Below, piece after piece: positions 1 through 64,000 of a stretch of 64,000 nt of DNA. Both the position numbers and the translations under genes were made by a program. Location: NCBI RefSeq assembly GCF_020520425.1, contig NC_079488.1, positions 20,276,247 through 20,340,246 on the forward strand, given 5' to 3'. The DNA is from Spinacia oleracea (taxonomy: Eukaryota; Streptophyta; Magnoliopsida; Caryophyllales; Amaranthaceae). Numbering within the stretch: the stretch's first letter is position 1; each line of letters opens with the position of its first letter. The notes under the pieces are model-generated. The model made no database searches. It worked only from the letters and a program-made list of their open reading frames with translations, and had not been told where the DNA came from.

Positions 1-1175
1 GTGAAGTTCCTGATGTACACTTGGAACAGTCACTGGAGTTCCAGAGCTGGAAGTTGTATCTGTTCCAGTTTGAAGTCACAAGAGGAGCAACACAGTTACA
101 TATCAAGAGTTCCAAATATCCACAAGAACTATTACAGACTCATAGCCAAGAGTTCCTGTATTAGCAAGAGAGGAACTCATCAATGTTCCTTAGCTGGAAC
201 GTCTGAAGCTTCTGAGTTGCAAGTTCCAGACAAAGGGAAGACATAAAGTCTAGGTAGTCTACTGTACTTAGAATTTTATGTAAATATTAATTATGCTAAT
301 GGTATATAGAGTACTCAAGGAACTTATGATTTAATTAGGCCATTTATTTTATTGGAAGCAATTTTTATGGAAAACATTTACATAAATAAAAACAAGTTTT
401 ACATATTTAATATAAAATAGATTTGCGTTTTATTTTATTTAAACAAAACTTATTTTCCTAAAAATTCTCCTAAGTTTTTGTAGATAAATAAAATCTGTTT
501 TAAAGAAATATTTTAGGGTTTGATTGAGTCAAACCACTAACTGCTTTATGGCTAAACGTGGGAAGTGGTCTTCCCCTTGTTCCTCAAGTCAAGGGACGTG
601 GAGACCAAAGTGCTGGCAGTTAGCAGTTGAGGTTTTGAAGGGAACTAACCCTAAGGATAAACACTATAAAAGGGAAATCGTTTTTGGTTTAAAGTACACA
701 AACATTCTGAGAGTTCTTGCTTTCCTAAAAACGTTTTGTCTAAAATTTTCTAAAACAGTTTGTGTCCTAGCTAATTTAAAGTTCCTAAGTTCCTTATATC
801 CACACAAAAGCATTATTAATATCTAGAGTTATCCAAACACGAATTGTATTTTGTATTAGTAAGGATAGAGTTATCCTGTTTAGACTTAGAGTTTAAGTCT
901 GAGAGAGAGAAGTTAAGAAGTTGTAATCGAAGTAGATTACTGTGAGAAACACGAGTTTGAGAGGAACTTGTGTTGGAGAGATTATTGTAATCGAGGCATT
1001 ACCATAATAAAAGAATTCTCTTCTTGATTAGTATCAAGAAGTTTTCACAATTGTTGTTATTATCTTCTCTATTCTCAGTTCCTTGATTGTTTCTTAAAGT
1101 TCCGCAAGAAACTTTATCAAAGTTCTAATTACAATTCACCCCCCCCCTCTTGTGCGTGTTCCTACTGGAATAACA
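1..1175 (+). mobile_element. Ty1/copia-type LTR, 5' end cut by window edge (3' or solo LTR)
   Basis: The sequence is colinear with the reverse complement of the complete LTR at 2080-3399: a shared TATAAAAGG box (665-673), shared stretches around 'cttagagtt.aagtc', 'ttctcttcttgatta' and 'ccgcaagaaactt', and the same end (a C run followed by CTCTTGT...GTTCCTACTG...CA). The C tract is at 1139-1147. The LTR ends in CA at 1175. No primer-binding site follows, so this is a 3' LTR or a solo LTR. It contains many GTTCC/GGAAC words at 1-240. The short open frame at 1-246 lies inside the LTR and is not a gene. Confidence 0.7.
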
Positions 1176-2046
1176 TCTCCTCTCCCCCTGAAATGAGATG
1201 GAAATCTTGTATTTATAGAGTGCAAGAGGTTTTAGGGTTTTATGTGTTTTGGGCTTCTTGAATCGGACTTAATAGTCATGACCCGTTTATAGCAGTTTAA
1301 CCTATTTTGTCAGGTTTAAGCATTAAAAATATCTGGGTTTTGTTAAAATAACTAAAATTGGCTAAATTAATATGAGAATCCAAATCAATTAATTTAATAA
1401 ATCGTCAAATGATTTTCGAGTCACTACTTTGACTTTTGACCCAAATAATATCCAACGTGGCACGTGGACAATTTTTTTGTGCCTACAGTACGTACAAGCA
1501 CACTCATGTGTTATTTCAATCAAAAATTTATAGTCAATATTATCTTCGTAGTGGAATAGGGACCATAAGTTATTCAATGTTTAATTAGTGACTGAAATTT
1601 AGTTGGTAATAAAATTGCGACTGGAATTTGTGACAGAACATTAACTGTAACTAATAAGTGACAGAAAATTAGCTAGTCCTTGTTTTGTGACTAACGTATT
1701 GCGACTGAAATCGTGTCTGTCGCTATATGGGGATTGAAATTGTTCTATATCAAAATAGTGACTAAAAAGTATTTCTGTAACTATTTAGTGACTAAAATTT
1801 GTGACTGAAATTTTGTTGGTAATTAAATAGTGACTAAAATTATTTCAGTAAATAATTAGTGACCAACGTATGCTTGGTAGGTAATTTGTTACAGATTGTT
1901 GTGACTGAATGATAATCCGAAGCTAAATAGGGACCGAAAATACTTCCGTACCAAAGTGGCGACTGACACTTGACCAGTAGTAATTTAGCAACCGATATTT
2001 GTACGGTTACAAAAATCCGTCGCTAAATAGTCATTTTCTTGTAGTG
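1176..2046 (-). mobile_element. CACTA (En/Spm) transposon terminus with subterminal repeats
   Basis: Read on the minus strand the segment starts at 2046 with CACTACAAGAAAA, the classic plant CACTA terminus. From there to about 1560 it holds many degenerate copies of a GTGACTAAA/GCGACTGAAA word, as expected for subterminal transposase-binding repeats. The opposite CACTA terminus is not in the window. Bases 1176-1560 show no recognisable feature and may be internal CACTA sequence or the target flank of the neighbouring LTR. No transposase ORF is visible. Confidence 0.6.
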
Positions 2047-2065
2047 TGTATTTTTGTGAGATCCT

Positions 2066-2077
2066 GCTCTGATACCA
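2066..2077 (-). other. tRNA-iMet primer-binding site of an LTR retrotransposon
   Basis: The minus strand reads TGGTATCAGAGC two bases after the LTR end at 2080. This is complementary to the 3' end of initiator tRNA-Met and is the standard plant copia PBS. It shows that the LTR at 2080-3399 is a 5' LTR of a minus-strand element. The internal region is lost about 20 bp further on, at the CACTA end. Confidence 0.8.
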
Positions 2078-2079
2078 AC

Positions 2080-3399
2080 TGATAGTTCAGTAGGAACACT
2101 TGACAAGAGGGGGGGGTGAATTGTTTCTTGGGAACTTGAGTAAGTTTCTTGCGGAATTTAAGCAATAAAGAGACTGAGAACAATGAGCGAAGAAAGATAT
2201 AAAACGGAGGAACCTTCTTGACCCTAATCAAGAAGAACCTCACTACTCTTTTGTATTAATGCAATAACTCTATTACAAATACACTCTTTAACTCGAGTTC
2301 CTCTCGAACACGAGTTTCCCACAGCAATCCCCTTCGATTACTGTGCTACTCTTTCTCTCTCTGGCTTAACTCTAAGTCGCTCCTTTTCTCTTTGACTTAA
2401 CTCTAAGTCACTGTTTCTCTCTTTGACTAAACTCTTAGTCGCTCTTTCTCTCTTTGACTTAACTCTAAGTCACTCAAGGATCACTCAATCCTTAAACCCA
2501 AGATACAATATGATAGATAAACTCTAGTACGTAATAAATCTTATAGTAATAAGGAACTCAAGGAACACTCTATTTTGCCAACTGATTCTTTTAAAACGTT
2601 TAAGCTCTTTAAGATAGATTTTGTAGAAATCAGTTGTGTTTTGAAAAGCCAAAACTCTTCTCCTTTTATAGAGGAGTTTTACCCAAGGTTGGATACCCAT
2701 GTTCTCCTCAACTACCCACTAACTGTTACTGCTCAGTAACGTGGGCATAGTTGGAGAGAAACAGGGAGACCAAATCAAAACACTACTTGCACGTTTAAAC
2801 AGAAATACGTGGGAGAGTTTTAAGGATCATGGAAAATCTTTTGCTTGAGAAACAAGGAGAATGAAAACAGAATCCTATGTTTACATTTATTAATTAAATT
2901 CATTTTATTTATTAACAAAGATTTTCCAAATTAAAACTCTTTTATAATTACAGTTAATATATTTCAATTTAAAACGTACCAAAATACTTAGGTTCCTTTC
3001 GTTCCAAATTACGTATAAACAATATTAAATACTTACATAAATCCTAAACATAAACTCATATGTTGTAGTCTTCATGTTGCACCTTTAGAAGCTTCACTCG
3101 AAGTCTTCCCAATTTGTTCCTTCTCTGGAACATCGAGGATCCACATAATATATGAGGATCTCGCCTTAGGAACTCGCCTAAGGATCTCGCCTTTGTAAAC
3201 TTGCTTAATGATTATATCTTCAATGTAGTGTCTGACATGGATCAATTACTTGCTTATATTCCACGTTGCTTAGTTTATCTAACTCAGGATCTCCTTAACT
3301 TAGCATTATCCCACTAAGGATCTCGGAACCTATTATGCAACATAACTTAACCAATTGTCAGGAGTTTGCTTTGTCATCATCAAAACTTTAGGGTCAACA
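2080..3399 (-). mobile_element. Complete 5' LTR (1320 bp) of a minus-strand copia-type element
   Basis: On the minus strand the LTR starts TGTTGACCCTAAAG at 3399 and ends ...GAACTATCA at 2080, giving the TG...CA borders, followed by the PBS. A TATAAAAGGA promoter box lies at 2661-2670. The C tract appears on the plus strand as a G run at 2108-2115. Only this LTR and about 20 bp of leader remain before the CACTA terminus, so the element is truncated. It belongs to the same family as the LTR at 1-1175, in opposite orientation. Confidence 0.75.
2348..2475 (-). repeat. Tandem repeat of about 37 bp inside the LTR R/U5 region
   Basis: About four copies of a unit containing 'gacttaactctaagtcgctc' plus a 'tttctctcttt' spacer. 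The copies differ by a few bases. The plus-strand LTR at 1-1175 has only about one such unit (around 888-915), so copy number differs between family members. Confidence 0.75.
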
Positions 3400-6060
3400 A
3401 CAACGTTTTAACTTTGTTTTTTAGGGTCTAATTTGGATTATCCATGTTCAATTTTCAAAAAAGTCGGATAAATATGTTCAGATAAGTAAAAATCAGGTGA
3501 ATAGATCGCACTGCCATGCATGAGAGAAGGCTGGCAAAACTTATTGAAAATTAGTCTTGTTGAATTTTCTTTTTTGATGCTAATTGAAATGATTAAGAAT
3601 TTAAGACTAGCATATGTAATAATATAATGACAAAGAAACATACTACGGAGTACTATACTAGTACTAAATGGACGGTTACCATACTAATTTCGTGGGTTTT
3701 TTGATTTGAAATTGTTTAGCAATGTTTCAATTGTTCTATCATTAGTATCAACTAATTATTATAAACAAACTAGTTTGGTTAGATTACAATGATTAGATGA
3801 CGAATTACAATAACATGTTCCAATTAAAATTATATATAAAATGTTTAACTGATTTTGACACTTTAGCCAAAGGCATGTGCTTGAGCTAGTCATAGACCAA
3901 GGATCTATGCATGCAAATCCGATTACTTAATTGTTTCTAACTTGTTAGCTTTTGACTAGATCAAGATGTAATTGACCTATTTTAGATATTTATTAACCTA
4001 CAGTTTCTCAAACGGGTCGTTTCATTCTGATGAGTTCAAGTCATATTCGAGTGATGAGTCATTTAATTTTTGTCGAGTCGTTTTAAGTCCATAGATTATT
4101 TACATATACTTTTTGTGAAAATTCAATATTCAACATTACTCTGGCTTCTTGATCATCGGTTCGGTTAAGTGAGTACAATCGATTTTACCAGATTAAGAAA
4201 CCGACATATGTAGTCCGATTACCGGAAACCCGCCTTCGTTCCCGCCACCTCTAATTCAATAAACACTACTACAATAATAGAGTAGGAAAGTTTTGCTAAT
4301 TTTCTTTTCAAAAATTTAGAGGATGGCTAAAGACATGTTAGTCAGTTAATTGTTACATGCTCTACTCCATTATTGTTTCTAAACAAACCAATGGGCTAAT
4401 CGGAACATGGGCTGCTCAATTGTGGACAAATAAAGCTTTAATCTTAGGGCCTGGGGCCCAAAGTTTGCAAGTATATAGTTTGTAACTATGTACAGAAGTC
4501 AGCCCAATGAAATGTGAGACCTAAGTATTAATAAGGGCTGTCAAAAAGTGACACGATCTAACCGAAATCTGATAAAAATCAAAGTCACCTGTAAAAATAA
4601 ATTCATCCATTTAATCCGCATGAGCACAATAATCCTGCACAAAAAAAAAAAAAATCAATTACACCCGATCCGTAACCAAACAACGACCCCATTTGACAAC
4701 CTTACCTAGTAATATCATCCAAAGGTATGAATTGGATCAGCCTACATAACATACAACTATCATTGTTTTGTTATGCGAGTCTACCTAATTCTATTATTTA
4801 TTTTAACGCAACAAATTTGGAGAAATTTCTAAGCAATATTTGATATATAAATTTTTGCAAGTGTCAATGACAAACTTTTAATAATGGAAAGTTTTTTTTT
4901 TTTTTTTAATGTGAATTATGCTTTTACAAGTAAAACATTTGTGGTTTTTGATGCAATATTTACGTTAAAAAAAGTACAACATTTGTGTTAAAATAACTTC
5001 ATTCTCTTTGGAAACTCCATTAGCAACTTGGACGTGACATTAATAAAATAACCCTTGTTTTATGCGATTTTTCTAAAATACCCGCGATATATACCACCGG
5101 GTATATCTCTGATATAAACTTGAGCAAACTCTTGAATGCAAAACATTTTTACAGGGAAAATGACTAATATATATTAAGTTTTCACGAAAAACTTTACAAA
5201 GGAAGACACAATTGTAATTTTTTTATTTTTCGATTCCTTATAAGAAAAATTTACATTGGAAATGAGAGGATAAATGGAGAAAAAAAAAACATGTGCTGGA
5301 GTAGAGAAGAAACTGTGGAATTCATTCCTTAGAAAAATATATATGTCCACTATTCTCGGTTCTATACTTAATTACTTTGGTTATTTGAAGTAGGTCGCGA
5401 TAACCAACAATGTCTGGACCTTTTCTCAAATTTCCTTCATCTCTTCCTCCTCATCATAGAACTATCATATCATATTTCTGAAGAGTTACTTAATACTATT
5501 ATTATGGTCTATTTTTTTTGGCATGAGGTTTCGGTACTGTTCATCTTCTTCCTCACATCTATATCATCATTATGTTATGATCGATATCAACAACATCCAT
5601 GAAAAAAAGTCCACCACTACCGGAAGTCCCTACCATTGTTCATCATCGATAGTTTTCGAACCTAGATACAACCGCGAACCGTCACTTAATACTCCTTTTC
5701 ATCAGATTAATCATTAATGGAATAAAGGATCAAATATCTAATCTTAGGAGGAATTAGTCAAATCAATTAACAATATATAATTCGCCCAATCAAATAGACT
5801 CTGCCGAAAGAGTGGAGACAAAAATATGCAATTGTTGGGCACGCTATAAACACCTATGTTGCTCTCTTCATCAATTCATATTGTGAAGATGAACACGCCA
5901 CACCATTAATTAATGATATAATAATGATTTTTAAAATTTTAGTAAGCCCACAAAAAATCTAGATTTTTAAGGTTAGTTAATTCCTTTAACTTATGGACCG
6001 TTGAGAAGGTTGTGGCAAAATCCAAATAGTCACCCTTTCCCTTAACCGTCCATGCTCTCC
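3400..6060. other. Intergenic spacer, no gene recognised
   Basis: AT-rich sequence with short homopolymers (an A run near 4638, a T run near 4893) and no open frame with codon structure or recognisable motif. The ORF at 5523-5717 is serine/histidine-rich low complexity with no splice context. The last few hundred bases hold the promoter and 5' UTR of the next gene, with a CT-rich leader around 6100-6187. Confidence 0.5.
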
Positions 6061-6187
6061 ACGTGCCACGTCATTGGTCTCCATTCTCCCCCACACTTCT
6101 CCAAATACCCGCCATTTTTCTCTCGAAGTTTCCTCTTATCAGAGTTATCATCATCAACCTCACTTTCTCTCTCTTCTTCATTCTTCA

Positions 6188-9100
6188 ATGGCGATCTTCA
6201 TTCCATCTCAAATCAATCCTAACCCCACCCTCTTCTCTCCTTCAACCTCGCACCTCCTGCATTCCACGTTTCGAAACCGGGAGTTTCGTCTATGGAGGAA
6301 ACGCCGATTGAAGCGCAATTCCAAGCTTCTCTTACCTCCTCGAAACGCTTTAGAACCTTCTTCTGCTTTCGATTTTCTATCTCTTCTTCCTCCTACTCTC
6401 AATTGGGTCCCGCCTGCTGCTGCTCTAGGGTTTGCTTCCGCCTTCGCGCTCTCTATCTCTAACCTCAAACCCAAAAATCCTAAATCGAGTTCGAATTTGG
6501 ATCCGGATTTGAATTCTAGGGTTGCAGATATTGGCGAGTGGATTCTTTTTTCGAGCCCTACTCCATTTAATCGGTTTGTTCTTCTGCGGTGCCCTTCGAT
6601 TTCGTTCGAAGGCGGTGGCGGTGGCGGTGGCGGTGGAGGAGGAGAGGAGTATGCGGAGGATGTGAGCGAGAGATTAGTGAAGGAGGAGAAGCATTATGTT
6701 AGGTTAGACAGTGGGAGGATTCAGCTAAAGAGTGAAGATGGCGGTGGTAAGGCGGTGGAGGGGACAGAAAATGGGGGGTTTGAGTATCAGAGGGTTTGTA
6801 TTGGGACTGATGATGGTGGTGTGTTATCCTTGGATTGGCCTTCTAAATTGGATTTGAGGGAAGAGCGTGGTTTGGATACTACTGTTTTGTTGATCCCTGG
6901 GACTGCAAAGGGTAGTATGGATGATAATGTGAGGTCTGTTGTGAGGGAATGCTTGCGACGGGGGTTGTTTCCTGTTGTTATGAATCCTCGAGGGTGCGCC
7001 GGTTCTCCTCTGACCACTGCTCGGTGAGTTGTTGATTTGAGTTCAATGTAATATTGATTGTGGTCTTTGTGTCTTTTGGATAGCAAGAAGTATATGCTTT
7101 TGATTTAATGTACTTAAATATATTGATAATGTGAAGTGTCATCTACTTATTGACAATCTAGGATTTGAATGAAGTAGTCTTTCTTACATGGAAATGTAGT
7201 TCTGATTTCGCAGTGGGATGGAGCTTTGTGAGTTGTAAGAGTTAGTTTGATGATATGTTACCCCCTCACATTAAGGATTTGACATGATATAACTTGTGGA
7301 GCTTTTTATGGAATGGGGTCATTTGGAGTTTGGGCACTTTCCTGTATCCCAATTTGAACAGGGGAATTTTGGAAAGCCTAATCATAAACCAAAGTGACAA
7401 ACTTTTCCAGACATCTCTTGGTTTCAATAGAGTACTTCACATATGTTAAAATGATTTTCTAACACGGGGTGTATAATTATGACAAATTGTAACGGTTAAT
7501 TGGTCGTAGCATGGCATTCAGAATTTAGTGGCCTGGCATTTAACTGGCTTGATGAAACTTGATTGTCTGTATAGAAGTCATCAATTGATGGTTGATTGTG
7601 TTCAGTCATGTCGGGTTTTTGCCGTAACAGATGGAGCACGAGAAGGACGGGATAACACCCATGTTGGTAGACTGTCCAGCTGATTCTTGGTCATTGAATC
7701 AGATTATGTAGCTCATTAAATTGGTTATTGGACTAATGTGATTGCAAAGAAGCTTGAAGCTGATGCCATTGTCTCCTAGCCAGTTACTTATCTATGCTTT
7801 TTCGACCGAGTTAGAATACTCTTATAATTATAAGTCACAACCGCTTTTCACCTTGTATATAGTTGCCTGAACTGATGTTACTCAAACTGTTCACCTTTAT
7901 AGAATACTTCGTTGTTGCCCGAAGCCTGGAACTGATGTTACTTTCTCTTCAGCTTGTAGCCTCATCAGAATATAGCATTAGGTGACAATGTGACATGTAT
8001 ATTTCTAGTTTTTCAAGCTTGCCAACCTTTTCCAAGGACAATAGCCTAGTATCCATACGTGTATAAGCGAATGTATGGTGTTTTATAGTTTTACAGCATG
8101 AGTACAGCAGGTAAATTGGGACTTGGTTTACTAATTATGTTTTAACAAGATATAGGCAAGTTGTATGGAGCATCTACTGTGTGTGTGGGGGGGGGGGGGG
8201 AAGCTTGGTGCACTGAGATGATGGGCTCGGCTTGGGCATCCATAACTTGCATTTGCTGGGAATCTGGTTCAAACATATGTATATAGTTCTTACACTCGAA
8301 ATTAGTAATCTTCACTTAACACTCTTCTACTACCAAGATTTTGCATAATGTGTTTTGATGCCTATGTAGTGATTTTTTCTAGAAATTTCCTGTCCTACTA
8401 TAAAAGGGTAAATTACAGAAACTTTCTCAATACAAAGGTAAGGACTTGAATTTTTCATCTAAGAAAAGGGGTATGTGGTGCACAAATATAAGCATAAAGG
8501 ACCGTTTTTGTGGTGCATGCCAACATTTTCTAAATCTTCTCATCTTCTTTTAGCTGTGAATTTGTTTTTCTGAAATGCCGCTGTTTCTTTTTCAATTTTT
8601 TTTGTGGATCTCGTTTTTGATAATTTTTCTATTTGGATTTCATAATGTTGCTATTGTGTTTACGAAGGTGTGATGTTTATCTTGTTAATTTTGTGTTATT
8701 ACAAAGCTGATGCGTCGCATAACCTTCTTCATATCTAGGTTATTTACAGCTGCTGATAGTGATGACATTTGCTCGGCTATACAGTTCATCACCAAGGCAA
8801 GACCATGGTCTACATTCACAGGGGTTGGCTGGGGTTATGGTGCAAACATGCTGACGAAGTACCTTGCTGAAGCTGGGGAGAAGACCCCTCTTACAGCTGC
8901 TACATGCATTGATAATCCTTTTGACTTAGATGAAGCCACCAGGACTTCTCCTTACTGCTATACAATTGATAATAAGCTCACTGAAGGCTTGATAGATATC
9001 TTAAAGTCTAATAAGGTAGACTTCTATTTTGCTAATAACTTGTGCTGTATTAATTTTTTGACCTGTTCTTAAAATGGTGGTTCAATTTTGTAAATGGTGT

Positions 9101-12100
9101 GAAGTTTAATAGATGATGTTTTCTAGTATATTCCTTGCTTCAATTTTCTGTAGAGCATCAAATGTTAAGTAACGCCTTATGTTTCAGCAACTTTTCCAAG
9201 GCAGGAGGAAAGGTTTTGATGTGGAAAAGGCGTTGTCAGCTGAATCTGTTCGTGATTTTGAAAAGGCAATATCCATGGTTTCATATGGATTTGACACAAT
9301 AGAAGATTTTTACTCAAATTCAAGCACGAGAAAGCTGGTGGGGAATCTGAAGGTTCCAGTACTTTTTGTACAGGTTTGTTCTCCTCTGCCACTGCAGTTT
9401 AGTGGATGGTCAACATGGTCTCTTTCACATAACTTGTATGGTGCTACCTACACTCGAATGTTGGTATTGCGATAACTTTTTACTCAAATTTTTGATTGTT
9501 GTTAGCTTGCAATACTTTTTATGGACTGCTGATATTGAGATGCAGTACTTTCTGGATGTTCTTTCAACTCCCCTCGTACTATGCTGAAATACCAAATGAG
9601 TCTTTTAAAAATAACCCCTATAATTGATGAGTATTATAAAGTTTTAGTATCATAGCCTTGCAGGGTGTGTTAAATCTCTAGCAGTCAAGCAACAATACAT
9701 GTTAGTATTGTATCAGTGTTTTCACTCTTTACAGTCATGTTTAGGAAAGAAATAGGGGTCACTGTTTATGATTATGCCACTATTCTTTTACCTCTGTCAA
9801 TCACAATTTGGATTTGTGGCAGCTAGTGTTCCATACTTCTCCGCCAATTAATAGTGGACAGAGGAAGTCTTTTTGCTGTTCTGTTTTATTTTTTAAAATA
9901 TATATTTTCTGTCGCAATGCAATTCTGTTTGTATTTTAAATCACTTCTTGAGGGTGGATGGCCTATTAAATTAGGTATGAGAAAATTGTTGATCGAGATT
10001 TGTTTTGAAACAAAAGGGTTTCATGTTGGTGTTATGTTGTCAGGAAAAAGTATTGTTTTTAATATCAAGGGTCTACGTGTTTTTAGTCTGTATAAATCTT
10101 GTTATGTTTTCTTTCAGCTGTCAATCTCAGACCCTTATCAATTTTTTGACTACACTATGTGAAGTAGTTTTTTTCCCTTTGAATTTGTATGATAGATACG
10201 AGAGAAACCAAAGGTTGGCTATGGGATGTATCAATATGTTTAACCGTTATGGAAATGAAATGCAGGAAGAGGGTATGGATGGATTGGGGGAGGAAAGAGA
10301 GAAATATAACACTAAATCTTTATAAAAGAAGTTAAAAAACGCGAAAGTGGAATTTATGCGCAGAACAAAAATGAGAATTCGATAATGTTAAGTTCTTGTA
10401 TATGGGAATTATACATGTTTTAGGGCTAGGCTTTAGATATATTATATCCATCTGACAATGGGCTACCATTTAAAATATACGTTTAATATTTAGGCCTTGA
10501 CTAGATAACTTACTGAGGTCTAATGATAAGTAAAGAAATTCCATATATCTCCTGGTTTCTTTAGACACAAAAGCGATAATTTGTATATCTTTGGCATTAG
10601 TGGCTAAGTGGAAACACAGTCTTTGCCATAAATATGCCTTCTCTTGTCTATCATTATATTGCATATATTCTTCTGAATTGTAGTATGATGGACTCAAAGC
10701 TACTTTTGTTTATCCCCCCCCCCCCCCCCCCTCCTTCCAGAATGACAATGGGATTGCGCCGCTGTTCTCTATTCCTCGTGGGTCGATTGCGGAAAATCCA
10801 TTTACAAGCTTACTTCTGTGTTCTTGTTTACCATCTAATGTTACCGCAATCTCATGGTACGAGCATGTGGCAATGGAGGTAAGATTATTTTCTGCTTCAT
10901 TTATATTTTCAGTTTCTTTTCTAGCCTGTACCTATCCTGATGTCACTGGCAGAGTTTCTTTGGAAGTTGTACTTTTGTGGGAAAAAATTTATATGCTTGA
11001 GTGGGTGTTGCTAAATCATGAGGCAGGCAGTTCTATTTCCAATTTTGCATTCTTTGGTGTATATCATTCTTTATTTGAGGGGGGTGGTGAACTGGTGGTT
11101 CATTTAGTGATTTAGATACTCTCAAATTGCTGCCTTGGGGGGGAAAAAGTTGTGACGTGAAAGTATCATCTTCAGGTAGCACTGTAGTAATATAATTTGG
11201 GAAATAAAAAGAAAAACCGTTTTCCATTTTCGAAAAATTAGGCCTTCAAAATGGATTATAATTTATACAACTTACACTTCCACCTCTGGATGTTCTTTTC
11301 CTTTTTGTCATACCATTGTAACCAAAAGTTGATAAGCTTCACTACACAGACTTTTTTCAGCGTAATTGTAACCAAAAGTTGATAGCTTCACTGTACAAAT
11401 CTTTTTCAACTTTATTGAAATAGATGGCACATATTATATATTTGATTTAGAATACTGTTCTACATAAATGATTAGTCAGATGATCAGTTGTGTCCTTTTT
11501 TTTTTTAAACCAAGCAAATATTTCTTGGGAGAATGAACTGGCATAGTTTGTTTTTAATTGTTTCTTTCTTTTATTCTTGTAAAATCCTGTTTGCTTTTTC
11601 CCCCTCCACCTATATATCTCATGAATATATATGTATGATGAAGTGGCTCACAGCGGTGGAGCTTGGACTTCTAAAGGGTCGCCACCCACTTCTTCAAGAT
11701 ATAGATGTGGCTGTCAATCCTTCAATAGGTTTAGCTCTTGTGGAGGGAAAAACATCTGATACCAGTAGCAGACCTGACCGCCTCTTGAATCTGGCCAAAG
11801 TAGATGGTTCAGAAACTTCAGATGCATATATGGATCCCATGAAGGAGATGCTGATAGAGACTGATGCTGTAGTTAGTATTCCTTCAAAATTCAATCAGAA
11901 TTCACTAGGGAGTCATGCTAGTGGAACACATGGTGATTTCCCACATGGCAGCACGAAAGATGAAAATCCCGCTACAGACATGGAAGCCAGTCCAGTAGAA
12001 GGTGAACCAGGCCAAGTGCTTCCGACAGCACAGCTTGTGATGAATATGCTTGATGTGTCAATGCCTGGTACTTTAAAAGAAGAGGACAAGAAGAAGGTAT

Positions 12101-15100
12101 CTCTTTTAAATTTCCCTTCTAAAACTGGAATTTGGTGAAATGCTGATAGTCAAGTGTTATCTTGTATCGTTTCTCTATAGGCACTGGCATATGACATGTT
12201 CTTATTGATGAATTTGTGGAAGATAAAGAGCATCTTACAATTCCATTAGCTTAGTTCTGTATCTAGGTTACTGTATTTGATGGGGCAGCAGGGTTCAGGT
12301 ACGTATTTATGGACGTTTGCTTCAGTATGTTCTTGTCCAAAGTAATCGCCTATTTGATACACTTGCAAGTTGCAACTCTATTGTAATTGGAATGTTGTAG
12401 CCTTAAGCATTGAAGGCTTGAAGCAGCACTAAGTAGTTTGGTGAGATAGAAGTGCTGTGCACAAACCAATTTGAGCTTCTAATTAGGCCTCTAAGCTCTT
12501 CAGGTTATGTGGGTTTTGGTCAGCAGAGCTCCGAAAATCTCCTCCCAAGCCCCAACTGCAAAATTAGAACTGTGAAAATAAATTTGTTGAAGTAGTCGTT
12601 TAATTGATTTTTATGCATAAAGACAAATCAATAAGCTTCTTCACACCTGGTGGGTTTGTGACAGGAGCCATGTGCCAGGCCCTGAAACACCAAGAGAGGA
12701 ATGTTGTTTACAGTATTGCAGACTATGACGAGGTTTGTTTAAAAACTTAGCAGTTTCTATTAGACTAAAAACTAAACCTTAAGGCTAAGGTAGAATTTCT
12801 TGAAGTTTGTGTGCTTTTATTCCATTGAGTACATGATGAAGTGCAAAGAACTGTACCCTGCTGGCCATCAAAGATTATGAGAAAAGGTTTAGAGCCTATA
12901 CATCAAGCAAATATATTCATGTTCTAACAAATCACCACTGATTGCTTTCTGGTTTTCTGTGGCAATTATAGCTAATGTCCCTTCACATTGAGTCATTATA
13001 AATTTCTAATATTATACTCTTCTCTGTCTCGAATATGTCTGGACCTTATCTTAATTTTATTGTCTTAGTTCAAAGTGCATGCAACCTTAACGCTTAGTGG
13101 ACTATTAACTATGCTCAATTTTTTTTTTTTTTTCTGATGATGGAGCTCACTTATTTGTCAGGTATTATCAGCTGTCGGTAAAGGTGAGACCCTTATGACG
13201 GCGTTGCAGGATGCTGTCCCTGAGGATGTCCGTGGCAAACTTACAGCTTCTGTTTCTGAAATTATGCAAGCACCAGGGAAGAACTTGAATCTTGATTTGC
13301 TACCGAGCGTTAACCAAAAGGCTGATGCTTCATCTGATCTGAAATCGAAGAACAAAGAAAATGCAGCCTTGCAATCTGAATCTAAAAATGAAAATGCAAA
13401 AACAGACCAAGTTGGTGAAGAAGCTATTGAGACTCGGTCGCCAAAAGAATCTGTGGAATCTGATATTCCTGAATCTAAAGAAGGGGATAGCCACGACGAT
13501 GATAAAGGATTGACAAAAAGTTCAAATGATTCTCAGAATACTGATGAAAAACTTGATAATGTTGGACAACTTTCTGAATCTGGTGGGGACGGTTCTGAGA
13601 CCGCTTCCGAATTGAACTCATCTAGCCGCAGTGCTGGTGGCACTAATTCCGAAGCCGACGTTGTGTCGGGTATTAGGTCCCAAGATGATGGAAAAAAACA
13701 GAAAGAGAACGATATCTCTGAGAGAGTTGAGGAGCCCAAGGATTTGACTGACGAGCAAAATAAATCAAGCTCAGCTGCTGATTCACCTGCAGATAAAAAT
13801 GAAGTAACATCACCACCCATCTCTGATGGTCAAATGTCAGAAAAAGGAGATAATGATAGTAAAACTGAGGAGCCCAAAGATTTGACTGACGAGCAAAATA
13901 AAACAAGCTCAGCTGCTGATTCACCTGCAGATACAAGTGAAGTAACATCACCACCCATGACTGATAGTCAAATGTCGGAAAAAGGAGATGATGTGAATAA
14001 AACTGAGGGTGAAAATTTGGAACCTGTGCCAGATCAGAATAGAGCTCCTTTCAGTGTTACTCAAGCTTTCGATGCTTTGACAGGGTTTGATGACTCAACG
14101 CAGATGGCTGTGAATAGTGTTTTTGGTGTCCTTGAAGATATGATTACTCAGCTGGAGGAGAAAAATAATGAAAGCATAGTCAATGAAGGAGTTGAGAACA
14201 AAGATGCCACTGAGGGTTCAGTTATTGAGAAGGATAATGAAGGAGTTGAGAACAAAGATGCCACTGAGGGTTCAGTTATTGAGAAGGATAATGAAGGAGT
14301 TGAGAACAAAGATGCCAATGAGGGTTCAGTTATTGAGAAGGATAATGAAGGAGTTGAGAACAAAGATGCCACTGAGGGTTCAGTTATTGAGAAGGATTGT
14401 AGTAATATTGACCTCCAGCTAGAAAAACAAACGGATGGTAAGACTTAAGTTAGGTTGTTTAATTGTTTAATGACTCGTAAAATCTTTCTGTTTAATTGCT
14501 ATAGTTATCTTACTGATTCACAGCTTGATGCAGGGGAAAAGAAGGAAGATACAAATCATCAGGAAATAGAATCAGTTAATGGACATGATAGCAACAGTGG
14601 CGTGAAAAATAGTCCAACTTATGCTGCCGGAAAAGAGAATAATATCCTGATTGTGAGTAAACCGGGAGCAGCAAAAGAAAATGTTGAAAGAATGACAAAC
14701 ATTAGCAAAGATTCGTTCTACATAAAATCAAATCCATATGTAACAGCATTAGACAAAGAGTTCCTCCCACAGTTCATTCTGACAAAGATGCGGAAAATGA
14801 ATTGTGGTGACGTGGATGCAACCACACTTCTTGATTGTGTTCCAGAAAATGGGCACTTGCTTCTGCTAAAACAACCTGGTGGAACACATGTTGCTGTATT
14901 TGACAGTAAAGACATAAAAAAGCATTCCAAACTACCTCGTAAAGGAAGTGTTGCAGATAATGTTATTGAGCCAAAAGAGCATTCCAAAGTACCACAGAAA
15001 GGAAGTGTTACAGATAATGTTATTGAGCCAACATATTTCATTTGCGACAAAGATGGGCTGGAGAAACCCGTAGAAGAGTCGATGAAGAAATTGCATGACA

Positions 15101-18100
15101 AAAGTGTGGAAGATAATAATTTGGACAAGTCAATTTTTTTTGTTAAGACCACTCTGCTTAATTCTCTGAAAGTTGAAGTTAGTCGTAGGCTTAATGCTGT
15201 AGACACGGCAGACATGGATGCTAATTTAGCAGCAGATATGGAAGCAGTTGCAGATGCTGTCTATTTGGCAATTCAACATGATGTAGAGCATAATCAGAAG
15301 CTTGTGCTCTCTGGGTTTGAGCCTGATTTCCAAGAATGGAGTAGGCATATTAATGGTAACCGTATCATAGAAGTGATATCTAAAGCAGTACAAGACACCA
15401 GCTACTTGAAAAAAGTGTTACCCGTCGGTGTTATTGTGGGTTCTATTTTAGCTGCTCTGAGAAATTGTTTTGATTTGTCAGCTGGATATTGCGATAGTCC
15501 TGCTGGGTCTTTAGACATGGATCAAGATCAAACGAATGTGTTAAAGCCAGAGGATCTACCTCCACAAGAGGTCATTCAGGTCCCTACTGATGGAATTGAC
15601 CATGATCTTACGTCGGGAAAGAATATAAGTAGAGACAAGGTTACTACAGTGTCAGATGATCAAGATGACCAAGAAATGGCTGGATTCAAAGGTTTGAATG
15701 GGGACACTCTCATGGCTGGTGCTTTTACAGCTGCACTTGGAGCGTCTGCTTTTCTAACAAGTCAGGAGGTATTTATTTATGGTTTTCAAGTTTCTTTTTT
15801 TTTTCAAGATGTATCTCTTTTAACTTTCATTTTTAGGTTGGCATCCGAAAGAACTTGAAATGATCCATAAGTCTTGGTTTTTTCTTAAAGATCTCCTATA
15901 CAGCTATACTAAGATTTGAGTGAATCTCACTCTTGTATGAATTCATATTTCCATTTTGGCGTGTAACAATTAGCATGAAATCTATGTGTTAAACAGTAGC
16001 ACAGGCAACATCCAGTCTGAGTCCTCTACTGGTGGAATTTCAAGGGTCAAAATGTCTGAGAGGCTGACTTTTTATTTTTTTCATCCCCCCTCCCCCCCCC
16101 CCCCCCCCCATCACACAGTGTGCAGTAGTCACTTTGGTTTGTTTTATCACAGGCTAGTGGTCACTCTTTTGTTTTGTTGTTAGTTGTTACAGTTTTGACC
16201 GTTCTTTGTGACTTCTGGCTATTCATTTGGTCATAGGAGGATTTCATGGCCAACGACGGTTGTGAATCGGAAGATAACCGTATGAAAAGCGGGACTGTCA
16301 GAATGGAGGAGACAGTAGATGGCAAAGACCAGAGTAATATAGTAACTAGCTTTGCTGAAAAAGCAATGTCTGTTGCCGGTCCAGTCATCCCTACTACAGA
16401 AAATGGAGCCGTGGATCAAGAAAGGTCGGAGTGTGGTTTTGTCAATATTTCCTCTATTTTGGTCTGCCTCTTTTTCACTTTTGTCTCCTTTTGAGTGTGT
16501 GTGCTGATTTTATCAATTGCATAATTGCATGATCAGGATCGTCGCGATGCTGGTAGGAGTGGGCGAGAGGGGTGGCATGCTAAGACTTGTTAGCAAATTA
16601 GCTTTACTGTGGGGTGGTCTCCGTGGTGCTATGAGTTTAACAGACCGGCTTTTCTCATTTTTACGTATTGTTGATCAGCCTTTGTTACTCAGGTGATATG
16701 TTTGCAAGTTTTTTGAATGAAGTTGAAATCACTGAATAAGTGTGGGAATCACAATTACTGCGTCCAGCGTTTTTGGTTTGTTTCTTTTGTGGGTAGATTT
16801 TCGCTTTGTTAGGTACTAGTATTACGTTTTTGGGAGATCATTGGATAAGTACACTTTGCATATATCTTCTTTTCTGGAGAATAGAAGATTATCATTAGCT
16901 AGCTAATCTTTTACACCCCATTGTATGTGAATCTTTTACACCCTATTGTATGTGAATTAGGTTTCCCCCCTATGATTAAGCAAGTCCTATCTTTGTCCTA
17001 GAACTATTGCGTTGCGACCTAATATTTAGTACTGAAATCCCATTCACAACAAGCCCGATGCACATGGTAGACGAAAAGAAGAAAGGTGAAAATTTACATC
17101 TTGGAGTTGTTTCCCTTCTGTAGAATTTATTTATGCAAATTGGCAAAGGCTTAGTGCCTCCCACTCTTCCAAATTGTTTGTGTATTAACCAACTATTTTC
17201 AACAAAATGGCCTTTTCTTTGTCTATATTAGATTTTTACCTTTAAACTTATTTCACGTAATGGATTACTGTGTCCAGCGAAGCATATAGTAATATTGAAT
17301 TAGTTAATTATTTATCGTGTATATATGCAACGTTTTCAACCTGAATGTACTGTATATTTGATAATAATGTTTTGGTAGCTGATGTGAGGAAGCATGATAT
17401 TTGTTTGTGGTGCAATCAGACCTTAATGAGAATTTGTGCTTAGTTCCTGGTCTTCTACCACTCGCCGAGGGCAGCATAATCTTTTTAGCTTCTTCAGATA
17501 TTTGATGATGTGAGGAAGCATGTACTGCAGATATTTGATGATAGTTTCTGATACAATTTGGGTTACAATAGTTTGCTAGTGAAAGAACTAATGAAACTAA
17601 GATGCTAATACTTCGTAACAGTTCTTTTTGTTCGTATTATATTTCTTCTTCTTCGGGGGATGGCTGGAAAAGCCATTTTTGTATTCATGGCTGTAAACTT
17701 CTTGTGGTTATGTATTTTCTTTCCTACAGTGCTTTTTACCAGTCTTCTCTTTCACAGGGTACTTGGGTTTTCCTGCATGGTGCTAGTTTTGTGGTCCCCA
17801 GTGTTGTTGCCACTGTTGCCTACACTTCTCCAGAATTTGTTGTCACACAACTCCTCTAGGATTGTCGAGCTAGCCTGCGTTGTTGGTCTTTACGCTGCTG
17901 TCACAATACTCATCATGCAGTGGGGCAAGGGAATACGAGGGTACGAGTATCCGTTAAAGCAATACGGGCTGGATTTTACATCTCCGAAAAAGGTATCAGT
18001 CAACAGCTGAAGCAGTCACTTCTCGTATCATCAGATGTCACTGGGCATTGTCAGAGATTGACGTGATTCCTATTGCAACTCTTTAATATTCCTCTATCCT

Positions 18101-19234
18101 ATTTAAATAAGAACTCATTAACCAGAATAGAAGCAACTATGAATTATTATAGTTACTGTTCTAATTTATTATTTATGATCATGATATTTTTGGCATCATT
18201 GAGTGGCGAGTTGGTGACTGAGCTCACCTTCTTCTCTGACCCATACCTTATCGTCAAGTGCGAGGTGGGAGGAGGATGGAGAATAGTAGATAGCTCCCCA
18301 CCCCCCCAAAAATACAAAATAGGTGCAATTGTTTCTCATCAATTTGTGAATGTGCTTATCTTTTGCTACTAACTCAGACTCTTGTATGCAGGTGCAACAT
18401 TTCTTGATAGGGTTGGCTGGAGGAGTCATGCTAGTTGTCACTATACACTCTCTAAATGCTTATCTTGGCCTTGTCAACCTTTCTTTTCCATCAAGTCTTG
18501 GTTCATCTTCCTTGACTCTTAGTGCCAAAATCAAAGCACATGGCCAGCTGTTTCTTTCGGCTGGTCAAGCAATTCTAGTGGCAGCTGGTGTTGCTTTTGT
18601 TGAAGAACTGCTCTTTAGATCATGGTTATTAGAAGAAATAGCAATAGACCTTGGTTACCATCCTGGAATACTTTTATCAGGACTTGCTTTTGCATTATCA
18701 CAGAGGTATGTCTGCTTAGTTTGAGACAGGTCTGGAAGCTGTTCCTATTCTGTCTCCTATTTTATTTCCCATGGAAAATATAAAGGGTGATGGCTGTGTC
18801 TGCTTTTCCATTATCTCTGTGAAATTTGTGATGCCTTTTGCTTGTTTTTTTAGGATTTTTTTTATTACTTTGCTCTTTTTGATGTCATCCACAATGTTCT
18901 TATCATTCCTGTTTCATGATTTCCCAGGTCATGGGAAGCTATTCCTGGGCTATGGCTGTTATCTATGTGTCTTGCGGGGGCTCGATTGAGAAAGGAAGGA
19001 AGCCTTTTCATTCCCATAGGAGTGCGCACCGGGCTTATAGCTTCCAGTTACGTGTTACAATCAGGTGGTTTTGTTGTTTACACGCCAAAGTTTCCATGGT
19101 GGGTCGTTGGTATGCACCCCTTCCAGCCGTTTTGTGGAGTAGTAGGTCTTCTCTTTGCTTTATTATTAGCAGTAGCCCTATATCCAAGGCAGCTTGTACA
19201 AAGGGAAAGAATTCCTCGAAAAATTCGAGCATAA
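6188..19234 (+). CDS. EMB8-like alpha/beta-hydrolase fused to a CPBP (CAAX-type) membrane protease-like domain
   Basis: Twelve exons with GT-AG borders: 6188-7023, 8739-9015, 9188-9373, 10741-10878, 11644-12096, 13162-14437, 14534-15768, 16237-16424, 16537-16692, 17758-17992, 18392-18705, 18928-19234. They join in one frame (5601 nt, 1866 aa). The layout matches the Arabidopsis At2g03140-type protein as I recall it. The start is the ATG at 6188 (MAIFIPSQ); the in-frame codon at 6074 is TTG. Residues 1-95 are Ser/Arg-rich with a hydrophobic stretch, so plastid targeting is plausible. Residues 232-480 are hydrolase-like (LLIPGTAKG, NPRGCAGSP), but the nucleophile elbow reads G-W-G-Y-G with no Ser. 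Residues 630-1450 are acidic with internal repeats. The C-terminus has several membrane segments and the CPBP motif EELLFR (1731-1736), while the second motif reads FALSQ rather than FxxxH. Function unknown; possibly a non-catalytic plastid membrane protein. Confidence 0.88.
6611..6646 (+). repeat. Glycine-coding GGN microsatellite in exon 1
   Basis: A run of GGCGGTGGC-type triplets encodes about 11 consecutive glycines between the hydrophobic N-terminal region and the hydrolase-like domain. It is in frame and probably a length-variable linker. Confidence 0.8.
10714..10740 (+). repeat. Poly-C tract next to the exon 4 splice acceptor
   Basis: An uninterrupted run of about 17 C residues followed by TCCTTCCAG ends exactly at the 3' splice site of exon 4. 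It replaces the usual U-rich polypyrimidine tract. A second long C run lies at about 16085-16109 in the intron before exon 8. Confidence 0.75.
13729..14004 (+). repeat. Two 138-bp coding tandem repeats (46 aa each)
   Basis: The unit starts EEPKDLTDEQNK and ends near MSEKGD..KT. The copies run 13729-13866 and 13867-14004, in frame within exon 6, and differ by about ten residues. They belong to the acidic, presumably disordered linker of the hydrolase/CPBP protein. Confidence 0.85.
14182..14397 (+). repeat. Four 54-bp coding tandem repeats (18 aa each)
   Basis: The unit NEGVENKDATEGSVIEKD is repeated four times in frame and almost without divergence; copy 3 has Asn for Thr. This points to recent replication-slippage or unequal-crossover expansion inside exon 6. 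The reading frame stays open in all copies. Confidence 0.9.
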
Positions 19235-19680
19235 AGGTTATAACCTTCAGCAATGGAATTTGTCAGAGTGGGAGGTGACTCTTGAAAATACAAATACAGT
19301 AAAGAATCTGCTTCGAACAAATGTGAAGGGTTATGATAGATACTTTATACACAATAAATATGTACCATGCAAATGTTTATAGAAAACGAACGCATGCTTG
19401 AAGTCGTAAAGAGAAGATACTGCATACATATAGAACTTGAGTCAGAGCTTTTTGTATTTGTATATATGAAAATAGATGTAGCAATTTTTTCCATTTCTTG
19501 TAGTGAATCTGGAGTACATGATAGAAAGAAGGTACTTTTGCCTGTACTTCGGAGCTATTTACGCTAATAAAGGAAGTTTTCCTTCATGGTAAATGAATGT
19601 TATACACAAAAGGTGTGGTAAAAGAATGGTATAATACAAATTGTGTTTCTACTTCCTAAGTGCAATTATGCAGGTATTTG
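19235..19680. other. Convergent 3' UTR region between two host genes
   Basis: This 446-bp stretch separates the stop of the CPBP-type gene (+) from the stop of the pectinesterase gene (-). AATAAA words on the plus strand at about 19354 and 19566 could serve the upstream gene. No separate gene is visible. Confidence 0.5.
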
Positions 19681-22096
19681 TCATGGATCATGGAACAGAG
19701 GAAACCCAGTAGTTTCCAACCAGTCATCAGAACCATGCAAGAAAGCTCGAACGGTAAATCTCTTTGCCATATCTTCAGTACAGTTTTTATTGTATCCTTT
19801 CCATTTAACCCTGTTTCTGGTATCTGCACCTGGTCCATAATTCATGTACTCCATATACTCTACAGTGTCCAAAGTGCTGTATTGATCCCATTGAGACCAC
19901 CCCAATGGATGTATCAGGTCACCCAAATAGCTCCTCATTATGACTGTTCTTGAGAAGTTCCTCCATGGTCGACCCAGAAACGTGAAAGACCGTCTTTGGT
20001 CAGGAAGAGGGAAATCCGGGGCAGCTGTAATAGTGCAGTTGTGGAGTGAGAACCCGGTGTTCTGAAACTCGTCTTCTCTGCTTTGAGCCGTGATCATGTT
20101 GCTCTGCCCTAAAATAGGTTTCCTGACTAATATTTGACAGTTGTGAAAGATGGCTGCTGCATTCCCGAAGATGAAGTCTATGGTGCCTTGAACGATGCAC
20201 TCTCTGTAAAACTGGCGGAAGGAGTGGGCGTAAAGAGTGTCCTGATTGGAGGTGAAGTTGCATCGGAAGAAAGCAGAGTTTGAGGTCACTCTGATTGCTA
20301 CTGCTTGGTACATCTCAGGACTTGCTGTGTTCTCTACTGTTAGGTCTCTGGCTAAGAACCTGTCTCCAATTACAGCTGCAGGATTGAAGCCAATACAAAT
20401 CATAATTAGTTCTGTAACCACTTTTTTAAATGTAAATTGTATGAAACAGTTGGGCTTGAAAACTATATTGTACATAAAATTGTTGAAAGCTGCAGGATTG
20501 AAGCCAATACATATGACAATCAGTTCTACCCCACTTTTTTAAATGTAATTCTAGCAGTTTATCAGGATTATATGAAACAGTTGGGCTTGAAAACTACTTC
20601 ATATTGTACAAAAAAATGTTGACAATGTTTCTGTTCTACTCTCTGTAATTTCGAAACCATTGATTGAATCACAATCAGTTCTGTACCCACTTTTTTATAT
20701 GTAAATTTTAGCTATTTCTCAGGATTATATGAAACAGTTGACTGGAAAACTATATTGTACACAAATATTTTGATTTGAATTCTAGAGATCAGGGTGATTT
20801 TAAAGGTTTTGTCAGGTTTGCACAGAACTGTTCCGTTGTAGTTTTGGAGGCAGTTTGGAGGCCTGTAGTTAAAGCTGACATTCTTATTATACTAAACCGG
20901 AATCGCCTTAACCAACATTGAATTATGCTAAAATTATTCAAAATTTGGGCTAATCACTGCAATTACTGACTAATTAAGCACGAAAACGACGAGAAACTAA
21001 GTAAGAAGAGAGAAAGAAACATACCCAAAGTTGCTGAAGTGAAGGTTGAATAGCCATTAATAAAACTCCTGTTACCAGTAATAAAAGTGGAGTTAATCCC
21101 ACTTCCAAACAACATTATACTCATCTTATTCCTGGGAATTTCAATATATTCCCTGTAAATTCCCGCCTTAATTTTGATCACAAATCTGTTGAAACTCATA
21201 TTTGGCGCCATTCTAATTGCTTCCCCAATTGTAGTGTAATTCCCACTCCCATCACTCGCAACCACAACATTCGGCTTTATTCTGTAATTCCCTCTCCCCA
21301 TCAACCTCCTCTCCCTCTTATCCATCCATGTCGGAAACCCGGTTTTCGAACCTCGAACCGAAGAAAACGGTTGGTTGTTATTATCCAATAACAACCGGTT
21401 TTCTTGCTTTGATCTTTCTTCCATGTGTTTTATGATTGCCAACATATTGCTAATCATCTGAACAATGGGTTTTAATTTCTTCTCAAGATAAATTCTCAGA
21501 CTCTGTTTTTGGTGATGGAATCTTGATTCTAATTCGGAGAACCCATCAATGCAAGTGTTCTCGTTAGTCATGGCAGCGCTCAAAAGGGTCTTTAAATCTC
21601 CGTAAAACGGGCGAGAAACACCGAAAGATTTGCGGAATTCATCCATGGATTGACCTAATTCGTACTGGGTTTGATCAAGCAACTCAACACAGTCGTTAAA
21701 TGCACTCTTTTCCTGTAAATTGAGCACTCTTCGAGCAAAGAAATCGGTGATTTCGTACTGTGAACTCGAAACGAGATCGATTGTGCGGTTTATCGAGGCC
21801 TCGAGGAAGCGGTCGAGGGTGGTGTTGGGCGACGATGAGAGAGTGGAGAAGCAGAGAGAAGGGTAGAGAGTTGAAGAACAAGCGGTTTTGATTATGGGGT
21901 TTAATGATTGTTGATTTATAGGGTTTTGGGAAGTTCCTTTTTTGAGGTTTGAATTGGGTTTTGCGAGGAAGAAGATAGCGGAAACAGAGACCATGAAGAC
22001 GATGAAGTAGAGGATGATGTAGATTGCTCTGTTTCTGTTCTTTGTCGGGGTGTTCTTGAATATGGTTGTTGTTGTTGTTGTTGCAGTTTCCGCCAT
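19681..22096 (-). CDS. Type I pectinesterase (pectin methylesterase with PMEI pro-domain)
   Basis: Two exons on the minus strand, 22096-21025 and 20375-19681, join in phase 1 (GT at 21024, AG at 20376) to give 588 aa. The family demethylesterifies homogalacturonan in the cell wall. A single membrane segment near residues 25-46 fits a type II signal-anchor. The PMEI domain follows, with its four spaced cysteines (KTACSST, SLCFS, FNDCVE, ENTCIDG). An RRLM sequence resembles the RRLL/RKLL processing site. The catalytic domain has GIYREYIEI, QAVAIR, QDTLYAH, GTIDFIFGNAAA and LGRPW, so the catalytic Gln, Asp and Arg residues are all present. It converges with the hydrolase/CPBP gene. Whether the short 20376-21024 intron is the only one rests on the unbroken fit. 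Exact subgroup not assigned. Confidence 0.93.
20375..20770. repeat. Tandem duplications in the pectinesterase intron, copying the acceptor region
   Basis: The block starting 'gctgcaggattgaagccaat' occurs at 20375 and again at 20489 (114-bp period). A third, partial and more diverged copy covers the part from 'cacaatcagttctg' at about 20668. Read on the minus strand, these are copies of the 3' end of the intron, so decoy CAG acceptors lie upstream of the true one. Confidence 0.8.
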
Positions 22097-22498
22097 TGTT
22101 GAAGAGAGAAAGAAAGAAAGAGAGGATGAAAGTGGATTATGCTTTTCAAAAGTTTGTTATGATTGAGAGTTTCGTTGATTTTGGCAGTTTTTATTCAGAA
22201 TTTGAAGCAACTGAACAAGAACGATACCCTTCAAAAACCCTTTCTTGAAGAAAGAAAAGCCCTTCCAAAAAAAATATTATGCAATTAATGTTATAGTGAC
22301 TTCTTTCTTGTATTATTACGAATCTATATATAATACAGGGGTTATACAACCATAATACTAATTAAGCTCTTAAACCATAACCAATTAATAATAAGAAACC
22401 TAACAAATTACAAATACCGGGCCTTGTGTAAAAGAAACACAAAAGTTGTCGTCCAAGAGACTTTGTTAGTTCAGTCCTTAACATACCCCTAATTGTTA
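22097..22498. other. Pectinesterase 5' leader and upstream spacer
   Basis: The first part is the minus-strand 5' UTR and promoter of the pectinesterase gene, with GA-rich tracts just before the ATG. The rest, up to the palindromic pair at 22499, is AT-rich with no recognised gene. The left end of the giant MULE should lie in or near this stretch, but I could not fix it because the matching right TIR is outside the window. Confidence 0.4.
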
Positions 22499-22597
22499 TA
22501 CCCATGTACAGCCAAGATGGCTGTACCCGTTGCCCAAAACGACGCGCAGTGTCGTTTTTCGTAAAATACCCAGGTACATCCAAGTTGGTTGTACCCC
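22499..22597. repeat. Pair of palindromic 30-bp units, candidate MULE terminal or transposase-binding motif
   Basis: Two diverged copies of TACCCANGTACANCCAAG followed by a complementary arm (TGG.TGTACCC) occur at 22499-22529 and 22567-22597, 68 bp apart. Each is a perfect or near-perfect dyad around GTACA.CCA. They lie just upstream of the Ulp1-gene promoter, where the left end of the large element is expected. The link to the element is an inference. Confidence 0.45.
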
Positions 22598-22615
22598 CTA
22601 CCATTGTGGGGTAGA

Positions 22616-22933
22616 TAAATTTTTTTTTAAAAATGGCACGTGAGGATAATAATTTCGCGCAGGAATCGCCTATAAATACAATAAAAAAAGAAGAAAATCA
22701 TTTCGAAAACCGTTCAAATTCTCAGCACACAAAAAATTTTCTCTCTCCTCCGCCCACTCATCTACGTTGATTGCTTTCTCTCTCCTAAAACCGCCATTAA
22801 ACTTCCTGCAACCACCTCAATTTACTTTCTCTCTCTTCAACCCGCTACTAATCTTCATTATTTAAGCTGAATTTGCAGAAAATATCAAGAGAAGAAATTT
22901 GTGCCTTCTTTTTGGTGAAAAAAAAGGAGAAAA
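22616..22933 (+). promoter_or_regulatory. Promoter and 5' UTR of the Ulp1-like gene
   Basis: A TATAAATA box at 22671-22678 is followed by a CT-rich leader (22735-22860, with many CTCTC words) and an A-rich Kozak region just before the ATG at 22934. A CACGTG G-box core lies at 22637-22642. This is a typical plant class II promoter layout. Confidence 0.5.
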
Positions 22934-23560
22934 ATGGATATTCGAGATGAAATTGACATGAACAAGCTACAAAATCCAACGAAAAGCAAAAAGTAAGTAA
23001 TTAGAAATGATTCTGATATTTCGATTTTATTTTCGAACTAAATATGAAATCTAATTTTGCTTATTTTCGTTCTATTTCAGAAAAACGAAGATGTCGAAAG
23101 AAAAAAAAGAAACGTATGTAATTTAATTTCAGATTTCGTACATGCAACTGTTTAATTAGTTAAATATTTGTTTAATTTAGTTATTTTCAGTATTTTTCAT
23201 TATAATGTTCAAATAATTTCATTATAATGGTCAATTTTTTGGGTTTATGATGTTAACAAACCCTAACTTCTGATTTTTTTTGCTATAGTACTGGAAGATC
23301 TAGTGAAGAGCCAAAAATCGGCACTGAAAAGCAATCAGACATGACGGAGTAAGTTATTTTAAGTTTTCGTAGATAAAATTCATTTTAATTTACATATGTT
23401 CAATCAATTTTATGTTAATGTTCAATCAATTTTATGTTAATGTTCATTTTCGTTGCGTAGTGATTTTACCAAACCCTAACTATTGATTTTTTGGTCACAG
23501 AACTGGACAATACCAAATTGAGAATGAAATTGAAACTGAAAAGCAAATAGACACAGTCCA
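22934..23560 (+). CDS. 5' exons 1-4 of the Ulp1-like gene (short phase-2 exons)
   Basis: Exons 22934-22992, 23081-23113, 23289-23348 and 23501-23560 all end in phase 2 with clear GTAAG/GTATG donors and AG acceptors. The protein starts MDIRDEIDMNKLQNPTKSKK and is Lys/Glu-rich with no recognised domain. Exons 3 and 4 are both exactly 60 nt and encode related peptides (TG....E..I.TEKQ.D), so one arose from the other by exon duplication. The donor of exon 4 now faces the 22.8-kb insertion. Confidence 0.6.
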
Positions 23561-24199
23561 GTAAGTACTAATTTTTATGTTTTTGAATATCTATTTCTAT
23601 TTAATTTACGAATGTGCCGTTTTAGACATTTGATACAATACAAATACAAAATAATGATACATTGTTCATATTCATAGAGATTTAAGAATAATCTTATTGA
23701 TGATTAAAATTTGGATTGGAAATGTCAATTATTTCAAATATTATTATAATAATGTAAATGTGATGAACTTTTGTTGAGTTTTTCTATCCTTTTGTTAGAT
23801 GTTCAATTTATGTGTAAAATGTTCATATTGTTTAAGCTAGATATTCATTTTGGTCTACTGAGTTTTGTTCATTCCTCTGTAAAATAAATTAAGTCGAGAA
23901 CTCATGATAACTATCTTATGCAAAATGTTCAATTGATTATAGCAGAATATTCAATATCTTTTTGAAAAATGTTCATATATTCCAAACTGGATATCCTTTT
24001 TGGTCTACTGAATTTTCTTTAGGAATACTGAATTATTTTGAATGTTATATATATAATTAAAATGATTTGAACATTTGTTCATTCCTATGTCCAAAAAACT
24101 AAGTCCAGAACTCATGATAACTGTCTGTGTGTAAAATGTTCAATATATTTTGATAAAATATTCATTTTTCTTTTTATAAAATGTTCAATATATTAAAAA
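23561..24199 (+). repeat. Intron filled with ATGTTCA(A/T) words
   Basis: The left part of intron 4 has repeated ATGTTCAAT, ATGTTCATT and ATATTCATT words (for example near 23800, 23818, 23926, 23968, 24136 and 24180), nearly all in the same orientation. It ends at the TIR of the 22.8-kb insert. Confidence 0.7.
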
Positions 24200-24462
24200 T
24201 TCTGTGAAGGTCGTCGACTTACGACGACACTCATATTTTTAATTAAATCTCAGCCATTAGTTTAATTGAATAAATCTTAGCCGTCGATAAGTACTATTCA
24301 TCTAAGGCTTGTTTGTTTGTAAAAAACTAAGGTAAGAAATTATTCAAACTAAGGCCGACAAGTATAACTTTAATGTTTTTAAAATTACATTTATGATCCC
24401 TAAACTCCTAATTTGTATCATAAACTAATTATATTGATACCCTTAAAAAAAACTAATTTATA

Positions 24463-25010
24463 TTGATCAAATTTATTTTCATTTCAACCCTAACTACTCT
24501 GTCACTCTCATGCTCTTCCTCTCACCGGAATGCCGGCCACCGTGAGCGAATTCAGATTAAATTTTTGATCCGTACTGTTTTTCGTCACTGTCTCTCCTTC
24601 CACGTGGTTCCCGAAACAAATAAAGGAGAATTTGCAGATCCTCCCCTTCAATTTTGTGTTCTATTATGACGAAGAAGAAGTGAGTTTAATTTGATTTCAA
24701 AATTCATATGATTTTTTTTGGTGTACGATTTCAATTCATATGATGATACTATAAACAATCTAGTTTAAGTAATTCCAAAAGTTTCTCCTTTTGTATTTTT
24801 GTAATTACCCTTTTCTGATTTTTGATCTATGATTTTATTTTGCTTTCTATTTTCCAATTGGATATGCTGTCATATTGAAAATTTATTTTCTGGGGCGATC
24901 ATTAAAATGTATTTTTCTTGCTCTATTTGATGGTATACTTTTGCATTCATGAAATTCATATTTGAATATGTCAGTTGTTTATTTAGTTTGATCTTTTAAG
25001 CAATGCATTT
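24463..25010. other. Inner flank of the composite insertion, no gene recognised
   Basis: A 68-codon open frame (24463-24669) is followed by an intron-like AT-rich stretch. It could be the first exon of a gene once carried by the element (it ends near a GTGAGT at about 24678), but no domain is recognisable. Confidence 0.3.
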
Positions 25011-25019
25011 GATTGAATA

Positions 25020-25500
25020 TGTAGGATTAAGAGGATTTTGACATGATGAATCTGGAAAAGAATGGTTATTATTCAGTTCAGTCCAGTTATTGGACGATTT
25101 TTTACACTTGTGGGAATGAGGAGTCCTCTAGTTAAACTGATTGGAAGTAGCAAGGAATGGTCTTCCAAGGACTAAGGATTTTTTCATTTTGGAAAACATG
25201 TCATGAAGCTATTCCAGCAACACAAGGGGAATAGCTATTTTATGGCCTTTATGGGGTGTTATTAAAGGAGAAAATTGTTTCCCATGCTTTACTGGAATTT
25301 CATATTGCAAGGGTTATATGGGATGGGAGCGAGTTAGGGGAGCCAGTCTTAATCAGGTGCAGCCGTGTAGGAGCTTTTTTGTATTGGGTCATTGGTGTTT
25401 TTAAAAATTTAAATATGGAATATAAAAGGGTGATGAGTTGGATGGCAAAAGAGGTAATACTTGTTTGATTAAGGATGTTTCTTTTATAAATTAGGGTCTT
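25020..25500 (+). pseudogene. LINE (non-LTR retrotransposon) zf-RVT remnant
   Basis: Translated in changing frames, the region resembles the C-terminal zinc-binding reverse-transcriptase tail of plant LINEs: FWKTCHEAIPATQG, then LKEKIVSHALLEFHIARVIWD. The expected Cys-His ladder is mostly lost, and there are stops and frame changes. Confidence 0.4.
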
Positions 25501-25564
25501 ATAGAAGAGGCGCTTAAAAAGTTCCTCCTTGCTGGAAGTTTAATATTCTACCTACCCTATTTTC

Positions 25565-25830
25565 TTGTCTCACTCAAATAAGAGAAATGTTAGTAGTAAA
25601 GCAATGAAGATTGCTAATACAGTTCCACATTTTCTATATCAGATTCATGCAGTTAGTACGGAGTCCTTCCCTGCATCTGAAAGAGCTTCCAGAATTCTTG
25701 TTCGGGGTGGTAATACAGAAATGAAGCCATTTTTTTTCTTCTCGCCTCACTGAGCGCCTGGTCCGTGGCCATGAAGATGTCATGGACCTCATGGTTTCTG
25801 CTGCTGCTGTAAATATTGTCATTATAGTTT
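25565..25830 (+). other. Open fragment of unknown origin, frameshifted
   Basis: A 62-codon frame (SHSNKRNVSSKAMKIANTVP...ASERASRILVRGG) has coding-like composition. After a T run near 25730 a second frame continues with SSRLTERLVRGHEDVMDLM. It looks like a captured exon with a frameshift, but I do not recognise the protein. Confidence 0.35.
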
Positions 25831-25838
25831 TTAGTACA

Positions 25839-27190
25839 CCCTAAATGAATTTTAGGTGCTAACATTTGTATTAAGTATAAAGTAGATATTGGTGATGTTT
25901 AGTACTCCCATAATGTATTTTAGGTGTAATCAATTCTACACGGTTTCGTGAAAAAGTATTTTTTGTACTACAACTAGATGTGGATTTTTATAACTCCTTA
26001 ATGTATTTTGGGCATTACGTAGTGTAACTTGTACTGCATGTATAAGAACTCTATCATTGTTTAGTACTCCCTAAATGTCTAAATGCATATGGGAATTCCC
26101 AACACTTTATTTAGACATCCAGTACTCGCATTTTTTTATTTTATTGATACCTACCCAACTCGATAAGCCATGGCTGGGAAAAAAAGTGTACTCTGAGTAC
26201 TTGTAATCAAGGTTGTTAGGATCTCGATCCCACCTTGGATTAGGGAGGGGTAGGATCGAATCGGTAGAATCGGATCATAGGATCGTAAGATCCTACAAAA
26301 TTGTAAAAAGGAGTAAGAAAAATATTGCTAAATGAATTTATACATATATTTCAAATAATATGGATGCTAAATACATATTTTTTTTCTCACATAATATTGA
26401 TATTTTAAAACCAATATGGCTTCGTAATAATCATATAGATTAGGGAAGCGAAATATTTTCATTTATGAAGTTGGGTTATCAATTTTTAGGCTTAAAGAGA
26501 AAGTTAGGCTATAGGGATCATTTTAATAAGTAAGAAAGTAAGATCAACCGATCCTACACGATCTTGTACGATCCTGGACCAATCTAAGTGAAAAGTAGGA
26601 TCTGACGATCCTACCGATCCTCCTACGATCATGACCGATTCTGCTATGATCCCACCATCCTTGCGGTTCTGCTTGCGTGGATCGTTTTGCAAAAAAATGG
26701 ATCGTAGGATCCTACGACCCGGATCGCGATTCTAACAACAATGCTTGTATTACCTCAATGTGGTTATTTTAGTACTCCTAATTCCTAAATGTACTTTTGG
26801 CATTACCAATTAGTACTCTGTAACTTGTATAAATCTTTGCTATTTGTTAGTACTCCTTAAATGCATATTGGACGTTTCGAATTGTATACAATGTAGATTG
26901 CAGATGTTTGGTACTCCCACAAGTGTTTTAGGCGTAGCCAATTCTATTGGATATCATGAAATATTGTACTACGAGTATTTTGTATTACCTAGATGTGATT
27001 TTTTAGTACTCCTTAAATGTATTTTGGGCATCGTCAATTCTATAGTGGTACTATATAAAGCCCCTCTGTGGTTCTTTGGTACTTCCTAAATGTAGATTGG
27101 GCATCCCTAATTATATACTCCATATTAATTTAATTACAATGTTTATTGCTCCCATAATGCATTTTAGGGATACCCAATAGGTTTAGGTTT
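25839..27190 (+). repeat. Degenerate minisatellite with TTTAGTACTCC...AAATGTATTTT units
   Basis: About a dozen copies of a unit of roughly 60-70 bp (TTTAGTACTCC, a few bases, TAAATGTATTTTRGGCAT, then a variable part). Examples start near 25839, 25899, 26058, 26768, 26847, 26908, 27005, 27073 and 27140. A MITE-like element at 26212-26739 splits the array. Confidence 0.6.
26212..26739. mobile_element. MITE-like inverted-repeat element (about 528 bp)
   Basis: The left end GTTGTTAGGATCTCGATCC is matched at the right end by the inverted GTTGTTAGAATCGCGATCC. Inside, both flanks carry multiple GGATCGTAGGATC-type words in mirrored order. No ORF and no clear TSD. It interrupts the TTTAGTACTCC repeat array. 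Confidence 0.6.
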
Positions 27191-27321
27191 AGGTATACCT
27201 GATTTTAATTTTTATGTCGATATGTTGATCTAGCCATTCCCAACTAGGTAACTCACCATTCCCATCTAAGATTTAGGTATTACCAGACAATTCACTTAAA
27301 AAGAATATTTGACATCCCCCA

Positions 27322-28990
27322 TTAGGGCTGAGCACGGATCGGATATCCGATCCGAAATCAACATTCGAATCGGATATTCGTATCCGAAAATTCAGATATT
27401 TGATATCCGTATCTGATCCGAAAATTTCGGATATCCGATATTCGAATATCCGATTTTTACGGATCGGATAATCCGGATATCAAATATCCGAAATGCTCCT
27501 GTTAGTTTTTCTTCCTGCTCACCATTTAAATTATTTTCTACCAACAATTCAATAAACAAGCTCCTGCTCATAGTTTAAGTTATTTTCTACAAACAAATAA
27601 TAAACAAGGATGGATTATTTCATACAAATATTATAACAACACAAGTACATTTTAAGCCTACAGGTAGTGCTGCCAGCAAGTCAGCAACCTAGCAGGCCAA
27701 AAAAATTAAACCAAAGGTATGCAACTATGCATAAAAACTAGCAGATGCAGTTAGCCATACATCCATACAAGGCAGTGTTGCCAGCAAGTCAGCAACTCGA
27801 AATTACAAGTCTTCGACAACGTTTAGTCGTTTACAGATCTAAACAAGTGAAATATGATAATTATAAATAATCATCAACTGCTGAAACTGATGGCTGCTCC
27901 TCCAATGTGTACAATTCTACAAAAGAAAAAAAAACATATGTTAGTATTTTACTAAGTTAACTAACCAAATAAACTAGAATAAAATGCAACGGAATCTATA
28001 GATTAATTGACTCATTTTGAACAATCGGTCAATTAGTAATAAAGAGATATATTGATATAATCAAACCCGATTTAAGTTGGCTAACTACTAACTAGTGTTA
28101 GAAACTGTTTCTTTTTCCCGTATTTACATTAGTTCCCATTTGGAAGCACATCTTTAGATGTGTATTGTATTCAGAATCTTTAAATGTGCTAGTTGAATCG
28201 TAATTTCTAAATTGCAAAGAAAACAACAGTCGATTAATTAACTAAATAGGAAATTCAGTTTACACAACCATCGACATCATCATTAACACATCAGAACATT
28301 CCCATAAGTCATAACACATAAATTCACCAAATTAAAACTAAAACACTAGAAAACAGAGCAAACTTTACATAATTAGAGAAAAGGGCGATTATTCAGCCAG
28401 AAAAGTCAAATGCAAACTAAAGGATTTAGCAATTACCCGATCAATTGTGTGGTGTGCGATGTCTGGTGGTCGGAGATAGGAAACCAGACGTGAGACGTTG
28501 CCGTGAAGTTGTGAGAGATAAGAGGGTCGGACGCGCGCCGGTGTGAGGTGAGTGTCTCGCCGGCGAGAGATGAGACTGAAGAGAGCCCAGAACTCCAGAA
28601 GGCCAGGAGAGTCAGGAGACTAGAAGAGAGAGAAGGTGAGAGGATTTGAAGTGCGGCGTGAGGGATGAGAATATGAGATAATTTTGAGTTTTAGGGCAAA
28701 GAGTTTATTTGGTTTGACCCTGAAAAATAAAAATAGTGATTCTTTCGGATCTTCAAATCGGATATCCGATATCCGATATTTCGATATCTGCTAATTTTTC
28801 GGATATCGGATATCCGAATTTTTCAAAAATCAACATCCGTATCCGATCCGATATCCGATAATTTCGGATCGGGTATCCAAAAATAATTTCGGATCCGAAA
28901 TTGATTTCGGATCGGATATCCAAAAAAATCGGATCGGATGCGGATCGGGTATTCGGATTTTCGGATTTTCAGATAGTTTTGCTCAGCCCT
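27322..28990. mobile_element. Non-autonomous hAT-like element (1.67 kb)
   Basis: The ends read (TT)AGGGCTGAGC and, inverted, AGGGCTGAGC. A perfect 8-bp duplication ATCCCCCA flanks it (27314-27321 and 28991-28998), the hAT signature length. Both subterminal regions are dense in self-complementary GGATATCCGA words, which are likely binding sites. The middle has no transposase frame. Confidence 0.8.
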
Positions 28991-29121
28991 ATCCCCCATC
29001 ACATAATTTATTTAATTTTTATTTAAATCGGAACCTTAACGAGTTTCCATCTTAAAAGGTTGTTTTGTTTTTGTGCGACCCTTCTTAGGCCCTGTTCTGT
29101 TCCACTTTTGTGCGACCCTTC

Positions 29122-29400
29122 TTAGGCCATGTTCTGTTCGACTTATCTTGACTTATATCAGACAAAATAAGTTCAGATAAGTTCAGATAATATAAGTTCA
29201 GCAAAAAAAAGATATTTTCAGACATTTTCACACACAAATAAGTTTATTTCAGACAAAATAAGTTTTTTCAGATAAAATTAGTTAAAATAAGTTCAAATAA
29301 GTTCAGATAAGTTCAGTTAATTTCAGATAAGTTCAGATAAATTCAGTTAAGTTCAGATATTATAAGTTCAGTAAAATAAGTTCAATAGAACGAAGCCTAA
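29122..29400. mobile_element. Short MITE rich in AAGTTCAGATAA words
   Basis: The left terminus TTAGGCCATGTTCTGTTCGA and the inverted right terminus TTAGGCTTCGTTCTATTGAA form imperfect TIRs, with TA at both borders. The interior is mostly AAGTTCAGATAAGTTCAG repeats. A 38-bp tandem copy of the left end (from about 29068) suggests a partial duplication or second insertion. Confidence 0.5.
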
Positions 29401-29454
29401 TGAACGGTAGACAACAAATAATTTTAAATTATCCTTTTTCCATGTTTCTTTATA

Positions 29455-30676
29455 CGGATTTTTCATGAAATGCCCCTGAGGTTTGTGTTAATGCACCAAA
29501 TACCCTTAAACTTTCCAAAATGCACCAAATACCCCCGAGATTTAGTATAAATACACAAAATGCCCACAAGGCTAACGGACGTTAAGTCCCCGTTAGCGTA
29601 TGTTTACATTTTTGCCCTTAATAAACCGTTTTCTTTATTTATCCTAACATTAACCCTTAATTATATTAATTAACCTTAATTACATTAACTAATCCTTAAT
29701 TAAATTAATTAATCCTTAATTAAATTAATTAACTATTGTCTGAAAAAACCAATTACCCCAAAAAAATTTGGATTCTCCATTCCAACCTTGTTGTTGCCTT
29801 TGTTCTGTCTCCTCAAGTCCCACCACCACCATGTCAAACCCCTAATTCCTCTCTCTCCATTATCAACACCAACCATAGCTCCATCCTTGCAACCACCTCC
29901 ATCCTCACAGAATCAACGAATTAGAGGAGAGAGAATGCAGCCATGCCGCCACCACCAAACCCCACCACCGCCATGCTACCACCATCAAACCCCACTCCCC
30001 CTTCCTCACCGGCGGCGTTTCCCTCCCCTCCCCCACCTTACCCACTGCTGTCGCCACCACCAAACCCGCGTTTCCCTCCCCCTCACTTCCCCCACCTCCC
30101 TCATTCCCCACTGCCGCCGCCACCAAACTCCACTTCGCCTTCCTCGCCGGCGTCGTTTCCCTTCCCCTCACTTCCCCCTCCGTTACGGTCAAGGCAACTG
30201 GCAACAATGGTTGATTAAAATCCCCCATTACTGATTTGGGGATCAATTTTTTGGGATCTGGATTTTGAGAGAGGAAAATCGATGTATGTGTTTGTCTAGC
30301 GGTGGCGGTGGCGGTGTGGGGTGGTGGTGGTGAGGAAGAGAAGGGGTTAGCATGGCGGTGTGTGGTGGTGGTGAGGAAGAGAAGAGCTGTCATGGTGCTT
30401 CCAACCCAGAAAAATTGGCTGCCATTTTTAACAGGGAAGAAGGAAGGGGGGAGAGAGAAAAACAAATGAAAAAAGAAGAAATTAAAAGGAAAAGAGAAAA
30501 ATTAAATTAAATTAAAGTTAAAGTTAACGGATAAGTTAACGGAGTTAACGGAAAATAGTCATTTTGGGCATTTTGTGTATTTATATTAAACCTTAGGGGT
30601 ATTTGGTGCATTTTGGAAAGTTTAGGGGTATTTGGTTCATTAAGACAAACCTCAGGGGCATTTCATGAAAAATTCG
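29455..30676. mobile_element. Non-autonomous MULE with long TIRs and a 9-bp TSD
   Basis: TIRs of about 120 bp or more begin CGGATTTTTCATGAAATGCC on the left and CGAATTTTTCATGAAATGCC inverted on the right. A perfect 9-bp duplication TTCTTTATA flanks it (29446-29454 and 30677-30685), diagnostic for Mutator-like elements. The interior encodes only proline-rich low-complexity frames (CCACCACC/CCGCC words), so there is no transposase. The TIR sequence is related to that of the MULE at 35922-37737. Confidence 0.85.
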
Positions 30677-30949
30677 TTCTTTATATTTTGGTAAATGGTA
30701 TATATCAAGTACTCCGTATATAGGAAACAAATAATTAAATAATTAGTTGAAACTAATTTAAAATCGCAACACAATATAGAACTCACTATGCTCAAATACG
30801 TATAGAGAGTATTAAAAAAAACGTCACTTGACTTATACATAATTCAGTATGCCTAAAATGCTATTAAGGATTACTAAAAGTAGTCAGTTGTGGTTTCTCA
30901 GAGAGAGTAAACTGGAGGAAATTGATTTGTAGAATGCCTTTTCATTGGT

Positions 30950-31195
30950 CGGCTCGCTATTTTGAATAGGCTAGCTACATTTGACAGGTTGGGTAAGTTT
31001 GAAGTCCAATGCAACTCTGTTGGTGCCTGAGAATGTCAAATATTTATTTTTCATTTGTTTCTATTCTGCTGAAATTTGGAACAAGGTCTTGTGTTGGTTG
31101 AGAATTAATAGAAGTATTGAGAACTGGAGCAAGGATTTGGTTTATGCCTCTGCTTTTAAGGGGAAGACTGCTCTACACCAGGTATATTGAATGGG
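30950..31195 (+). pseudogene. LINE zf-RVT tail fragment
   Basis: The peptide ...ENVKYLFFICFYSAEIWNKV is a recognisable match to the HLFF.C.YSA.IWN part of the plant LINE zf-RVT domain and is followed by CWLRINRSIENWSKD. Only about 70 codons remain, without a start or flanking RT domain. Confidence 0.5.
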
Positions 31196-31640
31196 TTTTA
31201 TGGTTGTAGTATCATTTTTTTTTAGTAACTTTTACTAATGTAAAATTATAATTATTAACAGTTAAAGTAGTGCATTGAAGACCACACATATGTAAAAAGT
31301 GAGGAACATTATGGAACGGAGGGAGTAATATTTTTTTACAACTGATCAATTTGGATATGCCCAAAGTATATTACGAATATATCCATTGGAGCACAATTTA
31401 ACTAGAAAATTAAATAGCTTGAAATCTTATATGACATAACAAGCTAATTGTCAAATTAGCTTGCCATTGGAGATGAACTTAGTGATTTTGAAAGGATATT
31501 TTTTATTAAAATGAAAAATTTTATCCCTAAAAAATATATAACTTTTATATTATATCGGGTTAACTTTTAATCATTTTGAGTAATTAACTTTACTTCAATA
31601 AGAATTTGGGAGTAATAAAAATTGTCAATTGACATAATGT
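31196..31640. other. AT-rich spacer with a stray MITE-like end
   Basis: No gene. The words GGAACGGAGGGAGTA at about 31313-31327 match one end of Stowaway-like elements, but the mate at the other end was not found, so it may be a truncated copy. Confidence 0.4.
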
Positions 31641-31659
31641 AATTAAATGTGCCAAATCG

Positions 31660-31990
31660 GTCACCGGATGAATTATGGGTTTACATGAAAGTTCGGGTCT
31701 ATTCGTTTCGAGTTAATTTCGTGTCAAAAGTTTTCCGAATCAAATCAGGTTTGGGTCGGCTCTATTTAGTTCGGGTCAATTTCGGGCCAATTATTGTCGG
31801 ATCCGGGTCGACTTCCGGTTGGGTCAAGTCCGGACCAGGTGAAACCGTGTTGGGTTCCAAACGTATGTGGTCGGGTTAAACTCGGGTCGGGTAGACATTG
31901 GCTCGGGTCCTTTCAGTTTTGGAAGATTCAAGTCAGATCAATTCATTACCCGTTCGATTATGGTTCGAGTCATTTCGCTTAGGTCTCGAA
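31660..31990. repeat. Degenerate GGGTCGGGTC-type repeat
   Basis: Many imperfect GGGTC(A/G)(A/G)(T/G)T words in one strand. A second patch of the same kind lies at 35160-35560. The open frames across both patches are by-products of stop-poor repeat sequence, not genes. Confidence 0.55.
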
Positions 31991-33384
31991 GGTTGGTTTG
32001 ATTTAAGTCTAGATCTTTTCAAGTCCTTATCGATTAATTTTTTTCATTCTATTTCTAATTAATAAGCTATTAACCTAAGTCTTTACGAGTATTTTTAATT
32101 TATTGGATTACAACAATGTTATATTAATTAGAGTTTGCAATAAGTTATAAGATGATTAATAATTATATAATAAGAACCAGATGTAAACACTAGACTGCTA
32201 AATAAATCTAAAGAATATAACTCTTTAAGTTTGAAACAAAATCAAAGTCACTAAATAACTAATGATTATTTTCTATTAGAACATACTTCATAAATATACT
32301 CCAACTAAATCTAAACAACTACTCTATATAACTTATCACATTAATTCTTTAATTTACTAGTTGTTCTAACAAGCTTAGATAACATAATACTCATTTGTAT
32401 ATCATAAATTGGATCATATATATCATTTACCATTTAATGTTTATTACTCGTATACAAGTACTAAACCTAGGAAATAGCTCTAGTGTTAAACTGTTAACAA
32501 TCAAAATGTTCTAAAAGTGTATCTCTATGCTATAAGTATACAACAAGACAATAACGAGAATCTGCAAATTTTAGATTTATAAGTATAACAACTAGCCGAC
32601 AATAACTTATCACACAAATTTTTCAATACTTCATTAGTTCAGAAAGTTATTAAGCAATTAGAGCCCATTAGAATTTAATGTATTGAAGACAAATAGACAA
32701 CACATATCATTAGAGATCAATGTGTTGAACGACTAATATATATTATGTAGAGTTTTACTTATACTCATATAAGACTACAAGTATAGTAGTTATCTAGTTA
32801 CTACTATGTAGTTGCTTAGTTAGTTACACTTAGAAGCTATAACTTATAAATATAAGTCTAAAAGAGTATAAGACTGATAAATTAATAAGATTATAACTTA
32901 TACGGACTATAAGTTACACTTAATATAAAGCAAAAATGACTATAAGTGATAAATCTCAAAAGCTAACCAAAATTGGTTCAAACTATATGTTTATAACTAT
33001 ATAACCCTATATGAAGAATATCACTACATAAAATTATAATCCTATAAGAACAAGTCTATAATTATATAACTATATAGTTGACTATAATTAAGTGCCAATG
33101 AATTGTTTTAAACATTTCGAACAACAATGACTAGGATTGGTTTAGTTTTCCACATATTCAATTACTTTATGTTTAATTGACCGCAAATTAGACAAATTTA
33201 GTTCAAACAAAGTAATGTAATACTCTGTTGAGTACATTGCATCGAATCGTATCATTAGTTAAACAAGTTCAAAGAATTATGAGTTGCGAATCAACTAAGC
33301 TCAAATGATAAACATATTATACACTCAATTTTTTAGTTTCGAAAGTCATATGATTTGTATTGAGTCATGAACCAAAAAATAGTA
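31991..33384. other. AT-rich region without recognisable gene
   Basis: Very AT-rich, with many degenerate 'tataacta'/'ataagtta' words, especially 32740-33080. No open frame or terminal repeat pattern could be supported. Confidence 0.5.
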
Positions 33385-33718
33385 CTCCCTCCGTTCCTAA
33401 ATACGTGTCCACTTTGGATATTTACACGGTAATTAATAAAATTGAATGGTGTGTAAGAGGTAATGATTGTGAATGTTTTTTTTTTTGGGAAAGGAAAAAA
33501 TAGATAATTGTTTATTAATAAAGTATATATAAAAGTGGATGTGGTGATTGAAAAGTGGTAAAAGTGTAGAATGTGTAAGAAAAAGTAATAATGATTTACA
33601 GAAAAGTGGGAAAAGTGTGTGGAAAAGTGGGAAAGGTGTATGTCCAAAAATGAAAACTGGACACTTATAAGGGAACGCTATTTATGGGAACTGGACACGT
33701 ATTTAGGAACGGAGGGAG
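33385..33718. mobile_element. Stowaway-like MITE (334 bp)
   Basis: CTCCCTCCGTTCCTAAATAC at the left and the inverted CTCCCTCCGTTCCTAAATAC at the right are flanked by TA on both sides (33383-33384 and 33719-33720). That is the Tc1/mariner-type Stowaway signature. No coding capacity. Confidence 0.85.
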
Positions 33719-33720
33719 TA

Positions 33721-35921
33721 ATAGTTATAGTAATCATGTTAAACTGATAACTAGCTACTTTTTGTGGTTTTTATATTTTCATTTTTAGTTTTGTAAAAAA
33801 CAGAAATATAGAAACAAAAAATGATACTGAACGGGTCCTTGTATGTTTTATATTATAAATCCAATGTCCGAAAAATACCTTCTTCAGAGGAGGTGTACGT
33901 TTTGCCTCTTTGCTAAATTTGCCACTCTTAATTTGCATACATCAACTACATGGTCTGCCTCCTGGCTAAGTCGAACCGAGAAGCTCAAACAAGTTAACCA
34001 ATTGATTGTCATTTATGGATTTATATCTTGAACACTTGTCCCATGGTTAATCTCTAAAGAAGAAATTTGTCCTCACGTTGCTAATAGAATAAATTTATTC
34101 TGTGCTTAAATAAAGATGTTTGAAATAAAGATGTTGAACTTTGATGCATGGAGTTGGGGAGAATGGTATAATTATGTAGTCCCACATTGAAAAGTTTTTG
34201 GAAATATAATTACGGTCAAGTGAATTTGAATTACGATTATGTAGTCTCACACTCCCACATCGAAAGTTTTGTAAGTTATAATACACAATGGTTATAAAAA
34301 CAACGAACAAGCATATGTGATAGAGCATAAAGAAGTCCACTTTAAGGTTTCAGGAAACCTATCTGAGTTCCTCACTTTGGGCCTAAGTCATAAAATTTGG
34401 ACTATAACTTCGTTTTGAAAGCAATAAGTTTTTAAGTTTTTCATGTTGGGTTTAAGTAAGGGCTTAAGTAAATAAGTTAGAGTAACTTTTTCCAAATTAT
34501 GGCTCAATGATATACTCGTAACTTCAAAACAATTACTAGGTCCTATTAATTATTTGCATCTTGTAATTAATAATAAAAAAAAATAAACCAACATAGGCTT
34601 TATATTAGTTTATTTTAATATTTTTCATGCCCTTCGCATAATTCAGAGTAATAAAAAGGGCTAAATATAAAATATACAAATTTATGTATTATTTATATAA
34701 GTAATTAAAAAAAAAAAGAGTGAAGTTATCATAATTGTGTCAATGCAATATTTTATTTTGAATGAAAAAGGGGAAAATAAGTTATAATATGAAATCACAA
34801 ATTCTTATTTACAATGGGTGTACAATAAATATTGTACACCGGAGTAAAAGTTGGCTCAAAATGCTTAAAAGTTACATTTATATATGTAAAAGTTATCTAT
34901 TTTTTAATGACAACTTTTTTCATTTGAATAAAAATTATTTCTTCAAAATCACTAATAATGTATAAATTAATCATTTAACCCTTTAAAATGTTTATCTATC
35001 CACTTTTTAATTTTATAATATAAAAGTTACAGAAAAATAGGTTAAAGTTACGAAAAACTGCATAAAAGTTATCTTGGTGTACAATAAATTTATTGTACAC
35101 CTTGTGCGCGCAAGACCTTTTGATATAAAATACATAAATTAGAGCAATTAAAACAGTTGAAGGTAAGTGGGGTCAGATATAGATCAGGTTAAAACTAGGT
35201 CGGTTCAATATTAAATCAGTTAAATAATTGTTTGGGTAAAACTAGATTGGGTTAAGTCGGGTGGAGTTCAAGTCAAGTCAAGTCAAATCTGTGTCGGTTA
35301 GATAATAGTTTGGGTCAAATCAAATCAGGTCAAATCAAGTATTTACCGGATTAAATCGGTGTCCTGTGGAGTTCAACTCAGGTCAAACCGGTGTCGGGTG
35401 GAGCTTGGGTCGGATCCGTCCGGTGGTAGGTGGAGTTCGGATTGGATCAAATTGGTGACGGGTGGAGTACAGATCGTGTGAAGGGGGTGTCGGGTAGAGT
35501 TCAAATCGGTTACAGATCGGGTTTGGGTCCTATATTTCCGGGTCAAATCAGTCGATTACAATACGAAACATGTGGTTATTTCAGGTCGCGTCAGCTTTTG
35601 ACACCTTCTAACTGTAATACGAAGTATTGTATAGTAGATCATGTGATTTTCGGTAAATTAATGCATCTTAATTAACCATTATGGTTTTACTTTTATGATA
35701 AATAGAAGTATAAATATTGGGTATGTCCAAAATATATTTGGTATGACCAAATTACTCCAAATTTTATTTTCAAAATAGGAATTGATACAATTCATACAAA
35801 AAAAATATAGTTCGTAGTTAAAATACATGGACCAAAACGGCAAAACTCGTTGACGTATACAAAGTATAACACTTTAATTACACCATACTCCGTACTAAAG
35901 AAGCAGCCATCTAAAAAAATA
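33721..35921. other. Spacer with degenerate repeats, no gene
   Basis: Mostly AT-rich sequence. At 35160-35560 there are imperfect GGTC(A/G)(A/G)(A/G)T words like those at 31660-31990. The short ORFs have no motif or splice support. Confidence 0.5.
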
Positions 35922-36199
35922 CGGATATTTCATGAAATACCCCCGAGGTTTAAGTTAATTCACCAGGTACCCTCGTTGTTTCAGTAATCTACCAGGTACC
36001 CCTCAGGTTTCATTTTCTCGCATGACTTAACCCTGCCGTTAAGTGGCCGTTAGAAACTTTTTTTCACCAGGTACCCTCGTAATTTATTTCACCAGGTACC
36101 CCTGAGGTTTTTTAGATTTTCACCAGGTGCCCTTGTGCTTTATGGTAATTTCACCAGATACCCCTGCTCACCAACGGCTAGTTTCACCAGGTTTTGTTC

Positions 36200-36800
36200 T
36201 GTAACAGTTGCTGGGGGAGGGGAATATGAAGTGAAAGAGGGGGCTGTCAAATACCCTATTAAGTTTGATGCAAGGACTTGTGGTTGTGGAGTATGGCAAA
36301 TATCTGGCATACCTTGCAGACATGGCCTTAGGGTTATTTACCACCAAAGACTTGAGGCTACTGATTTTGTGTCTCACTACTTCAAAGGGCAAGCATACAA
36401 GTTAACTTACTCAGAGCACATACACCCCATGCCTGACCCAACCCAATGGCCTTCTTTTTACCTTCCTATTATCCTCCCACCACCCATGAAGAGAGCATCA
36501 GGTAGACCCCCTAAACTGAGAAAAAGAGGTAAACATGATCCAAAAAGGGGAAAGAGAAATAGCACTGTGAGGTGTGGTAAGTGCAAGGAGGTGGGACACA
36601 ATGCAAGGACATGCAGAGGTGGGGCCACTACAAAGCAAAAGAAGGATGATGCTGCTGCTGCTGCTGCTGGTGGTGCTTCTGGTTCTGCTGGTGCAGCTGG
36701 TTCTGGTGCAGCTGGTTCACAGCAAGGGGGAGATCAAGGTGCTTCCAGTTCACAGCAACAATGTAATGCATCAAGTAAGGGAAAAAGGAAGCGTACTTGA
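36200..36800 (+). pseudogene. MuDR-type transposase C-terminal remnant (SWIM and CCHC zinc fingers)
   Basis: About 200 residues remain of a MULE transposase that is normally 700 or more. From VAGGGEYEVKEG the frame continues through the SWIM zinc finger (CGCGVWQISGIPCRH, pattern CxC...CxH), the PLPI-like PSFYLPIILPPPMKRASGRP stretch, and a CCHC knuckle (CGKCKEVGHNARTC). It ends in an Ala/Gly/Ser-rich tail encoded by GCT repeats (36650-36720). The upstream DDE core is absent; the frame simply runs out of the left TIR. It is the deletion scar of an autonomous parent. Confidence 0.85.
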
Positions 36801-36969
36801 TTTTGTGATTTATGCATAACTTTTTGCTAAACTTATCATGTATATCTTTTGCCAATGGGAGCAAGTTTTTGTAGAGCTACACTTAAAGTTTTTGCGTGTC
36901 GGGGGCACACTTTTGTAAAGCTACTTAATTCGGAAATGAAATATCATATTATTGATGAAATGTCATCAT

Positions 36970-37350
36970 TCACTTTCTCATTACAAATACTAGAATAAAA
37001 AACATTACGATGCCAATATTGATAGCTCCATGCATTAATTTCTTTTGCTGCTTGAGTTTCTTTTTCATTTGGTGAATTTCTTCATCCAAGCTTCTGTTTT
37101 CTTCAATTTCTCCTTCCTTTGTGCTACCTCTGTTGTTTCTGATTGGCAGTGGTTGCTCAATGCTTCCCTTGCACCACTTGAAGTTGTCACATAAGTCACA
37201 CTTGTAATATAGTCTTTGAGGATTTTTCATTGTTTCAGAACTTCTTATTGCAAATTTTTTCCCACATATGTTGCATGTTTTGTTTGGAACTACAACGTAT
37301 GAGGATTCATACGTTGTAGAAGAAGATTGGGATTGAGAATATGAGCTCAT
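36970..37350 (-). CDS. GRF-type zinc-finger small protein of the MULE (126 aa)
   Basis: The protein is Ser-rich at the N-terminus, then has a GRF-like zinc finger: CNICGKKFAI, about 17 residues, YYKCDLCDNFKWC. A Glu/Lys coiled coil (SLDEEIHQMKKKLKQQKKL) and a hydrophobic C-terminal segment (IGIVMFFILVFV) follow. Small GRF proteins are common in plant genomes and frequently sit in MULEs; their role is unknown. The ATG at 37348-37350 lies about 125 bp inside the right TIR, which probably supplies the promoter. The frame is complete and undamaged, unlike the transposase fragment facing it. Confidence 0.75.
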   Translation of the reverse strand: MSSYSQSQSSSTTYESSYVVVPNKTCNICGKKFAIRSSETMKNPQRLYYKCDLCDNFKWCKGSIEQPLPIRNNRGSTKEGEIEENRSLDEEIHQMKKKLKQQKKLMHGAINIGIVMFFILVFVMRK

Positions 37351-37449
37351 TTGAATTGGGAATTAGGGAAAATATGAGTTGGTTAAGGGGAAGAACAGAA
37401 ATTTGTAGTGAAGAGTTGCAGCGGCTCCCCCTTTAAATAGAGAAGGCTT

Positions 37450-37489
37450 ACCAACGGCTAGTTTTTTTTAAAAAAAACTAGCCGTTGGT
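37450..37489. repeat. Perfect 40-bp palindrome at the inner edge of the right TIR
   Basis: ACCAACGGCTAGTTTTTTTT is followed directly by its exact complement. The outer arm is the end of the right TIR; the inner arm matches the same sequence inverted. The left TIR carries only one arm (ACCAACGGCTAGTTT near 36172). Confidence 0.9.
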
Positions 37490-37746
37490 GAGCAGGGGTA
37501 TCTGGTAAAATTACCATAAAGCACAAGGGCACCTGGTAAAAATCTAAAAAACCTCAGGGGTACCTGGTGAAATAAATTACGAGGGTACCTGGTGAAAAAA
37601 AGTTTCTAACGGCCACTTAACGGCAGGGTTAAGTCATGCGAGAAAATGAAACCTGAGGGGTACCTGGTAGATTACTGAAACAACGAGGGTACCTGGTGAA
37701 TTAACTTAAACCTCGGGGGTATTTCATGAAATATCCGAAAAAAATA

Positions 37747-38216
37747 TATCAAAGAACATGTAGCTTGATAATGAACAACAGTGGGGCATCATACCAAAAT
37801 AATATCCCAATTAACTTGATGTCCTTTATGGCCTGAGGATTTTGCTGGAATTAGTTTCGAGTCCCTGAGACAGAAAGAGTTCTGAAGCACATTTGTGACA
37901 ACTGACAACCCATTGCCTGATTATGTTGTTGACAAAATCAAGAGCAATTACTGCTAATCTGCTATTTGGACTTGAAGCTGCTTCTGCTAACTGTTTTGAT
38001 CCCAACTTATTTTTTGTTTTTATTACCTTGACTTTGATTTAACACTCATACTGCTGCTAAGTTGATAACGCATATGTGATATGTATACATAAATTTCAGG
38101 TTTCTCACACATATCACCTTATTCTCATTTCTCAGACACTGCTAAGTGGATTTCTTGCCTTTATATCAGTTGGCCATGAAAGAGCCAACTTATAGGCATG
38201 ATCCATATGACATATC
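37747..38216. other. Spacer between MULE and copia element
   Basis: No open frame or repeat structure recognised. The last five bases (38212-38216, ATATC) are the target site of the copia insertion. Confidence 0.6.
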
Positions 38217-38867
38217 TGAAGGAATTATGTCCTTAGACATTTCCGGCAATTACTAAATATAAATAGGAATTAATTATGAAGATAATAAGTTAATTATTTT
38301 AGTAATCATATTTGCTTGCTAGAGAATAAATGTGATTAGCAGGACAATATTGATTGGACTTACAACTAAAATATATTAATCCTATAAGGTCACACATATA
38401 AGCATTAATTGGAATGGGCCCAAAGGGCCCGATGGCAACCGGTCTGTTAAGGGAAGAATGTTGGGCTTTGGTTTTGTGTTAACCTAAAACTCTCACATTA
38501 TAATAGTTATAATGTCAGGGATTTAAAAATCACGTTCATTCAATATCTGACAAAAAGGAAAACACAAAAACCCTAATTCTAATTCTCTAAACGCCGTACA
38601 TCCCAAACAAAGCAAGAGACAGATTGTGATCGTTCTCTTCCGTACTAGCATACGTGGGATTCAATTCGTGCTTGTGGACTGAGTAGAGGAGCAACAAGTG
38701 GGGCTCTAAGATCTTCGAAGCTTGCATACGAACGGGAGAACACGCTTCAAAGGTGATTATTCTTTCAACTTAATCTGATCTATACTATTGTTATGCATGA
38801 GATCCTGTGATAGATGTTAGAAAATTGTTTCCTGAAATTCCGCTTTATGCATCTATATGTTACAACA
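38217..38867 (+). repeat. 5' LTR of the copia element
   Basis: 651 bp, TG...CA borders. Differences from the 3' LTR are at about 38370, 38767 and 38821. It contains the promoter and R region of the element. Confidence 0.95.
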
Positions 38868-38868
38868 G

Positions 38869-38882
38869 TGGTATCAGTTTTA
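38869..38882 (+). other. Primer-binding site of the copia element
   Basis: TGGTATCAGTTTTA begins one base after the 5' LTR. The first eight bases match the tRNA-iMet complement TGGTATCAGAGC, the rest does not, so this is a partial PBS. Confidence 0.7.
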
Positions 38883-41157
38883 GCCTCTTGCATAATATTT
38901 TATGATCATGATTGTATGCAACATTATTATTTTGATTCAATTAAGGGAAGATTTATTTATGGCTTGAATTTGCACAATTAATATATGATATTAATTGATT
39001 GGAATCATTAAATCGTGATTTAATTAATTTTTGCTCAAAATAAATTTATAAAATTCCGAATTTTTTATCACAGGGTCGAAATTAACAGTTAATATCACAT
39101 AAAAATTTTCGGATTTTTTAAAATTAAATTCGTCAGATTTTAAATTATTTAATGGTTAATAAGATTAATCATGGAAATAATTTGTTAACAATTAAAGATT
39201 TGATTTTTAATTTGTTAAATAAATCTACTGATTATCCCCTAATTTTTATACAATAGCCGAAATTTTTTGGTAATTTTTTAACTAATTTTCGGAATTTTTG
39301 TATATTAATTATTGAATTTGGTTAATTTTTATGTTTAATTCGATTAATCATAAAATTTAAGGATAACAATTAAAATTTTTGATTTTATTTGTTAAGAAAA
39401 TTCAATAGATCTGCCTGGTAATTTAATTCTAATTTTTCGGACAATAATTGTTATTTTCTTGAATTATTTGAATAAAATGAGATAATTATGCCTTAAATTT
39501 TGAATTCTTGTTAGATTTAATTTTAATAAAGAGTTTAAATTGAAATCTAACTTCTAACAACCCTAAAATTCAGTTTAAGGATTGTTAATTTATTCAAATT
39601 TTTTTGCCATTATTTTCGGATAATTAAACCCTAATTAAATTGTTAATCTTTAACAAAAGTTGAATAAAGATTAATTTAATTTAGGTAATTGTTACCCAAA
39701 TTAAAATAACAACCTCCATGGCTGGGTGGCCACCACCCGCGACGGTGGAGCCACGGTGGAGGATAATTAGGGCGGCGTTCTAGCGGGAAAAGGGAATTAA
39801 AAATTGGAAATAAGATCTCCTAATTTTTTGGAAAAGTTAGAAATTTTCTCAAATTAAATATTGTTTTCCAAAAGGTTTTGGGAAATAGTCTGGGTTGAAG
39901 GTTTTGGAAATTTGGTGTTTTGGTTCGATTCTCATTTATTAATTGAAATTGATAAGAAGAGTTGGAAATTAACTTGGGTTTAGTTCTTCTAAATTAAAAA
40001 TAATTTCCAAAATATATTTTGAGTAACTTGAAAATATTTTTTTTTGAAAAACATATTTTCAATGTTGAGCATAAATCCATAAATTTCCTTTCAAATGCAA
40101 ATTTTTGATTAATAAGATTATTCTAGCCATATTTAAATAGTAATTGAATTAAAATAATAAAGTTTCCCAAATAACGTTAAACTTAAATTGTTTAAGTTTT
40201 TTAGTATTATTTTGGAAATGTTATTTGCTTATTAATAGTTAATAAGTAAATAATTTTTGTCTAATATATTTTAATATTATATGCGTGTATGGAATATTAT
40301 GATATTTTGTTACAGGCAAGTGACTAGTATGGCCCAAAATAGGATAGAAAATACGATCTGCGTATCGTTTTGTATTCTTGTAAATTTTGAAATACGATCT
40401 GCGCATCGTTCTGTATTGTTGTAATTTAATTTAAAAGTTTAAATTAGATTATAAAGTTCGTATTATGAGTTCGATGAAGTAAGAAGGTTCAATCAAAAAT
40501 TCAAGGATGGAGATCCAAGAAAGATGAACAGGAACCCAAGAAGATTTGAGCTTATTTTTTAGGGGCCATACTAGGATCACATTTATTTTTTATGCATTTT
40601 ATATTGCCTTAAAATGCTTATTGAGTTTATGTATGTGGTTATTTAAAGCAATGTGTTCACTTTTAATTAACCAACATAGTAAACTTAGGTCCCAAAATAA
40701 TATTGAGTTTACGTGCTTTTCCATACAACACCTATAAAGCCTTAGATCATGAGTAATAGGTTCTGCCAAAGCAGGGTGTTGCTTATAATTCCGGGGATAG
40801 TAGGGTAGGTTTTTTGAAACTTACATGTTAATGTTTGGTTTAACTCAACAAAACTATCAAAATACAAAGTTTTGGGTTTTGAAGCTAAGAGATAGGAAAA
40901 TACAAAGAGTTGTTAACCTGTCTACCAAGAGTTATAATCAGTTATAATTAGTAAAATGTTTACTTACCTCGAATACTATAAATTAAAGTAGCAGGGCCAA
41001 AGTCCGTTTGATTGTAGTGGGAGGGGATCTTGGTTAATTCTTTATTCAATGGGGACTTCTAATTTTGAATAAAGGGTAGTAGTGAATTGAATTTGTTTAA
41101 TTGCTACTTTTGATAAACATTATATTGAATCTTGCTTTACTTTTTATTGTAGTTATC
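38883..41157 (+). other. Long untranslated leader of the copia element
   Basis: About 2.3 kb of AT-rich sequence without open frames separates the PBS from the gag start. That is long for a plant copia leader. No captured host gene was recognised in it. Confidence 0.6.
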
Positions 41158-41802
41158 ATGTCTGGTGCAAACAACTCTACTTTTAACTTGCGCCCTCTAA
41201 TTGAAAACAAACTGAATGCACACAACTTCCTACAATGGGAAAAGGCTATGAGAATTGTTCTCAGAGCGGAAGGAAAAGAAAGTGTTCTTGAAAATCCACT
41301 CCCTCTTGAACCCCTGCCACAAAATGCTACTGAAGCTCAATGTCGAGCTAAACAAACTCTCGAGGATAACTCTCTGCAAGTAACATGTTTGATGCTTGCT
41401 TGCATGGAACCAGAGTATCAAAAGCGTTTTGATGGTCTGGATGCCTACACAATAATCCAGCAACTGAAAACTTTGTTTCAGAAGAATGCTAGATTAGGGA
41501 GGTTGCATAGTATGATGGTTCAGGACGAGGGGAACTTACCTGGTGAACCTGAACATAAGGATGTTCTAATGGTCAAGAGAGGTAAGCAGTTCAAGAGTAT
41601 CAATGTCATAGAAGTTAATTTAGCTACAACTACTTCTTGGGTATTTGATACCGCTTGTGGGTCGCACATTATTGGTAATGTGCAAGGACTAAAAAGAAGT
41701 AGAAGCTTGAGCAAAGGCGAAGTAGATCTCCGAGTAGGCAATGGAGCAAGAGTTGCTGCTTTAGCTGAGGAGATTATAGTTTACGCTTGCCTTCTGGTTT
41801 AA
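41158..41802 (+). pseudogene. Truncated gag-protease ORF of the copia element
   Basis: The ORF starts MSGANNSTFNLRPL and has the UBN2/gag-type features NFLQWEKAMR and LEDNSLQVTCLMLACMEPEY. It then jumps directly to the protease site (WVFDTACGSHI, with DTAC in place of the usual DSGC/DTGA type). The central gag segment and the CCHC zinc knuckle are missing, so an internal deletion has occurred. The frame ends at 41802, offset from pol. Confidence 0.8.
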
Positions 41803-44777
41803 TATTAGAACTTTATAATTGTTATTACGTTCCAGTTATTACCAAGAATATAATTTCTATTCCGATTTTGGATTCGGAAGGTTTTTCATTTCAAATTATG
41901 AATAATTGTTGTTCAGCATATTTGAATGGTATATTCTATGTCTCTGCTAAATTATCAAATGGTTTATATGTACTAGACTTACAAAACCATATCTATCACA
42001 TAGAAAACAAGAAACACAAACCAAATGATTTGAACCCTACTTACCTATGGCATTGTCGATTAGGCCACATAAGCTCAAAGCGCATAGAGAAACTTCATAA
42101 GGATGGAATTCTCAAATCATTTGATTTTGAATCATTTGAAGTATGTGAGTTTTGCTTAATGGGGAAAATGACAAAATCTCCTTTCACAGGCTCAAGTGAA
42201 AGGGCCAATGATCTTTTAGCCCTCATACATACTGATGTGTGCGGACCTATGAGTACTTTGGCTAGGGGAGGGTACGGGTATTTCATTACTTTTACTGATG
42301 ATGTGAGCAGATTTGGATATGTTTACCTCATGCGACATAAGTCGGAATCCTTTGAAAAGTTCAAGGAATTCCAAAATGAAGTACAAAACCAACTTGGAAA
42401 GAAAATTAAAGCATTGCGATCCGATCGTGGTGGTGAATATTTATCTCAAGAGTTTGGTGATCATTTGAAAGATTGTGGAATACTTTCGCAATTGACTCCA
42501 CCAGGGACACCACAATTGAATGGGGTTTCCGAAAGAAGGAACCGAACTCTATTAGATATGGTTCGGTCCATGATGAGTCTTGCTAACCTTCCTGCCTCAT
42601 TTTGGGGATTTGCGCTTGAAACAGCGGCATTCACACTCAACAGAGCTCCGTCCAAAGCAGTAGAAAAGACGCCATATGAGATGTGGACTGGAAAAGTTCC
42701 AAAATTGTCTTTTCTAAGGACATGGGGTTGTGAAGTTTATGTAAAACGTTTACTTTCTGATAAGCTTTCACCCAAGTCCGATAAGTGTCTTTTTGTGGGT
42801 TACCCAAAACAGACTAAGGGATACTACTTCTACAACCAAAGCGAAAACAAAGTGTTTGTTGCTCGCGATGGTGTCTTTCTGGAAAAGGAGTTTATTTCCA
42901 GAAAAACAAGTGGGAGTAATGTATATCTCGAAGAAATTCGAGATGAGCAACAAATGGATGAGGTTCACACCTCGTCAGAGACGACCCAGCATGAAAATGC
43001 TCAGGAGGCGGTGCATTCCATTCATGCGCCTTCTACCGTCCCACTTGGAGATAATCCATGCGAAGTCCCTCAACCTAATGAGGTGGAAACTTCTCCTGTT
43101 GTTCCCCAACGTAGGTCTAGTAGGACTGCCATTCCGTCAAAGAGATATATTGATTTCCTTTTGACTGAAAGTTCTGAAATAGAGATTTTAGAACATGAGG
43201 AACCTACTAGCTACACAAATGCTTTGACGAGTCAAGACTCCGAGAAATGGCTTGAAGCCATGAGATCCGAAATGGATTCGATGTTTGAAAATCAAGTATG
43301 GGACTTGGTTGCTTTGCCTGATGGGGTTAAACCCATAGGTTGCAAATGGATTTTCAAACTGAAAAAGGACAAAGATGGAAACATTGATGTCTTTAAGGCA
43401 AGACTAGTGGCAAAAGGTTTTAGACAAATTCATGGTATTGACTATGATGAAACCTTCTCACCAGTAGCCATGCTGAAATCCATTAGGATAATTCTTGCGA
43501 TTGCTGCCTTTCATGACTATGAGATCTGGCAGATGGACGTCAAAACCGCTTTCTTGAATGGGTTCTTGAAAGAGGATGTGTACATGACACAACCACAAGG
43601 TTTTGAAGATCCAAACAGTCCAAGAAAAGTTTGCAAGCTTAAGAAGTCCATTTATGGGCTTAAGCAAGCATCCCGGAGTTGGAACCTCAGATTTGATGAG
43701 GCAGTCAAATCTTTTGGCTTCCTCAGAAATGAAGAGGAATCTTGTATATACAAGAAGTTGAGTGGGAGTAGTATTGCTTTCCTAGTCTTGTATGTGGATG
43801 ACATACTTCTCATAGGAAACGACAAGACCATGCTTGAGTCAGTCAAGGAATGGCTTAAAAGTTGTTTTTCCATGAAAGACCTAGGAGAAGCTGAATACAT
43901 CTTGGGAATAAGGATCCATAGAGATAGATCCAAAAGGCTGATTGGACTTAGCCAAGAGACTTATATTGATAAGGTTCTTGCAAGGTTCAAGCTGGAAAAC
44001 TCCAAAAGAGGTTTCATTCCCATGCAACATGGCATTTCACTTGGCAAGACTCAGTGTCCTTCGACACCTGATGAGGTCAAGCGCATGAGTAATGTTCCTT
44101 ATGCCTCTGCAGTAGGGTCCATTATGTATGCCATGGTATGCACTCGACCGGATGTTGCATATGCTTTGAGTATGTGCAGCAGATACCAGTCAAACCCAGG
44201 AGAGGCGCACTGGATGGAAGCAAAGAATATCCTTAAGTACTTAAGGACTAAGGATGATTTCTTGGTCTATGGTGGAGATAATGAGTTGGTTGCCACTGGA
44301 TACACCGATGCAAGCTTCCAAAGTGACAAAGATGATTTCCGATCACAATCTGGTTTCATATTTTGTCTAAATGGAGGGGCTGTGAGCTGGAAGAGTTCTA
44401 AGCAGAGTACCATCGCAGATTCTACAACAGAGGCTGAGTATATTGCAACAAGTGATGCAGCAAAAGAAGCTGTTTGGATAAAAAAGTTCATTAGTGAACT
44501 TGGTGTAGTTCCTAGCATTGAAAATGGCGTTGAGTTATATTGTGACAACAATGGTGCCATTTCTCAGTCCAAGGAACCCAGATCGCACCAAAAATCCAAA
44601 CATGTGCTCAGGAGATTCCATCTTATTCGAGAGATCGTTGAAAGAGGGGATGTGAAAGTAAGCAAGGTTCATACTGAGGATAACGTGGCTGATCCTCTGA
44701 CTAAACCGCTTGCTCAACCTAAGCATGAGAGTCATACTAGGTCTATGGGGCTTAGGCATATGGGAGAATGGCTTTAG
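41787..44777 (+). CDS. Copia pol: integrase, reverse transcriptase, RNase H
   Basis: A continuous frame of 996 codons. In order: gag-pre-integrase HxxxC region (LWHCRLGHISSKRI, CEFCLMGK); integrase core with the D-D-E residues in HTDVCGP, RSDRGGEY and GVSERRN; reverse transcriptase with WQMDVKTAFLNG, IYGLKQASRSWN and the catalytic LYVDDILLIG; RNase H with GYTDASF, STTEAEYI and YCDNNGA. It ends MGLRHMGEWL. The first codons are the end of the protease region, entered by a one-base frame change relative to gag; no start of its own is expected. All catalytic residues I could check are present. Confidence 0.95.
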   Translation: MPSGLILELYNCYYVPVITKNIISIPILDSEGFSFQIMNNCCSAYLNGIFYVSAKLSNGLYVLDLQNHIYHIENKKHKPNDLNPTYLWHCRLGHISSKRIEKLHKDGILKSFDFESFEVCEFCLMGKMTKSPFTGSSERANDLLALIHTDVCGPMSTLARGGYGYFITFTDDVSRFGYVYLMRHKSESFEKFKEFQNEVQNQLGKKIKALRSDRGGEYLSQEFGDHLKDCGILSQLTPPGTPQLNGVSERRNRTLLDMVRSMMSLANLPASFWGFALETAAFTLNRAPSKAVEKTPYEMWTGKVPKLSFLRTWGCEVYVKRLLSDKLSPKSDKCLFVGYPKQTKGYYFYNQSENKVFVARDGVFLEKEFISRKTSGSNVYLEEIRDEQQMDEVHTSSETTQHENAQEAVHSIHAPSTVPLGDNPCEVPQPNEVETSPVVPQRRSSRTAIPSKRYIDFLLTESSEIEILEHEEPTSYTNALTSQDSEKWLEAMRSEMDSMFENQVWDLVALPDGVKPIGCKWIFKLKKDKDGNIDVFKARLVAKGFRQIHGIDYDETFSPVAMLKSIRIILAIAAFHDYEIWQMDVKTAFLNGFLKEDVYMTQPQGFEDPNSPRKVCKLKKSIYGLKQASRSWNLRFDEAVKSFGFLRNEEESCIYKKLSGSSIAFLVLYVDDILLIGNDKTMLESVKEWLKSCFSMKDLGEAEYILGIRIHRDRSKRLIGLSQETYIDKVLARFKLENSKRGFIPMQHGISLGKTQCPSTPDEVKRMSNVPYASAVGSIMYAMVCTRPDVAYALSMCSRYQSNPGEAHWMEAKNILKYLRTKDDFLVYGGDNELVATGYTDASFQSDKDDFRSQSGFIFCLNGGAVSWKSSKQSTIADSTTEAEYIATSDAAKEAVWIKKFISELGVVPSIENGVELYCDNNGAISQSKEPRSHQKSKHVLRRFHLIREIVERGDVKVSKVHTEDNVADPLTKPLAQPKHESHTRSMGLRHMGEWL

Positions 44778-45525
44778 TTTGTTTACTTTATGTTTACAAT
44801 TGTAAAGACATTTATTATGCTTTGAATGTTTATCAATAAAAGTTCATTCTTATTTAATTGTTTGGTTTAGTATTAAATAAAATGTCCAAATAACTTGTGT
44901 TTTCAAATAGGATTATCGAAAACGTTTTGATAATGGAACCCTATAAAGTGAACTGAAATCACAACTTATTAAGTCCCTAGTCTAAATCACTAAATTGGAC
45001 ATAAGTGATTTATGTGAAGACTAGCATGTAATTAATTGATAGTGCAGTTCCATGGGCTATGGAGACATAGGGATGTCTAATTGATTATATGGATGTATAC
45101 TTGATGCATTGTGACTTGACCTAACTAGATTCTAAAAGTAGAATCAAACTTCTATATTTAGTGGATTCCTTAGACATGAGTATGTCTTAATAACCACGAG
45201 ACAATTAGTTTAACTTTGACGCTGTTAAACGCCGCGCCGTAAAAGGAGGTTATAAAGGCAGTGATCAGGTGGGCTAAGAATTGAGTGGGAGTTATGGTCA
45301 TACAAGAGTGAATAAGTCCTCCTATTTGATAGGAATGGTGTCTGGGCCTCTTGATGAGCGAGAACTGAAAATTGCATGGCCATGCGGAATGGGATTAAAA
45401 GTTAATCTTTATTTGAACAGTTCGAACTCGGCGATCAAGAAACTAGAATTTGAGAATAACAGTGTGTTATCAAATTTTGGCATTAAGAGACTTAAGGAAT
45501 TTAGCATTGCGTTCTTGTCTTCGGA

Positions 45526-45537
45526 CAAGTGGGAGAT
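45526..45537 (+). other. Polypurine tract before the 3' LTR
   Basis: AAGTGGGAGAT lies immediately before the TG of the 3' LTR and is the usual plant copia PPT form. Confidence 0.7.
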
Positions 45538-46188
45538 TGAAGGAATTATGTCCTTAGACATTTCCGGCAATTACTAAATATAAATAGGAATTAATTATGA
45601 AGATAATAAGTTAATTATTTTAGTAATCATATTTGCTTGCTAGAGAATAAATGTGATTAGCAGGACAATATTGATTGGACCTACAACTAAAATATATTAA
45701 TCCTATAAGGTCACACATATAAGCATTAATTGGAATGGGCCCAAAGGGCCCGATGGCAACCGGTCTGTTAAGGGAAGAATGTTGGGCTTTGGTTTTGTGT
45801 TAACCTAAAACTCTCACATTATAATAGTTATAATGTCAGGGATTTAAAAATCACGTTCATTCAATATCTGACAAAAAGGAAAACACAAAAACCCTAATTC
45901 TAATTCTCTAAACGCCGTACATCCCAAACAAAGCAAGAGACAGATTGTGATCGTTCTCTTCCGTACTAGCATACGTGGGATTCAATTCGTGCTTGTGGAC
46001 TGAGTAGAGGAGCAACAAGTGGGGCTCTAAGATCTTCGAAGCTTGCATACGAACGGGAGAACACGCTTCAAAGGTGATTATTCTTTCGACTTAATCTGAT
46101 CTATACTATTGTTATGCATGAGATCCTGTGATAGATGTTAGGAAATTGTTTCCTGAAATTCCGCTTTATGCATCTATATGTTACAACA
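45538..46188 (+). repeat. 3' LTR of the copia element
   Basis: 651 bp, same borders as the 5' LTR, followed by the ATATC target duplication. Confidence 0.95.
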
Positions 46189-46193
46189 ATATC

Positions 46194-47030
46194 CTTCCTT
46201 AGTAGCCAAAACTAAGGCTAAGGATGGCCAGATCAAACCCAACGGTGGTGATAATCAGGACTAGGCTAAACAGAGTGCCAAAATGATAAACCCATAGAGT
46301 CTGACCTGGGCCACAAGCAAAGTAGGATCACATTTCATATTCGTATAACCCACAAAGGGTCAAAAGAAGCTCAAGTGTGTTTCCAAAATAAATTAGACCA
46401 AGGAGATCACGTGGAAGCAATTTATAAAGTTATTTCATAAAGTTTTATTTAACAATTACTATTTGCACGTACTCCGATACAAAAATTTAACCTACTAAAA
46501 AAGCTTCTGAAGTTTCTGCCATTTCGTCGGGACTCACCGTTAGAGCTTCTGATGCAGGTTCCTCTGTCCTTGAGTTCTCCGTCATGAAATAAATTACAAA
46601 GAAAACACCCAAATTCTAACCTATTAAAAAAATGAAAAAATATAAATAACTGTATCCAATTCTTTGCTTCCTTCAACTTAAATACTCCATTTAGATTTAC
46701 AACGCCATAGGTAATCTTTAAGAGTAAAGAGAAAGAGGAGCAAGTTGTCGGCGGTTCAATAGCTTTTGCAGAACCAACATGTGGCGCGTTATTAAAAGGA
46801 CTTGTCGATTTAATGGTACAGTAGTTCGGAGTACTTAATTTTTAATATTAGGGTTGGAAGGGTATCAATACAAAATAAAACTTTTACCCACTTGAAAAAC
46901 AAACAAACAACCCCTTTTAATGATTTTTATTATTTTTTTAATTTAGATGGTTCAGATTTTATATAAAAAAATGAACGGACCAGATCTTATAAGTCCAGGA
47001 AGTCGTCATTAGTCGACGACCTTTACAGAA
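46194..47030. other. Right inner flank of the composite insertion
   Basis: Intergenic-looking sequence ending with the inverted terminal repeat at 47002-47030. The minus-strand ORF at 46449-46676 has no motif. The part from about 46850 mirrors the left subterminal region ('attgatacccttNN' and 'ttgtttgttt'). Confidence 0.45.
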
Positions 47031-47512
47031 GTGTCGAACAATGTATTTTGATAAAATATTCATTTTCTTTTTATAAAATGTTCAATTTTTTTTCTGGAAT
47101 ATATTTTGTTACTGAGTTTTGTTTTGGAATATACTATGAGTTATTTCTAGTATTATATTCATAATGGAAATGTTCTTTGTACTAATATTCAATTTTTCTA
47201 TCGTAAAATTTTAAATCTACACTCATTTTGGTAAAATATTCAATTCATTTTGGTAAAATATTCAATTCCTTTTTATAAAATGTTCGTTTACTCTGATATA
47301 CTAAGTTTGGTTTAGAAATGTTCAATTAATTCAACTCCTATATTCATAATTTCAATGTTTGAACTTTTGTTCATTTCTTCAGTCCTTTTTAATATTAAAA
47401 CTCATGATAACTGTTTTTATGTTAAATGTTCATTTTGTTTTCATAAAATATTCATTTCTTCAAACTGTATTTTGCTCTGGACAAACATTAGTTATACATT
47501 TATAAAATCTAG

Positions 47513-48086
47513 AGAACAACCAAAAAGGTTAATACTCAAATTTAAGCGAAGACCAACTGAATCCCAGCCAGAGGTTCAGAAAGTATTAAGGTATAAGATA
47601 ATATCAATTTTTTATTAAATTTGAATGATTTTTAATATTATATAATATAATGTGTCCATTAACATCATATTAATAAAAAATACAGTGAAGGAGATGGGAA
47701 TGCATCTACAACTTCTGAGACAGAAGTTCAAAAACCATTGAGGTAATATAATGTCCATTTTTAGCTTTTTGAATGATTTTTTTATTAATTTTATATAAAA
47801 TGATTTGTACGTTTACACCTTACTATTCAAATTACAGTGAAGGAGATGAGAAATCTTCATCAAAATCCCAGCTTGAAGTTACTGAGAAATCTTCATCAAA
47901 ATCCCAACCTGAAGTTCAAAAAACATCAAGGTAAAAAATAATATGAATTTTCAATTTAGTTGAATCGTTCTTAATTTTATATAAAATAGCATGTATATTA
48001 ACAATATATTATTCAAAAAACAGTGAAGTAGATCAAGAAAATCCTTCAAAATCTTTGGTACAAAAAAAGATTGCTACAAAAAATAG
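47513..48086 (+). CDS. Ulp1-like gene exons 5-8: duplicated short phase-2 exons
   Basis: Exons 47513-47590, 47686-47742, 47838-47930 and 48024-48086 all start and end in phase 2. They encode related peptides of the form S-E-G-D...(P)EVQK...R: ESQPEVQKVLR, SEGDGNAS..TEVQKPLR, SEGDEKSSS..PEVQKTSR, SEVDQENPSK. Exon 7 itself contains a doubled EKSSSKSQ unit. This is tandem exon amplification. The encoded region is hydrophilic and probably disordered. Confidence 0.65.
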
Positions 48087-48340
48087 GTACAATTTTGCTT
48101 TTTTTTTACAATTCATTTTTTCTTCTGCATATTTGTTCATAATTGTTTCATTGTTTGTTCATTCATTTGGAATTGTTTGTTCTTTATTTTTTATGGTTTA
48201 TTCTTTATTATTGAACAGCTCTTTCTTTCTTGTTTATTTGTAAGTTTATATTTAAATGATATTGTTCATACGTTTTCATATATATGATCACACTTTTTTT
48301 GGTTTAATTTATTGAATTTTTTTTGTACTTTGTTTATCAG

Positions 48341-49212
48341 GGGCAACATGTTAGTGAAACAACTTTTAGCAAAGAGCATAAAGCAGAACAACAAAAAAAG
48401 GGCTGCAGAAATGGTAGCTGCAGCTGCTGCAAAAGACAGCAAAGAAGCTGAGGAAAGGATAGCTACACCTGCCGTAGCTGCACAAATAGAAGCTGAGAAA
48501 AGGGCACCTGCTGCTGATGCAGAAGCCAAAAGAGTCGCTGAGGAAAAGGCATCTGCAGCTGAGAAAGAAGCCAAAAGACTGGATGAGGAAAAGGCATCTG
48601 CAGCTGATGCAGAAGCCAAAAGAGTGGCTGAGGAAAAGGCATTTGCAGCTGATGCAGAAGCCCGAAGATTGGCTGAGGAAAAGGCATCTGCAGCTGATGC
48701 CCAAAGAGAAGCTGAGCATAAAGAAGCTGAAAACAAGAGGATGAAGGCTAATAAGAAAAAGGAAGAAGAAGATAAAGCTGAAGCAAAGAAGAAGGATATT
48801 GAGGAAAGAAAGAAAGAATATGAAGATAAAATGAGCCAGCTTATTGCTAAAAACAACAAAGAGTTGATAGAGGAAGCGGAAAGGAAACAATCTGAGAGAA
48901 AGGAAAGAGAAGCTGAGAGAAAGAAAAAAGAAGATGATGATGCCACAAAAGCAATTGCCAAGGTGGTTGAAAATATAAATGCTTCAGAGAGTGCAGATCC
49001 AACCAATGGTGGTAATGGCACAAAAAAATGAAGGAAGACAACTGCTAACAAGAAGAAGACCATTCAAAATATAATTATTGATGAAGCACTACAAAAGAAG
49101 TTGCACAACATATCAGATTCATACAATCCGAGAAGAAGTACAAGATCAATGGTGAAAGTGCAACAAAATGTTTGTGCTGAAATAGTTAGAAAAGAAGAAT
49201 TTGATGGAAAAG
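48341..49212 (+). CDS. Ulp1-like gene exon 9: Ala/Glu/Lys coiled coil, with internal TGA
   Basis: The exon continues the phase-2 series (AG + G at 48341) and codes for a long helical, highly charged segment. Four 15-aa units (EAKR.AEEKASAADA type) occupy 48519-48698. The frame reaches TGA at 49029-49031 after NGGNGTKK and is open again to 49212 (RKTTANKKKTIQN..., ending DGK and a GTAAAT donor in phase 1, matching the next exon). The stop therefore looks like a point nonsense mutation rather than the natural end. Confidence 0.6.
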
Positions 49213-49300
49213 GTAAATATTTACATTGTTCAATCTTATTTCAATAAATTTTCAAATATATTATTATGTAAGTTGTACTTAGTATTTGTTATTAATGTAG

Positions 49301-50726
49301 ATGTTTCTGAAGTTACTTCCAAAGTAACAAATACTCCAAAGAAAAGGAAAGGGGTTGAGAAAGAAGTTGAGGATGAGCTTGTGGATGTTGAGATCATAAA
49401 AACAAAAAAGCAAAAAGGTAAATATATATAAAAAAAATGTTAAACAATAATCTAAGATATTTGATAAAATGTTAATATATTAAATACATTGTAATCTTTT
49501 TTACAGGAGTTGAGAAAAAAACATCTGTTAAAGGAAGATTTCTTCCTCTTAGGACTGCAATGAAAAGAAACAAGAAAAATGATACTGAAGAAGTGAGAGA
49601 TGAACAGAAAACATGTTTTACATTTAACATTGTTCAAAGTTTTTTCATGGAATGTTAATTTGGTTATCATAAAATGTTATTTTTGTTTGCATAAAAATTC
49701 TTTCTGTTTTTATCTCAGTTATTCAAAGTTTTTGGTTATATGTTCAAAGTTTTTTTCCATCATGTTCAAAAATTTTCTATATTAAGTTCAAAGTTTTCTG
49801 CATTATGTTCCAAGTTTTTTATCATATGTTCAAAAAACTTTGAACATATGATAAAATAACTTTGAACTTAATAAAATTTAACATTGTTCAAATTTTTTTC
49901 ATGGAATGTTCATTTGGTTATCATAAAATGTTATTTTTGTTTGGATAAAAATTCTTTCTGTTTTTACCTCATGCAGTTATTCAAAGTTTTTGGTTATATG
50001 TTCAAAGTTTTTCTCCATCATGTTCAAAATTTTTCTATATTAATTAGTTCAAAGTTTTCTGCATTATGTTTGAAGTTTTTTATCATATGTTCAAAGTTTT
50101 TGGGTCATATGTTCAAACAATTTTACCATTTTGTTCTATTGATAGGACTTGCAAAAGTCATAGTTAAAGGGAAAAGAAAAATGAAAGAAAGTTTGAAAAA
50201 AAGAAAGGAACAAGAAGAAGAGGTTCAAGAAGAAGAGGAATTAGAGGGAGATGACAAAGAGGAGGAAGAAGAGGATGAAGAGAAAAATGAGGAAGAAGAG
50301 GAAGAAGATGAGGAAGATGAGGAAGACGAAGAATGGGAAGAAGAAGAAGTGAAAGAACAAAAAAAGATGAAAAAGGTATATTTAGTATAATAAAATGTTA
50401 AACATTGTATTACATATTTATCAAAACTTCTTAATTCTATGTTCTTCTCTAACAGAGCAAATAGTACCGGTGAAGGATAGGTTGCTTATGTTCGAAAAAC
50501 AAAGACAAGAAATAGGTAAGACTAAAATTTATTTGTTTTCCATAAGATTAAATATTCTAGGATTGTTATTAAAACTTACTTATATGTGTTCCTTTTCCAG
50601 CATCAAAAAGAACAACACCAAAAGCAAACCTACCTGCTGAAAAGAAAAGAAAGAGGAAAATAACTGATGAGGATTGGGAAGTGAAGGAAGAGAATGAAAA
50701 TGATGATATTCACAATTCAGAAAACG
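49301..50726 (+). CDS. Ulp1-like gene exons 10-14: basic and poly-acidic segments
   Basis: Exons 49301-49417, 49507-about 49592, 50146-50375, 50458-50515 and 50601-50726. They encode nuclear-localisation-like basic clusters (TPKKRKG, EKKRKRKI) and a long Glu/Asp run (50210-50340). Most junctions fit phase 1. The exon starting at 49507 has no good donor in the right phase, and the exon at 50146 is only open if one base precedes it, so a splice lesion or an unseen micro-exon lies between them. Confidence 0.5.
49619..50100 (+). repeat. Tandem duplication of about 255 bp in an intron, with a palindrome at the joint
   Basis: The block starting 'atttaacattgttcaaa' at about 49621 is repeated from about 49878 with about 90% identity. 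Both copies are full of ATGTTCAAAGTTTT words. At the joint (49817-49856) a perfect hairpin TTTTATCATATGTTCAAA / loop AAAC / inverted arm occurs, and it gives an inverted ATGTTCA copy, which is rare in this region. Confidence 0.8.
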
Positions 50727-50811
50727 GTAAAAATAAAAATACTTGAATGAATCTATGTAATTTATTTTTATTCTTATTATTCCTGCATTAATTTTTGGTT
50801 TTGTTAATCAG

Positions 50812-52519
50812 CTTTAATTGTGGAACGGGAGGCTTCCCCTTTGGCGATGAGTACCAAAGAAGTTCCTGCAAGAAAGAAAGCAAAGAAATCAATCGCTATT
50901 TACAAGGAGAGAGTAGAAGAAGAAGAGGAAGAAAAAACTGGTGTTAGAGGAGGACATGGAAAATTCATTACTTTCATTTCCATGATGAATGAACAGAAGA
51001 AGGAGGCCGTTCGGAATATTGGTCTAGGAGCATTGCTAGATTTCCAGCTACCTACTTCATCCCAACAATTTGTTACATGGCTGTGTAACAACTTTGAGGA
51101 AAACAGCCAATATCTTTATCTGCTAAAGAATGAGAAAATTCTGATAGAATTTGAGGACGTGAAAAAGATATATGGCCTTCCTAGCGGTGAAGTAGACATA
51201 GTTGAGGCAAAGTCTGACAAGGCTAGTGAAGAATTTTCTGCATTCATGGCAAGGTAAATGATCTTAAGTCTATACTTTTATTTTTAATATGTTATAGACT
51301 TCAAAAATCTAACTGCATTATGCATGTACTATAAATGTTCTTTTACTTAAAGTTATTTGTTCAATTGTGTATGGCTTAATATACATTGAGAATTTGAAAG
51401 TTTATCTCATACAATTATAATGAGAAAAAGTTTTTTCTGCGTTTATCTCATACAATTATTCATAGTTTTTCCTCCTTATGTTCAAAGTTTTTATCAATTA
51501 TGTTCAAAAAAATTCCTTATTATGTTTAAAGCTTCTCCAATATGTTCAAAGCTTTTCTCCATTATGTTCAAAGTTTTTTACCTTTATGTTCAAAGTTTTT
51601 AGTCATATGTTCAAAAGTGTTTTCCTTAATTAAATTTTGTTCATTAACAAAAACAGATGGAAGAAGACATTAATACATGAAAAGTGGAATCCTAATTAAA
51701 TTTTGTTCATATTTAATGAAATTTTGTTTTTCTTAATTAAATTTTGTTCATATGTCTATGCTTGTTCTTTTTCTATAACCCTGATTCATATAATTGTTCA
51801 TAATTGTTCATAGTTGTTGTTGCGTTTGTTCTTTCATTTTATATTGGTTGTTCTTTCTATTTGGGAATGTTTATCTTAATTAGATTTTGTTCATTAAAAA
51901 AACAGGTTGAAAAAGATCTTTATAGATTCAAAGTGGAATCCTCTTGGGAATAAGGTCCCATCAGTTCAGAAAATTTTGAAGTACTACAGTCGAGAAGACC
52001 AAATTGAGGCTGGACCGGATGCAAATTTCATTACAAGCTTCTTGGTGGTGACTGTCAACACGTTGATCAAGAGCACATTGTCAAACCAAGCATACTTCAA
52101 ATTTTTGTTCTCAATGATGAATTATGAGCAGATCCGGAACTTGAACTGGTGCAAGTATGTGTGGGAGGCACTGCTCTCAACTACTGCACAGATAAAAAAA
52201 AACCTGAAACAAAAGGACAAAGCAACATTTTTCACAGGACCATTGCCGTTGTTGACGGTAACATCATTTACACCTTCTAAATTTATGATTTTAATGTACT
52301 TGATCAATCATAGGGTTTTTCTAACACTTATACTTTGTATGTCAAATTTTCTATTTTGACAGAGTTCAAAGAATGAACTTTTTTCCTCCAAGACGAATTC
52401 CACTTGTATCCTGCTGGACAAAGGAAATAGGACACAAACGGAATAAATTGGAGGAAAGTGGCTTTGGATTGGGGAAGGTGTTACCCAAAATCAATATTGA
52501 AGAAAAACAAACTCGCAAG
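50812..52519 (+). CDS. Ulp1-like gene exons 15-17: plant-mobile-domain-like region
   Basis: Exons 50812-51253, 51906-52257 and about 52363-52519. They encode SQQFVTWLCNNFEENSQYLY, IEFEDVKKIYGLPSGEVDI, FTGPLPLLT and PLVSCWTKEIG, which resemble the N-terminal region (DUF1985/plant-mobile-domain-like) that precedes the protease in plant Ulp1 transposon genes. The 15/16 junction fits in phase 2. The 16/17 junction does not keep the meaningful frame with any AG I can see, which suggests a damaged splice site. Confidence 0.55.
51650..51720 (+). repeat. Decayed duplicate of the start of exon 16
   Basis: An intron-acceptor plus exon start ('aacag' then TGGAAGAAGACATTAATACA..GTGGAATCCT) precedes the used exon at 51906 by about 250 bp and codes for WKKTLIHEKWNPN before a stop. 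The used copy reads LKKIFIDSKWNP. It is a partial tandem duplication. Confidence 0.7.
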
Positions 52520-52840
52520 GTATTACTAAATACATCACATTCTAATAGATTAAAGTTAATTCTTCTGCAAAATATAAATATGTGTAATATTAATCTTATG
52601 TTCCTTCCTTTAATATGTTAAATAATATTTTTAGAACATATATAAATAAATGTTCATAACCCTTTGCTTAAATGTTCTTTATTTTTGCATATAATGTTCA
52701 TACCTCTCTAAGAAATATAATAACATAATGAAGAATTAGTGCATTATATAGTAATAAAATGTTCAAACCTCTTTAGTTATTTATTCAAACTGTATCAATA
52801 AATGATAAAAATAAGTGTTCAAGCCTCTTTACTTATATAT

Positions 52841-54271
52841 TGAAGGAAATAATGCCCTTGGTCCAAGTATGCATTCAATGTTAAGTCTAATAAATGCGGT
52901 TCAGTATTAATTAACAAGTTAATAATTCAGTGAGATCAAGTGAGCTGAATGCCTAGCTAGAGCCGCTTCACTTCAAGTGGAATTAATGATATTAATCCAC
53001 AGCTTACTCTTGACTGAACCCGTAGGGTCACACAAATAGTATGTAAACGGGTCAAGTATTTAATGGCATTAAATACTCTATCTATGGATATTCGGAATCG
53101 ACGGATCTTGGTTTCAGTGGGAGCTGAGATCGTCACTAGCAAGTGAATACTCCGGAAACGACGATATTGCCGGAAACGGAAATATGGATCGTATCGGAAA
53201 TATAAATATTATCCAAGTCGTAGATGTTGCCGGAAACGGAAACATTGTACGTATCGGAAAATATTATCGGAAATAGAAATATTGCCGGAATCGGAAATAT
53301 TGCCGGAATCGGAAATATTGCCGGAAACGGAAATATTGTCAGAATCAGAAATATTGCCGGAAACGGAAATATTGTCAGAATCGGAAATATTATCGGAATC
53401 GGAAAATAATTCCGGAAACGGAAATATTAAATATTTGTTCGAAACGGAAATTAATTCCGGAATCGGAAATATTAAATATTGTTTGTATCGAAAATGAATT
53501 CCGGAATCGGGAATTTAATCGGAAGCGTATCGTACGAATTAGCATCGGACGAGGCCCGCTAGACGAAGGCCCAGCACGAAGCCAGACCATCCCCCAGCGA
53601 GCCACACGCACCATCGCACGCCAAGCCTCGACCAGGCCCAGCGCAAGGCCAGGCCCAACCAAGGCCAAGGGCGCGCGCGCGAGAGCACATCAGCAGTGGG
53701 CCGAGCGCTGTGCGCCTAGCGTGGGCCGCAAGGCTTGCGCGGGTGTACGGTGCTCGTGCAATGCTCGTGCGCGAATCCTAAAGCAATCGGGATTCGAAAT
53801 ATGATTAAATCCTAAAACTATTAGATAATGATTATTTAATAGAGTTCTAGCAGGATTCTAATTAAAATAATTAATATCCTAATAGGATTATAATTCCTTT
53901 CCATACCTCTATAAATAAGTGCCTAGGGTCATAATTTATAGAGACAATTGAAGTATTCAAAGGGTAAGTTTTTGAAAGAAAAATCAGCCATACACTTGCA
54001 AACACAATAGCCGAAATTCCTAGTAACCTTAAGGGCGATTCTAGTTGGTCTAACTTGAGGCGGATCCGGACGTACTGTGGACTATCTACGGAGGGACGAC
54101 ATTTGGAGTCCTAAAGACTTGTTCTTGTTCGGTTCGGGCGCAGCTAGGGAGGGCACGCTACAAAGTGTATGCTCCTAAATTATGCTAAATGATTATGTGT
54201 AAATAATATGTTTCCTGGCATTAAGGTTTTCCGCATGATTTTTGTTTTGTCATATGTATCATAACCTAACA
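52841..54271 (+). mobile_element. Solo LTR (1431 bp) with TSD TATAT
   Basis: The LTR starts TGAAGGAAATAATG and ends ATAACCTAACA, with TATAT directly on both sides (52836-52840 and 54272-54276). No internal domain follows. It resembles an LTR family I remember from spinach. A tract of GGAAATATTGCCGGAATC-type units occupies about 53150-53490 and a GC-rich stretch follows (53540-53780). A CTATAAATAAG promoter box is near 53909. It sits in an intron of the Ulp1-like gene. Confidence 0.9.
53150..53490 (+). repeat. 18-bp tandem repeat tract inside the solo LTR
   Basis: About a dozen variants of GGAAATATTGCCGGAA(A/T)C, some shortened. The open frames across it are artefacts of a period divisible by three. 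Confidence 0.85.
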
Positions 54272-54403
54272 TATATTGTGTATGTACACAAGTGTCATTC
54301 AGTATATATAGTTGTTCATACTTTTACTTCTAAAAGATCAAACTGAAACACCTAAAAGTTTACTATTCCCTAATGTATGTCAATTGGTTTTAAAACACAT
54401 GAG

Positions 54404-55427
54404 TTCATAGATGAGTTTGTGGGTATAATTCAAGTTGTTGGTGACAATTTGTCAAAGCTTTCTGATTCACTGAAGAAGGTGCAAGAATTCTTCCCAGGAA
54501 ATGAGTTGGTATCTAAAGTGGAAGAGTTCTTGTCAAAAATGGAAAAAGAACCATCATTAAGCCAAGATGAGTGGTCTGATGACTTCATTAAGGCTCTATT
54601 GGAGAAAGAAAAAGAGTTGTTGGATGCAATTAATCTGGAGAAAAAGAAAGCACAAAAGGATAAGCAGAGATATGAGTATAATATCAAGAATGCATTCGAC
54701 TTGGGACTTTCATCATCACCGATGGTAGATGATGACAAGTTGAAAGGTGAGAAAGCTGGTACATCCACCTCTACGCCAAGTTTTTCACTGGAAGAAATAG
54801 ATGAATCTTTGGCTTCTGCTATGCTGAATCTAAAACAAAGAAGGGAGGAAGAGAAAAAAGAAAATGAAATTGCAAAAGCTAAGAAAATGATGCAAGCAGA
54901 ATCAGAAGTGAGTGAACCAGCTTTAGAAGAACCAAAAACAACAGTGGAGCAGATTGTTGTACAACCAGAGGAGATTGTGAGCTTGGATGCAGCTACAGTG
55001 GAGACTGAGTTGCATGTATCAGAAATGATGCCTGCAACTAATGTAATTCAAGAGGAGCCTGCACCAGAAGTGAGAAGTGAAAAGGATCCTGCACCACAAG
55101 TGATTGAGAAGAAGGTTACACCAGATGGGGTTGAGGAGCAGCCTGCAACAAATAAGACAAATGAAAATGCTGAACCACAAGTGCTTGAGAATAAGGTTGC
55201 ACCACAAATGGTTGAGGAGCCAGCAGAACCTCATACTCCTACACAGGCGCAGGTGCAACAAGCAGTGGAAGCTGAACTATCTATTGGTGTTGAACAATCT
55301 TCTCTTTCTTCACCAAAAACTCCATTGAATGAAGTCTCAATATCAACATTAATTTCAAGCACAAAAACAGATTTGAAATTGGACGAAATTTTTGAAGACA
55401 AAGGAGAAAAAAAGATGAAGAAGAAGG
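54404..55427 (+). CDS. Ulp1-like gene exon 18: charged linker exon
   Basis: A 1024-nt exon starting FIDEFVGIIQVVGDN (acceptor AG at 54402-54403, phase 0) and ending KKMKKKG with a GGTAAAT donor (phase 1). Residues 1-100 look helical. The segment KDKQRYEYNIKNAFDLGLSS is closely related to the last exon of the minus-strand FAR1 gene. The second half has repeated (A/E)P.V.E/PQV.E units. No enzymatic domain. Confidence 0.65.
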
Positions 55428-55437
55428 GTAAATTTTA

Positions 55438-55930
55438 ACTGTATTTAGACTGAATTTGTATTTGTGAAACTTTGGTTATATTATGAAAACTATTTTAAAG
55501 ACATAATAATGTTTTGGTTATTTAAAATGTCATGATTTAATTTTTTAATCTTTTTGTTTTTCGTTAATATTCATTCTTTTTATACGTTTTGTTCAAACGT
55601 GTTAAATACGTTCATACTCTTCTATTTTTTGTTCTTTCTTTTTCAAACTTGTTAAATTCTTGGATCATTCTTCTGGAATGTTATGTTCTTTCTTTTTGTA
55701 CTTTTGGTTCATTCTTTTACTTTATATGTTCATATTTTAAAATTTTTTGTTCTTTCTTGTTCAAACCGGTTAACTTCTTGGTTCTTCTTCTGGAATTTTA
55801 TATTCTTTCTTGTTGAATTTTTTATCTCTTTATTTATCTTATATGTTCATACTCTTAATCTTATATGTTCATACTCTTAATCTTATATGTTCATTTTTAT
55901 AATTATGTTGATTTTTTGTTAAATTTTTAG
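55438..55930 (+). repeat. Intron with TTCTTTCTT / TGTTCATA words
   Basis: This intron is T-rich with repeated GTTCATTCTTTT, TGTTCTTTCTT and ATATGTTCATACTCTTAATC units, the last in two or more tandem copies near 55840-55890. Confidence 0.6.
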
Positions 55931-55939
55931 TATATACAG

Positions 55940-57552
55940 AAATGAGAAAGGTGACAAAGGAAAAAGACCCCAAAGGATTCACAAACTACAGGCTGCCTTC
56001 TCTTCTCCATATTTGGTCAAGTATCGAGACTTGTTCAAAAATCTGGACACAATGCATCAAAGCCTAGCAGATTATGTCTTAAGTGGTCAGGACAACATGT
56101 ATTTTCTTTAATTTCACGTAAAAATAATTTAAAATTTAAATTCTTATACTTTCTCCTAATTTACTTCCTGTTTGTAGTGAGGTTCTTTATTATGATGGAT
56201 ATAACTACATCAATAGAGAGGACATGAAAACACTGGTTGATGAAGCGGAAGTGGTTGACTGTGTGATTGATTCATGGTCAAAGTATTTAAATGCAAAGGG
56301 CCATAAAGATAAACTCTTCCTTTCAACAGTTCCATATGTAAGTATAATAATTGATGTTATTTAAAATGTTCATTTTGTTTATATAAAATGATCATTTTCT
56401 TAAAAAGAATGTTCAATATTAAAACAACTAATGTTTAATATATTTAAATAGAATGTTCATAATTACAATACATAATGTTCAAAATTTTGAAATGGAATAT
56501 TCATTATTGAAATAATTAATGTTCAACAAAATTAAGATAACAAGTACGAATGATTAAATTGAAATGTTCATCATCATTGTAATTAATTTTACATATCTTT
56601 ATAATTGAATGTTCATTATCTTTAAATGCAGCATATAATGTGCACAAACAAGGTATGTCCAGCAGGATCCTCCTACGAAAAAAGGCTTGATGATTTTAAA
56701 AGCAGGATTAACGAAGAACTGGATAACTATAATTTCAAAAACATTCATCAATTTAAACAGGTAAACCTATATAACTTCTAAACCATTCCAAAAACTTTAA
56801 TGTTCATTTTAATGTATATAATTATTCATTGTTTTAACTTAAATAATTACCTCTTTTTCAGATATTCATCCCCGTTCTTGCTGCAAAACACTTCTATCTC
56901 CTAGTCATCAACCATTACACTAAAACTGTGGATGTAATTGACAACAGGCCTCTACCAAGAAATGTAAAATTTGAAGCTAAATACGAGGGCCACCCAGAAG
57001 TTGTGGTAAGAAATAAATCATTCTTAAATGTATATTTGTAAAATCAAAGATATTTATCTTACTATTATGAACATAAATTCCAGATGGATGCTTTTGCAAA
57101 ATATATGGGCACATTTGGTTATGAGATAGAACCAATGCAAAAGTATGAAATGAATTTTCTCAAGATGAAATGGAGAAGCATGAAAGACTATACAAACTGC
57201 GGTGTGTATGTCATGAAGCACATGGAGACCTATACTGGTGATCCAGAACATGAATGGATCTGTGACTTGAAGGCAAATGATGTAAGTTGAATTTTGTTCA
57301 TTCTTCTTTTGTATTTTGTTCATTTATTTTTATTGTTTTGCTCTTTTCTGTTTTATTGTTCTCTCTGTTGAATTTCTTTTATATTCCTCATTTTATAATT
57401 TAGTATTTGGATTTTATAAAACATTTTTAATTTTTTTTTTAATTTATGATATACAGACAAATCAAATAAGGAAGCTTCGTGTCACTTTCTGTGGTCTCCT
57501 AATGCTTTCAAAGCAAAATGAAAAGCATGAGTCAAACATAAATGAAGCATGA
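55940..57552 (+). CDS. Ulp1-like gene exons 19-24: C48 cysteine-protease domain
   Basis: Exons 55940-56098, 56178-56337, 56632-56760, 56862-57005, 57084-57281 and 57457-57552. From exon 20 on every junction fits. The domain reads VVDCVIDSWSKYL (helix before the core), then IFIPVLAAKHFYLLVINHYT with the catalytic His, VDVIDNRPL with the Asp, and DYTNCGVYVMKHMETY with the catalytic Cys. This is the deSUMOylase fold of Ulp1/SENP proteases, which cleave SUMO precursors or conjugates. The stop is TGA at 57550. Exon 19 (KRPQRIHKLQAAFSSPYLVK) needs a different phase from the one exon 18 supplies. The protease core itself looks undamaged. Confidence 0.82.
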
Positions 57553-58254
57553 AGGAGTTAATGAAAAATTAAGCAGTTGTAAGAAGGTTAACAAACAAAA
57601 ATAGATTTTTAGTACAATGTAAAGTAAATATTTTGGTATTTTGGTGGTTTGTTAAAAAACATATAACTTGGTGTTCATTTCTTTTATGTTTAATATTCAG
57701 TTTCCTTTGCAGTATTAAATCAAATGCACAAAAAAATTTGCAACTCAATAATGCATACAAAATAAATATTTATTAACTGCTTGATTTTATGAAAGTTATA
57801 TATAATGATTAATATCGTTAAACAATGTTCATTGTAAAAATAGGTAATAATCAATATGATTCATAGAACGTTCAATTATTAAATTACTAATATTCATTGT
57901 ATTTCAATAAAATGTTCATTTCTAAAATACTTAATGCTCAAAATTTTCATATAGAATATTCACTTTGAAATACGTATTGTTCAAAATCTTTAAACAGAAA
58001 ACACATTGACAAATACGTATTGTTCAATATCAAGTGGAAACAAAAGTAGATAATGTTGAATATATTTGACTAAAATGTTCATAAACTTCAGAAGGATGTA
58101 TTAAAAAAAATAAAAAAAATTCAAACATAAAATATTATGAAAAATAGTGATGTTCAAAATGTTTGACCTCAATGATCATTCTATTAAAACTAAATGTTCA
58201 AACACAAAAAGATTCAGTACAGATAAATGCACGTACAAATTTTCAACTCAATAA
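57553..58254. repeat. Spacer between convergent Ulp1 and FAR1 genes, ATGTTCA-rich
   Basis: About 700 bp of AT-rich sequence between the two stop codons. ATGTTCATT/ATATTCA words from about 57880 on keep the same strand as elsewhere. No gene. Confidence 0.65.
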
Positions 58255-58770
58255 TCAATAGTTACTAAATCCTTGACTTTTAATGGCTTTTTCAGCAGCC
58301 ATTGATTCATCAAAAAGAGCTAAAAATGCATCATACTTAAATTTCAAATAAGCTTGATCAATAGCAGATTGATGAGATCCTTTAGTACCCAACGGAGGTT
58401 TAGTAACCAATGAAACTTTAGGTCCTTGAACCTTAGGTCCAACTTGAGTAATTTTTTCAGCCTGAATAGATCCTTCAACTTTAGGTACTACTTGAATAAT
58501 TTCTGAAGCATGAATAGGTCCTTGAACTTTAGCTTCAGTACAAGATGGAGCTTTAGTAACCATCGGTGATGGTGAAAGTCCCAAGTCAAATGCATTCCTG
58601 ATATCATACTCATATCTCTGCTTATCCTCTTTTGCTTTAGTAGCCGATGTTCCTTTAGTAGCCGATGGTGCTTTAGTAGCCGATGGTGCTTTAACTTTGG
58701 TACATGCATCGGTTTTAGTACTTCCATGAACATATGAATCATTTGAGGTTTCATTTGTTGAATTGTTTTC
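58255..58770 (-). CDS. Putative last exon of the FAR1 gene with Ulp1-related segment
   Basis: An open 516-nt exon with a TTTTAG acceptor just before 58770, in phase 0 with the exon ending at 58852. It encodes three KAPSATK-like units (58638-58700), then EDKQRYEYDIRNAFDLGLSP, which matches exon 18 of the Ulp1-like gene. Repeats of the type VQGPIHASEI / VEGSIQAEKI follow, and a C-terminal helix ends FDESMAAEKAIKSQGFSNY. No enzymatic domain. Confidence 0.5.
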   Translation of the reverse strand, partial: ENNSTNETSNDSYVHGSTKTDACTKVKAPSATKAPSATKGTSATKAKEDKQRYEYDIRNAFDLGLSPSPMVTKAPSCTEAKVQGPIHASEIIQVVPKVEGSIQAEKITQVGPKVQGPKVSLVTKPPLGTKGSHQSAIDQAYLKFKYDAFLALFDESMAAEKAIKSQGFSNY

Positions 58771-61524
58771 CTAAAATTGACACAAAATGTAAAGACATTC
58801 AAAAACAGAAATTTAAATATTCATTTTAAAGAATTAAATATTAATATTTACCTTATCCGATGATTCTACATTTTTATCAACATCAGCACCTCTTCTAAAA
58901 TATTGGAGCTGGCTTCGGAAAAGAAGCATCAACCTGAAATAATATAGTGATCATTTATCAGATAATAATGTTAATATATTTATAACTAAATGTTCAAACT
59001 TTGCAAGGAAATCAACCTAAAATAGTGAAGGATCTAGTACAACTAGATTAGATGAGTCATTAAGAGAATTAGAGAAAATCACAGGGGCACCAACTTCATC
59101 CAACTCCAGCAAAAACCAAGCAAAAAAAAAAAAAGAAAAAAAGAATGTTCAATTAGTTATGAGCAAATGATCAATTTATAAAACAAATATGTTCAATATT
59201 AATAAATATTTACCATGACTGCAGATTTAGCCTTAAACCTTGTTGCACCTGTAAATTTTGCTTTTCTCTTCCTCCAATTCCCTTTAGCTTTATTGTAGAT
59301 TTTCTCAACTGTACTCTTCAATCTGTCATTCCTCTCACCTTTTTTCCTTAAATTCTGTGGGTTTTTTTACTAAGGGCACAAAGATATCTTCACCCACTTT
59401 AGGATCAGAAAAATCAATAGTACCCCTAATACTCTCCACTTTTTCTTTTAAAAGACCAAAGGCAGAATCAACCTCAGCCCTAGCTTAAAGAGAATCTTGA
59501 CTAGACATAACAAGCTTAACAAAATTCCTAAGGGTTTGTGCCCTCCAAACAGAAGCCGCAACTATATTGGACTTTTCACCATCATCTTCAACCAAATGAC
59601 TGCACATAGCCGCTTTTGTCCACCTCTTCAATATATAGAGATTGGGAATCTCTGGGACACAATGCACATGATAAACACGAAGCGCATGAGAACATAAAAA
59701 ACCCATTTCAGTAAAGTACTGACAAGTACAATCCACTGAAAAAGTCTCGTGGTTAAACTGAACTTCATGTTTAATCAAGTCTTTTTTAGGCCTCCACACA
59801 TAATAACTTTTCTCTGTAGCTGTGTTTCCGCGTTTTTCTTCTTGAGAACATGCCATCCCTTTAAGAAATTGTTCTTCAAACAAAACATATGCTTCTATAG
59901 TGTAAATCTTTCTCGCATGAAGAAGAATTCCGCAATTTGCAGCTGCAACTTCTGGTCTACCTTTCCAATTTCTGTATTCATGACCATTCTCTTTGCTCCT
60001 CCACTCAGAAATAACATCCAAAAAAACATGATAAAAATCACATAACCCTTGTGTCTTATCAAGTCGATGGGAAACTGACTTGTTGGTAGTTTCACAACGC
60101 TGTGATGATAACACACCACCAGACCAATAGTTCTTAGAATAAGCAGGACACCACATCTCTCTGATTGTATATAAATTCTTCAACCATGGATTTTCAACGC
60201 ATTTATAGTGAGTCAACATTCTGAAAAACAAAATGTTCAATATAAACATCAAATTTGTTCATCAGAATATACCTATTTGTTCAGAGTCAGAAAAAGCATA
60301 TAACTTAGTATTTACATGAAATACTAAAATGTTCATTTCTTTATAAGTAGATATTCACAAGGTTACAAGTACATATTATTTATTAATTTGAAGTAAATAA
60401 GTAATCCAAATTAATTACCTTGGCCAATGATATTCAAATTCAGCAGCAGTTTCACAATACTTCAGAAGATAATTGAATATGTCAGAAAAACCATCTAAAG
60501 CTCTATATTGCCCAATATGCTTCTTTGAATTCTCCCCAATATGCCACGTACATAATCTATGTCTAGCATCTGGAAAAACATTCCTTATCCCGGCAACAAC
60601 GGATGGAGCTTGGTCTGTCATAATGGTTATTGGGGGATTTCCACCCATTGATGTAAGGAAAGTTTGAAAAAGCCAATTAAAAGATTCTGTTTTTTCATTG
60701 ATAACAAAACCCATTCCAAACATAACATTATTAGAATGATGGTTCATACCAACAAAAGGAGCACAAATCATATCATATTTATTGGTCCTATAAGTAGTAT
60801 CAAAAATTAATAAATCCCCAAAATAATCATAATCTCTCTTCATCCTACCATTACGCCAAAAGAAACTTAAAAGTCCGTCTTCTTCACTAAGCTCAAAGTC
60901 ATAATAAAAAACCTTCTTCACTGGAATTTCTCTGAGCAAAATACTTGATTAACTGATGACAGTCATGACCTTCAAGTTTATTGGCTTTTGCACGTGATAA
61001 AGCATTATAAGTATCACTAGCTGTAAAACCGACCATAGGTGATCCGCCTACTTCTTTCCTCAAAACCCTCAAGGTATCAGACACTTTAACACCACTAGCT
61101 TTTAAAGTAGACATAAAGTAAAGAGCCTCCTTACTAACCTTCCTTTGTGATCTTATCAAATGCCTCTTATTTAGAGGAACCATAGCATGATTATGAATCA
61201 TATTATGATTCACAACCGTCCACACACCATCCTTACCAATAGAAAACTGAACAAAAGCAGTACACCCAGTACGCGTATCCAATCTAGCATAAGACCTTGT
61301 TCTCTTCCTTTTTTCATCTTTAACCCCTTCGCAGCTACACAAGAACCGTTTCATAGTATAAAGTTCACTGTTTTGACGCTTCCGACCTTTCCCAACCCTA
61401 GTACCAAAACCTTTACTAAAAGCATATTCATTATACAAATCATAAGCTTCGTCTTCATTTTTAGCTTCCTTCATCATTAACATAGATTCTGACCCTTCAA
61501 CAAAAAGACTTACTTCCTTATTCA
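58255..61524 (-). pseudogene. FAR1/FHY3-type MULE transposase, frameshifted, 5' part outside window
   Basis: Exon 61524-60419 begins mid-gene (acceptor CAG, phase 1) with the FAR1 DNA-binding region (AYDLYNEYAFSKGFGTR, CSCEGVKDEKRK, DTRTGCTAFVQF). It then enters the MULE transposase core (FDTTYRTN, TDQAPSVVAG, CTWHIGENSKKHI). Exon 60220 onward continues in phase and holds the SWIM finger (CTCQYFTEMGFLCSHALRV). Lesions: a one-base frame change near 60930-60945 within KYFAQ/REIPV; an in-frame TAA at 59485-59487 with the frame open beyond it; and a further frame change near 59350 before a basic tail (RKKGERNDRLK). Small exons at 59017 and upstream, 58933-58852 and 58770-58255 follow; the last codes for KAPSATK repeats and the Ulp1-related segment. 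Clearly a decayed transposase. Confidence 0.85.
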
Positions 61525-61604
61525 CTGCAAATGGAAGAAATGGTCAATGTTAAAATAGTGATTGTTCAATGTTAATATAGTGAATGATCAATTTCAATAA
61601 TAAC
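61525..61604. other. FAR1 intron, left part
   Basis: Intron sequence upstream (on the minus strand) of the FAR1 exon, with two ATGTTAA/GTTCAATGTTAA words, ending at the MITE target TA. Confidence 0.5.
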
Positions 61605-61606
61605 TA

Positions 61607-62035
61607 CTCCCTCCATTTCTTTTTGATGTATCCATTTGGAATCTGGTGTGATTTTTAAGAAAATTGGAATATTGGTTTGTATGGATATAAGTGTAATAAT
61701 TGGGTGTAAGAGAAATGATTGGGTGTAAGAGATTATAATAAATAAAGGAGTGAGAAAATAATAAAGAAATAAGGTAAGAGAGAGGAGTGATAATGATGGG
61801 TGATAAAGGAGGTGAGAGAGTGAGTATATGGGGAAGGGAAAAGAATTAAATATTATGGGTGGGGAAAATTAGGTGGGAATATGGGTAGAATCTTTAGGTA
61901 TTTTGGTAATTAGATAGAAATGTAAGGGTATTTTAGGATAAAATGTATGTCCAAAAATAGAATAGATTCTAAATGGATACAACAATATGAAATGCTTAAA
62001 ATAGAAACGGATACAACAAAAAGAAACGGAGGGAG
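61607..62035. mobile_element. Stowaway-like MITE (429 bp)
   Basis: CTCCCTCCATTTCTTTTTG at the left and inverted CTCCCTCCGTTTCTTTTTG at the right, with TA on both sides (61605-61606 and 62036-62037). Subterminal 'gtatccatttgga' and its inverted copy agree. It lies in a FAR1-gene intron and has no ORF. Confidence 0.85.
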
Positions 62036-62037
62036 TA

Positions 62038-62563
62038 ACATTTTGAAATTTGAAATGTTCAATATCCTTAAATAAAATGTTCAATATTAAAATAGTAATG
62101 TTAAAAATATTAAAATAGAATGTCCATTGTTTAAATAGGTGTTGTTCAATGTACTTAAATAAAATGTTCATTACGAACATAGGTAATATTCAAAATCATT
62201 AAATAAAATGTTCATTTTAAAATATTAATAAAGATAAAATACTTGAATAAAATGTTCATTGTAACATAGGTAATGATCAATAACTCTTAATAGAAAGTTC
62301 AACATAATACAATAGAATGTTCATTATCTAAATAAAAAAGATACAATATATTTCAATGCAATGTTCATTACTAATATACGTAACATTCAAAGTCATTAAA
62401 TAAAATGTTCATTATTATTGTAGACAATGTTCAATTTCCTTGAACTGAATATTCATAATTTGTTAAGAATGTCATAACTAAACAATGAACAATTTTTTCT
62501 TTTGGGACAGAACAATTCAAAAATTCATAACATAATATGTATTTTATCAAAATATATAATGTT
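62038..62563 (+). repeat. ATGTTCA(A/T) word array
   Basis: About ten exact ATGTTCA words in 525 bp (62055, 62079, 62163, 62207, 62250, 62317, 62361, 62405, 62426 among others) and no TGAACAT that I can see. Each is followed by A/T-rich spacer ('aatattaaaatag', 'attattattgtag'). The gene on this side runs on the minus strand, yet the word keeps its plus-strand orientation. Confidence 0.8.
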
Positions 62564-63980
62564 TGACAAGGCTGTCGCGTGCCTATCAAAAATAACCTAA
62601 CTAGACCTCCTAACTATGTAGTCGGGCAAGTAAGGGTCGAATCCCAAGAGACTAATGTATTAAAAACTAGCTAAACTGACTTGAATTAATACTAAGTGAG
62701 TAACCAAACAACGATTTAGAACGGATAATTAAACTAATTCTAGCTAAAAACGTAATTAATAATAATACTAAAGTCAAGGATTAAAAACACATAGAGTTAA
62801 GCATCACCACTAGCATAATCAATGTAAAGATAAATTCCTACCCCAAACTAATTAAATAAATATTCACGAGTAAAGGTAAACCTTAAATAATACCATAAAC
62901 CTCTCCCGAGTATCAATGGCTTCCCTAATATGCAATCAAGACCTACTCCCGTGGAATCATGCAAATAAAAGACATTAAACTCAATACCGTAATTTCCTAA
63001 CAATCCCTTCTACCTACTCCCGTGGAGAAATTCATGTCCTTAATTGAAATATTCAAATCCGTCAAAACCCAACTCCCGTTACGATAAAGACAATGGAATG
63101 ATAACAATACTAATTATCGCTAATCTAGTATTGAAGATTGTACAATCAATTAAGCAAGAACAATTAAATAATTAAATTGGGGATTTAAGGGAATAAATCA
63201 TACATCAATCATGACTAGGGTTTACCTAACCCTAGATTATAAATCTACTCACACATATTAATATTAATTAAACAAACTAAATAATATATTAAGGAGAACA
63301 TAACTAATGATAATAGACGATATAAGCGAAAGCAACAACACTTGTTAATTAAGCTTTGAATTGAATGATAATTTTGTTTCAAAAACCAAGAAACAAGGTC
63401 AAACTTACGTAATTGAACCAAAATAAGACTCCAAGCTCACAACTCACGTCAATCTACGAAAAATAATCAAACAATGAAAAAATGCAGTACACCCTCGCTA
63501 GCATTCTGATAAAAATCGACGGAAGAAGATTTAGGTATTCTATACTACTTGTATTTATACCTAGGCATAATAAGAAGTATACTAGTTATTAAACTCTAAT
63601 AATTAGCTCATTAAACATTCAATACGGGACCGAGAGAAGGCTGCCACGGCTCGGGTGTGGGATGTAAAGTAGGCCACGGGTACGCCGTGGTATTGGCTGC
63701 CCGGTGTTCTTGTATTTGTCTTGAACTCTTGTTTATAACACAATGTAAACACCTTGTAAACGTGGGTGGCTCATAGACATCGTACACTCGTACTCACTCT
63801 ACCAACATCTTCTATGAGGTCTACCAACTTGAGTTATTTCCTACAAAACAAAATAAAACAAACACAGGAGAGAAACATCAAAAATAACGAATAATAGCAC
63901 TTTAAGATTAAAATATGAAAGAAATATGACAGACAATGGACTAATATGGCACATAAAATGCGTATATTATTGTGTTATCA
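62564..63980. mobile_element. Solo LTR (1417 bp) with TSD ATGTT
   Basis: It starts TGACAAGGCTGTCGCGTG and ends GTGTTATCA, and ATGTT lies directly on both sides (62559-62563 and 63981-63985). It has no coding region. The TSD cuts one ATGTTCA word, and the ATGTTCATAAG sequence resumes after it. Strand and superfamily could not be fixed. Confidence 0.8.
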
Positions 63981-64000
63981 ATGTTCATAAGATCTGAGCT
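63981..64000 (+). other. Giant MULE sequence resumes at window end
   Basis: ATGTTCATAAGATCT shows that the host element continues past the solo LTR and past the end of the window. Confidence 0.6.

Follow-up and report, generated by a model that had tools for sequence, protein, structure and literature searches.

A Jittery-type Mutator-like element of spinach with a PMD-like/Ulp1-like second gene and phased, strand-biased arrays of a short word as putative self-recognition targets

The window analysed here, a stretch of 64,000 nucleotides from Spinacia oleracea (GCF_020520425.1, NC_079488.1, 20,276,247 to 20,340,246, forward strand), holds two convergent genes within one transposable element (Table 1). 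The rightward gene encodes a PMD-like/Ulp1-like protein, and its start codon, first exon and the end of its last exon are present at the positions given in the original prediction. The leftward gene encodes a FAR1-MULE-SWIM transposase, and the two stops are separated by 702 bp, in agreement with the distance of about 700 bp first proposed. The transposase, also part of that prediction, is borne out by matches to a FAR1 domain at its N-terminus (E 2e-19 in the window copy and 3e-19 in the uninterrupted copy, a reference copy without the nested inserts found in the window copy) and, in the window copy, to the MULE catalytic core (E 1e-28) and to SWIM (E 2.5e-4; 20.9 bits against a cut-off of 19.6). 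By these domains, the element is assigned to the Jittery-type (FAR1 domain) Mutator-like DNA transposons.

Table 1. Features of the element, in positions of the window
Feature	Position	Strand	Remarks
Left TSD copy, GTCCTTAAC	22474..22482	.	9 bp
Whole element as inserted	22483 to 64612 (22483..64000 in window)	.	right end 612 bp beyond window
Left terminal inverted-repeat region	22483..22610	+	diverged; palindromic GTACAGCC...GGCTGTACCC units; counterpart ~64500-64612
PMD-like/Ulp1-like gene	22934..57552	+	many short exons; split by nested inserts
Left block of word array	23206..24190	+	13 TGTTCA on +, 23206 to 24182
Nested-insertion block	24195..47055 (approx.)	.	22.9 kb; absent from uninterrupted copy
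MULE inside this block	35922-37737		263-bp TIRs
Copia inside this block	38217-38867 and 45538-46188		positions of LTRs
Main word array	47079..63987	+	introns, between stops, right non-coding part; 22-bp spacing and multiples
N-terminal domain exons	50808-51253 and 51904-52261 (span 50808..52261)	+	conserved in families 2 and 4
1.43-kb insert	52842..54270	.	matches 1.4-kb repeats of right flank
Long charged linker exon, Ulp1 gene	54374..55426	+	
C48 protease core exons	56178..57281	+	His of KHFY, Asp of DVIDN, Cys of NCGVY
Last exon, Ulp1 gene	57458..57552	+	
FAR1-MULE-SWIM transposase gene	58255..61543	-	broken in window copy
Transposase C-terminal exon	58255-58770	-	
SWIM part	within 59485-60258	-	
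MULE core	60415-60948	-	
FAR1 domain	60899-61543	-	
1.4-kb insert	62564..63975	.	absent from uninterrupted copy
Right TSD copy, GTACTTAAC	64613-64621, beyond window		9 bp

About eleven exons of the second gene were placed by eye. Its C-terminal exons, joined from pieces of the uninterrupted copy and one exon of the window, match Pfam Peptidase_C48 (E 1.1e-4; 22.6 bits against a cut-off of 20.7). Three related families also carry a transposase together with an Ulp1-like gene; with the present element as family 1, the family 4 protein likewise exceeds the Peptidase_C48 cut-off (E 5e-5), and the catalytic His, Asp and Cys are visible in families 1, 2 and 4. In the Ulp1/C48 consensus, Gln is usual six residues before the catalytic Cys; the residue at this position is a different one in the Ulp1-like protein, which makes its protease activity uncertain. 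A SpoIISA_toxin match of the joined family 1 exons (E 7e-4) was taken as chance, its 19.8 bits lying below the family cut-off of 27. For the N-terminal domain, PMD matches are sub-threshold in family 4 (E 0.015) and family 2 (E 0.069) and absent for the family 1 pieces, a DUF287 match is sub-threshold and limited to family 1 (E 0.012), and for families 1, 2 and 4 the N-terminal pieces gave no DUF1985 match at E up to 1. Two kinase matches of this domain in a profile search against solved structures (E 0.28-0.29) were also dismissed as chance. Codon-position bias between copies of the gene is weak or absent (25, 25 and 25 for copy K against the window copy), and in one diverged copy identity is lower in coding (0.761) than in non-coding DNA (0.808). 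Separately, 80 bp of the linker exon recurs in inverted orientation inside the transposase gene.

The window copy looks like a dead, decayed copy, because its transposase frame is split and carries a stop that is absent from the uninterrupted copy. It measures 42,130 bp, so that the size of more than 41 kb described at first holds for this copy; this size, however, comes mostly from about 25.7 kb of nested inserts in an element of 16.4 kb, and lengths of 16.27-16.58 kb are found for 14 of the 24 copies in which both ends are present. The 22.9-kb block holds other inserts beside the MULE and the copia element and is without the word array described below (TGTTCA twice on the plus and six times on the minus strand). 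The 1.43-kb insert is probably a solo LTR, and the matches of the element family to the right flank start at the edge of the 1.4-kb insert.

Genome matches were scored up to a limit, for example for the best 40 of 162, 309, 4830 and 154 candidates, and copy counts refer to scored places. The convergent protease and FAR1 genes occur together in 35 of the 38 scored protease places, counted from either gene, and both element ends are present in 24 of the 38. Among 17 copies with both flanks fetched, the 9-bp TSD is exact in 14, has one mismatch in two and is unclear in one; in the window copy, left and right match at 8 of 9 positions. The TIRs are diverged, extending over about 115-135 bp by permissive local alignment with palindromic units, and their best ungapped core is 31 bp at 87%. 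The original prediction of a single element with shared termini around both genes is thus upheld, and there is hardly any doubt that the two convergent genes, with ends and TSD, move together as one unit. The co-occurrence and the TSDs rule out chance neighbours. Capture of a host gene once, in one copy, is likewise rejected, because at least 30 genome matches among the best 40 of 162, the window copy included, cover the protease query fully at 83-100%, and the gene is also found in the three other families.

More interesting than the gene pairing is the 22-bp-phased, strand-biased array. The original prediction had noticed that the genes share an intron-filling word, and AATGTTCA indeed occurs 41 times where chance would give 1.6, in a set of regions drawn mostly from non-insert parts; its 22-bp phasing and strand bias had been missed. 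TGTTCA is found 100 times on the plus and 7 times on the minus strand of the uninterrupted copy, and the maximum on the plus strand in 200 dinucleotide shuffles of this copy is 21. Its spacing there is exactly 22 bp in 27 of 99 adjacent pairs, and 69 of 137 pairs are phased, a number that never exceeds 34 when positions are jittered 1000 times. A degenerate neighbour word is kept 22 bp away, and the rest of the spacer is mostly of low information. TGTTCA is almost confined to non-coding DNA, with few in exons: the element in the window has 95 on the plus strand (2 in inserts and 3 in listed exon/ORF stretches) and 17 on the minus strand (6 in inserts), and at the left block two opposite-strand matches fall in the bin 22001-24000. 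In 30 oriented copies ATGTTCA occurs 10-21 times on the sense strand and 0-2 times on the other, and three short TSD-bearing copies retain 26, 35 and 37 words nearly without coding sequence. As a control, four stretches from host, insert and flank DNA were scanned, and none of the four top 7-mers exceeds 12 copies or 2 such spacings. Word conservation shows a modest excess over same-composition controls in three diverged copies (45/74 against 98/214) and no excess over controls against the window copy (19/26 against 53/77).

The related families carry the same word or another one. Family 3, the closest, keeps TGTTCA sparsely (17 and 4 in 6 kb of one copy). Family 2 has TTAGTTA, 102 and 9 times by strand, with a spacing of exactly 21 in 48/101, and family 4 has TGTTCTT, 101 and 91 times by strand, with a spacing of 21-22 in 36/100 and 20/90. 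The words of families 1 and 2 are near background in each other's locus (3/4 and 8/6). Co-oriented, dense, family-specific and non-coding words characterize families 1 and 2; those of family 4 are co-oriented by region only, since the word switches strand between the genes and is mostly sense to each. One strand throughout is therefore no general rule, and the argument from strand for action at the DNA level only is weakened.

This pattern among relatives suggests a self-recognition code, possibly helping the elements to escape from silencing, and the word arrays are likely targets of a binding protein. The second protein, with its PMD-like N-terminus, charged linker and Ulp1 C-terminus, or a complex with it, would most likely bind the arrays in a row along one helix face, the words lying two helical turns apart. 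Such binding would mark only copies of the protein's own family, and host DNA methylation would be kept off the marked copies, in the way that VANC proteins protect VANDAL elements; at the arrays, SUMO may be stripped from silencing factors by the Ulp1 domain. That the second protein of the element acts against silencing is about as likely as not, and the transposase or a host factor could be what binds the words instead. The explanation as a whole, a decayed Jittery-type MULE with a word-binding, anti-silencing second protein, is one that we slightly favour.

It is unlikely that the words serve as sites to which the FAR1 transposase of the element binds, in the manner of extended sub-terminal repeats, with another role for the Ulp1 gene. 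Although FAR1 is a DNA-binding domain, a FAR1-type transposase is present in each of the four families read, and the word tracks transposase divergence (family 3 keeps TGTTCA; families 4 and 2 differ), the deep internal introns are full of the word, and the element ends have a separate palindromic repeat. Moreover, the expected binding zone in the uninterrupted copy is without the sense-strand word, which first appears after 740 bp and stops about 620 bp short of the right end, with one opposite-strand match within the first kb. Sub-terminal transposase sites are rejected as the sole explanation because of these outer ends without sense-strand words. Action on RNA or chromatin that needs no dedicated element protein, through signals for splicing or transcription in AT-rich introns or through nucleosome positioning, is rather improbable: words lie antisense in the transposase gene of families 1 (9 on the plus and 2 on the minus strand) and 2, are also found between the stops and outside the genes, and vary in identity among families of one genome, even if two helical turns make about 21-22 bp and the sense orientation of most family 4 words would suit such signals. 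Quite improbable, finally, is a by-product of local tandem duplication in which replication slippage favours a unit of 21-22 bp and the word is not under selection, for which some array stretches, being short tandem repeats, and the growth of VANC targets via tandem repeat formation would speak, but separate introns, the gap between the genes and the non-coding DNA on the right have the same 6-7 bp core and phase while much of the remainder of each unit differs, and slippage alone does not yield the same core on one strand in all these places, as seen in families 1 and 2.

Should a protein of the element itself recognise these words, self-specific anti-silencing of the VANC kind would extend beyond the VANDAL lineage, and the recurrent Ulp1 genes of plant transposons would gain a role. 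The family bound by each protein could then be predicted from word and spacing, and epigenome work could use short synthetic arrays as targets. More tentatively, FAR1/Jittery-type transposons may possess sequence-specific anti-silencing of their own, with a PMD-like/Ulp1 protein assembling on phased arrays of a family-specific word. Words and proteins would diverge together, TGTTCA being kept between the two closest families and TGTTCTT and TTAGTTA occurring farther away, and each family would open only the chromatin of its own members, non-autonomous derivatives included.

The FAR1 transposase partner, which was regarded as unusual in the original prediction, is not: the unit of a ULP gene and a Jittery-like MULE is already published, with a ULP sequence downstream of a FAR1-type transposase in grapevine (PMC2528002) and ULP-bearing Jittery-like MULEs in melon (van Leeuwen 2007, as cited in PMC2528002). 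These elements share the FAR1-type transposase and ULP with the spinach element; word arrays are not mentioned in the relevant passages of PMC2528002, and negative statements of this kind cover the open-licence literature. A TSD of 9 nt is given there as typical for plant MULEs, and the spinach element fits this norm of the Mutator superfamily. The plant Jittery sub-group (36), as described in passages of PMC6446971, has one ORF and is without PMD; its TSD is unindicated or 8 bp, compared with 9 bp in spinach, and its TIRs of 39-292 bp or none accommodate the diverged TIRs of the spinach element. VANDAL/VANC of Arabidopsis (Hosaka 2017, PMC5735166) also has a second gene beside the transposase and short family-specific words that are co-oriented, dense, mainly non-coding and tandem-repeat-like. 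It belongs, however, to another MULE group, the spinach transposase being FAR1-type by domains; VANC carries DUF1985 and DUF287, whereas the spinach second protein has a PMD-like N-terminus and an Ulp1 C-terminus, and the Results and Discussion of PMC5735166 make no mention of a constant spacing of 21-22 bp. According to a review (PMC13317346), Ulp1-carrying VANDALs also demethylate their own kind via non-coding motifs, and Kaonashi (KI / KIU), with an Ulp1 gene reverse to the transposase, is reported to act on its own family via motifs. Kaonashi elements are described as non-TIR elements with mudrA, in contrast to the diverged TIRs and FAR1 transposase in spinach. In the MULE groups with a PMD gene described in PMC6446971 (MUDR, MUDRAVI2, MDR and others), this gene is often antisense to the transposase, and the PMD-like gene of the spinach element is likewise antisense.

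Both genes of the original prediction are present in the Mutator-like element of the window. The minus-strand gene encodes a FAR1-type transposase with FAR1 (E 2e-19), MULE (1e-28), and SWIM (2.5e-4) domains, and the convergent plus-strand gene, which starts at 22934, is of the C48/Ulp1 type; its joined exons match Peptidase_C48 at E 1.1e-4, and GT-AG exons at its 3′ end, placed by eye, carry the C48 protease residues His, Asp, and Cys. An 80-bp stretch at 54647-54726 recurs in inverted orientation at 58559-58638 (93% alike). Because the near-identical peptide KQRYEYxIxNAFDLGLS is encoded through this repeat by both an Ulp1 linker exon and the C-terminal exon of the transposase, it seems that part of one gene was taken up by the other in frame.

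The predicted co-occurrence of the two genes also holds at the level of the genome. A DNA query from the protease end gave 30 rows spanning the full query at 83-100% identity, window included, and further weaker or partial rows (best 40 of 162 candidates). After removal of fragment rows, 38 protease places (from 67 rows) and 38 FAR1 places (from 48 rows) were kept among the matches listed. Among these, a FAR1 match lies downstream on the opposite strand within 30 kb in 35 of the 38 protease places, at a distance of 678-804 bp in 24 of the 35 and of 1.65-23.2 kb in the other 11, and the protease is present at 35 of the 38 FAR1 places.

Family matches begin at ~22483 (left query) and end at ~64612 (right-flank query). 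The left end accompanies 27, the right end 25, and both ends 24 of the 38 protease places among the matches listed; 14 of the 24 both-ended elements measure 16.27-16.58 kb and the remainder 15.7-42 kb. From 20 right ends and 17 matching left ends, 17 pairs were obtained, and the expected target-site duplication (TSD) around both genes was found as an exact 9-bp duplication in 14, with one mismatch in two and ambiguously in one; in some exact pairs the boundary is shifted from the consensus end by a few bases. The TSD of the window copy is GTCCTTAAC/GTACTTAAC. The ends are diverged inverted repeats made of palindromic GTACAGCC/GGCTGTACCC units, and the termini at 22483 and 64612 each have two such units (type GTACAGCCAAG-TGGCTGTACCC) and a short spacer. 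These paired palindromes are a possible recognition structure for the transposase.

Relative to the insert-free reference copy of this family (family 1), the window copy has three extra insert blocks of ~22.9, 1.43, and 1.41 kb. The transposase frame of the window copy is broken up and interrupted by a stop; in the uninterrupted copy, frames of 375 and 352 codons are open. A nested 1.8-kb insert (35922-37737) has 263-bp TIRs (99%), between which lies what looks like a MULE/SWIM transposase fragment. The right flank (L009-L011, window-extended 66.9-87.7 kb) contains retroelements in which one 1.4-kb repeat occurs in both inverted and direct orientation, to which the insert at 52842-54270 is related.

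Family-1 copies and distribution of the word TGTTCA (protease-sense strand/other strand)
Feature	Location	Size	TGTTCA
Uninterrupted copy	C3:151944427-151960828	16,402 bp	100/7
Uninterrupted copy, first 470 bp			0/0
Uninterrupted copy, protease gene			69/4
Uninterrupted copy, between stops			12/1
Uninterrupted copy, transposase gene			9/2
Uninterrupted copy, right non-coding			10/0
Short internally deleted copy	C3:49456050-49459502	3.5-4.7 kb (range of three)	
Short internally deleted copy	C4:7446420-7450657	as above	
Short internally deleted copy	C6:64168867-64173579	as above	

The family carries a strand-biased, phased array of TGTTCA. The protease-sense count in the uninterrupted copy compares with a mean of 9.4 and a maximum of 21 in 200 dinucleotide shuffles. 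Neighbors are exactly 22 bp apart in 27 of 99 cases, with further peaks at 44 and 66, and 69 of 137 pairs are phased vs. at most 34 in 1000 jitters. A degenerate second word lies 22 bp to either side, and most of the intervening space is low in information. The window copy has 95 words on the plus strand (2 in inserts and, by a partial list, 3 in exon/ORF stretches) and 17 on the minus strand (6 in inserts), and the strand bias is retained across 30 oriented copies. In three diverged copies 45 of 74 words are retained vs. 98 of 214 same-composition hexamers; against the window copy there is no excess over such hexamers (19/26 vs. 53/77). Retention among copies gives weak support for a function of the word.

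The three short copies have both ends and TSDs, and carry 26, 35, and 37 words with 3, 3, and 4 on the opposite strand. Of the coding sequence they retain only the 5′ portion of the protease gene and no more than ~130 bp from the start of the transposase frame. Since almost no coding sequence is left and their main match is 97-98% like the uninterrupted copy, they were probably mobilized in trans fairly recently.

Related families carry both genes, with arrays of the same or another word. A Pfam C48 profile search of the genome gave 34 rows, 21 of the same profile span, and the family-2 array is present in all five loci fetched from these 21. A longer reading of one family-2 locus shows convergent genes, a transposase with 43% identity over the main match, and TTAGTTA 102/9 times, 48 of the spacings being exactly 21. 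A transposase protein search (best 109 of 1838 candidates) led to families 3 and 4, each examined in one copy, both with FAR1 and MULE domains and, by tblastn, Ulp1 exons. The family-3 transposase is 64-65% identical, and its locus, full of retroelements, has TGTTCA 17/4 times in 6 kb (spacing 21-22 in 5/16). That of family 4 is ~54% identical, and TGTTCTT occurs 101/91 times in 14.1 kb (spacing 21-22 in 36/100 and 20/90), mainly on the plus strand across the protease gene and on the minus strand across the transposase gene. The family-1 and family-2 words are close to background in each other's locus (3/4 and 8/6), the top four 7-mers of four control stretches reach at most 12 copies with simple-repeat words left out, and the other C48 loci L001, L003, and L006 have no comparable array, L006 showing one 7-mer 10 times with mixed spacing. 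Three C48-like matches with stops, ~80 kb apart (C6:114943762, 115022781, and 115103226), may be decayed ULP-like genes arranged in tandem. The words ATGTTCA, TGTTCTT, and TTAGTTA (families 1, 4, and 2; loci L080-L083 and L089-L090) have a GTT core in common, which may go back to a single ancestral recognition domain.

When aligned, the N-terminal pieces of the second protein from families 1, 2, and 4 share 34 invariant columns; of families 3 and 4, this domain was found only in family 4 (tblastn, one copy each). Host PMD proteins act in silencing. Plant mobile domain matches fall short of the threshold in family 4 (E 0.015) and family 2 (E 0.069) and are absent from the family-1 piece, which gives a sub-threshold match to DUF287; DUF1985 matches none of the three pieces. 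Codon-position bias of the Ulp1 gene between copies is weak or absent, with 33, 40, and 56 changes at positions 1, 2, and 3 vs. L040 and 25, 25, and 25 vs. the window. One reading is that most divergence between copies came after insertion. Conservation between families is a better sign of function than codon bias among copies.

From their two-turn spacing, non-coding location, family specificity, and retention in gene-less derivatives, the words look like targets of a cooperatively binding protein. We infer both this step from array to binding protein and the role that the Ulp1 domain may have. The pairing of a FAR1 transposase with Ulp1, predicted to be unusual, is not so, since Ulp1 with a Jittery-like transposase was already known; for phased arrays on FAR1-type elements and their change from family to family, no earlier description was found in the open-licence literature searched. 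Non-coding regions of VANDALs are targeted by RdDM (PMC10398659), and Ulp1-carrying VANDALs are reported in a review to act in the way that VANC does (PMC13317346). The nearest known case to the word arrays is that of the Arabidopsis VANC21 and VANC6 targets (PMC5735166).
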